Source of the DNA: Endomicrobiia bacterium
GTDB taxonomy: Bacteria; Elusimicrobiota; Endomicrobiia; DTEH01
NCBI GenBank assembly: GCA_025059805.1
Contig: JANXDG010000064.1
Span: 1 to 46,123 of the forward strand
Reading direction: 5' to 3'
DNA: 46,123 bases
Numbering within the stretch: the first letter of the stretch is position 1; every line of letters starts with the position of its first letter. Below are positions 1-46,123 of the stretch, in pieces. The position numbers and the translations under genes were made by a program. The notes beneath the pieces were generated by a model that made no database searches, was not told the DNA's origin, and saw nothing but the letters and a program-made list of their open reading frames with translations.

Positions 1-904
1 CTGCACACCAACGTGCTATCTCTTCATCCAATATAGGTATTGGTATTCCAATACCTACCGCAAGTGATGTACCATATCCTGTAATTGACACGCCAACTAA
101 AAACTCCGCTGACATTTGTTTAAGGTCGCCAATAACCGCCAAAGTTCCCGCAGGTAGTTTTGGTATGCCAAGTTCAGTACGTGGAACTTCAGGGTTATGT
201 TGTGTCCCCCACCATGCAATATATCCAATACCACCACCTAAGAAAATTCTTGTGCCCACACCTATAGTTTTGTAGTATGGATCTTTAAGCAACGGTGATA
301 ACTGTCCAGCAGAACAATAATTTGCATTACCTAAATTTGGCTTTAACATACCCATATAAGTATAAATTGTTCTATCGGAAAGGTTCACTGCAACATTATA
401 ATTCTGATAACAATTACGAATGTTAAATAGCACAGCTTCGTTCACTTTTTTTATGTTAATAAATGTTCTTAGTTCCTTTCTCGGATAACAATCAGTACCG
501 TATGCTTCTGCTACAAGTTCAATATTTTCACCTGAAACAAACTGTTGTATTACATGACCACCACCATAGCTAAACTCACCAGGGTATTCTCTATTTCTTG
601 GATCGTTTTCTGGCAATGCTGTTGCACCAAGCATAATATCTACCGCAGCAAAACCTGTGTAACACGGGATACCGTTTAGATAACATTTCCCACCGCCAAG
701 TTTTATCCTAGGTTTTGTATGTCCTAAGTTTAAATACATACCTGAGGAACACATAGGACCAAAAGTTCCGGTAGTCACTACATCAACTTGTTTTGCAGCT
801 TCTTTAACACCTTTTTCTTTAACAAATTCTATCATTTCTTCAGCTGTTAACACAACAACCTTTCCTTGCTTAATTTTTTCGTTTATCTCTTCTATCGTTT
901 TCAT
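1..904 (-). CDS. HcyBio/DUF39-type homocysteine biosynthesis protein (partial, C-terminus outside window)
   Basis: Reading leftward from ATG at 904 the frame stays open to the window edge, so about 301 residues are visible and the C-terminus is missing. The start resembles the archaeal/bacterial HcyBio (COG1900, MA1821) family: TIEEINEKIKQGKVVVLTAEE, then a cysteine-bearing GTFGPMCSSG motif and the repeated glycine-rich stretches GGGKCYLNGIPCYTG and GGGIGYIAWWGTQHN. Family members take part in forming homocysteine from aspartate semialdehyde and a sulfur donor, usually with a ferredoxin-domain partner; no partner is visible here. It lies 24 bases downstream of the CBM48 gene, probably co-transcribed. 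A sulfur role fits the cysK and nifS genes a few kilobases away. The family call is by recalled motif similarity. Confidence 0.8.
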   Translation of the reverse strand, partial: MKTIEEINEKIKQGKVVVLTAEEMIEFVKEKGVKEAAKQVDVVTTGTFGPMCSSGMYLNLGHTKPRIKLGGGKCYLNGIPCYTGFAAVDIMLGATALPENDPRNREYPGEFSYGGGHVIQQFVSGENIELVAEAYGTDCYPRKELRTFINIKKVNEAVLFNIRNCYQNYNVAVNLSDRTIYTYMGMLKPNLGNANYCSAGQLSPLLKDPYYKTIGVGTRIFLGGGIGYIAWWGTQHNPEVPRTELGIPKLPAGTLAVIGDLKQMSAEFLVGVSITGYGTSLAVGIGIPIPILDEEIARWCA

Positions 905-928
905 AAAATAGAAAAATAAGTATTAGTA

Positions 929-1456
929 TTACTTTAATTCAAGGACAGAACTTTTGAATCCTTGCGGGGAAAGTTCAGGAGGTTTTTTGTTGTTTGGATC
1001 AAGGACTATCTTACCGTCAACCAAAAAATTATATAAGTATTTTCCTTCTGGAATTTCTATTGTTAGTTCCCAACGGTTTGAAGAAACTTTTTTCATTTTT
1101 TGTGGTACCCAACCGCTGAAATCGCCAACAAGTTCCACTTTTTTAGCTTTTGAAGAAAAATAAATAAACTTTGGTCTACGTAATCTTTCTTCTAAAGGTC
1201 TTTCTTCTGCTACAATATTTTCTGTTGATTTCGTCATTAGTTCGCTAGTAGCAACCGTTGTAGTAGTAAATGAAGATGTTAACTCATCAATTTTTGCTTG
1301 TTCTTCATTAACAGTTTCATCTTTGCTTAAATTAGCAGGAATTTTTTTTGTGCCAGATATATGACTATAACGGAAGTATATTATGCTTAATGAAATAATA
1401 AAAATAATAATATTGACAAAAATCAACAGTTTTATAGTGTTAAGATTAGATTTCAT
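929..1456 (-). CDS. Membrane-anchored protein with C-terminal CBM48/AMPK-beta-like glycogen-binding domain
   Basis: 175 residues. Residues about 8-30 form one hydrophobic helix (LLIFVNIIIFIISLSIIYF) that would anchor the protein. A Thr/Glu-rich linker follows (about 35-90). The C-terminal 80 residues look like a family-48 carbohydrate-binding module: KKVELVGDFSGWVPQKM, then WELTIEIPEGKYLYNFLVDG and a proline-containing tail. This fold binds alpha-glucans in AMPK-beta, branching and debranching enzymes. There is no catalytic domain, so it is probably an adaptor that holds glucan or a partner at the membrane. Its ATG overlaps the stop of the upstream coiled-coil gene by 4 bases (ATGA), implying translational coupling. 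The glucan link matches giant B elsewhere in the window. Confidence 0.8.
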   Translation of the reverse strand: MKSNLNTIKLLIFVNIIIFIISLSIIYFRYSHISGTKKIPANLSKDETVNEEQAKIDELTSSFTTTTVATSELMTKSTENIVAEERPLEERLRRPKFIYFSSKAKKVELVGDFSGWVPQKMKKVSSNRWELTIEIPEGKYLYNFLVDGKIVLDPNNKKPPELSPQGFKSSVLELK

Positions 1457-1995
1457 TGCTGAAGGATAGTAGAAAGTAATTTTAATAAGTTATCAAGTTT
1501 GTTATTAACCTGTGTTACTATTTCAGCTGAATTTTTATCTATTTGTTTAATTGACTCAACTTCGGACTTTAAATTTTGTAAATCTTGAATAACTTTTTTA
1601 ATAGTATCTTCAAAACTAGTCTCACCCCCAGCTAAAGATTGTACATCTTTTGTTATAAGAACTTTATCACTTATTTGTTTGACACGGTCATTTATAGCAT
1701 TAATTTGTGTTGAAATCTCGCTAAGTTGTGCTAATATTAAGTCAATTTCATAAGGTGATGATCTTTGTGATGGTGTTTTTATTTGTTCTGTCCCTACAGG
1801 TGCAGATGTAACTTTTGATTTTTTCTTTAAGGTTTGAGTTTCCACAGCGGAAACAGCTTCTGAAATGATTTGTTGTTCTTTGAGTTTATTATACAGATTA
1901 ATTAGGACGAATATAAGGATTATTGCAACTACACAAATAATAGCAGCTATTGCTACTATAGGATCTTTTATCAGAAAAGAGATAAAGTTACTCAT
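1453..1995 (-). CDS. Single-pass membrane protein with cytoplasmic/periplasmic coiled coil, unknown function
   Basis: I start at ATG 1995 (180 residues), giving MSNFISFLIKDPIVAIAA followed directly by a transmembrane helix (about residues 12-35). An upstream in-frame ATG at 2076 adds 27 residues of non-membrane sequence and would abut the divergent M20 gene; neither start has a clear Shine-Dalgarno. After the helix comes a Lys/Ser/Thr-rich linker, then two amphipathic stretches with heptad spacing (about 85-110 and 125-175; for example AQLSEISTQINAINDRVKQI and VIQDLQNLKSEVESIKQI), typical of a coiled coil. No enzyme motif is seen. Its stop overlaps the start of the CBM48 gene, so the two may form a membrane complex. 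Confidence 0.7.
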   Translation of the reverse strand: MSNFISFLIKDPIVAIAAIICVVAIILIFVLINLYNKLKEQQIISEAVSAVETQTLKKKSKVTSAPVGTEQIKTPSQRSSPYEIDLILAQLSEISTQINAINDRVKQISDKVLITKDVQSLAGGETSFEDTIKKVIQDLQNLKSEVESIKQIDKNSAEIVTQVNNKLDNLLKLLSTILQQ

Positions 1996-2045
1996 TTGTA
2001 AAAATATATCATTTTTAAAACAAGAAATCAACAGATTTTGTCTCG

Positions 2046-2072
2046 TTGAATTTAGAATTATATTTTTATAAT
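2046..2072 (+). promoter_or_regulatory. Putative promoter of the M20 peptidase gene
   Basis: A perfect TATAAT (2067-2072) lies 17 bases before the ATG at 2089, with TTGAAT (2046-2051) 15 bases upstream of it. The transcript would have a leader of only about 10 bases, and no Shine-Dalgarno is seen before the ATG, so translation may be almost leaderless. AT-richness makes chance matches likely. Confidence 0.4.
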
Positions 2073-2088
2073 ACAATCATCAAATTTT

Positions 2089-3237
2089 ATGAATATTGAA
2101 CTATATATAGAGAAAAACAAATCTAATATCATAAAATTTCTTAGCCAAGTTATAAAAATAAAAAGTTACTCTTCACAGGAAGAGAAACTTGTAACATTTA
2201 TTCTACATTTTCTTAGGACAAAACTAAATACAAAGAAACTTTATGTAAAAAGAATAAAGAACAATATCATAATATTATTACCAAAATCAAACTGTTCACA
2301 AAAAGTAAACATTTTGTTTGACGCACACATTGACACTGTCCCTGTTGAAAATATTAACAAGTGGAAGTATCCACCATTCAGTGGTAAGTTTGTAGAAGAC
2401 AAAATTTACGGCAGGGGTGCTACTGACACAAAAGCTTCATTAGCAGCTTTAGTTTTTACTATAAAGTTTCTTACAGAAATTAACTATAACAACAAACCTA
2501 TAGCTTTCTCTTTATCTTCCAATGAAGAAGATTCTTCGGGTAAGGGTATAACTGAGATTATGAATTATGTTAAACCACGATATTGTGTTATTTGTGAACC
2601 TTCAGATTTAAAAATTGTGTATGGACACAAAGGTAAATGGTGTGTGAAACTAACATTCTATGGTAAACCTGCGCATTCGTCATCGCCACAGAACGGAATA
2701 AATGCTATATATTTAGCATACCCGTTGATTAAAAAAATTATTCATACAAAACCTCAACAGTTCAAAAATACAATCCTTGGCAAGCCAACCTATACTATCA
2801 CTTATATTGAATCAAAAACAAACTCTTTAAACAGTTTACCGTATGAGTGTTCGGTGTATATTGACTATCGCAGTGTAATTGGTGAAACGGAAGAAAGTAT
2901 TAAAAGTTGGATTTTAAAAAGTTTAGAAGGAACAAATATAAAATTTGATCCTGTGCACAGATTTTTTGCAGCCTGGGTGTTAAACAAAACCCATAAATTG
3001 TTTACTATAGCGAAAAATGTGTATAAACATTGTTTTGGTAAAAAACCTGAGCCAATCCTGTGGCAGTTCTGCACTAACGGTTCTGTAACAATGGTGGATT
3101 TTAAAATACCAACGATAGGGTTCGGCCCAGGAAGTCCTTACCTTGCACACCAAGACAATGAGTATGTTAAAATTGAAGATGTTTTTTCTGCAATAAAATT
3201 TTATTCTTTGTTTTGTCTTCATCAGGAAGGATTATAA
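2089..3237 (+). CDS. M20 family metallopeptidase/deacylase (ArgE/DapE/ACY1 type)
   Basis: 382 residues, usual for the family and the only convincing plus-strand gene here. Metal-site motifs are in order: DAHIDTVP (H80, catalytic D82), GRGATDTKAS (bridging D113), SSNEEDSSG (E146 general base, E147 ligand), CEPSD (E170) and LAHQDNEYV (H354). The dimerisation (lid) domain lies about residues 180-290. M20 enzymes cleave amide bonds in acyl-amino acids or small peptides with two zinc or cobalt ions: ArgE, DapE, LysK, carboxypeptidase G2, YgeY. The sequence does not decide the substrate and no pathway neighbour helps. It is divergent from the coiled-coil gene and convergent with the tRNA. Confidence 0.88.
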   Translation: MNIELYIEKNKSNIIKFLSQVIKIKSYSSQEEKLVTFILHFLRTKLNTKKLYVKRIKNNIIILLPKSNCSQKVNILFDAHIDTVPVENINKWKYPPFSGKFVEDKIYGRGATDTKASLAALVFTIKFLTEINYNNKPIAFSLSSNEEDSSGKGITEIMNYVKPRYCVICEPSDLKIVYGHKGKWCVKLTFYGKPAHSSSPQNGINAIYLAYPLIKKIIHTKPQQFKNTILGKPTYTITYIESKTNSLNSLPYECSVYIDYRSVIGETEESIKSWILKSLEGTNIKFDPVHRFFAAWVLNKTHKLFTIAKNVYKHCFGKKPEPILWQFCTNGSVTMVDFKIPTIGFGPGSPYLAHQDNEYVKIEDVFSAIKFYSLFCLHQEGL

Positions 3238-3309
3238 TCGAGATATCAAAAAGTTGAAATAAAACTACTAAACTGGCAAGCTACTTTTTATAAGATAGTT
3301 TTCTTTTGG

Positions 3310-3341
3310 TTACTTTTCTTTTCCCTTAAAAAGAAAAGTAA
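3310..3341. terminator. 13-bp perfect inverted repeat between convergent M20 gene and tRNA
   Basis: Arms 3310-3322 and 3329-3341 are perfectly complementary with a 6-base loop. It sits two bases from the 3' end of the minus-strand tRNA and 72 bases after the plus-strand M20 stop. The arms are A/T-rich and no long T tract follows on either strand, so it may be a weak bidirectional terminator or a stop to 3' exonucleases at the tRNA end. Confidence 0.5.
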
Positions 3342-3342
3342 C

Positions 3343-3417
3343 TGGCGGTGGAGGGACTCGAACCCACGACACGCGGATTATGATTCCGCTGCTCTGGACC
3401 AACTGAGCTACACCGCC
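3343..3417 (-). tRNA. tRNA-Met (anticodon CAU), elongator type
   Basis: On the minus strand the 75 bases fold as a cloverleaf: acceptor GGCGGTG pairs with CACCGCC plus discriminator A, D-stem GCTC/GAGC, anticodon stem GCGGA/TCCGC with loop ATCATAA, T-loop TTCGAGT. The anticodon is CAT. The T-stem has one T-T mismatch (GTGGG/CCCTC). The 1-72 pair is G-C and the anticodon stem lacks the three G-C pairs of initiators, so it is not the initiator. An Ile tRNA with lysidine-modified CAU is the other option, but the stem sequence resembles elongator Met. CCA is not encoded. Confidence 0.93.
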
Positions 3418-3466
3418 ATATAAGTAGTAAATATTAAATTATGTTATAAGTTTCAACAATATAGTA

Positions 3467-3889
3467 TCAAATTTTTAACCTTTTCAAAAAATCAGTGATT
3501 TGTTTTATATGTTCGTTCTCGTTTTCTCTGATACCTTTAAGAAGAACTTTTAGTTCCCTATCTTCAACTTGCTCAATTAAATATGTATAGTTGCGGTAAG
3601 CAGCTACTTCTCTATCAAGATGACTTCTCAAAGATTCTCTTATGGATTTAGAAACAGGAATGTTTTTATATTCCCACACTGGTGTTCCTTTAATATTAAT
3701 AATCTGTTTTGATATTATATCAGCGTGAGTAATCTCATCCAGGGCAAAATTTTTATATAACTTTGCAATTTTATCACCATCTATTATTTTTTTCTTAAAA
3801 AGTTCAGCTTCGTTGTTATATAGAAAAATATCCGTATATTCAAACTCAAGCGCTTCCTGCAGTTTTTTTAACAATTCTTTCTTTTCCAT
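3467..3889 (-). CDS. Ferritin-like/rubrerythrin-type di-iron protein
   Basis: 140 residues, almost all helical, as expected for a four-helix ferritin-like bundle. Ligand-type residues sit on successive helices: E in ALEFEYTDIF, the ExxH pair in DEITHAD, E in LDREVAAYRNY, and the ExxH pair in ENENEHIKQI. This matches a carboxylate-bridged di-iron site of bacterioferritin/rubrerythrin-like proteins. There is no rubredoxin domain. Likely roles are iron storage or peroxide removal. It follows nifS after 36 bases and is the last gene of the cysK-permease-nadA-nifS operon, in keeping with iron and Fe-S handling. Confidence 0.82.
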   Translation of the reverse strand: MEKKELLKKLQEALEFEYTDIFLYNNEAELFKKKIIDGDKIAKLYKNFALDEITHADIISKQIINIKGTPVWEYKNIPVSKSIRESLRSHLDREVAAYRNYTYLIEQVEDRELKVLLKGIRENENEHIKQITDFLKRLKI

Positions 3890-3925
3890 TTTTTAACCTA
3901 TCCTGAAAAATACAAAAACTTTGTT

Positions 3926-5185
3926 CTAATTCTGTTCTTCTTCATGAACATCATAACTTTTGTCACTTGTGGTTAGCATACGTTGTCCTGTTTTTAAGAA
4001 ATAATCGTAAAGTGGGGAGATACTTCTTAGTCGTTCTATAATAGGCGTTATCTGGTCTAACACATAATCAACTTCTTGTTGTGTCGTATATCTGGACAAA
4101 GTGAAAACTATTGAACCTTGTCCAACAGCAGGATCGACACCTATTGATTTTAACACATGGGATAGTTTTAATGTTTTTGAAACACAGGCGGAACCACTTG
4201 AAACATATATTCCTTTTTGATTAAGTAGTAGTAATATACTTTCGCCTTCTATAAACTCAAACGAAAAATTAACGTTGTTGGGTAACCTTTCTACTGGATG
4301 ACCATTTAAATAAACATATTTTACTCGTTTAGGTACTTCTTGAATTAGTTTATCTCTTAACAATAGCATCTTATTGTAATTCTCATTTAACTTTTGTTTT
4401 GTGATTTCTGCTGCTTTACCCATACCAACAATACATACTACATTTTCTGTACCAGCACGACGTCCTCCTTCCTGAATACCACCGTCAATTTGTGGAATTA
4501 TCCTTACACCTTTTCTAACATACAGTGCGGCAATACCTTTGGGACCGTGTAATTGGCTTGCTGATAATGAAAACAAATCTACATCTAATTCTTTAACATC
4601 TGCAGGAATTATACCACATGCAGCTACCGCATCCGTATGAAATAATGTTTTTATCTGTCTTTCTTTTTTCTGAGTGTTGAATTCTTTCACTATACTTACA
4701 AGCTTCTTTATTGGCTGTATCGTCCCTATCTCTGAATTTGCAAGTTGTATTGATACAAGGACAGTATCATCCCTTAACGCATTTTTAAACTCGTCAATAT
4801 TTACTACGCCGTACTTATCAACAGGTAAAACTGTATATTCAAAACCAAAAAATTTCTTAAGATGCTCTAAAGAATTTAAAACTGAAAAATGTTCAATTGC
4901 ACTTGTTATAATATGTTTACCTTTTTCTTTATAAGCTAACGCAACACCTTTTATTGCAAGATTGTTAGATTCTGAACCACAAGAGGTAAAAATTATTTCT
5001 TCTGGTCCACAATTTATAAGTTGTGCTACCTTAAACCTTGATTTCTCAACAGCGTCTTTTGCTTTAACTCCGAGATCGTGGATACTTTGTGCATTACCAT
5101 AATGTTCACTAAAAAATGGTAACATTTCATCTAACACTTCAGGATCAAGCTTTGTCGCAGAATGGTTATCTAAATACACTTTCAT
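3926..5185 (-). CDS. nifS: Cysteine desulfurase, NifS/IscS class
   Basis: 419 residues, fold-type I PLP enzyme that turns cysteine into alanine plus an enzyme-bound persulfide for Fe-S assembly. Visible motifs: N-terminal VYLDNHSATKLDPEVL, the cofactor-contacting FTSCGSESNNLAIKG, the PLP lysine K216 in QLHGPKG, and the catalytic cysteine C334 in the mobile loop SSGSACVS. These match the class I (IscS/NifS) group rather than SufS. The start overlaps the nadA stop by 4 bases. Pairing with nadA is known elsewhere, where a NifS-type enzyme supplies the NadA 4Fe-4S cluster; that is the likely job here. No IscU scaffold follows. The ~30 C-terminal residues after the core are charged and look family-variable. 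Confidence 0.93.
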   Translation of the reverse strand: MKVYLDNHSATKLDPEVLDEMLPFFSEHYGNAQSIHDLGVKAKDAVEKSRFKVAQLINCGPEEIIFTSCGSESNNLAIKGVALAYKEKGKHIITSAIEHFSVLNSLEHLKKFFGFEYTVLPVDKYGVVNIDEFKNALRDDTVLVSIQLANSEIGTIQPIKKLVSIVKEFNTQKKERQIKTLFHTDAVAACGIIPADVKELDVDLFSLSASQLHGPKGIAALYVRKGVRIIPQIDGGIQEGGRRAGTENVVCIVGMGKAAEITKQKLNENYNKMLLLRDKLIQEVPKRVKYVYLNGHPVERLPNNVNFSFEFIEGESILLLLNQKGIYVSSGSACVSKTLKLSHVLKSIGVDPAVGQGSIVFTLSRYTTQQEVDYVLDQITPIIERLRSISPLYDYFLKTGQRMLTTSDKSYDVHEEEQN

Positions 5186-6108
5186 ACCTTAGTTTTGACA
5201 CGTCTAAGTTCGTACATTCTTTCAATTGACATTAAAGCTTTTATTCTAATTTTTTCTTCTACAAAAACTTTTGGTTCTAAAGTTTCTAAACTGTATAATA
5301 TTTTCTCTAAAGTATTTTTCTTCATATCAGGACACACGGCTAACTCAGACGCTGGAATAAATTCTTTGTCAGGAAATTCTTTTTTTAACCTGTAACACAT
5401 ACCGATTTCAGTACCAACTATAAAAGTTTTCACCTCAGGATGTTCTCTTACATACTTTATCATTCCGGACGTACCAACAATTTTATCAGCCACCTCCTGA
5501 ACTTCAAGTAAACATTCAGGATGTACCATAACTTTAGCATCTGGATATTTTTCTTTTAGTTTTAAAATATCATCTTTCATAATTTTAAGGTGGACAGGGC
5601 AATACCCATGCCAGAGAATAACATCTTTCTTTGTGTTTTGTTTAACAAAACTACCAAGATATTTGTCAGGCAAGAAAATTACTTTTTCATAAGGAATATT
5701 TGACACAACATCAACAGCGTTGGCTGAAGTACAACAATAATCAATCTCTGATTTTACCTCAGCCGATGTGTTTATATATCCAACAACTGGCACACCTTTA
5801 TATTTCTTTTTTAAGTTAATAACATCCTGTTTATTTATAGTATCAGCTAATGGACATCCAGAAGTTATATCTGGCAAAAGTACAATCTTCTGTGGTGATA
5901 AGATATATGCTGTTTCTGCCATAAAATGTACACCACAGAATACTATAACTTTGTTTTCTACTGTTCTTGCCTTCAATGACAAATCTAAAGAATCACCTAA
6001 ATAATCCGCAATATCCTGTACTTCAGGAAGTTGATAATTATGAACTAATACTACAGCATCTTTTTCTTTCTTCAACTTTGCTATATCTTTAATTATTTTC
6101 TCATTCAT
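5182..6108 (-). CDS. nadA: Quinolinate synthase A
   Basis: 308 residues. NadA condenses iminoaspartate with dihydroxyacetone phosphate to quinolinate, using a 4Fe-4S cluster. The three expected cluster cysteines are C85 (TSGCPLADT), C170 (WHGYCPVH) and C259 (AVCPDMKKN). Substrate-site motifs HNYQLPEVQDIADYLGDS, CGVHFMAETA and MVHPEC are present. The length fits the short cytoplasmic form. It is 8 bases after the permease and overlaps nifS by 4. No nadB or nadC is in the window, so the iminoaspartate source is unknown. A NadD-like domain, acting later in NAD synthesis, is fused inside giant A. Confidence 0.95.
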   Translation of the reverse strand: MNEKIIKDIAKLKKEKDAVVLVHNYQLPEVQDIADYLGDSLDLSLKARTVENKVIVFCGVHFMAETAYILSPQKIVLLPDITSGCPLADTINKQDVINLKKKYKGVPVVGYINTSAEVKSEIDYCCTSANAVDVVSNIPYEKVIFLPDKYLGSFVKQNTKKDVILWHGYCPVHLKIMKDDILKLKEKYPDAKVMVHPECLLEVQEVADKIVGTSGMIKYVREHPEVKTFIVGTEIGMCYRLKKEFPDKEFIPASELAVCPDMKKNTLEKILYSLETLEPKVFVEEKIRIKALMSIERMYELRRVKTKV

Positions 6109-6116
6109 ACTTTAAA

Positions 6117-7013
6117 CTACAAGATGCTAAAAATATATCCACTGACTGCTGAAAATAAAATAATTGTTATGACATAAAAAACTAATGTTTTTAAACCAAA
6201 CTCTTTTTTTATCACAAGCAAAGTTGCATAACTTGTAAGCGGACCTAAAATCAACAACATCACTGACGGTCCAACTCCTAACCCTTGCTTATTCAAAGCA
6301 TAAACAAGCGGTACTGACGCTGTCGCACAGATATACATTAAAACTCCAAATATTGCACTAAATAAATATCCATAGATCCCTGATAAAAAGTTTTCAACAA
6401 AAATTTTTATTATATTCATACTACTTATCAAACTTGCTAAAACCAAACCTATCAATATTTCAATGCCTATTTCTTTAGGCATATATACAAACGAATATCT
6501 TAGTATTGATATAATTTTTTGACCCAGTGTTTTATTAGGAATAAATTGAGATAAGAACTCTGCTGCAGTAGCAGATGCAGTATTAACTTTCTCAACTGCT
6601 GATTTATCAATTATATTACCAATAATACCTATAAGAAAACCTAAAATCATCACACTTAAACATATATACAGAGTAAATCCTACACCGAAAAATTTTATTG
6701 TCATCAAAACCGCGGTGATAGAAGTTGCAGGTGTAGCAACTAAAAATGCTAAAATATTACCCAACTTCACACCTTTATGTCTAAACCCAACTGCTATGGG
6801 TAAACTTCCTATGCAACATATCGGTAACATCATACCAACAATAATTATCGTAAACAATGTAAAAAAATTTTTTTTAACAAGGAATCTATTAACCAACCTA
6901 TCAGGGACAAGTTCGTAAAACACGCCACTTAACAAAAATCCAATAGCTAAAATCGGTAGAATCTCTAAGATGTAATATTTTAGATGAGTAACAAAGTTTG
7001 TAATAAAATTCAT
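6117..7013 (-). CDS. Permease of the DUF318/ArsP_1 (COG0701) family
   Basis: 298 residues with about eight hydrophobic segments in two bundles around a soluble loop (about residues 130-175). The first bundle holds the signature MMLPICCIGSLPIAVGFRHKG, with two adjacent cysteines, and FLVATPATSIT; the second has the matching TASVPLVYALNKQGLGVG and LILGPLTS. Family members include ArsP, which exports trivalent organoarsenicals; many others are uncharacterised metal- or thiol-linked exporters. The position between cysK and nadA (8-9 base gaps both sides) suggests sulfur or metal handling; the substrate cannot be read from sequence. Confidence 0.82.
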   Translation of the reverse strand: MNFITNFVTHLKYYILEILPILAIGFLLSGVFYELVPDRLVNRFLVKKNFFTLFTIIIVGMMLPICCIGSLPIAVGFRHKGVKLGNILAFLVATPATSITAVLMTIKFFGVGFTLYICLSVMILGFLIGIIGNIIDKSAVEKVNTASATAAEFLSQFIPNKTLGQKIISILRYSFVYMPKEIGIEILIGLVLASLISSMNIIKIFVENFLSGIYGYLFSAIFGVLMYICATASVPLVYALNKQGLGVGPSVMLLILGPLTSYATLLVIKKEFGLKTLVFYVITIILFSAVSGYIFSIL

Positions 7014-7022
7014 ACATCAAAA

Positions 7023-7972
7023 TCACAATGAGAAAAACTTGCTTATATATCGTTCTCCACCATCAGGAAAAATAGTAACAACCTTTTTCCCTTTCCCAGC
7101 TTCCTTCGCAATTTTTATTGCAGCAAAACATGCTGCACCTGAGGAAATACCACAAAAAATTCCCTCTTCTTTTGCTAAACGTTTTGCAGTATCATACGCA
7201 TCTTTATCTGAAACAGTGATTATTCTATCTACGATTTTTGTATTTAATATCTCTGGTATAAATCCTGCACCTATACCTTGGATACTATGCTGTCCTGGTT
7301 TCTTACCAGACAATACCGCAGAATTTTCCGGTTCAACCGCTACAATTTTCACATTCGGTAACTTTTCTTTAAACACTTCAGCGCAACCTGTAATTGTTCC
7401 TCCTGTACCAACACCTGCAACAAAATAGTCAAACCCGTCTTTGAAACATTCAAGAATTTCTACTGCAGTAGTTTTCCTGTGTATCTCAGGGTTCGCAGGA
7501 TTTTTAAACTGTTCCAACATAACAGCATTTTCAGTGTTTTCAACAATATCTTTTGCTTTTTTTATAGCACCACTCATACCTTCTTCCGCAGGTGTTAACA
7601 CAACTTCAGCACCAAAAGATTTTAAAATATAAACTCTTTCTGAACTCATAGATGCAGGCATTGTCAAAATACATCTATACCCTTTCACTGCACAAACCAA
7701 CGCTATTGCAATCCCTGTATTACCACTTGTAGGTTCAACGATGATACTTCCTGGTTTTAATTTCCCAGTTTTTTCCGCATCTTCAATCATTGCTAATGCA
7801 ATCCTGTCTTTCACAGAACCGCCAGGAGAATACATCTCAAGTTTTGCATAAACTTCAGCATCATTTTCTGAAACAACTTTGTTAAGTTTAACAATCGGTG
7901 TATTAAAAAAAAAATATCTAACACGCTTTGTGCAATACTTAAACCAACTTTTTTACTTTTGTTATCCTTCAT
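7023..7972 (-). CDS. cysK: Cysteine synthase (O-acetylserine sulfhydrylase), split by a frameshift at a ten-base homopolymer
   Basis: The intact frame from ATG 7835 (270 residues) lacks the family's first ~40 residues. They are present upstream in another frame: ATG 7972 reads [20 protein letters not shown], then meets ten T (plus-strand A at 7905-7914), after which the shifted frame gives [20 protein letters not shown] and joins the core. The PLP lysine (K in PGGSVKDR, codon 7809-7811), the substrate loop TSGNTGIA and the cofactor loop [10 protein letters not shown] are intact. Two T fewer or one more restores one ~316-residue protein, but the usual GNTP glycine would become phenylalanine. 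Options are sequencing error, transcriptional slippage or a broken gene. It heads the permease-nadA-nifS-ferritin operon. Confidence 0.85.
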
Positions 7973-7987
7973 ATTTTTGTGATTTAA

Positions 7988-8017
7988 CTAATACGAATTA
8001 ATCTTTGTTATTTTCAA
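7988..8017 (-). promoter_or_regulatory. Putative promoter of the cysK-permease-nadA-nifS operon
   Basis: On the minus strand TTGAAA (plus 8012-8017) and TATTAG (plus 7988-7993) are spaced by 18 bases, ending 15 bases before the cysK ATG. No Shine-Dalgarno is visible before that ATG. Weak call in AT-rich sequence. Confidence 0.35.
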
Positions 8018-8233
8018 TAGTTGAGAATAATATGAACCCTGACAATGTTAAAATGATGAATTCTTTAATGTTAAGATTATATATTAAACTACTCGGAGGC
8101 AAGACTGAGAATTAGAAGAGTGTTAGCAGTCATAAATAAGCGTGCACTCCACGAACTGAACAATGTTCGAACCAGGATAATAATCACTAATTTTAAAAAA
8201 TCAGAAACTTAAACAGGTAAAACACAATCACTG

Positions 8234-8370
8234 TTAAATGTCTTCCTTTATAAGTTTAAGATATTGTTTGAGTACTTTCTCAACATCAATACCATAAAAT
8301 TCTTAAGACCCACAGATATCCTTTCCACATTTATTATGGTTTGTGCTACGTATGCAGGTTGAAAAAATAA
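8234..8370 (-). pseudogene. Probable remnant of an unidentified gene
   Basis: Within the gene-poor stretch 7973-8496 the minus strand holds two adjoining protein-like segments in different frames: FFQPAYVAQTIINVERISVG, then after a shift near 8300 FYGIDVEKVLKQYLKLIKED, closing in a stop at 8236-8234. Together they read like the C-terminus of one protein with an amphipathic helix. I do not recognise the family and see no start codon. The rest of 7973-8496 shows no other coding or repeat structure. Confidence 0.3.
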
Positions 8371-8438
8371 AATTGAGAATATAAAAATAAAAATTATATT
8401 AAAGTTAATTTCAGAGGGTGTATATAAGGGTAGGTATA

Positions 8439-8474
8439 GCGAGGGGGAGTAAGGAATAAACCCTCCCCCCTCGC
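8439..8474 (-). terminator. GC-rich hairpin downstream of the EF-hand/YD-repeat gene
   Basis: A 9-bp stem of GCGAGGGGG (8439-8447) and CCCCCTCGC (8466-8474), a striking GC island in AT-rich DNA, lies 23 bases after the stop at 8497. The loop is about 18 bases and no T tract follows on the minus strand, so termination or mRNA 3' protection are both possible. Confidence 0.55.
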
Positions 8475-8496
8475 AGTATTATCTTCTTAAGATTCC

Positions 8497-8961
8497 TTAC
8501 GACATTTTTTCTGTGAATAACCAGACATTACCTTTGCTATCAATTGCCCAGAATGTCCAGGTGAGTGTTCTTGTTTCACCTTTATGTGCTGCTTGGATAA
8601 TATCTTTCATTAATGTGTCATTCCATACAGCTGTTGAATCTATATCTTTTCTTTGATGTCCACCGCCAGTTTGACCATAATTGCCCGAAGTACCAGCAGC
8701 GGCTTGGTTCCCCGCCTGTTGCATTCTCGAAGGATCTATCGCTCCAACATAAAGTTCTACTTTTTTACCTTTAGCGTTCCATTCATCATTAGAAAGTTTA
8801 CCATCTTTATTTGTATCACCTAACGCTACAAGTAGTTGATCAAAGAAAGAATCTAATCCTGTACCCCATTGATCTTTTGCTCTCTTTATTTCTGCTATCA
8901 TTTTTTCAACTTCAGCTTTATCTGTTACTTCAAACACAATATAGACTTCACCGTTACCCAT
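8497..8961 (-). CDS. C-terminal EF-hand-bearing part of a frameshifted secreted YD-repeat protein
   Basis: The first ATG of this frame (8961) lacks a Shine-Dalgarno, yet the frame is open with protein-like sequence back to a stop at 9138-9136 (for example TIWDVDKYNAWLKSV) and holds no ATG, GTG or TTG before 8961. The open stretch overlaps the end of the 9051-10136 gene, so I read it as that protein's continuation after an indel near 9090. It contains a textbook 12-residue calcium loop, DTNKDGKLSNDE, with D, N, D, S and E at ligand positions 1, 3, 5, 9 and 12. A Gly/Gln-rich linker follows, then a Trp-rich tail (TWTFWAIDSKGNVWLF). Function is unknown; an extracellular calcium-binding module is plausible. 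Confidence 0.6.
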   Translation of the reverse strand: MGNGEVYIVFEVTDKAEVEKMIAEIKRAKDQWGTGLDSFFDQLLVALGDTNKDGKLSNDEWNAKGKKVELYVGAIDPSRMQQAGNQAAAGTSGNYGQTGGGHQRKDIDSTAVWNDTLMKDIIQAAHKGETRTLTWTFWAIDSKGNVWLFTEKMS

Positions 8962-9050
8962 ATCTTTAACTTTAAGTTGTCCCCTTATTGTGGGGTCTAC
9001 ACCAACTGGTATATCAGGAGCAACTGATTTTAACCACGCGTTATACTTAT

Positions 9051-10136
9051 CTACATCCCAAATTGTACTTTCACCATTATTGTAATTCTCTGTTTGTTCT
9101 GATGATAGTATGTTATCATTGTAGTTTGGATTCCGTTATCACCATATGAATAATTTTCAACTTTAATAATCTGTCCTGGATTTGCTGTAACAACTACACT
9201 GTTACCCCCGTACTGTACAGTTTGTGTAACAGGTTTTGAAGTATCATTGTAGAAATACCGCTGCACTTCTCTTCCCATATTGTCTATTACATGGGAAATC
9301 CTACCATGTTTATCATAATAAATAGTAGTCATTAACCTTTGTGTCCCCGGCCCTGTCGCTTCATAACTTTCAGTTTTTACAAGTTTAAGACCATCATAGA
9401 AATTTCTTGATGCCATATACCAATAATTTCCCTCTTTCTTATAAGCCATCGTATGGGTCTCTCTTCCCAAACTGTCAAAATAGGTAACAGAAAGTAATTT
9501 ACCGCCGTCTCCATATGTTTCTACCCTTAATATATTTCCTGCATTATCATATATATACTTTGATACCGATGTGGTAAAAGTTTGTTTATCTTTATCCCAT
9601 GATTTATTTACAACCTCAAGTAATCTTCCCGATGGACCATATTTTTGTACTACTGCATCATCAATAACCTGTTTGTCACTCGTAGTATTTGGGTCACCAT
9701 CTTTATCAATTATACCCTTCCAGGATACAGTATAACCACCATCAGGTGTATATGTTATCTTTGCTTCATACACCTGCCCATCAAGTACTTGATAAGCTCT
9801 AACTAGCGCACCTGCTTCATCATACTCCATATACCTTTGGTTAATAGGATCTGATACTTTTTTTGTCACACCTGAAGCATATTTCTCTACAACTTGTTCT
9901 GTGATAAACTTACCATCTGTACCGTAGTATCCAGTAACTGTAGCATTTTTGTAAACAAAAGTATACTTCTGATGCACAGGATCATATATCTTTGTTGCAG
10001 CACCTGCAATTGAAAATTCAGAATAGTCATACACAGCCTTCACTCTATTCGGATCAACAGTTATTACCGTGGCTTCCACAGGTAATAGCAAAGCAACTAA
10101 CATAAGAAGTATTGGTAGATATTTTTTGTGTTTCAT
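9051..10136 (-). CDS. Secreted YD-repeat (RHS-like) protein, C-terminus altered by frameshift
   Basis: Start set at ATG 10136 because GGAGGG lies 9 bases upstream (plus 10146-10151); an earlier ATG at 10187 only extends through that site. 361 residues: signal peptide (LPILLMLVALLLPVEA, cleavage near 22), then about ten degenerate YD-type repeats such as YDNAGNILRVETYGDGGKL, YFDSLGRETH and YYDKHGRISHVI. Such repeats form beta-rich wraps in RHS/teneurin-type surface proteins. The last dozen residues (RITIMVKVQFGM) do not resemble its paralogue at 10254-12434, while an alternative frame continues sensibly, so the true protein is probably ~560 residues. No toxin domain is seen. It may share a promoter element with other secreted genes (10233-10253). 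Confidence 0.72.
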   Translation of the reverse strand: MKHKKYLPILLMLVALLLPVEATVITVDPNRVKAVYDYSEFSIAGAATKIYDPVHQKYTFVYKNATVTGYYGTDGKFITEQVVEKYASGVTKKVSDPINQRYMEYDEAGALVRAYQVLDGQVYEAKITYTPDGGYTVSWKGIIDKDGDPNTTSDKQVIDDAVVQKYGPSGRLLEVVNKSWDKDKQTFTTSVSKYIYDNAGNILRVETYGDGGKLLSVTYFDSLGRETHTMAYKKEGNYWYMASRNFYDGLKLVKTESYEATGPGTQRLMTTIYYDKHGRISHVIDNMGREVQRYFYNDTSKPVTQTVQYGGNSVVVTANPGQIIKVENYSYGDNGIQTTMITYYHQNKQRITIMVKVQFGM

Positions 10137-10232
10137 TTGTTTTATCCCTCCTTTTTTTAGATTTTTATATATTTTCATCTTTTTCATCTACTTTATAGAA
10201 TGTTTATATATGTGAGAAATCTCAGTACAAAA

Positions 10233-10253
10233 TGTAAATTTTTTGTGAAAAAA
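10233..10253 (-). promoter_or_regulatory. Conserved intergenic element, copy A
   Basis: A 21-base sequence, TGTAAATTTTTTGTGAAAAAA on the plus strand shortened here as TGTAAAT6GTGA6, is identical at 38559-38579 and nearly so at 12521-12539. Each copy follows the stop of one minus-strand gene and precedes the start of the next. On the minus strand it ends in TTTACA, a fair -35 box, with TCACAT 17 bases later. Confidence 0.45.
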
Positions 10254-12434
10254 TTAATTGCTAAGGTAACTGATTGCTTTATATTCTTCATAGCCGTTGT
10301 GGTAGTAAGTTTTTATTGTGTGTTGTTTTTTATCATCTACATATGTATATTCTTCTTTCAACAATATTCCGCCAGCAGCAATTTTTATTTTTAGTTTTTG
10401 TTGTTCTTTGTCCTCATCAGAAGTTATAACTACTTCTATTGTTTCTTTTTTATTTCTATCATTATAAAAATACTTTTGTACGATACGGTCTAAGGCATCT
10501 TTAACTATTTGTGGTCTTGAGTGGAGATCAAAATAGACAGTAGAAATAAGTTTAGTCTCGTTTCTTGTAAGATCTACAAGTTCGTATGATTCTGATTTTA
10601 TAAGTTTTCTACCTTCATAGAAATTTCTTGAAGATACATAGCTGCCAAGTAATTCTTCGTATTCGTTATATACATACTTTAGTGTAAACTGTTCTAAGTT
10701 ATGTTTATAGTAAGTTTCAGAAATAATTTTCCCACCAGAAGTTAAAAGTTGTTTTTTAACTAAACTACCTGCTGCATCATAAATAAGAACTTGTTTGGAT
10801 AAATGATACTCACCGTCAAAATAAGTTTTTGAAACAACCTCAAGCAACCTACCATCAAAACTGTAAAATTCAGTTTGTGCATCAGGGATTATTTCTTTAT
10901 CTTCATAAGTGTTGATGTTTTGGTCCTTATCTATAACGCTGGGGTAGGTTATCTTGTACGAACCATCTTTATTATATTCTATTTTTGCCTCATATTTCTT
11001 TTCTTTTAGGACACCATCTTCTTCTATAACTAACTTTACATACGAAGCTGAAAGTTTACCTTTAGTATCAAACTCTTCAGTTTTTCCTGAAATTAGATTT
11101 TCTTTTTTCTTTACTAATCCATTCTTGTCAAAATAGGTAATCTCTATTGGTATGAATTCATCAGTTTCTTTACTATAATACCCTATAGATTGTTTTCTTT
11201 TTGATAAATTAACTATTTTTTCTCTTGGTTGGCATAAACTTAGATTTGGTTGAGTAAGTTTATTTATATATTTAGTTTTAGCTATCGGCATATCTTCAGT
11301 ATAATTTTTTGCCAAGTATCCTTTTTCAATCCACTCACTTATTTTTTTACCATCGGGTTTCTCTTTTAAAAACAATTTTGCTACTTCTTGCTGATGTATT
11401 ATTACTGAAAGCGAGTTGGTCGTATAATCCCATAGTCCTACAAGTTTACCTTCGTTATAAATGTATTCTTTGACCTTTATGTCGTCATAGGAAACATATA
11501 ATGGTTTACCATCAATGTCATACCAGGTGACAGTGTTGTTTCTGTGGTCAAACTCATAGACAAGTGTAGAACCGTCATATTGATATTCTTTTATCAATTT
11601 ACCATTTTTATCTTTTACAATATGCGGTTTATTATTTTTATAATATGTAACATTACCTAAATAATCCACTGATTTTTCAACAACTTCGTTACCTTCATCA
11701 TCTTTAGTATAATAATACCTTGTAATAACATTACCAAACTGGTCTTTAGTATAAAGCATTTTACCTTTTTCGTCATAGTATGTTATATCATCAGTGATAC
11801 CTATTTTTTGTCTGATAATATTATTTTCATCATAAACATACCAGGAAACCTCTGTACCTTCAAAATTAACATCAGCAACTGGCCTTCCTTTCTCATCAAA
11901 GATAGTTTTTACTTGTGAACCTTCATCTAAAACAAAAATTTTGTTCTTTCCAAACTTGTCATATTTGTAGCTTCTTACTAAATTCATATCTTTGTCATAC
12001 TCTTTTATAACTTTTCCACCCAATCCTAATTCTTGATATCCTATTATTTCACCTTTTTCATTTTTTATTTCTACTAAATTACTACCTTTCTTTACTTCAG
12101 AGATTTGTTGAAGTTTCCATTCTTTATCATATTCTTTAGATTTTGCTGATAAACTAAAAATTTTTGTACCATCAGTGTTGATTTTTAATGTTAATCTCCC
12201 AGTTGGTGAAAAATAAAGACGGTTGCCATATTTATCTTTAGCAGCTATGGGTCTTCCTGGGGCTATATCTATCATCTTGTTAGGTTTGCTATATTCTGTG
12301 ACATCTATAGGTTTAAGTGTTGTTTGTGGACCAAAAGTTTGTTGAGGTACAGATAAATAACAAAAGATTAAATTTTCCCATAGAAATAAAAAACTTGATA
12401 TACTTACAACCACTTTTTTCGTCAGATTATTCAT
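10254..12434 (-). CDS. Large YD-repeat (RHS-like) protein with N-terminal signal/anchor
   Basis: 726 residues. N-terminal hydrophobic segment VVVSISSFLFLWENLIFCYL would act as signal or anchor. The rest is a long series of degenerate YD-type repeats, such as YKYDKFGKNKIFVLDEGS, YYDEKGKMLYTKDQFGN and YQYDGSTLVYEFDHRNN. The C-terminal third aligns by eye with the 9051-10136 product: VIDKDQNINTYEDKE against a similar DKDGDPNTTSDK segment, RNFYEGRKLIKSESYE against RNFYDGLKLVKTESYE, and a closing TYYHNG. The two are tandem paralogues. Proteins of this kind are usually cell-surface beta-structures; no C-terminal toxin or protease-cleavage motif (PxxxxDPxGL) is visible. No Shine-Dalgarno precedes the ATG. 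Confidence 0.75.
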   Translation of the reverse strand: MNNLTKKVVVSISSFLFLWENLIFCYLSVPQQTFGPQTTLKPIDVTEYSKPNKMIDIAPGRPIAAKDKYGNRLYFSPTGRLTLKINTDGTKIFSLSAKSKEYDKEWKLQQISEVKKGSNLVEIKNEKGEIIGYQELGLGGKVIKEYDKDMNLVRSYKYDKFGKNKIFVLDEGSQVKTIFDEKGRPVADVNFEGTEVSWYVYDENNIIRQKIGITDDITYYDEKGKMLYTKDQFGNVITRYYYTKDDEGNEVVEKSVDYLGNVTYYKNNKPHIVKDKNGKLIKEYQYDGSTLVYEFDHRNNTVTWYDIDGKPLYVSYDDIKVKEYIYNEGKLVGLWDYTTNSLSVIIHQQEVAKLFLKEKPDGKKISEWIEKGYLAKNYTEDMPIAKTKYINKLTQPNLSLCQPREKIVNLSKRKQSIGYYSKETDEFIPIEITYFDKNGLVKKKENLISGKTEEFDTKGKLSASYVKLVIEEDGVLKEKKYEAKIEYNKDGSYKITYPSVIDKDQNINTYEDKEIIPDAQTEFYSFDGRLLEVVSKTYFDGEYHLSKQVLIYDAAGSLVKKQLLTSGGKIISETYYKHNLEQFTLKYVYNEYEELLGSYVSSRNFYEGRKLIKSESYELVDLTRNETKLISTVYFDLHSRPQIVKDALDRIVQKYFYNDRNKKETIEVVITSDEDKEQQKLKIKIAAGGILLKEEYTYVDDKKQHTIKTYYHNGYEEYKAISYLSN

Positions 12435-12520
12435 AATTTTAATAAATTTTATTAATAAATTTTAAAATCTGTCTTCTTTTTTATTTTTAACTTTTAATTT
12501 TGAACAAATTGTGTACTCTT

Positions 12521-12539
12521 TGTAAAATTTTTGTGAAAA
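12521..12539 (-). promoter_or_regulatory. Conserved intergenic element, copy B
   Basis: TGTAAAATTTTTGTGAAAA here differs from copies A and C by one substitution in the T run region. It lies just after the stop of the small gene at 12546 and about 90 bases upstream of the 726-residue YD-repeat gene. On the minus strand it again ends in TTTACA. Confidence 0.4.
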
Positions 12540-12545
12540 TAATTT

Positions 12546-12755
12546 TTAATGTAGTAGGTACCTGTTGATAATTTTTGAAATTATTATTCTTTTTATTTCA
12601 ATTTCAGTGATGTCGTAGTTTAAAAGTTCAGCGTAGATTCTAATTCCCTCTGCTAAACCATGCTGTACTAAATCAATTAGTAAATCTTCATTTTCTTTAT
12701 TAAAACTTTCAAGTAAAACTTTTGCTTCAAGTTTAAGAAAATCTTTTGATGTCAT
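12546..12755 (-). CDS. Small helical protein of unknown function
   Basis: Start taken at ATG 12755 because GAGG(TGGG) lies 10 bases upstream; the longer frame from 12854 runs through that site. The 69-residue product is charged and predicted helical throughout (DFLKLEAKVLLESFNKENED, EIEIKRIIISKIINRYLLH), without membrane segment or cysteine. I do not recognise a family. It sits alone between the terminator hairpin of the giant operon and the YD-repeat genes, possibly co-transcribed with the latter. Confidence 0.55.
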   Translation of the reverse strand: MTSKDFLKLEAKVLLESFNKENEDLLIDLVQHGLAEGIRIYAELLNYDITEIEIKRIIISKIINRYLLH

Positions 12756-12859
12756 TTCTTTCCCACCTCTACAAAGAATAGTATGTTGCAATTTTGTAAA
12801 AATTTTGGAGAAACTATGTATTTTTTGTAAATTTTCAACAATCAACAAATCCAACCCAC

Positions 12860-12930
12860 AACCCCACTAAAATCCAATGCGGGTTTGTTACACACTCAAA
12901 CCCGCATTGAAAATTGAGCTAATTGGGGTT
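12860..12930 (-). terminator. Nested inverted repeat ending the giant-gene operon
   Basis: Inner arms 12875-12886 (CAATGCGGGTTT) and 12898-12909 are perfectly complementary over 12 bp with an 11-base loop; outer arms 12860-12866 and 12924-12930 (AACCCCA/TGGGGTT) add 7 bp. It begins 19 bases after the lipoprotein stop at 12949. On the minus strand the inner stem is followed by GGATTTTAG, a short T run. Probably the 3' end of the operon starting at 37903. Confidence 0.55.
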
Positions 12931-12948
12931 ATAGTATAAAGTTCAATT

Positions 12949-13722
12949 TTAGTTTTTTATCTTGGCAAGATGTCCACCTTTTTTATCAATTACAACAACT
13001 GTATGTGGTAGGTTTTGGTAAGTTTTGTATCTTTTTTTAATATCCAAAAAATATTCTCTAACTAAACTTTCAAAAAGTAATTTTACTGCAGGAATATCAA
13101 TATCTGTATTTATTGATAAAAATATTACCTCATTATTTTCTATTCTTTCAAACTCTAATAAAGTTTTAGAAAGTAATGCACCTGCAAACGGGTTTGACCT
13201 TATAAACATATTATAATTTGACGCTACAAGACGACCTATAAACTCATTAAAATCTATCTCTTGGAAAGCAATTTTACTATACGGTAACATCTCAAACACA
13301 ATTCTTTTTTCATAGTCACCTCGTGAGATCTTCATATAAATAAGGTCTTTAATATCTTGTAAATAATTTATTATTCTAATACAAAAATCTTGATTTTTAA
13401 CCTTTGCTATTGTAACTAAAAATTCAACTTCAGCATCAGTAGATAGTGCAAGTCGTGTGATTATTATAGACGCTTTTTCTATTCTTTTTATAGCTTTTTG
13501 AAGCAGTTTTTTATCTTCAGTAATAATTTCTTCTTTAGGTATATCAACGGTAAGGAACATTGTTTTCCCTACAAGTTTAAGTTCGCCTTCTAAATTTCCT
13601 TCTTTTTTTAACAATTTTTTTGCTTCTAAAACAAGTTTTTCTTTTGGATATGTAGGTTTTCTACAAGAAGGCAAAAAGAGAGTGAGAACAAAAGTAAGTG
13701 TATAAAAAAATATCTTCATCAA
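12949..13722 (-). CDS. Putative lipoprotein of unknown function, coupled to FtsH-like gene
   Basis: 257 residues. The N-terminus has Lys, a hydrophobic stretch and a lipobox-like LFLPSC, so C20 is the likely lipidated residue. The mature part alternates helices and strands with charged patches (for example FEMLPYSKIAFQEIDFNEF) and ends in HTVVVIDKKGGHLAKIKN. I recognise no family or active site. Its ATG overlaps the ftsH-like stop by 4 bases, so the two are translationally coupled; it may act with that protease at the membrane. It is the last gene before the terminator-like hairpin. Confidence 0.7.
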   Translation of the reverse strand: MMKIFFYTLTFVLTLFLPSCRKPTYPKEKLVLEAKKLLKKEGNLEGELKLVGKTMFLTVDIPKEEIITEDKKLLQKAIKRIEKASIIITRLALSTDAEVEFLVTIAKVKNQDFCIRIINYLQDIKDLIYMKISRGDYEKRIVFEMLPYSKIAFQEIDFNEFIGRLVASNYNMFIRSNPFAGALLSKTLLEFERIENNEVIFLSINTDIDIPAVKLLFESLVREYFLDIKKRYKTYQNLPHTVVVIDKKGGHLAKIKN

Positions 13723-15365
13723 GGAAGTGTTAAACCGACATTAATATTCTCATATCCTTCTTCTTTTTCTTTAGCGAAAGATTTAAAAATTTCGTCAATT
13801 TCGTCATAGTCAAGTTCTTCTTTTTCTAATAGTTTTTCAGCAAAAAATTCTGTCACGGTCCAGTTTGAGGTTAAAAAGTCCTCTACTTCATGTATACAAT
13901 AGTTTATTATTTTTAAACTTTCATTGTTAAGTTTCTCTTTTAAAGATTCTGAAATTTCATTCTCAGGTAAAACAGAAAAATTACCAACAAGTAGTTCATT
14001 ACTATCCAGTGACATACCTAATTTCCAAACCATAAAATGTGCAATTTGTGTAGCATAACGCAGGTCTGCTTCTACACCGGTTGAAGTTGAACCAAACTTT
14101 TTCTTTTCTGCAACATATCCAGCAAGCGAGACCTTTATATCTGCAAGCAGTTTTTCTTTACTCATAGTGTAAAACTCTTCTTTTGGTATGTGACTTACAA
14201 GACCTAAAGCGCCACCACGAGATACTATTGAAGCTTTAAAAACATCATCAGTAGGATGTAGATAATAAAGCACCACTGTATGTCCAGCCTCGTGATAGGC
14301 AATTCTTTGTTTTTCTTCAGGTACGAGTGTAAGTTCATGTCTAAGCCCAAGTTCTATTCGGTCAATAGCTTCCATAATATCTTGCATATCTACAACTTCT
14401 TTTTGATTTCTTAATGCTATAAGTGCCGCTTCTTTAACAATATTTTCAATATCAGCTGGTGATTTATAGACAGTTTTTTTTGCAAGTTTATCAATGTCAA
14501 TATTAGGATCATGTTTTACTTTTTTTAGATAGTATTTAAAAATTTCTTTTCTCTCATTAAGATTAGGTTTGCTAATATATATCTTTCTATCAAACCTTCC
14601 AGGACGAAGTAATGCTGGGTCTAACACTTCTAAAGGTGAATTTGTTGCACCAATGACTACAACATTAGCTTGAGAACTTTCTAATCCATCCATCTCAACT
14701 AAAAGTTGATTCTGTGTAGAATTTGTTTCTTCACCTGCACCCATAAACGAAAAAACTCTACCTCTACCTATAACATCTAATTCGTCTATAAAAACTATAC
14801 AAGCACCATAGGCATATGCATATTCCCGTGCTTTCTTAAAAAGTTTTCTTATTCTTGCAGCACCTACACCTACAAAAATTTCTACAAATTCAGACCCTGC
14901 TACATGTAAAAACGGCACCTTTGCTTCAGTAGCGATAGCTTTTGCAAGTAGTGTTTTACCACAACCTGGCGGTCCTATAAGTAAGATTCCTTTTACAATT
15001 TTTCCACCAATTTTTTTAACTTTTGTTCTATCTTTAAGCAATTGTACAACTTCCATTGCTTCTTTTTTTGCCTGTTCTAAACCTATAACATCTTTGAATT
15101 TAACATTTATTTGTTCAGGTTCAATCTTAGATTTTTTCATAGAAGCTAGTCCACCACGAAATATCGTCATATAAAAGTACACAAATATAAATGCATTAAG
15201 TCCTGTAAGTAGTATCTGAACAGGAATAGTAGAAAGTGTAAGGTTTCTATAGAACGATTCTAACGAACTTAACCCAATTATTGCAAGAATTAATAACACA
15301 ATTGAAGATAAAATTACAACAATTAAAAGCCAATTGTTGCGAAGAAATATTTTAAATTTTCTCAT
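13719..15365 (-). CDS. ftsH: FtsH-like AAA+ zinc metalloprotease with reduced periplasmic loop
   Basis: 548 residues, shorter than typical FtsH (about 610-650). Two N-terminal membrane helices (about 12-32 and 47-70) are separated by only ~15 residues, so the usual ~70-residue periplasmic domain is missing. Then comes the AAA core: Walker A GPPGCGKT (131-138), pore motif [15 protein letters not shown], Walker B IVFIDELD, and second region of homology [10 protein letters not shown]. The M41 peptidase domain has HEAGH (H358, E359, H362) and a third zinc ligand in EADLRYAT. FtsH degrades membrane and short-lived cytosolic proteins. Its place between the receiver and lipoprotein, downstream of two giant membrane proteins, suggests a dedicated protease for them, but this is inference; it could be one of several FtsH copies. 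Confidence 0.9.
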
Positions 15366-15395
15366 TTAGGGTTATTTTAGTTGGTGTTTCACAAT

Positions 15396-15776
15396 TCACT
15401 CGCTCTTTAAGTTTTTCTTTTTTTCTTCTATTACATTTTTTATTACATTTTTAAGCTTTTGAAAGTCAACAGGTTTCTTAAAAAACGCCTCTGGTGAGTA
15501 CGGTTCCACATCTTTTCTAGCTGTTTCATCTGAAGTAATTATTATTACGGGTAGAGAATGTTCCTTTTTTTGTCTTACTTCTTTTAGAACTTCAACACCA
15601 CTGATATCAGGTAGATGAATATCAAGTGTAATACAAGCAGGATTTGATTCATCCATATATTTTAATCCATCCTTCCCTGTGAATGCAATATATACTTCAT
15701 AACCTTCATTTTTTAACCTTTCCGCTATAAGTTCTGCTATGGTAGGATCATCTTCTACTATAAGTATTGCTGGCAT
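15396..15776 (-). CDS. Stand-alone response-regulator receiver (CheY-like)
   Basis: 126 residues, only a REC domain. ILIVEDD gives the acidic pocket, CITLDIHLPD the phosphoacceptor Asp (about D52), IIITSD the conserved Ser/Thr and FFKKPVD the lysine. There is no output domain and no histidine kinase in the window. A strong AAGGAGGG site lies 12 bases before the ATG, in the gap after giant B's stop. Closely similar to the receiver at 38595-38951 (shared CITLDI-LPDI-G-EVLK), so the two are paralogues. Probably signals through protein-protein contact, perhaps with the neighbouring membrane proteins. Confidence 0.92.
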   Translation of the reverse strand: MPAILIVEDDPTIAELIAERLKNEGYEVYIAFTGKDGLKYMDESNPACITLDIHLPDISGVEVLKEVRQKKEHSLPVIIITSDETARKDVEPYSPEAFFKKPVDFQKLKNVIKNVIEEKKKNLKSE

Positions 15777-15788
15777 TTTCTACCCTCC

Positions 15789-18700
15789 TTATACTGAAGA
15801 TAAAACTTGTTTTATTGTTTCAACACTGAATATTTGTTTTAACTCTTTTTCTTCAATTATAGGTTTTGACCTGTCAGTAGAAATTAAATCTAATATTTCC
15901 AAGATAGCCGCCACTGACCATGCCTGAGATACACAACCACCTTGACTATGTGGAACGTTTCCGCTGAAAACTTCAGGTATGGTTCCATTACTTCTTACAA
16001 AATATACAAGGTTGTTAATATTAGAACTTATCATTTCTACTGCTTCATCATAAGGTCTATCTTCTAAAAGTTTTAGCTTAGCAAAAATGTATTCTCGTAC
16101 TAACCACGGCCAAACAGTCCCTTGGTGATAAGCTTGATCCTTAACCTCCATTGGCGCAAAAGTTTGATAATCTCCTCGATATTTCGGATCTACAGGTGAA
16201 AGTGTCCTTAATCCAACTGGGGTTAACAACTCATTTTCAACAACTTTTACTATATTGTGTTTCCGGCTATCATCAAGTAAATCATCTACATTACTTAATG
16301 ATACCAACATTAACGCATTTGGTCTTACTGCATCTTTATGCGGATCACCATCAATAACATCATATGGATAAACCCTACCATCTGCAAAATATTTGTTGTT
16401 TATAGATATTTTTACTTGAGCAGCAATATTTTCATACCTTGCGGCTATTTCACTATTTCCAAGTAATCTATTAAATTTAGCTGCGATTTTCAATGCGTTA
16501 TAAAACAACGCTTGTATCTCTACTGGTTTACCATTACGTGGTGTCACAGGTTTTCCATTTGGTGCTGCATCCATCCAGGTCCACTGTGCTGGTGAAACTA
16601 CAAGACCATCATCGTCCATATATATCGGCTTGGTCCTGTCAGTTGAAGTATAAGCATATAAAATTCTATTTATCACAGGCAACATTTCTTCCATAAACTC
16701 TTTATCTTTAGTTATCTCATAGTATCTGTACAATGCTTCTACAAACCATAATGACGCATCTGCAGTGTTATATTCTGCTTTACCATCAGGCCAGATTCTG
16801 TTTGGTATAATACCATCTCTTTGATGTTTTGCATAATATCTAAAAACTTCTTTTGCTTCTTTAAACCGTCCAGTTGTTATTAAAAGCCCGGTTAAACTTA
16901 TAAACGTATCTCTACCCCAAGACTGATTAAACCAAGGATAACCAGCTAAGATTTTAACTTCTCCATCTTTATCCCTTACCACAAACGAATCTGCTGCTAA
17001 TAATAGTTTAGCAAAAACATCTTTGTTTTGTTTTACTTCTTTACGAGTAGTAGACATATATTCCTGATATAAAATGTTCTCAAGTAATCCTTGGATAAAA
17101 CCGAATAACTGTATGTTTATATTTGCTTTTTCTTCAACACTTACTGCTGCTGAAGCTAACCTATTTAGTTGTTTTATGTATGTATATATCTCAGGGAAAC
17201 TTTCTTGGGTTATCCCTGCCTTGTTTAGAATATCATATAGCTTTCTAAAAAAGTCATTATGGTAACTATGATGCAACAACGACCATTTCCCTTGCTCACC
17301 TACAAACATCATCCACTGATACGAAACCAGTAAACTATGTAGATGTGGTGCATTAATATCACCAAAAGGCAACTCTTTTCTTCCCTCATCATACATAAGT
17401 TTAAAGTGTTCCATACTAACATTTCTTAACATAGTTAAGATTTGTGTGGCTTTATTAGCATCAATCTCAATATTTTGTCCTACAACATATCCTTTCATAA
17501 AATATCCTTGGGTTGTTTTTGAAGTTGTCTGAGATATAACCGTCTTTATAAACTCTGAAATATCAAAACTTCTTTCTGCAGGTAAGGATATACGGTACCG
17601 CCATAAACTTCTCCCATCTACAACTTCTTTGACAGGAGTTTTTTCACCCCATTGGTCTCCTATAACAAACGAAACATATTCAACACCAGAAGTTAAAACT
17701 TTATTAAAGAAATTTTTAAACGATGTTTCATTGTATTCAACATTATATTTGTGTGTTATTCCAGGATTATCCTGTATACGTGGGGAATCATGTGAAGTTA
17801 TCTGTAACCAAACTTTGTCAGACCTTATATTTTTTAAATCTTGTTCATTAAACCAGTCAACGTTAGCAATTGTATAAATACCATACTTCTCTCTTAAATA
17901 TCCATCCTTACCTTCAAACGCCTCCGCTACTATTATAGCATCAGGTCTTACTGACCTTATCCTTGTAATAACCTCTGAAACAAAGTCATCACCTCTCTCA
18001 TTGCCTGACTGAACTATATTATGTCCTAAATGTGGTAAAGGATATGCAAAATGTAATGCATCTAACCGTACACCATCAAAACCAAACTTCAACCAATGTA
18101 TCAAAGGATTTGTTAACAACCTATATCTGTCAGCTGCTAACTCATCCCAGTTATACAAAACTAAGTCAGTCCAATGTTGACCCCAAATATATGGTGAACG
18201 ATTATAAAAATATCTCCTGTTAAACACTACATCACATCCATCCTTACCTCTAAAAAATGGAAAATCAAACATCAACTTACAACCTTGTTGATGAAGATAT
18301 CTTATTGTTTCATTCAATTGAGTATAAGCTACATACTGCATATACTCATATAACGACTTGTATGTATCAAAAATACCAGGATTTTTTGTTGCAATTTCAT
18401 TAATCTCATCCACACTAGTAGGATATCTACCAACAATTTTATAAGCTGCCATAAACCTACTGTAGTTATCTAACCAGAAAGAATTCTTTTGTTTGAAACT
18501 TTCAAATTTTCTATCTCTCCTATCTAAAAAATGTTTATACACAACTTTTGCAACTTCAAACTCTACATCCCTTAAAACTTCATAATTTATAACTTCACTC
18601 TCAACAGCTTCAAGTTTAGTTTTAATTTCACTTATTATTTTCTTAGGTAATCCGATCCGCTGTGCTTCTTTCACCCAGTCAATATAAAGTTCGTTAATAG

Positions 18701-21700
18701 CATACACTGACACTGCTGCATATGGTGATTCATCTAATGGTGTAAAATGTGGCAACAAAAGTATTGTATTAACACCAGCAGGTTTAAGCATTCTATCAAA
18801 CACCTCTATAAGGTCTGTTATCTTGCCAATACCGTAGCGATTTTGTGAGTTTCTTAATCCAAATATAGGTAAACTACAGGCAAGCCTTGTCCTTGTAAAA
18901 GCTAAAGCATCTGATACCTCCTTGTCTAATCTATCAACATGAACTACAGATTTCAACCTATATGCTGGCAACCACAACTCTTTAATATACCTTTTAACAA
19001 CATTAGTAACATCTACCTGTGGTGTTGTTTGTAAAGCGTTCCACATCATCTTTATCCAGTCAACATCAAAGTTCCATCTGTTAATTTCTCCAATACTTCT
19101 TTTATAAACATCTGAAAATTTTTCAAAAACTTCTATTAAACCTAATGGAGAAGGTCTTCTGTCGGGTGTATAGTGTTCAATAAAGAAACCATTATAACCA
19201 TCAATTATATGTTCTAAAGGACCACCTGTCTTTGTTGTCATAGTAGGTATAGCGTTAGAAAGTCCTTTCATATATCCTGTAGCGGAAGCTTCTGTCTCTA
19301 ACTCTGACCACATACATAAAACATCTGCACCTTGGAATATTATCGGTGCTTCAGCTACATTAAGATTTGGTATGAAAATAATCCTACCTATAAGACGAGG
19401 ATCTCTTGCTAACTCTTTTTCTTGCAAGGTAGTCCCATCAACTTCTATGATTCTACCTTCTTGAAGTGCAATAAGTTCTCTTACTCGTGCTAATCCACAC
19501 TTGTCAGCTATATGAGGTTTACCTAAAAGAATCTGTACAACTTCTGTAGATAGAAACCTTTCTCTTAATTGTGGATCTCTCATCGCTTTAATAAAAGAAT
19601 CAACAGATTTAAAGTTAGTTTTCCTTCTTGCTTCTACAACAAAAAGTTTAGATGTGTCCGGCTTAATACCAACCTTGTGCGCAACCCATTCTGCAAATCT
19701 CTCTTTAGCTTGTCTATGAATTTCCCACATCTTTTTTATGTTTTCTTTAGAATACTCTTTACCCACCAACTCTTTAAACTCTTGTCGTTGCCAATGTGCA
19801 AGGTTTACACCACTAACTATACCTGCAATAAGACCTCTAAACTCTGGATATAACTTCCTCTCAGTAACCTCAGCATGTTCTTTGGACACACCATTAACAA
19901 CATCACAAACTGACAAACATATCTTTGTCAGATCAATCTGGCCATCCCTAACTATACCGTACTGCCAAAGTTCAGGATTAAACCTTATCCTATTAACATT
20001 CTCTATTGGTGTTTTTTGCAGCCCAGCCTCTACAGGAGTGTGTGTAGTAAACCCGTAAACTAACGAATTTAAAAATTCATCATTAGTAAACCTATCTATA
20101 ACAACCTTAGGGTGTGCAAAAGTTGTAAGTGCTTCATTAAGTTGTACAATTACAGGTTCAATTTTATCAAATGGTAAACCTAAATTAAGCAGTTTTTCTT
20201 TAAACTCAGGATTACCTTCTTGTAGTTCTTTAAGGATAGCTAAAGTACCTCTACCAAGCAATAACATCTGTTTTTCCCTTTGTTCATAAGAGGGATAAAT
20301 CTCAGTGGTAATTTCTGGATGGTCCAAAAACAAAACTACCGCATTCTTATTCGTATTAGGAGCTTTAAATATCCCAGCATAAACATTAACCACCTCATCT
20401 ACTCCATAAATAGGTACTAAAATTTTACCAAGATGAACAAGTTTGCCTTTGTTTATAGCCTCCTTATAATCTACAGGTCTCATTTCTATACTTCCATCAT
20501 CCCTTTGCATAGGTACATAATGATATAACAAACTAACACCAATTGCATTCATACCAAGGTCTGTAAGTTGTACTAACTCTTCAGTTACTAAAGGTTCCAA
20601 CCCGCCAGTTTGGTGAGCATTTGCTACACGAACACGCATCTCTTCATCTGAAAACGCTGAAAGGAAATCTTCAGTAGGTTTAAACCCAGGGGAAACATGA
20701 ATAAATGTTTTCCCATATAACTCCTTCGCATTCTGTTTAATCCATTCATATTCCCCATCCACTAATGCATCTGTAGAAGTTCGGTTCAACTTATTTATCG
20801 GAGACAACGATATTCTTACAGCATCACTTACATATGCAGACAAATTTTCTACAGGAACAAATTTAGATACTATTCCATCTTCGCCCATTTCTTGTGATGA
20901 CACAAAATTATCTATATTTTTTGTACTACCAAATATTGTTCCTAAAAACTTTCCTATACTATCTATAATTTTAGGAATGTCTTCAATTCCCACGACTTCC
21001 CATAATTTTGTATTTTCTTGTGAAATCATCTTATAATATAAAAGCTTATTATCAATTACATTTTTTATTGGCTGCCAGAAATTTCTCCCAAATACATATA
21101 TAGGTCGTCTATAAACAGTACCTGTCTGTATACTACACAATAGGCCAAAAAGTTTCTTAAATGTACCGACACCGCCAACAAAAAATATATTACATAAAGA
21201 ATTTTCTGTTAACAAAACCTCTTGTACAGAAGGATGTGATGTTGTTATCTTATTTTTTACTTGTTCTTCTAACTCTGTCAGTGGTTCGGTTGCAACATTA
21301 AATATTGCTTGGACCAAATGTTCTTTATTGAGTTTCTTAGCTGTCTTTATTACTACCTCTGACAAAGGATATCTACTTGCTATTCTTACCGGAATATTAT
21401 TTAATAACAATCGTTCAACCAAAATCTCTACATTTCTTAAATCAATACTATCTTTTTGAGGACTACCTACAAGTACAACTGCAGGTGGCCACAAGTAAAG
21501 TGTTCTTAAACCTGTTTCCAGTTCTTTGTTAGCACTCTTAACTTCTTGTGGTGTGTTTTTGTACAAATTTGGAGATTCTTTTGAAATAATATCTATTATT
21601 TCAGAAAGTTCATTTATATCATCTACTATGTAAGGTTGGGGTTGTATTATCCCTACTTTCTGCCAACTTTTATATAAGATTTTAACAATATCCTCATAAA

Positions 21701-24700
21701 AATTTCTACCATATAACACGAAATTTTTCCTTCTATGCCATATTTCAAAGATTTCATCTATTGTGCCGTATCCGCCAGGAAATGCTACAATACATAAACT
21801 ATTCTGGTAAAGTCCTAATTTTCTTGTAATAAGATGCTTGCAATAAACTACATTCTCTACATACGGTGTCACCTTTTTTTCAAAAGGAACAACAATTCTT
21901 ACCCCTTGTGTTCGAGGAGAACCTTCATATCCTCTTGCTTCAACATATCCTTTTAATACTGCTTCCATTATACCGGGTCCAGCACCTGTCCTAACATAGT
22001 ATCCTTTCTCATATAAAAGTTTACCTAAGTTATATGCATCCTGCCAAGGTTGGGAATCTTCTTTTAGTCTCGCAGAACCAAATACAACCACTGCTGGAGC
22101 CCAATTTTGAGATATCTTATAAACCTGTTCTCTTTCTGATACGATTTCTGAAATTATGGTATCAACATCTTTTGAAAATAATCCTCCTGTAGGCACTATA
22201 CTAACCTGAGAGGATTTTTCATTATTGATTTGAGACAAATTATCAGAAACTTGTCTTTTGCCAAAAATTTCTCTGATTTTTTCTGATATTTCTGAAAGTG
22301 TTAGATTAAGTTCGCTTTCATTATATATCCTTCTATATTTTAAACATTCACTTACAATCTCTGCTTTCTTAGATTGTATCTCTTTATCACCATTTATCAA
22401 CTCAGCAAGCAAACTTTTAACATTTGAATCTCTTATTTCTTCTATTAAAATGTTCAACTTCTCATACCTTTTCTTCTTAAAGGAGTACTTTCTTGCCACT
22501 AAATATAAAGCTAATCTTATTTTTTGCAACTCGTTAAGTTCTTTTACAATTTCTTTAAAATCTCTTTTGCTTATCTCAAAAATAACTTCTAAAAACTTAG
22601 TAGTAAAAATCTCACCTTTAGCTATATCAACAAGAATCTTAGAATCATATTCTACAGAAATTTTGTTTAATTTTTGTTCCAATTTTCGTTTTGTAAGGTA
22701 AGCAAGAGAAAAAGGATAAATGCTATCAACACCAAATTGGGTAAGATATGAAACAACTTCTTCAATAAATGTACATGTAACAATTAAATCGTCTAAAAAT
22801 ATTACTTTTTTCCCTTTAACTTTTTCTTCATCAACAACCAAACTCTCTTTTGCACGAACTATTCTTTCTTCTTCTGCAAGTTCTGCATACGGAATAGTTA
22901 TCTCCTTATGTCTTCTTTTTATAGATACAAACTCTATTCCTAACTTTTCTGCAACTTTTTTAGCTACTATACATATTGACCTGTCAACTTCTCTTGGCTC
23001 GTGTGCTGTTACTAACCATTCATTTTTATTTGTAATTTCTTTGCCAATTGTTTCAGATATAAGTTCTATAATTAGGGAAGAAACTTTTTCTAACGCTTCT
23101 TTTTCACCTAACTTAAATTTTGAGTAAACCAAAGTTTGTTCAATGTTAGATAGATCTTTAAATAAATAAATATATTTTGTACCAACTCTTGTTGCTATAC
23201 GTTTAAAAACTTTATATAACCCTTGTTGCTGACCAGACACATCTACAGCTGTTACACCTGTATTTAGTATATGACTTTCATCTTGTCCTTTCTCAAAACT
23301 GTTCCCAATGTACATTATCTCTTTTTCTGTGTAACCAAGCTCTTCACAAATCATTTCAATAGCATCTGCTTTTGAAAATTTGCCAATTGAAACTTTATTT
23401 TCTGACCACCATACAGCAAAGTTTAATCCTCTATTTTTAAGCTCTTTTTCTATTTCAGCATAAACTGTTTTTGTTATATCTTTGTCCTTTGTACTAATCT
23501 CTAAAACTATCTTACCTGTAGGTATTTCCTTATCTTTTTCTCTTACACTAACTATACTTGCGACATTCAACCTGTTTATTACATCCTGTAATACACTCTC
23601 AACTTCTTTCCTTTCTTTTTCACTGAACCTTTCATCTCTAACAACATTACCATCCTTAAAAACTAAGCTACCATTCTCTGCGTATACTATAATGTTTTTT
23701 TGTACCTGTTGAGGTAAAAAATTAAGTACATCTCTTTGAGCTCTATCTAACGAACCTGTTGTTAACAAAACTACAGGGACTCCTACTTTTAACAAAAATA
23801 AAAACGATTTCAACAAACTCTCCGGACCATCCTTTATCGTAGAGTTACTGTCTGGTGTTAAAGTACCACCTATGTCACACACTAACAATTTAGGCGGATG
23901 TTTATCTATTAACTTTAGTGCAGTTCTTATTGATAATTTTTTAGAAGGTAAAAACTTACTAAATAATTTTTCAAAATAACCATAGAAACTTTTAATCTCT
24001 CTAAGAGTTATAAGCATTTCTCTAAGTATAGAACTTTTATACTTATGCTGTAGAAGAAGATGATTAATTTCATGCTTGAATATACTTCGTTGTAATCTCG
24101 GAGGCAAATATTTTAGTATTGATGAGTTGATATAAATTTTGCCATCTTTAACATAGGCGGGAGTATGCCAGGAAGGTTCTGTAGTTTCTTCTACTAACGA
24201 AGGATTTTTAAAATCATCTATAATTTCATATGGAGGTCCTAATTTTAACCCAGCTTTAATAAAGTAAAAGAGATTAATGAAATATCGCCCAGTAAATGCT
24301 GCCACTACAAGCCATCCAATTGGATTAAAAAAACTATTTATTGCTATTCCTAAAGAAACAAATACTGATGCAAAAATACCTTGTGTGAAAAAAGAGAATC
24401 TTTCTTTTTTCCTATTATAAGATGAAACTTTTTGTATATCTTTTAATATTACTTCGCCATTTTTTTTAGCTGTAATTATCTTATAAACTACACCGTTTAT
24501 AGAAACCATATTGTCATTAAGAACTTCTATCTTTAAGTTTCTTATCTGTTTAGATATTTCCTGTTGATGTCCAGATTCTTCTATATTTTTCATCCAACTA
24601 TTAATCAATTCTACCAACTCGTTTTTCTTTTTACCTTGAACCACTGCGTATGCTAACAAACATAACACTATTCCTTCAGCAGTTTCTGCTGTTAAGCCAA

Positions 24701-26294
24701 CATTTAAAAGTTGTGGTGCAAATGCATTAAATAAAAATTCACTAAAATCTATTTTTCCAAGCAAAAGTTCTTCATAAATATTTTCAGTATAATCTCTTGT
24801 AACATTAGGCATTATTACAACATAAGATATACCTTTTTGTTTGAGATACCCGGTCAACTCAGTATGAAATCCACCAGTGATAACTACATATAAATAATCT
24901 GAACTTATCAATGTTGATATATCAGGCTGAAATTTTTCTTCATTCTTACTTTTTGACCTCGGTAAGGATAACAATATTCCTTTTTCTATTTCTGATATTA
25001 TGTTGTTATAGAAAATTTCATTTCTTTTAATATTTACATCATAAAACTCAAAAACATCTTTGTTATTTAGTAAAGAAATTACGTCCTTTACTTCAACATC
25101 CTCAAAGTATTTCAATAACAATTTTTCATATAAATCTTTGTTATCTTTGAAATACCTGTATTCTGTAGGTGTTAGTTTAAACTCAACTATATCTTTAAGT
25201 AGGTCTGTCATAAAATAAAGTGCCAATATTTCTTTATCTAAAAGTTTTTTAGCATAACTATAAAGAATTTGATTTTTAAGAATTTTTTCTTCTGTTAATA
25301 GAAGGGAAGGATTTAAAGAATAGTTAGCTTTTATATATTCAAACAATTTATTTAGCGATGGAAATTCAGAAGCTAAATTTTTATAATCTTGGGAGAATAA
25401 CATTAATGTTGTGTAATATTCTTCCTGTGAACTACATTGTTGCAATTTTTGTATAAGTTTACTATAAACTCCGTAAGGTAGGTTTTCTTTTAATGTTTTT
25501 AAAAATTTTTTAAGCTCAAAATTAACTGATTTTACTTTTAATTGTTTAATTATTTTTCTTAATTCTATATACTTTTTAACCTCTGGATAAAAGTTTAACT
25601 CTAAACCTTCTTTTTTTAACAACTTCTCTATGTTATCATAAAACCTGTTTTTATCTGAGATAACCTCTTCAAGTTTTTTAATTTTTTTAGAAAGATATTT
25701 TCTTTTTAACATTTTAACTTTGTTGGATAAAATATTCAGATTTTCTAAATTTTTATATTTCTCCTGCAACAACTTTTTAATCCTTTCGTAATTTGCAAGG
25801 TACACTTCCCAATCTTCTATACCGTAAAGTTTACCTGTAGTATATAATGCTTCATAATATTCCGCACCACTTATTAAACCACTATTTAACAAGTTGTCAA
25901 GGGTCAACTTCTGTAAACTTTTATCAGAAATACTACTAAACAGTATTGTCTCTACCTTAGTTTTAGGTGCACCTTCAACAAAAATCTTTTCTACATCAAA
26001 CTTTTCATCAAGTAGTTTTATAATCTCAAAAATATTTTTTTGTACCTCAGGATGACAATGTAAATCTTGTATTAACACTACTGAAACGTTATTACCATTG
26101 TTATACTTTTCAACAATCCTACCTAACCTATACGGTAGTACAAACCCATCAAGTTTACCTAAAAAAAGTTTTGCTTTGTTTATATCTTCTACTACTAAAC
26201 TTATCCCATATATTGTTTCATAAAATATAAACGTATAACTAAAAGTTAACAAAAGCACACACGTTATACATCTTAAAATCTTTGCCTTAAACAT
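15789..26294 (-). CDS. Giant B: 3501-residue membrane-anchored glucan phosphorylase/amylase/debranching polyprotein
   Basis: Domains in order (approximate residues): anchor 8-30; Tiki/TraB/ChaN-like 45-500 (QDLHCHPEVQKN near 77, GGFHTELTGYL near 477); hydrophobic pair 637-680; HExxH site HEINH near 740; HAD phosphatase-like 800-1030 (DIGGTLTP, YIGNS); phosphoribosyltransferase-like 1060-1215 (VIFLDDLIVTCTF); LOG-type 1385-1560 (FPGGYGTIDE) and a degenerate second LOG 1595-1775 (FVGGVGTF); GT35 alpha-glucan phosphorylase 1860-2440 with GFTTHTPVEAG, VNGVSKEHAEV and PLP lysine K2343 in EASATGYMKG; clan GH-H (GH77-like start, SPYAAVSVYAINELYID) 2465-2900 with D2745, E2791 and D2836; GH133 amylo-1,6-glucosidase 3080-3490 (WGRDTFISLTGL, WMDAAP). 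GAGGA precedes ATG 26294, 38 bases after giant A. Likely turns over an alpha-glucan; whether it is exported is unclear. Confidence 0.85.
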   Translation of the reverse strand: MFKAKILRCITCVLLLTFSYTFIFYETIYGISLVVEDINKAKLFLGKLDGFVLPYRLGRIVEKYNNGNNVSVVLIQDLHCHPEVQKNIFEIIKLLDEKFDVEKIFVEGAPKTKVETILFSSISDKSLQKLTLDNLLNSGLISGAEYYEALYTTGKLYGIEDWEVYLANYERIKKLLQEKYKNLENLNILSNKVKMLKRKYLSKKIKKLEEVISDKNRFYDNIEKLLKKEGLELNFYPEVKKYIELRKIIKQLKVKSVNFELKKFLKTLKENLPYGVYSKLIQKLQQCSSQEEYYTTLMLFSQDYKNLASEFPSLNKLFEYIKANYSLNPSLLLTEEKILKNQILYSYAKKLLDKEILALYFMTDLLKDIVEFKLTPTEYRYFKDNKDLYEKLLLKYFEDVEVKDVISLLNNKDVFEFYDVNIKRNEIFYNNIISEIEKGILLSLPRSKSKNEEKFQPDISTLISSDYLYVVITGGFHTELTGYLKQKGISYVVIMPNVTRDYTENIYEELLLGKIDFSEFLFNAFAPQLLNVGLTAETAEGIVLCLLAYAVVQGKKKNELVELINSWMKNIEESGHQQEISKQIRNLKIEVLNDNMVSINGVVYKIITAKKNGEVILKDIQKVSSYNRKKERFSFFTQGIFASVFVSLGIAINSFFNPIGWLVVAAFTGRYFINLFYFIKAGLKLGPPYEIIDDFKNPSLVEETTEPSWHTPAYVKDGKIYINSSILKYLPPRLQRSIFKHEINHLLLQHKYKSSILREMLITLREIKSFYGYFEKLFSKFLPSKKLSIRTALKLIDKHPPKLLVCDIGGTLTPDSNSTIKDGPESLLKSFLFLLKVGVPVVLLTTGSLDRAQRDVLNFLPQQVQKNIIVYAENGSLVFKDGNVVRDERFSEKERKEVESVLQDVINRLNVASIVSVREKDKEIPTGKIVLEISTKDKDITKTVYAEIEKELKNRGLNFAVWWSENKVSIGKFSKADAIEMICEELGYTEKEIMYIGNSFEKGQDESHILNTGVTAVDVSGQQQGLYKVFKRIATRVGTKYIYLFKDLSNIEQTLVYSKFKLGEKEALEKVSSLIIELISETIGKEITNKNEWLVTAHEPREVDRSICIVAKKVAEKLGIEFVSIKRRHKEITIPYAELAEEERIVRAKESLVVDEEKVKGKKVIFLDDLIVTCTFIEEVVSYLTQFGVDSIYPFSLAYLTKRKLEQKLNKISVEYDSKILVDIAKGEIFTTKFLEVIFEISKRDFKEIVKELNELQKIRLALYLVARKYSFKKKRYEKLNILIEEIRDSNVKSLLAELINGDKEIQSKKAEIVSECLKYRRIYNESELNLTLSEISEKIREIFGKRQVSDNLSQINNEKSSQVSIVPTGGLFSKDVDTIISEIVSEREQVYKISQNWAPAVVVFGSARLKEDSQPWQDAYNLGKLLYEKGYYVRTGAGPGIMEAVLKGYVEARGYEGSPRTQGVRIVVPFEKKVTPYVENVVYCKHLITRKLGLYQNSLCIVAFPGGYGTIDEIFEIWHRRKNFVLYGRNFYEDIVKILYKSWQKVGIIQPQPYIVDDINELSEIIDIISKESPNLYKNTPQEVKSANKELETGLRTLYLWPPAVVLVGSPQKDSIDLRNVEILVERLLLNNIPVRIASRYPLSEVVIKTAKKLNKEHLVQAIFNVATEPLTELEEQVKNKITTSHPSVQEVLLTENSLCNIFFVGGVGTFKKLFGLLCSIQTGTVYRRPIYVFGRNFWQPIKNVIDNKLLYYKMISQENTKLWEVVGIEDIPKIIDSIGKFLGTIFGSTKNIDNFVSSQEMGEDGIVSKFVPVENLSAYVSDAVRISLSPINKLNRTSTDALVDGEYEWIKQNAKELYGKTFIHVSPGFKPTEDFLSAFSDEEMRVRVANAHQTGGLEPLVTEELVQLTDLGMNAIGVSLLYHYVPMQRDDGSIEMRPVDYKEAINKGKLVHLGKILVPIYGVDEVVNVYAGIFKAPNTNKNAVVLFLDHPEITTEIYPSYEQREKQMLLLGRGTLAILKELQEGNPEFKEKLLNLGLPFDKIEPVIVQLNEALTTFAHPKVVIDRFTNDEFLNSLVYGFTTHTPVEAGLQKTPIENVNRIRFNPELWQYGIVRDGQIDLTKICLSVCDVVNGVSKEHAEVTERKLYPEFRGLIAGIVSGVNLAHWQRQEFKELVGKEYSKENIKKMWEIHRQAKERFAEWVAHKVGIKPDTSKLFVVEARRKTNFKSVDSFIKAMRDPQLRERFLSTEVVQILLGKPHIADKCGLARVRELIALQEGRIIEVDGTTLQEKELARDPRLIGRIIFIPNLNVAEAPIIFQGADVLCMWSELETEASATGYMKGLSNAIPTMTTKTGGPLEHIIDGYNGFFIEHYTPDRRPSPLGLIEVFEKFSDVYKRSIGEINRWNFDVDWIKMMWNALQTTPQVDVTNVVKRYIKELWLPAYRLKSVVHVDRLDKEVSDALAFTRTRLACSLPIFGLRNSQNRYGIGKITDLIEVFDRMLKPAGVNTILLLPHFTPLDESPYAAVSVYAINELYIDWVKEAQRIGLPKKIISEIKTKLEAVESEVINYEVLRDVEFEVAKVVYKHFLDRRDRKFESFKQKNSFWLDNYSRFMAAYKIVGRYPTSVDEINEIATKNPGIFDTYKSLYEYMQYVAYTQLNETIRYLHQQGCKLMFDFPFFRGKDGCDVVFNRRYFYNRSPYIWGQHWTDLVLYNWDELAADRYRLLTNPLIHWLKFGFDGVRLDALHFAYPLPHLGHNIVQSGNERGDDFVSEVITRIRSVRPDAIIVAEAFEGKDGYLREKYGIYTIANVDWFNEQDLKNIRSDKVWLQITSHDSPRIQDNPGITHKYNVEYNETSFKNFFNKVLTSGVEYVSFVIGDQWGEKTPVKEVVDGRSLWRYRISLPAERSFDISEFIKTVISQTTSKTTQGYFMKGYVVGQNIEIDANKATQILTMLRNVSMEHFKLMYDEGRKELPFGDINAPHLHSLLVSYQWMMFVGEQGKWSLLHHSYHNDFFRKLYDILNKAGITQESFPEIYTYIKQLNRLASAAVSVEEKANINIQLFGFIQGLLENILYQEYMSTTRKEVKQNKDVFAKLLLAADSFVVRDKDGEVKILAGYPWFNQSWGRDTFISLTGLLITTGRFKEAKEVFRYYAKHQRDGIIPNRIWPDGKAEYNTADASLWFVEALYRYYEITKDKEFMEEMLPVINRILYAYTSTDRTKPIYMDDDGLVVSPAQWTWMDAAPNGKPVTPRNGKPVEIQALFYNALKIAAKFNRLLGNSEIAARYENIAAQVKISINNKYFADGRVYPYDVIDGDPHKDAVRPNALMLVSLSNVDDLLDDSRKHNIVKVVENELLTPVGLRTLSPVDPKYRGDYQTFAPMEVKDQAYHQGTVWPWLVREYIFAKLKLLEDRPYDEAVEMISSNINNLVYFVRSNGTIPEVFSGNVPHSQGGCVSQAWSVAAILEILDLISTDRSKPIIEEKELKQIFSVETIKQVLSSV

Positions 26295-26332
26295 TTTTTA
26301 ATAATTCCTCTTTTTAATTTAAATTAAATTTT

Positions 26333-29300
26333 TTATACAGCGCCAAGTATTTTCTTTATTTCTTCAACACTTATTACAGTAGGATTCCTCTCTCTTATTA
26401 ACGGCACATACTCAGTGGCAATTAACAAGTCAAAAAGAATAAGTAAATCAGATACTGTTTTAGGTTCTGTCTTTAAAGAAATAAATTTTTGTGTTTCTAA
26501 ATCAATTATATCTGACAACGCAGTCTCCCTTATTACAAGTTCTATTAGAGGATTTATATTATCCTGTAAGTTTTCCAAAACTTGTTTAGCTTTAACATCT
26601 TTTATTTCGTACTCTTTGTGTTGTGCTTTAGCGAACAACAATTTTAACCATACATCTGCTTTATCTTCCGTTTTAACACCATACAATGATACTTCAGAAT
26701 CATCTATCATAACTTTTGTTTCTAAACCGTTCATTATAGAAGCCCAATAATGTAAAAATTTAAGTTTTATATCTTGTTTTGCCTGTTGTAATGTAATGTT
26801 TAACACTTTGTTAACATACTCCTTATATTTACCTGTCAAGTGTTGTTCTCCTATTATACCTGCCAAAACAAGTTGGTGTTCAAAAGATAAATCAGTATTG
26901 ACTAACTTTTCAACTAAACTTTCTATCATACTTTGTAAACGACCAGCTTCTCTTGGATAAACCTCAGTTAAACTGTTTAAAACAACCAACTTATCTATAT
27001 CCCCACACACAACATCAACTATATTACCATCCTCATCTCTTCTTACATATTCCTCAACCATCAATAATAACCTGCTTAACACTATCTCATCTTTAAGCTT
27101 TAATTCATACACTAAATCTCTATATTTAATACCAATCATCACACTACCTATTAACCCTTCAACCATACCATAAAGTTTTGACAAAAGTAGCACCTGCTGA
27201 GTTTTCTCCTGTAGAGTTTCTAAAAGCTTTATTATTCGTTGTACCTCAGAAACATACAAAGGTAGTGAATCTTGAACTGAAATTATCTTATTTAAATATT
27301 CTCTAATCTTATTAACATCCACTGCCCTTCCAGTATTAACTACTTCTCTGAACTCCTCTGTTAACCCCAACATTGCATCTTTCAATATGTACACCAGCTC
27401 GTTCCTTTTCTCCACACCTAATCTGTCTAATACAAACTTCATTGATTTACCTAAATAATATCCTTCAATATATGCTGATTCTGTTGTCCTCTTAGTTATA
27501 TTTAACGTATAACTTATAATCTCTTCTATACCTGCTTCTATATTCTTAAATGTCATTGCAGATAAATCTTTTAACCCTGTATTTACCTCAGGTAAAACTA
27601 TACCATCTACACCTAACACAACTAACCCTACTGCTTTCTTTTTCATATTATCAACCTTATCTAAATCTTGTCGTGAGATTAGATACCACCTATCTGTTGA
27701 AATCTTTGTTATGTCAAACTCATCACTAACTACATTTGCTACCTTAATACCTAAACTTTCAACTTTATGCACTTCAGAATATGCTACATTGTACATAATT
27801 AATTCTAAGTCTCTCTTATACTTTCTTAAATCCAACAACTTATCTATATTCTGTTCATCATATTCAACTATGATCCCATCTATATTTTTTGCTATCTCTT
27901 TTATCTTTTCAGCAAACCTTACAAATTCTTCTTTAGACAATTTTAACATCAACATACCTTTAACATCTATACCTTTAATTCTTACATTTTTTAACCTGTC
28001 TATAACACTCATTAACTCATCAAAACTTAACTTTTCAACATTAGACATAACTATCCCAGATATACCTCTGCTTATATACGTTTTATACAACTCTCCTAGA
28101 GTATCTATATGACGTCTTTCTAATTTTTCCTCATCCACCTTTCTTAAAGAAACTCCTAACATAAACTTTGTCTTTAACATCTTTACAGCTTCAGAACCAA
28201 ACCATTTTAGTTCCTGTCTTGCTATCTCTAACTTTTGAAGATAGGTTGGATAAATTTGTTGTAGGATAAACACACGTTGTTTATCAGTTATAATTTCATT
28301 ATGGGTAAACTTCAAAATATTAGCATAATCGTATACTCTACTTAAATCTATCTTTCCTTCTTTTTTATACAAATCTAAAATTTTAATCTCTTCCTCAACA
28401 TTTCTCAAACTTAACTGTTCTTTATCTCCAACATACATCCATACTAATTTGTTAAATAAAATACTATAATCTTTTCTGTATATATCATCTAACAAATCAT
28501 AATAACTTAACACTCCCTGCTCACCTACCATCTCTACCACTGCTGGATTATATCTACCTTTAAACTCTTTACCTAAAAGTCCATTGTCACCACCTATTAA
28601 ATCTAATACACAACTAAGTGCTACTCTACCAAACTCTAAACCCTCCTTATCAACAGCTAAAATAGGAATTCCTTCTAAATTGTACACATCAACCTTATAG
28701 ATATCCTTTTTACCTTTATACTCAGCAACAACATTTTTTGATGATTCAAATTTTGCAGGTAAGATATCTTTTGTTATCACAACAACTTCAAATCCTAAAT
28801 TCTTGTATAACTGTATTCTACTTAGGACATCTTCAGTTAAAGTTTCACCAATAATTACTATACTTTTTCCTGACAACTTATTTGCATTTTCAACTAACCA
28901 ATTTTGTTTAGAAACAACACTACCAGCTGTAGAAGAAATTGTAGTGTTAACATTTAAAAACTTCTGCAATATTTTCATAACTTCTTTAAAACTAAAATTA
29001 CTCATAGATATTCTTTTTCTGACTTCAGGGTCTCCTACAACAACTTTTAGCTGGTTATCTGACACATCAAGATATTTTATTGCTTCCTCTAAATTCTTTA
29101 GTTCTTTAAAATCGTGAATAAGTTCACCCGCTTTCTTATACCCTACTACATTGGCTCCTTCAAGTTGTGTAATATCACCTGTGACAGCTTCAAGATAAAA
29201 ATATCCATCCTTAAATCTCAAATTATAAGGTAAACCTTTATCTAAAAGTTTACCTAAACTCTTAGCATCATATATCAACCTAAACGCATTATATGGCGTT

Positions 29301-32300
29301 TTAAGTTCTCCTGCTTTGTCAAACAACTCACGTAACTTATCAACACCTTTAGCATTTAATGTCTCAACCAAAAATTGTTTCCCTACGTATTCAAACATAT
29401 TACCACCCTTCTGCCCTGCAGGATTCTCAACTAACTCTACTACTACATTCCTGTTATTCTCTTCTATCTGATATATCGCATATGCTAACTTATCTATCTC
29501 CAAAACACTACCCTGTAACTCATCAACATTTTCAACTAAAAACTTTGTTAAATCATTTACTCTGTGGGCACCAACATATCTAACACCCCTTCTTATCAGC
29601 AAATCTAAAACTGGTGTTTTAAGCTGCCTTTTAGCTCCCGCCTTTGTCAGTTTAAAAGCAGACAATGATTTTTTAAGCTGTGCCGTAGCATAACCATGAC
29701 CATACGGAAGCTTCGCACTACCCTCAACATATTCCAACTTACCATTCTCATTTAGTTTATACCCAGAGAACATCTCATCCCTTATAAAATATACATTGCG
29801 TGGGTCTAAACCATAAAAGTGGTTATTTAAAAAATCTTTTATTACACTTTCTTCTATTTCTTCATTTATATGAACAATAATTTTTTGCCTTCTTAACACT
29901 TCTTTACTATCCATACCTTTACTCTTAGCAAGTCTACTCACAGCAGTAACCCACGCTTTAATCTGTCTTGGTCCCATCCCGATTCTCTGTGCATACTCTG
30001 GTATCTGTAGATTTTCTACTAACTTTGCTAAATCTGGGTTTTGTTGTCTTACCATCTCTATATTCTCTTTTAACAATTCTATATTTCTCCATATATCTAA
30101 ACCGTACATCCTGTACTCTGCAGGATTCAGTTTTCTACCTAAAACTTTTTCTAAGGATTCCAACAATCTTGTAGCTGCACCTCCAAACATAAATTCAGCA
30201 ACATACTCGCCATTAAGAACTGCTTGTTCTGCTTTATCTTTATAATGTTCAAAATTACTGCTTCTAACAAAATTATCTAAACTTTCAACTTTAGCTATCA
30301 CTAAATCTTCAGCAGGATATAATGAAAATGCATTTATTTTATCTATTATTCCTTCTATTACTTTTTGTGCTTTTTCTTTATCTTCTCTTGTCTTTGCTTC
30401 AAAATACGGAATTAAAGCATTTACTAATTCACTTTTGTAAGGAGTAATAAGCTGTGTTATAACCTCTTTAAAATCTTTTTCTTTAGTTGTTAGCTTTTGC
30501 CTTATATTAGTTTGAACATCCGTATCTTTTGTTATTTCTGTTTGTTTTTGTGGAGCAACTTCTACTACTTTTTTCTTTCCCGCTATAATATCTGCATACT
30601 CTGGAGTTTTACTTATATATTCTGCTATTGATTTAGGTAACAACACAAAACCTTTTAAATCACCTTTACCTGCAAAAGCGTTCCTTATCGCAGTAGAGGA
30701 TGCAGTAAATTTCTGTCCTTTAAATGTACGAGTTAATATCCCAGCTTTATTTACTTCATCTACCATCTTATTATCTTCTTCTAAAAATCTTTGTTTAATT
30801 TTTTCATCTGTGAAAGTTTTATCTAAAGCTGCATTTCTGTCTTCTCCAGGACGTTCATTAAATAAAACTTCTATTTTTTGCTTGCCAGTAAGTTTATCTC
30901 TGTTGCTATAGAATTTACCTATTGTATCCAACTTCCATTCTTTCTTATCTTTAAGTTGACCTTTTTCATCTATTGCTGACTTTGGCGCATAGTAAAACTG
31001 GTGGTCTGAACCTACAATATATGCCATCTCTAACTCCTCTACATCTTTGTTTAACTCTAACAACTTCCATATTTGTGTTTCTCCATCTTTGTCAGTATCT
31101 TTTGATATAGGTGAATAACGAATTATATCACCAAACATATTCTCTACTATCTTACCCTGCTGATGCCTATACTCTTGAGTATCCTTAAGGATGGGTTTTC
31201 TTTCATCTGTGCCAGCAATTACTAAAATTATCTGAGATAAATCATGCTCAGCCATAGCGTTAAGCGCTACTACTAAATGTCCCCAATGAATAGGATTGGC
31301 AGCCATAGCAAGCATACCTACACGCGCTTTCTTACTTACTGGCTTACCTGATTTTAATTCTTCATCTGAGACTCTTACACTCACATCAAGATCTATCTTA
31401 CCTTCTTTTATCTTTTGTTTAATTTTATTTATTACTGTCTGAAGGTCTGAAATTATTTGTTTTGCTGTATCTTTATCATATTCCTCCATAACTTCTTTTC
31501 TTAAGCTTAATAACAAAACATCTAACTTTTCAATTTGTTTTTTAACTTTTATTTCTTTATCTATTTCTAACTTATTTTTTACATTTTCTGTTTGTTTTTG
31601 TGAAGAAATTTGTTTTACTTTGGTTATTAGTCGCCTTGAAGCATCAATCAGAAGTGGTAAGGTAAGTAAAGAGGTATGAATTAAAAAGTTTTCAAGTGTA
31701 GGTGTAAAATATCCTAATTCTTTAAAAATTGGTAAAAGACTGCCTTCAATTGGTAATACTAAACTGTTAAGAAGTAAAAATATAGTAATAAACTTCTTGT
31801 CACTTTTCAACCATTCTTTTATTTGTGTCAGTTTTATCTTTGGCAGAATATTTGTTAACAAAACGGATATAAGCGTTAAATATACAGCAGCATATACTCC
31901 AATACTTATTGCAAAAATTCCTAAATAACTTAAATAAACTGGTAACAGAAAAGCTACAGCTAATATTCCTATAGACACTATTGAATGTAAAAAGTTTGTC
32001 TTATTATTTATGAGAAACTTTTGTTTTTGTCCCGTAAGGTACATCACAATATATCCCATTGTCATGCTGGAAAGTATTATACCTAAACCAAAAACAGAAA
32101 AAGTCCATGCTGGAAGAAAACTAAACCATACACCAGCAACTAAAAACCAGCTTAGTAAAATCCCTAGCCTTGTTGTTGTTGTTATCGGTTGCGTATCATA
32201 ATATCCAGGTTTATCTTTCTGTTTATAAAACAAGTTAAAATTTTCATATAATTTTTCAGCTGCAGCTAGTGCTCCATTACTCCATTGCCAACCTGGATCC

Positions 32301-35300
32301 ACACCAGCTTTATCTCCTTTTAAGATTTTAAATACACTTATAGGAAAACTTATTATATTACCTATAGCTATATAAGTAAACAACACAGTTGTGTAAACAA
32401 AACATCTAATAGCATTTACAGTTAAAGAAATCCCTGTAAAGAAAGCATCTTTTATTCCTTTTGTAGCGATCTCTGTTCTGTTTTTAAACATATATATTAT
32501 AGGAGCTAACAAATTATTAACACCTATCACACCACAGAAAGTACCTACAGTTAACAATAAAACAAGTAACGGATTTGATACAATCATCAACCCAGATAAA
32601 CCTAAAATACTCATTATTGTCAACCAAGAAGCAAATGTTATATCGCCTAAAAACCTTCTAACTAACCCTAAAAGATGATATTGATGTCTTACAGGTAAAA
32701 CATCGTTATACGGTAATACTTCTTTTAACATCTGGATATCACCACCAAGCCACCTAATATCACGTAAAATATAAGATACAAATCTTGTAAGGTCACGTTC
32801 ACCTATTGCAATTTCATCTTTGAAATAATTTACTAATTTATTTATAACCTCTTTTTCTTCACCTTCTATAACAAAACTTCTTACTTCCTTAAATTTTCCA
32901 TTATTTAGTTCATACAATGTATACATATTATTGTTTTTTATCAACTTATATAGATCAAGTCTATCACCAACTACTATTTTTAGTAGTAGTTCATTTTCAG
33001 AAATTTTAAAGTAGTCAATTTTAAACTTCTTAGAACCATAACCAAATTCAGTATCAGTCCATACACTTTCTTGCCAGTCATGTGAAAGACAATATTTTAA
33101 CAAAAACGATTCATTTTTAACTACATGTTTATGCCAGTCTTTTATTCTTACAAACACTTTACCATAGGAAGAACCCATATTGTTCATTAACCAAGCGATT
33201 GTCTTAGCTTCGCTTCTGTTATGTACTGTTCTTGCCATTTGATACATGGTTAAAAGTGAAGAAGTATATTGTGTTGTAGCATCTTGGTATGGTAAGGTTA
33301 TGTCTATAAAGGGAGATAACATCATTATACCTTGATTTTGTGGGTGAAGCATTATCCTTAAAGTTTTCTCTAAAGAACCTTCAAAAAGTTCGTTCTTATC
33401 ATCTTTAAAAAACGCTATTTCAGGGGTAAGTTCAGAAATATCTATTTCAGTGTCACCTATAACTACTCTTAACTTCTCACCATTATTGATAGCTGAGGTT
33501 ATATGTGCATTTGAAATCTTATCTCCAAAAAGTGCTTTCAAATTACCAAAGGCGTAAAGAAACATCTTTTCAGCTGGCTCATATATCACTTGTTTACTTA
33601 CAGTATTTGTAGTCAATTTTTCTTTATCTATGTATATATCGGCAGTTGTTTGTCCTGTGTTTAAGAAATGTGTAAAGAACATCATGTTTCCTGGTTTTCT
33701 ACCAAACCTATTCGTACTTACTACAACAAAAGATATTTGGTCACCAAATATTTTGAAGTCGTCATCTTTAAACATATCTTTAGGTTTAGATTTAACTTCT
33801 TCTGAAGAATATTTTTTTACAATGTCAATAAGTACATTACGATTTTTTTCTAATTCCTTTTCATCTTTTACTCCAGGACCTACTAAAAATGCAAAAACAA
33901 CTCTTAAGTTATCTTTCTTACCATTTTCGTTTACAAAGTCTAAAGTTGGTTTTATTCTTTCTATATCTTTTTCCACATAGAATGCAGCATCACCTGCTAC
34001 TTCACGAGAAGGTACATAAATTACTACTGTGTATGGCCTACCATGTTTATTCCTGTATTCTTCTAAACACTTTTTTAATTCGTACATTGACAACATCTTT
34101 TGTCCTTGTGGACCAAAAGGCAACAGGTTTGCAAAAACATCGCCTATAACAAATGTTGTCACCCTATGTGCTACTGGCCAATATATATAGTAATGGAATA
34201 AAAATGCAAGTATCCCTAAGGTAAGTCCACCTATTATAGGAATACTTAACGGTAGAGTAATCCCTAAAAGAAACAAAATCTTAAATCCAACAAATGTTGT
34301 CAAAAATGCCATCCCTACCCTAAGAAATTCTACAGAAAATTTATATATTTTATACTTTAGTGGTGTAAGATAACCTTCAATAATTAATCTTTCTTCTGTA
34401 TCAAATTTTACACCTTCTTTTATATCATCAATAAATTTTCTTAAATTTTCACTAAGTTCTTTAAAATATTTTCTATCTCTTATCCATAACTCCAAGTCTT
34501 TTAACTCCTCAGTTAAAAGTAAACTTTCATAATATTCTGGTTTGTTACCAAAAATTTTACTTAAGGAAGGCCCTACTCCTTTTAGGTCCTTTGTAAGTTT
34601 ATTATTTACTACTTCAACTACAGAAATTAAAGTTTTAACATCTTCCTCGGATAGAGGTCTCTCACGGATGTCCACAACGATTTTTCCTAACTGTTGTTTC
34701 AAACTTACAAGTTCATTAACTATTAAATTAAGTGTTGTTTTAAGTGTTTCATCTTCAACCATGTTTCTTAAATACGATAATAACTCAATTCTTTCTTCAA
34801 ATTGTCTTAATATTTTTTCAGAAAGTATTTTAATCTTTTCCTCAGCAGCTGTTTTTTTACCTTCAATAACATCTTTTTCTATATCTAAATTATCTAACAG
34901 GGAAAGAATTTTATCTCGTTCTTCGTTTTGTATTTTTATACGATTTTGATAAATTACTTCATTTAACCTATTAATCTTTTCATCTATTATAGCTAATTCA
35001 GCCTCTATACTTTCTACCTCTTTACCTTCTTTCAAATACTCTACCAATTTCTTCTTTAATTCTATCTGTTGTTTTTGTAAACTTTTTAGTTCTTTTTGCC
35101 ACTCTAGTAAGGTTTTGTTACCAGATACCAAAATTTCACCATTTTTATTCCTTACCTCTATATAAACTTTTTCCTTACTTTCTCTTTTAGTTGCAGCTTT
35201 TTTAATTTCTTTTTTTAGATATAATTCAATAAATCTCCGATGTGCACCTGACGTATTATAACCTTTTTCTGTTTTAAATTTGCTAACTAAAAACCAAGGA

Positions 35301-37903
35301 GCAAACAGGTCTATTCTGAAACTAAACATAGCTTTTAAAAAGTTCAAATCTTTTGGTCCGGTTGTTATAAGGTTAGTAAGTTTTTTTATAATTTTTAACT
35401 CAGTCCGTTTAAATGACGGTAATTCTGAAGATATAGTTGGAACAACATTTTCACCTTTTATTTTTTCTCCATAATATAAAAATAAACTTGGAGTTGAAAT
35501 AGCCCTACTAACAGCTTTAAAAACATCAATGATTTCTAAAAATGTTACAAATATCTCACTTACAAAAGGTACCTTATTTAAATGAGGGTATTTTTTTGCA
35601 AAATAAACATGCCTCAATTCATGTGTTATAACTGAATATTGTTCAGCTATATCTAATCCACTGAAAAGTTCTTTATCAATATGTATGGTATAACTACCAT
35701 CATTATTTACTTTAGTATAGGCAACTACAAATTTATTTTTTTTGGAAAGTTCTTCCATTGGATAGATGTTAGAAATAACCTCTTGAGGGAAAAGAGTCGA
35801 CATTCTTTTCTTAATATCATCAAAGCTTAACGGTTCACCACGAATTTTATTAGATTTCACAAAATAATAAGCCTGCCTAAAGAAACTAATAGTAGCTAAA
35901 ATGCTAACAAAAAAGCCAAATATTCCTCCAATAATCATAGGGGACCCTATGGTTAGTGACATTAACGCACCTAAAAATGTAGCTGTTGATATACCTGAAA
36001 AAGCAGATAATAATCTATTTAATAATGATATTCTATGTTTCCTTTGGAAACCCTGTAAATTTTGAATAGTTTTAACTCTACCTTTATCATCAATTTCAAC
36101 TCTATAAATATTACCATTTATTGATACTTTATACTCAGTGGTAGAAATTTTTTGTATATTTGTATCTCTTAACAAACCTACTAGTTGTTGTTTCACATCT
36201 TGTGGAACATTTATGTCTTTTTCTATTTGGTCAGCCCATTTATTTAAAATATCATTTAAATTTTCAAAATTTAATTCTTCTTTATTAGAAATCAAAGCGC
36301 TAAGTATACTGTTTATATATTCTTGAGGATATCCTGACTGAGCCATTGCTGTAATAAGTATGGCAAAACTATTACTTAAAAAATCAACTAAATCAAACTT
36401 TGCTAACGCTAACTTCTCATAAATTTCTTCATTATAACCCTTTGTAGCATTAGGCATTATAACAATATAAGAAATACCTAATGGTTTCAAATAGCTTGTG
36501 ATTTCAGTATGGAAACCACCAGTTACAATTATATAAAACGTTTTCCCTTCAAAATTTGAAATTTCTATATTACTATTATGTTCGCTAAGAACTACATCAA
36601 TAAAATTCTTATAAAACACATCATTCCTTTTAATATTAACCTCATAAAACTTATAATAATCCTCATCATTAACTATATCTATTACATTTTTAAACTTATC
36701 CCCAAAGTATTTTTTAATAAGCAAAACATATTCTTGCTTGTTGTTTATAAAATACTGATACTCATCAGATACAACCTTTAAACCTACTAAATCGTACAAC
36801 ACATCTGTAATAAATACTAACTTCAGCAACTCTTTATCTATCAACTTTTTAGCATATCTTACTACTAACTCTTTCTTTATCAATTTTTCTTCCATCACCA
36901 ACAATGATGGATTTATATTGTAGTTTAATTTTATAAACTCAAAAAACTTAGATAAGTGTCTATAATTTTTCAACAATTCCTTCCCGTACACCTCAGCTAC
37001 ATCTATTAAACCTAAATAATATTCCTCTATATTCTGTTGATTTTGTAATTTCTGTTGTAATTTGACATATACACCATAAGGAACAACACGGTGTAAATCT
37101 TTAAAAAACTTCTTCAGTTCAAAACTTATCCTGTTTAATTTCAAAACTTTACTTAATTTTGTTAACTCTATGTACTTTTTAATCTCAGGATAAAATTCTA
37201 ATGAAATATCATACTTTTTTGCTAACGATTCTATAAGTTTATAAAACTCTTCATTCTTTGTTGCCATTATCCTTTTATAGAACTTTTTTACATCTTTTGA
37301 TAAATATTTTTTTGTTAACAACTTAAGTTCTGACTTCAAGTTATCTACTTCAACTAAATTTATATCTTTCTTATCTACTAATCTACGCAACCTCTCGTAA
37401 TTAGATAAATATATATCCCAATCTTCTACACCATACACTTTACCACTGTTATATATTGACTCAAAATATTCAACCCCACTTAACAACCCTGTATTTAACA
37501 ACTTATCCAAAGTAGCCAATCTTAAGCTCTTATCAGGTATAGTTGAAAGTAAATACGGGAAGAAATTTCCTTTTGGTGCACCTTCTAAGAATATACGAGA
37601 TAAGTTGTATCTGTCATTAAACAACCTTAGTATTTCAAATATATTTTTTTGTACTTCAGGATGACAGTGTAGGTCCTGTATAAATACAACACAAACTTTA
37701 CTTCCATTCTCATATTTATCCACCACCCTGCCTAACCTATAAGGTAGCACAAAACCTTCAAGTTTATCTATTACTTTTTCTGCTTGTTGGCTTGCTTTTA
37801 CAACGTTTACAACTCCGTATAAAGGTTCATAAAGTATGAAAGTATAACTAAACATTACTAATACTATAAATGCTATAGGTTTTAGTATTTTAAACTTAAT
37901 CAT
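26333..37903 (-). CDS. Giant A: 3856-residue membrane glucosyltransferase/nucleotidyltransferase polyprotein
   Basis: Domains (approximate residues): anchor 8-30; Tiki/TraB/ChaN-like 45-500 (QDLHCHPEVQKN near 75, GGFHTEITSYL near 464); hydrophobic pair 634-672; HExxH site HELRH near 760; coiled coil 930-1004; membrane helices 1186-1240; GT2 OpgH/MdoH-like catalytic region 1280-1740 (YVPSREVAGDAAFYVEKDIE, CLSHDWQES with D1609, RDIRWLGGDIQML); about ten membrane helices to 2090; NadD-like adenylyltransferase 2185-2440 (HWGH 2206-2209, YIVGSDHQFYY, SSTAIRNAF); UDPGP-type pyrophosphorylase-like 2460-2960 (FMFGGAATRLLES, PYGHGYATAQL); then about 900 residues, Rossmann- and barrel-like, that I cannot assign. 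GGGAGG lies 8 bases before ATG 37903. A terminator separates it from the upstream gene, so it has its own promoter. Likely makes a glucan from UDP-glucose; no single domain is proven active. Confidence 0.82.
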   Translation of the reverse strand: MIKFKILKPIAFIVLVMFSYTFILYEPLYGVVNVVKASQQAEKVIDKLEGFVLPYRLGRVVDKYENGSKVCVVFIQDLHCHPEVQKNIFEILRLFNDRYNLSRIFLEGAPKGNFFPYLLSTIPDKSLRLATLDKLLNTGLLSGVEYFESIYNSGKVYGVEDWDIYLSNYERLRRLVDKKDINLVEVDNLKSELKLLTKKYLSKDVKKFYKRIMATKNEEFYKLIESLAKKYDISLEFYPEIKKYIELTKLSKVLKLNRISFELKKFFKDLHRVVPYGVYVKLQQKLQNQQNIEEYYLGLIDVAEVYGKELLKNYRHLSKFFEFIKLNYNINPSLLVMEEKLIKKELVVRYAKKLIDKELLKLVFITDVLYDLVGLKVVSDEYQYFINNKQEYVLLIKKYFGDKFKNVIDIVNDEDYYKFYEVNIKRNDVFYKNFIDVVLSEHNSNIEISNFEGKTFYIIVTGGFHTEITSYLKPLGISYIVIMPNATKGYNEEIYEKLALAKFDLVDFLSNSFAILITAMAQSGYPQEYINSILSALISNKEELNFENLNDILNKWADQIEKDINVPQDVKQQLVGLLRDTNIQKISTTEYKVSINGNIYRVEIDDKGRVKTIQNLQGFQRKHRISLLNRLLSAFSGISTATFLGALMSLTIGSPMIIGGIFGFFVSILATISFFRQAYYFVKSNKIRGEPLSFDDIKKRMSTLFPQEVISNIYPMEELSKKNKFVVAYTKVNNDGSYTIHIDKELFSGLDIAEQYSVITHELRHVYFAKKYPHLNKVPFVSEIFVTFLEIIDVFKAVSRAISTPSLFLYYGEKIKGENVVPTISSELPSFKRTELKIIKKLTNLITTGPKDLNFLKAMFSFRIDLFAPWFLVSKFKTEKGYNTSGAHRRFIELYLKKEIKKAATKRESKEKVYIEVRNKNGEILVSGNKTLLEWQKELKSLQKQQIELKKKLVEYLKEGKEVESIEAELAIIDEKINRLNEVIYQNRIKIQNEERDKILSLLDNLDIEKDVIEGKKTAAEEKIKILSEKILRQFEERIELLSYLRNMVEDETLKTTLNLIVNELVSLKQQLGKIVVDIRERPLSEEDVKTLISVVEVVNNKLTKDLKGVGPSLSKIFGNKPEYYESLLLTEELKDLELWIRDRKYFKELSENLRKFIDDIKEGVKFDTEERLIIEGYLTPLKYKIYKFSVEFLRVGMAFLTTFVGFKILFLLGITLPLSIPIIGGLTLGILAFLFHYYIYWPVAHRVTTFVIGDVFANLLPFGPQGQKMLSMYELKKCLEEYRNKHGRPYTVVIYVPSREVAGDAAFYVEKDIERIKPTLDFVNENGKKDNLRVVFAFLVGPGVKDEKELEKNRNVLIDIVKKYSSEEVKSKPKDMFKDDDFKIFGDQISFVVVSTNRFGRKPGNMMFFTHFLNTGQTTADIYIDKEKLTTNTVSKQVIYEPAEKMFLYAFGNLKALFGDKISNAHITSAINNGEKLRVVIGDTEIDISELTPEIAFFKDDKNELFEGSLEKTLRIMLHPQNQGIMMLSPFIDITLPYQDATTQYTSSLLTMYQMARTVHNRSEAKTIAWLMNNMGSSYGKVFVRIKDWHKHVVKNESFLLKYCLSHDWQESVWTDTEFGYGSKKFKIDYFKISENELLLKIVVGDRLDLYKLIKNNNMYTLYELNNGKFKEVRSFVIEGEEKEVINKLVNYFKDEIAIGERDLTRFVSYILRDIRWLGGDIQMLKEVLPYNDVLPVRHQYHLLGLVRRFLGDITFASWLTIMSILGLSGLMIVSNPLLVLLLTVGTFCGVIGVNNLLAPIIYMFKNRTEIATKGIKDAFFTGISLTVNAIRCFVYTTVLFTYIAIGNIISFPISVFKILKGDKAGVDPGWQWSNGALAAAEKLYENFNLFYKQKDKPGYYDTQPITTTTRLGILLSWFLVAGVWFSFLPAWTFSVFGLGIILSSMTMGYIVMYLTGQKQKFLINNKTNFLHSIVSIGILAVAFLLPVYLSYLGIFAISIGVYAAVYLTLISVLLTNILPKIKLTQIKEWLKSDKKFITIFLLLNSLVLPIEGSLLPIFKELGYFTPTLENFLIHTSLLTLPLLIDASRRLITKVKQISSQKQTENVKNKLEIDKEIKVKKQIEKLDVLLLSLRKEVMEEYDKDTAKQIISDLQTVINKIKQKIKEGKIDLDVSVRVSDEELKSGKPVSKKARVGMLAMAANPIHWGHLVVALNAMAEHDLSQIILVIAGTDERKPILKDTQEYRHQQGKIVENMFGDIIRYSPISKDTDKDGETQIWKLLELNKDVEELEMAYIVGSDHQFYYAPKSAIDEKGQLKDKKEWKLDTIGKFYSNRDKLTGKQKIEVLFNERPGEDRNAALDKTFTDEKIKQRFLEEDNKMVDEVNKAGILTRTFKGQKFTASSTAIRNAFAGKGDLKGFVLLPKSIAEYISKTPEYADIIAGKKKVVEVAPQKQTEITKDTDVQTNIRQKLTTKEKDFKEVITQLITPYKSELVNALIPYFEAKTREDKEKAQKVIEGIIDKINAFSLYPAEDLVIAKVESLDNFVRSSNFEHYKDKAEQAVLNGEYVAEFMFGGAATRLLESLEKVLGRKLNPAEYRMYGLDIWRNIELLKENIEMVRQQNPDLAKLVENLQIPEYAQRIGMGPRQIKAWVTAVSRLAKSKGMDSKEVLRRQKIIVHINEEIEESVIKDFLNNHFYGLDPRNVYFIRDEMFSGYKLNENGKLEYVEGSAKLPYGHGYATAQLKKSLSAFKLTKAGAKRQLKTPVLDLLIRRGVRYVGAHRVNDLTKFLVENVDELQGSVLEIDKLAYAIYQIEENNRNVVVELVENPAGQKGGNMFEYVGKQFLVETLNAKGVDKLRELFDKAGELKTPYNAFRLIYDAKSLGKLLDKGLPYNLRFKDGYFYLEAVTGDITQLEGANVVGYKKAGELIHDFKELKNLEEAIKYLDVSDNQLKVVVGDPEVRKRISMSNFSFKEVMKILQKFLNVNTTISSTAGSVVSKQNWLVENANKLSGKSIVIIGETLTEDVLSRIQLYKNLGFEVVVITKDILPAKFESSKNVVAEYKGKKDIYKVDVYNLEGIPILAVDKEGLEFGRVALSCVLDLIGGDNGLLGKEFKGRYNPAVVEMVGEQGVLSYYDLLDDIYRKDYSILFNKLVWMYVGDKEQLSLRNVEEEIKILDLYKKEGKIDLSRVYDYANILKFTHNEIITDKQRVFILQQIYPTYLQKLEIARQELKWFGSEAVKMLKTKFMLGVSLRKVDEEKLERRHIDTLGELYKTYISRGISGIVMSNVEKLSFDELMSVIDRLKNVRIKGIDVKGMLMLKLSKEEFVRFAEKIKEIAKNIDGIIVEYDEQNIDKLLDLRKYKRDLELIMYNVAYSEVHKVESLGIKVANVVSDEFDITKISTDRWYLISRQDLDKVDNMKKKAVGLVVLGVDGIVLPEVNTGLKDLSAMTFKNIEAGIEEIISYTLNITKRTTESAYIEGYYLGKSMKFVLDRLGVEKRNELVYILKDAMLGLTEEFREVVNTGRAVDVNKIREYLNKIISVQDSLPLYVSEVQRIIKLLETLQEKTQQVLLLSKLYGMVEGLIGSVMIGIKYRDLVYELKLKDEIVLSRLLLMVEEYVRRDEDGNIVDVVCGDIDKLVVLNSLTEVYPREAGRLQSMIESLVEKLVNTDLSFEHQLVLAGIIGEQHLTGKYKEYVNKVLNITLQQAKQDIKLKFLHYWASIMNGLETKVMIDDSEVSLYGVKTEDKADVWLKLLFAKAQHKEYEIKDVKAKQVLENLQDNINPLIELVIRETALSDIIDLETQKFISLKTEPKTVSDLLILFDLLIATEYVPLIRERNPTVISVEEIKKILGAV

Positions 37904-37964
37904 AGTTTTAACCTCCCTACATTTTGAAAATTGTATTTTGGGAAAAAATCAATCATTTCTTCCA

Positions 37965-38030
37965 CCCCTATAAAATAAAAACCGCCCTAATCCTTAACCC
38001 TCAGTTGTCCGAGGGAAGGATTAGGGCGGT
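37965..38030 (-). terminator. Strong intrinsic terminator between the 158-residue gene and giant A
   Basis: Arms ACCGCCCTAATCCTT (37981-37995) and AAGGATTAGGGCGGT (38016-38030), extended by CCCTC/GAGGG past a 2-base bulge, make a ~20-bp GC-rich stem with an 8-base loop. On the minus strand it runs straight into TTTTATTTTATA. It begins 9 bases after the stop at 38040, so it ends that transcript. Confidence 0.88.
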
Positions 38031-38039
38031 AAATTTACC

Positions 38040-38516
38040 CTAACCAAACCTCATAATTATAGAACAATCATCAATTGTACTTCTTGGAGTATAATAACAA
38101 AACTTTGCAAATAATAATGGTAATATTAAAAACAAAAGAAAAACATAAAATAAATGTCTATCTCTTAAAAATCTTATAAAACAGAACCCTAAAAATACCT
38201 GAGTAAATAGTATACTAACAAAACCTAAATTAAGTAGAATAAACAAGTAGATTTCATCCTTCCTATCTTTAGTTTTATTTTTTTCTTCTGTATTTTCTTG
38301 AGATTTAGTACAACCAAGCTTGCTTACTAAACATGCAATGTCTACAACTTTCTTTAAACTTTCAACAAAGTTTATAAAAACAACCTCGCCTAACCTCACA
38401 ATATCTAAAACATCTTCACGACCACCACAATTTTCAACATACAAACCACCCACTTCGTTTATAAACAAGCTACACAAAATAGTTAGTATAACTAATTTTT
38501 TAAAATGTCTCATCAT
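38040..38516 (-). CDS. Cysteine-containing small membrane protein, unknown function
   Basis: 158 residues. N-terminal hydrophobic signal (LVILTILCSLFINEVGG), a luminal-type stretch with four cysteines (C30, C62, C69 and others; ENCGGRED, IACLVSKLGCTK), a charged linker rich in Lys/Glu (about 72-88), then two membrane helices (LFILLNLGFVSILFTQVFLG and YVFLLFLILPLLFAKF). The paired cysteines before the linker could form disulfides outside the cytoplasm. No family is recognised. It precedes giant A but is cut off from it by a strong terminator; copy C of the conserved element lies upstream. Confidence 0.65.
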   Translation of the reverse strand: MMRHFKKLVILTILCSLFINEVGGLYVENCGGREDVLDIVRLGEVVFINFVESLKKVVDIACLVSKLGCTKSQENTEEKNKTKDRKDEIYLFILLNLGFVSILFTQVFLGFCFIRFLRDRHLFYVFLLFLILPLLFAKFCYYTPRSTIDDCSIIMRFG

Positions 38517-38558
38517 TTAATATTTTTCACTTAAAATGTTAAAAACTATCAATAAATT

Positions 38559-38579
38559 TGTAAATTTTTTGTGAAAAAA
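38559..38579 (-). promoter_or_regulatory. Conserved intergenic element, copy C
   Basis: Identical over 21 bases to 10233-10253. It lies 43 bases upstream of the 158-residue membrane protein start and 15 bases after the receiver stop. On the minus strand it ends in TTTACA with TAACAT 17 bases further on, a promoter-like pair. Confidence 0.48.
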
Positions 38580-38594
38580 TATTATTTTAATAAA

Positions 38595-38951
38595 TCAAAC
38601 TTTTTTACAACTCGTTTCTATCAAACTTTTAAGTTTTTTAAAATTAACAGGTTTAGTTAAAAACCCGTCAGCATGGTTTTGTTGTGCTTGTTTTTCAAGA
38701 ACATCATCTGAAGTAAGAACTATTACAACAATATTCGTATTGTTTTGCTTCACCTTTTTTAACACTTCCATACCGTTAATATCAGGCAAGTATATGTCTA
38801 AAGTTATGCAATCAGGAGTTATTTCATTAACCGCTTTCAACCCTTCCATACCTGTATGTGCTAAGAATGTTGTATACCCTTCCTTATCCAACCTTTCTTT
38901 TAACATATTTGCTACTTCTTTATCATCTTCTACTATTAGTATTGTCGACAT
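38595..38951 (-). CDS. Stand-alone response-regulator receiver (CheY-like), paralogue
   Basis: 118 residues from ATG 38951, chosen because AGAGAGG lies 11 bases upstream and the product begins MSTILIVEDD as REC domains do; an in-frame ATG at 39050 would add 33 residues translated from intergenic repeats. Phosphoacceptor Asp sits in CITLDIYLPD, with IVLTSD and FLTKPVN completing the active site. There is no output domain. It is a paralogue of the receiver at 15396-15776. It follows the third giant gene by 140 bases, mirroring the other copy's position after giant B. Confidence 0.9.
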   Translation of the reverse strand: MSTILIVEDDKEVANMLKERLDKEGYTTFLAHTGMEGLKAVNEITPDCITLDIYLPDINGMEVLKKVKQNNTNIVVIVLTSDDVLEKQAQQNHADGFLTKPVNFKKLKSLIETSCKKV

Positions 38952-39091
38952 AAATATTTTAACCTCTCTTAGAACTTCTGCTCTGTTGCTCTTGTGCTCT
39001 AACCATACTATGAACAATGAACGGTGAACGTTGAACTTCCACACATTCACTTGTGCACCGGTACTCTTGTGTTCTATTTTACTTTCTCCTA
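38952..39091. repeat. Heptad and short direct repeats in the spacer between third giant gene and receiver
   Basis: Four consecutive 7-base units NNTGAAC run from 39009 to 39036 (TATGAAC, AATGAAC, GGTGAAC, GTTGAAC). Flanking them on the minus strand are two near copies of AGARCACAAGAG. The arrangement looks like a small dispersed repeat; no gene or clear hairpin is seen. Confidence 0.5.
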
Positions 39092-42000
39092 CTACGCTGC
39101 ACCACGGATAAGTTTCGGCAGATCTCTTATATCCATACCACCTTTTCTTAAATTGTCAACTAACAAAGACGCTACCGTACCAATACCCAACGGATCAATA
39201 TGTGGACCTTTAGGTTGACCCCAATAATCTAATATACCACCTTTAATTTTTAACGCAACCTCATCATTCACCTCAACAACTTCACGAGGATCACCTTCAT
39301 GTATTACCACCACTGCAGGATTTCTCAACACAACCCTACCATCAGATGTAACACCATAGTTGTTTTTCCAATTTTCTTTATTAAGTTCACAATCATACAT
39401 TTTGTTGCGCCATAGAGCAATCTGTATCTCTGCTACATCTTTTAGATAATCTTGTTTTGTTTCAAGAGTATCCGTTTTCTCTTTTACCAAAATTACAACC
39501 CACCTACCATCATCAAGTTTCTTATATGTAGTTGCAAACCTTACAACTTTATCACTTAAAACCTGTTTTATTTGCTGATACTTATTTAAATCTTCTTTTG
39601 CTTGCTGTTCACTATCAACTTCATAGAACATAATTTCATAACTATCTTTCTTAAACATTACAGATTTAACTTGTGCAACTTTCATCTTATTTCTTTCAGC
39701 AACTACAGATTTAACTACATCACTCCATCCCAACTTAACTTCCTCCTCAAATTTTTTATGTTGTTCATAGTGATGCACCATAATCAACATATACTCCACA
39801 AGTTTCGCAATAGGATTATTGTTAAAACTCTCATTAAGTATTTGTTTAACATTGTTTATAACATCGGAAGCAATATTTCTATCTGTTTTTTCTATATCAT
39901 TGCGTTGGTCATTTTCAACAACCTCTACAGTTTGTGGTGGTGACTGTTTATGTTGTTCAACCCAACCTTGCTGTGCTGAAACAACAATTTTTTGTCCTGC
40001 TTTCCTTAACGCTTCTTCTTCATTTTCTAACTGTACTTTGTGAATGTTATCAACAATTATATCTAAACTCCAATTCCAACTGTTATTCTTTGCTGCTTCC
40101 CTTAAAGTTTTTACCTCCCTTGCAGTTTCTACTGATACAAGCGATATTATATCTTTTGTCCACAAAGATGTATCAAACCTATTATTACCAAACGGGTCTA
40201 TACGGCCAGCCGATTGCAACATCTGTGTCTCTGTCATAAGATGTGGTTCTAACAACCACAATGTTGCCTGTACTTTATCAGATGTTGCTTGCTGTTGTTC
40301 TTTAAGTATATTTGCTGCTTCTAACATCTTACCTACATTCCAACCACGACCTAACAAATACGCATCCGCTATCACAAACTTATATTTTCCTTGTTTCACT
40401 TCATCTCTTAACATATCCAACTCTTTATCTGATACAGAACCATCTACAAGTTTTATCTCAGCAGGATTAACACCTAACTCTACTAAAACATCATATGCTG
40501 TTTTACTAATACTTGAATCAGGAGTAAGAATCAAATTAAAGTTAGCAATACCTTTACTGTTCATAAGTTGTGTCGCTTGGTAGATAAACTTAATCATACC
40601 TTTCTGTGTATTAAACAATCTCCAGTGCGACTCTACCTTAGGTGCACTACCGTCTTTCTCAAAACCCATCCTCTTAAGCACTGAAGTTTCAACACCACTT
40701 GAGACAGTACCTGTAAGCCCTATTATGTCTTTAAACAAACTCATTGCAAACACTGAGTTTGAAATATATGTCTCTCGGTTAGGTTTTGATATTTCAACAT
40801 TATGCTTTGCTTCTAATACTTGCATCATACCAGCAGGTAAAGTTAAGTTTTCCACACCTCTACCTAAATTTGTAACCCAAACTCTGCCATCTTTAACATA
40901 GTATTCCCTACCTTCTTTCATACCATGTGCACCAATACCGTTCCATAAATGTTCTATAATCTCTTGTTTTGAGAATAATTTACCATATTCTTTATAAAGT
41001 TGATCCGCAACTTTAGCAATCTCTAATTTTAAATCAACCTCTTGTTTAACTTCAGCTGATATTCTATCTTTTAACTTTTCAACTTCAACATTTTCATCAA
41101 CTGTGATATTCATTATTTCATCTATAAGTGATTTACTACCATACTTCCATATATCAGAAAGTTTAACGGTTCTGCCATCAATCTTTATCTCTCCTTTATA
41201 CGGATTTGACTGTCTATACAAACTTTCTGTAACATCTTTAAGTTTAACAAAATATTCTACTGCTTTGCGGTTCACAACTAATTGATTTATATCAGATCTA
41301 ACTTGTTCTTCAGATATACTTTCTTTTAGTTGTTGTAGTGAAGAAGAAACATTTTTAATAATCTCTTTCTCAGAGGAACCATTATTTACCATCTTACCTA
41401 CCTCAGAATATAAATTAATCAGGTTGTTGATTGTTTCTACATTAAGTTTTACATCTTTACTCACACGAGATATATCAATACCCATATCCGCGTATTTCTC
41501 TGCTAACTTCTTAATATCTGAAATAGAAACTTTTTTACTACTTTGCAGATTAAGAACTTCTTTATAATACTCAACAAATCTACTTGATGTATAATACTTA
41601 CCCATACTTACTGCTAAAGCTTGCATAGGTATTGTAGAAAAGAAATCAATTTCATCAGCCACTGCAGAACCTATCCTTTCTAACGGTAAAATTAAATCTG
41701 GACCGTCCAAACCAATACCGTTCTCTATAATAATATTAGCAGCTTCTCTTGCTTGTGTTGGCTCTTCAAACTGTACTTTACCATTATTATCCTCAGCAAC
41801 TCTTATCCCATTTTTGCTAAGCAAAGAAATAACTCGTTTGCCTACCTCAGTATTTTTATCAAGCAATTTTGAAAATGTCTGTGCCACTATACCACTCCAG
41901 ATGTCATATGTCGTTACAACTATAGATGCGTTCTGTAATTTCTGTCTTAACAGTTGTGGATTATTTGTCGCTTGTTGTAAGTCATCCGCAGTAATAACTA

Positions 42001-45000
42001 CAACTTCACCTAAACCTTTACCAAATATACCTACTAAATGGTTGTACACATCTTTTGCGTTATCAATAGTGTTGGTAAATACTGAAACAAATTGTGAAGT
42101 TGGCGTCTGAACTCTTAATAACAATGCAGATACTACCGCAATAAATGTTTTCCCACCACCTGTCTGCAAAATATGTGTGTATCTATGTTGTTCTGCTTCT
42201 TTAAACATCTCTTTTAATATCTTACTAATAGCATCCCTTTGTGCAGGATTAAGTTTAAACTGTTCATTCCCTAACCAACTCCTAATACGTTGTTCAATTA
42301 CAGGAATAACTGCTTCAGCAACTTTTTGTCCTGCTTGTTCCTCACCAACAACTGGTTTTAACCTATCATACTCTTTCTTTGCATCTACAATAAGTGTATT
42401 TAACTTTTCATCAATTTTTACTACCTTACCATAGTATTGTCCTATCCTGTCTTTAGATGTATCATATATATTTTTGTTAGCTTCTACAAATCCCTCTAAC
42501 CCTTTATATGAAACACCACTTCCCTCTTCCACACCTACAACAAAATTAAATTTCGCTACTGTGTCAGCCACTACATACTTTTGCTGTTGTGTAAGTTCAT
42601 TCTCATTTACAAACTTTTCAAACTTAGCTATACTTTCATTCACTGCCTCGTTATCAACAGTAATACCTAACTTTACTTTTTCTGCATACAATGTGGATAA
42701 TAAGTTAAACAAAACAAGTTTTGTCTTAACATTTTCTGTTTTTTCTATTAAACGTAAAACAGGTTCTATTTTCTGTGTTCTCAAAGAATTTATAATATTA
42801 CTTAACACATTCGGTAGAGTATCCTGTTGAACTTGTAGGATAGAAGAATATGCACTAGCAAGTTGTTTTAACTGCGGATTAGAAGAAAGGACCGCACTAA
42901 ATAATGTATACAGCACAGTATTGTTCGTATTGACAATTGTATAAGCAAGCGAGTTTAGTTGCGGTAGAAGGTCATATAATGTTTTCTCATACTGTTGTTG
43001 TAATTCAACAGGAGATTCTTTTGTCACAGAAGTTGTAAACTTGTAGTTGTTAACCACTGTCGCTAAGTTTGTAAGCAACTTTGTTCCCAACTCAACTTTT
43101 TCATTTTCATTAAGGTTAGAATTAAGTATATAATCTGTAATGTTAACAATAGAACTTATATTTTCTAAAGATGGTTTAGATGTAACATTTTCTATCAACT
43201 TATCAACCGCTGAAGTCATCACAGTATGAAGTTTTGTTCTTAAGTTGTTTTCATTTTTATCCCTAATAAGCTCAATTACAGGTGTAACACTTACAACTAA
43301 ATTTGACAACTCTTTAGTATTTAACGCTTTAACATATTCGTTAACTTTATCTATATCTATTCTACCATTATTATTCACCACCTCTTCTACACCACTAAAA
43401 ACAGACATACCAGCAAGAAAATCAACCTTTTGTTCTGAAGATAACCTATGAAGACCAAGGTCAGAATTGTTGTTAAGAATATCATAGTTAAACCTTACCT
43501 GTTGCACAAAACTATTAAGATCAACATCTCTATTTGCTGAAGCTCCAGAGATAGACAATAATATATCTTTAAGTTGTTTCGCATTGTTAAAACTTATCTC
43601 AGCAACAACAACAGGTACCGCAGGTATTGTATTATCCACAATTTTTACACTACCTAAAACTTCCGCACCTTTCGGTGCCTGAACTACCTCAATTGAAACA
43701 TTCTGTATTCCCTGTTGTAGCACTAAGTTATTAACAACACGAACAACATTTTGTAATATATTACTATTACCTACATTATTAATCCTATCCACACTGGTAA
43801 AAAAGTCTGGAATCGTAGCAGAAATTTGTGATGATGCTGAAGCAATATTTGTTCGTGAGAACCTCCCTGCACCTCTTCTATCAGCTGCTTCCTGAACAAC
43901 TTCACTTAATGTATGCGGTATAGGTATACCTAAATTCTGTAGACTTGCAAAACCATACTCAATAGGTCTCTCCTGTACACCTTCTTCCCATAAAAATCTT
44001 GTATAATGATTTACAACTCTTCCTAAAGGTGTTTTGTCTAACCAATTGCTGACCTTTCCACCTTCTTTGTAGAAACCACCTCTGTCCGCCATCCACCTAA
44101 TAGTAGGACCTAAAACTGGTATCCTACTAATCACTGGATTAAATACACTCCAACCTAAACTTGCACCTACAGCAAACGCTAACATCTTTGGATCTGTAAA
44201 TGTACCAACTACAACTTTCTCAAAAGAAACATTCGGGTCAATCAAACCTAATGCTACACCAGGTGAAAAACCTAAAGTTTTATACATAGCAAGGTCTGTA
44301 ACATTAAACGCTACCATACTGCCCATAATGCGTAAAGTATTAGTTGCGGTAAGTTGAGCACTATTCCATATTTTTGAACCTAACGCTGCCATACCACCCG
44401 TTTTATAAACAGAAGCAAAAGAATTTATACCTGTCCTAATATTAGTAACAATATCTCTTGCAGCTGAACCTAATATCATACCGCCAAGAGTACCACCTGC
44501 GATTATTGCAGCATCTTTTAACCCGTCAAACTTACCATCACTTAACGCATAAACACTACTTCCCACAGCACCTGTGACACCACCACCTATAATAGGTAAC
44601 GCACTACGTAAAGAATTTACACCACTAAACATAGGCAGGAAAAAGTTTCTCGCCCTGGTAGCTACACTTACACTACCTTTAGCAACATCATCTACGCTAT
44701 TAGTTACCCTCCCAAATAGATTTACAGGCCCTGAAATAAACGGTAAAGCTGCTAACGCAGTGTGGCCAATACCTGACAACACATCACCTTCCTTAAAATC
44801 TTGCACAGCTAAATACGCATTTGTTGGAGAAAAAATTATAGATATACCTTGAACTAAACCAACTTTAGGAATAGAAAAAGCAGCAATAGCACTAGCTAAA
44901 TCTACCAAACCTTCCACATATCTACCTTCAGCAAAATTGTTATAACTACTTATACCTTTCCGTGTTGCTATGTGTAAAGCAATTTCTCTATATACTAATT

Positions 45001-46123
45001 TACCTACAATACTAGTAGAAATTCTAGTGGATAAACTAGTAGCCCCTGAACCAACCATAGGAACTTTGGATATTACAGAGGACACTGCTTTCACAGATGA
45101 ACCAACCACTGAAAAAGTTTTTGCTAAAAACGGTAGTTTTGATGTTAATTGTACAGCTATACTTCCTGACAACCGCGCAGCTAATGCTCCAACATTTAAC
45201 ACACTCAATCCACCAAGTGCCCCGTTTATTGCTCCATCAATAATTTGATTCCCTGTGAAACCTCCACCTTTACCACCAGAAAGTTGGTTCCCTACAATAT
45301 AACTAACTACACCCATAATCCCTCCCACAATAGCACCAGCAAGGGCACCTATCCCTAACCCAGCCGCACCTATCGCAGCACCTGTTGCTGCACCAACTCC
45401 AGCGGATGTTGCTAACCCTTGCCAGTTTTCCTCTAACCATTTTCCTGCACCTGCCGCCCAATCACTTATTGCTTTCCCAGCACCAGTAAAAAAGTCACCT
45501 ATAGCTTTACCTGCACTATTAAATGCATCAACTATAGTTTGAGGATTATTTATCATGTTTGTGATTCCGTCCCACACACTTCGGACTCCATTTGTTACTG
45601 ATTCCCATGTGAGGATAGGTGAGTCTGAAGGTCTATAATATTCAAAGTAATATCTATTATAAGAGGTAAAGTATGTAACATCAGAGCTAAAATAAGAAGC
45701 ACTTATTCCATATTCGTTATATATAGTTACTTGAGCATTAATATCTCCGTCTATTATTCTGACAGTTTCTGATACCTTACCTCCCCCACTTCTAAGTTTA
45801 CCATCAGCACCCATAACTAATGAACCTTTTGTAATTATAGAACCATCCTCTAATCTTGACCCAGTCAAAAACGTTGTTCCTACTCCGATTACTACCATCT
45901 GTGCTCCTCTTATTGAAACCCTAGCTGAGGTATTACCATCACCTCTTACCAAATAATATTCACGATTAGTGGTATCTATTACACCTCTTGTAGCCACTTC
46001 AGGTAGCGGTGGTTGCTCTCCAGTAGCATCTTCCTTATCCTTTTCTGGTTTAGCTATCTTAACCCCAGCAGTTGGATCCTTCGCTACAAACTCACCATTT
46101 ACAACCCCTACAAATCTCTTACC
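39092..46123 (-). CDS. Giant C (partial): glycine-rich membrane-type protein fused to a SecA-like ATPase
   Basis: The frame is open to the right edge; GTG 45997 is only the first start-like codon, so the N-terminus lies outside (at least 2343 residues). From N to C: a beta-rich segment; Gly/Ala-rich hydrophobic stretches with GxxxG spacing (GVGAATGAAIGAAGLGIGAL); a long helical middle of ~900 residues rich in Asn, Val and Leu; then a SecA-type motor at about 42330-40080. Motor motifs: QTGGGKT (42146-42166), IVVTTYDIW, ADEID (near 41650), GLTGTVSSGVE (near 40710), VIADAYLLGRGWNVG, and SAGRIDPFGNNRFDTSL, which matches SecA's GRxGRQGDPGSSRFYLSL. The C-terminal ~300 residues are charged, without a SecA-type zinc tail. 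Too large and divergent to be housekeeping SecA. Its role may be protein translocation or remodelling. Confidence 0.8.
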   Translation of the reverse strand, partial: GKRFVGVVNGEFVAKDPTAGVKIAKPEKDKEDATGEQPPLPEVATRGVIDTTNREYYLVRGDGNTSARVSIRGAQMVVIGVGTTFLTGSRLEDGSIITKGSLVMGADGKLRSGGGKVSETVRIIDGDINAQVTIYNEYGISASYFSSDVTYFTSYNRYYFEYYRPSDSPILTWESVTNGVRSVWDGITNMINNPQTIVDAFNSAGKAIGDFFTGAGKAISDWAAGAGKWLEENWQGLATSAGVGAATGAAIGAAGLGIGALAGAIVGGIMGVVSYIVGNQLSGGKGGGFTGNQIIDGAINGALGGLSVLNVGALAARLSGSIAVQLTSKLPFLAKTFSVVGSSVKAVSSVISKVPMVGSGATSLSTRISTSIVGKLVYREIALHIATRKGISSYNNFAEGRYVEGLVDLASAIAAFSIPKVGLVQGISIIFSPTNAYLAVQDFKEGDVLSGIGHTALAALPFISGPVNLFGRVTNSVDDVAKGSVSVATRARNFFLPMFSGVNSLRSALPIIGGGVTGAVGSSVYALSDGKFDGLKDAAIIAGGTLGGMILGSAARDIVTNIRTGINSFASVYKTGGMAALGSKIWNSAQLTATNTLRIMGSMVAFNVTDLAMYKTLGFSPGVALGLIDPNVSFEKVVVGTFTDPKMLAFAVGASLGWSVFNPVISRIPVLGPTIRWMADRGGFYKEGGKVSNWLDKTPLGRVVNHYTRFLWEEGVQERPIEYGFASLQNLGIPIPHTLSEVVQEAADRRGAGRFSRTNIASASSQISATIPDFFTSVDRINNVGNSNILQNVVRVVNNLVLQQGIQNVSIEVVQAPKGAEVLGSVKIVDNTIPAVPVVVAEISFNNAKQLKDILLSISGASANRDVDLNSFVQQVRFNYDILNNNSDLGLHRLSSEQKVDFLAGMSVFSGVEEVVNNNGRIDIDKVNEYVKALNTKELSNLVVSVTPVIELIRDKNENNLRTKLHTVMTSAVDKLIENVTSKPSLENISSIVNITDYILNSNLNENEKVELGTKLLTNLATVVNNYKFTTSVTKESPVELQQQYEKTLYDLLPQLNSLAYTIVNTNNTVLYTLFSAVLSSNPQLKQLASAYSSILQVQQDTLPNVLSNIINSLRTQKIEPVLRLIEKTENVKTKLVLFNLLSTLYAEKVKLGITVDNEAVNESIAKFEKFVNENELTQQQKYVVADTVAKFNFVVGVEEGSGVSYKGLEGFVEANKNIYDTSKDRIGQYYGKVVKIDEKLNTLIVDAKKEYDRLKPVVGEEQAGQKVAEAVIPVIEQRIRSWLGNEQFKLNPAQRDAISKILKEMFKEAEQHRYTHILQTGGGKTFIAVVSALLLRVQTPTSQFVSVFTNTIDNAKDVYNHLVGIFGKGLGEVVVITADDLQQATNNPQLLRQKLQNASIVVTTYDIWSGIVAQTFSKLLDKNTEVGKRVISLLSKNGIRVAEDNNGKVQFEEPTQAREAANIIIENGIGLDGPDLILPLERIGSAVADEIDFFSTIPMQALAVSMGKYYTSSRFVEYYKEVLNLQSSKKVSISDIKKLAEKYADMGIDISRVSKDVKLNVETINNLINLYSEVGKMVNNGSSEKEIIKNVSSSLQQLKESISEEQVRSDINQLVVNRKAVEYFVKLKDVTESLYRQSNPYKGEIKIDGRTVKLSDIWKYGSKSLIDEIMNITVDENVEVEKLKDRISAEVKQEVDLKLEIAKVADQLYKEYGKLFSKQEIIEHLWNGIGAHGMKEGREYYVKDGRVWVTNLGRGVENLTLPAGMMQVLEAKHNVEISKPNRETYISNSVFAMSLFKDIIGLTGTVSSGVETSVLKRMGFEKDGSAPKVESHWRLFNTQKGMIKFIYQATQLMNSKGIANFNLILTPDSSISKTAYDVLVELGVNPAEIKLVDGSVSDKELDMLRDEVKQGKYKFVIADAYLLGRGWNVGKMLEAANILKEQQQATSDKVQATLWLLEPHLMTETQMLQSAGRIDPFGNNRFDTSLWTKDIISLVSVETAREVKTLREAAKNNSWNWSLDIIVDNIHKVQLENEEEALRKAGQKIVVSAQQGWVEQHKQSPPQTVEVVENDQRNDIEKTDRNIASDVINNVKQILNESFNNNPIAKLVEYMLIMVHHYEQHKKFEEEVKLGWSDVVKSVVAERNKMKVAQVKSVMFKKDSYEIMFYEVDSEQQAKEDLNKYQQIKQVLSDKVVRFATTYKKLDDGRWVVILVKEKTDTLETKQDYLKDVAEIQIALWRNKMYDCELNKENWKNNYGVTSDGRVVLRNPAVVVIHEGDPREVVEVNDEVALKIKGGILDYWGQPKGPHIDPLGIGTVASLLVDNLRKGGMDIRDLPKLIRGAA

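Follow-up and report, generated by a model that had tools for sequence, protein, structure and literature searches.

The question raised by this locus is what is encoded by two adjacent giant open reading frames (ORFs), at first taken to hold a whole pathway of glucan synthesis and breakdown on two membrane-anchored chains, and to what kind of protein they belong. The window analysed here (46,123 nucleotides) corresponds to a complete contig (G000:C35) in a draft genome of 1.64 Mb, 92% complete and distributed over 85 contigs. Giant A (26333..37903, minus strand) is an ORF of 3,856 aa and giant B (15789..26294, minus strand) one of 3,501 aa, neither with internal stops. The 38 bases between them (26295-26332) represent an operon-like spacing, and Shine-Dalgarno-like sequences (GGGAGG and AGAGGA) precede both. 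As the initial annotation had it, both chains begin with a hydrophobic anchor, and a small membrane protein with a CBM48/AMPK1_CBM domain is encoded nearby (929-1456, 14 kb from the giants); a domain related to it was also seen in a giant (L080) of genome G049, which belongs to the same class as the source genome (G000). A third giant (39092..46123, minus strand) of at least 2,343 aa, ending in the tail variant LIRGAA, runs off the contig end and has a homologue, itself a giant (L086; at least 4,037 aa), upstream of the B orthologue in G002, a genome of the same genus as G000. Elsewhere in the window, a cluster at 3926-7835 encodes a class-V aminotransferase (cysteine-desulfurase-like), the quinolinate synthase NadA, an ArsP-type permease and a PALP-family PLP enzyme.

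From its N-terminus, giant B (all positions on the minus strand) comprises the core of a module shared with A (residues 46-515; 24750..26159), hydrophobic helices with an HExxH part (HEINH at 741; 23925..24749), a HAD-type phosphatase-like domain (23295..23891), a phosphoribosyltransferase-like domain (22650..22970; E about 1e-3) and a LOG/lysine-decarboxylase-like domain (21585..22094). These are followed by a GT35 alpha-glucan phosphorylase-type domain (18969..20609), a GH77 4-alpha-glucanotransferase (17415..18872), a GH133 amylo-alpha-1,6-glucosidase (15897..16997) and the C-terminal tail IKQVLSSV (15792..15821). The phosphorylase with its PLP lysine, the clan GH-H enzyme with its three carboxylates and the GH133 domain had all been proposed for this chain, and both profiles and catalytic residues placed the three domains in GT35, GH77 and GH133. 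In particular, the GH133 domain covered positions 2-367 of the 367 of GDE_C (PF06202; E 8e-105), with the blocks SWGRDTF, TPRNGKPVEI and HQGTVWPW kept in the alignment to solved enzymes. The GH77 domain scored 109 bits against PF02446 (cut-off 25; E 3e-31); its GVRLD aligned with the RLD block of the family, and the carboxylates in AEAFE and SHDS were placed by eye. The phosphorylase scored 30.4 bits against PF00343 (cut-off 27; E 2e-7), with the PLP lysine aligned in EAS.TG.MK (EASATGYMK, 2335-2343), and matched TIGR02094 (E 2e-17) below the cut-off of that profile, which makes it, as judged from these scores, a divergent GT35 member. By profiles and residues, a complete phosphorolytic glycogen-breakdown set is present on B.

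Between B and its orthologue in G002 (G002B), the glucan-enzyme domains were the most conserved segments (72% identity for GT35, 66% for GH133 and 60% for GH77, vs. 45% for the head core), with a dN/dS of about 0.2-0.3, an approximate value with synonymous sites near saturation; the pattern is one of purifying selection. Moreover, giants of other families carried the GH77-GH133 pair (G021, 4,372 aa; G038, 3,669 aa), preceded by phosphorylase-related sequence, and no standalone GH77 was found in genome G000. The domains and residues of B, the conservation of its glucan part and the giants of G021 and G038 together indicate that B most likely performs phosphorolytic glycogen breakdown. The phosphorylase would shorten the outer glycogen chains to release glucose-1-phosphate, GH77 would then move the short stubs and GH133 would remove the alpha-1,6 glucose, the order of action being that of the domains along the chain.

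Giant A (minus strand throughout) opens with the same module core (residues 46-505; 36389..37768; invariant QDLH, EG and GGFH), followed by a hydrophobic stretch (643-675) with an HExxH metallopeptidase-like part (HELRH at 761; 35504..36388), a membrane glucosyltransferase-like region (31724..34306), a NadD-like nucleotidyltransferase (30584..31336), a UDP-sugar pyrophosphorylase-like domain (29054..30286) and a C-terminal region (26336..28876) ending in the tail IKKILGAV. Part of this last region is a distant relative of the segment preceding GH133 in B, and a frame-broken copy of part of it was seen elsewhere in the same genome (G000:C27:6344-7046; L144).

The three enzymatic assignments first made for A stood to different extents. 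The NadD-like domain was recovered by profile (NCBIfam E 1.5e-8) with 34 bits against an equivalog cut-off of 150, and on this score it is NadD-like only. The UDP-sugar pyrophosphorylase was supported by predicted fold, with no Pfam or NCBIfam profile match: Foldseek gave an E of 1.3e-7 (prob 1.00), and the top 50 matches were all of the UDP-sugar pyrophosphorylase kind. The model, of a 581-residue segment together with four relatives (two free-standing genes of ~500 aa and two inside the 11,778-aa giant of G049), had a mean pLDDT of 51 and was weak outside the core; the domain is thus described as UAP/AGX-type fold-like and was not filed as a family member. The OpgH/MdoH-like assignment held at the level of motifs and failed by profile. 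LSHDWQES and RDIRWLGGDIQ in A correspond to LSHDFVEA and RDRRWCHGNLM in E. coli OpgH/MdoH (SHD..E and R.RW motifs, with a membrane block after them), and these motifs with the following block are common to one other giant (G024:C17). Profile support for the region was not significant: A did not reach the OpgH/MdoH family profile, MdoH appeared at E 0.053 in a homologue only, and profile-profile comparison returned no match to OpgH. By its motifs, the region appears OpgH-like and resembles beta-glucan synthases. A GH94/cyclic beta-glucan synthase identity was also considered and dropped, GH94 occurring in G000 only as separate genes; two of these, phosphorylase genes of ~790 aa each, lie on another contig (G000:C69; L001, L002).

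Of the pathway initially proposed, the breakdown set on B was therefore retained and the synthesis part was not, because the transferase of A resembles beta-glucan synthases, its nucleotidyltransferase has a UAP/AGX-type fold and NadD has nothing to do with glucan; furthermore, A yielded no domain of a glycogen synthase, a branching enzyme or an ADP-glucose pyrophosphorylase. The payload of A would make a UDP-sugar and probably spend it in membrane glycosyl transfer. Nor are the two chains an obligate unit, as the search for the pair in G002 found B kept and the A orthologue absent.

What A and B do share is their N-terminus. Residues 1-790 of both are 41% identical, and this ~790-aa module includes the HExxH motif. 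Of 295 Elusimicrobiota genomes, 63 have giant ORFs headed by its first ~520 residues, and 49 of these genomes belong to the window's class; some of the ORFs are near 11,900 aa and stop-free. QDLH, EG, R and GGFH were invariant in 38 sequences. The AlphaFold model of the module was fair to good (pLDDT 78); no sequence-profile match was obtained against the PDB, and Foldseek against the PDB gave no significant match, with EreC, 2rad and HopBA1 at E 0.9-2.7. As the weak matches include three EreA/TraB-like structures and the module has an invariant H/E/H pattern, its predicted fold is possibly EreA/TraB-like. Copies of the module in small genomes of the large family f3 (G035, G040 and G170) carry several in-frame stops, as if decaying.

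Behind this head, the catalytic content varies. Pfam scans of other giants found cytidylate kinase with deaminase, phosphoribosyltransferases, UPRTase, GH2, PLD, nucleotidyltransferases, protein kinase, GGDEF, six AAA_5 domains, methyltransferase and phosphoglycerate kinase (PGK). The six AAA_5 (dynein/midasin-type) ATPase domains were seen in the 6,076-aa giant of G031 (L084). PGK was found inside long frames in five genomes, and also as free genes; the motifs were intact in four of the five embedded copies, that of G031 having diverged. The embedded copies were 31-66% identical to the free ones and did not pair with the copy of their own genome, by which a recent capture from the same genome was rejected. 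Since the motifs are kept in most copies at such identities and with no own-genome pairing, the PGK captures are, on sequence comparison, old and in several cases maintained. It had been anticipated that homologues existing as separate genes would speak against the first reading of the locus, and this was partly found: GH133, the pyrophosphorylase and PGK each occur both free and inside giants, which points to domain capture rather than to a fixed two-chain pathway.

The giants of the window's class also resemble one another at their ends. They terminate in (I/V)(K/R)x(I/V)L(S/G/A)A(A/G), or in narrower form (I/V)(K/R)xIL(S/G/A)AA, a tail first seen in 16 giants and then in 17 of a further 19 giants of the class that reach a stop, a count that is not fully independent as some are close relatives. 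Among the loci examined, the strict pattern was present in 22 of 35 ORFs of at least 1,000 aa and in none of 288 ORFs of 150-800 aa, and a slightly looser pattern matched 39 of 47 giants; the tails of A (ILGAV), B (VLSSV) and the third giant (IRGAA) are off-consensus variants. The tail was missing from five giants read outside the class. The tag encoded by the tmRNA of G000 is ANAYAYAA, similar in kind to the tail, and identity of the two was rejected. Nonpolar C-terminal degrons are recognised by FtsH, known examples being LAXXXXXAVLA of LpxC (PMC12444477) and the ssrA-type degron ALAA (PMC10850787), and by analogy the tail resembles such FtsH/ssrA degrons. The giants, as read from their sequences, thus have a common architecture of constant head, variable catalytic run and, in the window's class, a tail, and their enzyme anatomy is solid.

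Downstream of B, a single-domain response regulator (15396..15776), an FtsH-like membrane AAA+/M41 protease (13719..15365; 548 aa) and a putative lipoprotein conserved beside the protease gene (12949..13722) follow in this order, all on the minus strand. The protease belongs to the FtsH type, having an AAA+ domain with an M41 protease (PF00004 and PF01434), two N-terminal transmembrane segments and intact Walker A, Walker B and HEAGH; it scored 505 bits against TIGR01241, below the equivalog cut-off of 600, and is a second gene, distinct from the canonical FtsH of the genome (G000:C52). The FtsH-like gene was present in 58 of 63 module-bearing genomes overall and in 44 of 49 within the class. 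Outside the large family f3, it occurred in 9/9 module-bearing vs. 0/10 module-free genomes of the class, and outside the class in 14/14 vs. 6/16 (Fisher P-value of 3e-4), all these counts taking no account of phylogeny. The window's own family holds both states, G000 and G002 having both module and protease and G001, G003 and G004 neither, and many f3 genomes have retained the FtsH-like gene but not the module. Moreover, a tail-bearing giant adjoined the FtsH-like gene in 7 of the 17 neighbourhoods examined for that purpose, and a giant also adjoins it in the window, G024 and G049. The lipoprotein accompanies the protease gene in nearly every locus; its copy on G002:C16 is frameshifted, and G002:C34 has an intact one next to its FtsH-like gene. 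In genomes outside the class, the cassette consists of regulator, protease and lipoprotein with kinases, mostly not beside giants. RHS-repeat-like proteins are encoded in the window at 10254-12434 and 9051-10187; relatives occur close to giants in f3 and, in G020 and G065, next to the FtsH-like gene.

Because of this linkage to giants and of the degrons that FtsH is known to read, a link between tail and protease is, by linkage and resemblance, the best available hypothesis. We infer that the neighbouring protease most likely recognises the giants by their tail and would either adjust their abundance or trim them, and the receiver-domain gene suggests two-component control. In the explanation we favour, each giant would consist of a hydrophobic anchor and conserved head followed by variable catalytic domains captured from ordinary metabolic genes, the window's class adding the short nonpolar tail. 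That A and B are members of such a new family of giant membrane-tethered multi-enzyme proteins, taken jointly with the rest of this explanation, has in our judgement an even chance of being right. Counting against it are the signal-like head, the f3 genomes with the protease but no module, the cassettes apart from giants and the tail-less giants seen outside the class, the off-consensus tails of A and B, a tmRNA tag similar to the tail in kind only and a head fold with no significant match. The further proposal, that giants arise in this lineage by repeated in-frame insertion of complete metabolic genes between a fixed head in the membrane and a fixed degron-like tail, and are controlled as a class by one dedicated FtsH-type protease with two-component regulation, is tentative and a little less probable.

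Other readings were weighed against this one. The giants may be true polyproteins, as they were first called, cut into separate enzymes by the protease-like domains of the head or by the FtsH-like protease. The HExxH that follows the module in A, B, G002B and the G049 giant, the conserved H/E/H invariants of the head and the dedicated protease next door would suit such processing; however, most giants lack the HExxH at this position, recurring linkers or cleavage sites were not seen, and the tail motif, tried as an internal cleavage site, was dropped for not being enriched inside the chains. The polyprotein reading is held to be unlikely.

Of similarly low probability is that the giants are secreted or surface proteins that attack host glycogen or the surface glycans of a host or prey. 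The class includes gut symbionts, and the head, with its positive N-flank, resembles a Sec signal or anchor. This argues for export, which would separate the payload from the UTP and ATP of the cytosol. Action on other cells has also been proposed for the giant proteins of Omnitrophota (PMC10066038). Against this, the payloads are nucleotide- or PLP-dependent and normally cytosolic (PGK, cytidylate kinase, GGDEF, AAA_5, NadD-like) and would be without substrates outside, and the stop-bearing module copies are found in several small f3 genomes. The positive-inside analysis of the head was ambiguous; the cytosolic substrates of the payload enzymes and the cytosolic donor of the transferase of A argue for a return of the chain through the hydrophobic stretch after the head.

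Much less probable is a functionless accretion of gene copies, in which neutral fusions gather decaying domains. The divergence of the C-terminal region of A and of the G031 PGK and the variation of the payload between close relatives (LOG present in B and absent from G002B) would be expected from it, but catalytic motifs are kept, dN is well below dS, the glucan part is better conserved than the head and reading frames as long as ~11,900 codons remain free of stops. Finally, an assembly or frame artefact joining separate genes is practically dismissed: the draft is fragmented and many giants end at contig ends, yet in G002, G021 and G038 this architecture lies in one uninterrupted, stop-free frame.

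The initial view that this layout matches no described system agrees with the searchable literature, where no account of the giant architecture, including that of Endomicrobia giants, was found. The eukaryotic-type bifunctional glycogen debranching enzyme has, like B, a transferase followed by GH133 on one chain, and the B GH133 aligns with it; B differs in that its transferase is GH77, a phosphorylase lies ahead on the chain, and giant size, anchor and tail are added. Fused megaenzymes such as AROM and NRPS/PKS likewise carry several catalytic domains per chain, but in the giants the payload does not correspond to a single set pathway and changes from one giant to the next, with head and tail constant. 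A census of huge proteins in UniProt found Elusimicrobiota to be enriched in them, without COG assignment (PMC11573180); phylum and size class are the same, and architecture, head, tail, payload and protease partner are not described there. The giant ORFs of Omnitrophota are very long, come from small uncultured genomes and have transmembrane segments, adhesin-like features and few annotated domains (PMC10066038), whereas a metabolic-enzyme payload as in A and B has not been reported for them. With the FtsH (M41) of the LpxC and ssrA degrons the protease shares intact AAA+ and HEAGH, the tails of the giants being nonpolar and Ala-rich; it differs in being a second paralogue, ~550 aa long, whose two hydrophobic N-terminal segments are joined by a short loop, and its tail recognition is putative.

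Huge proteins of Elusimicrobiota, known only as an unannotated statistic, are now seen to have a common architecture and metabolic enzymes with intact motifs, and an FtsH-like protease is named as their testable partner. The function of giant bacterial ORFs thereby becomes directly testable in vitro, using the glycogenolysis segment of B and tail-tagged reporters. If the proposal is true, these proteins would show bacteria running metabolism on fused enzymes placed at the membrane, with turnover controlled for the whole class, and, through head-tail insertion and protease control, would amount to a new way to organise and switch metabolism.
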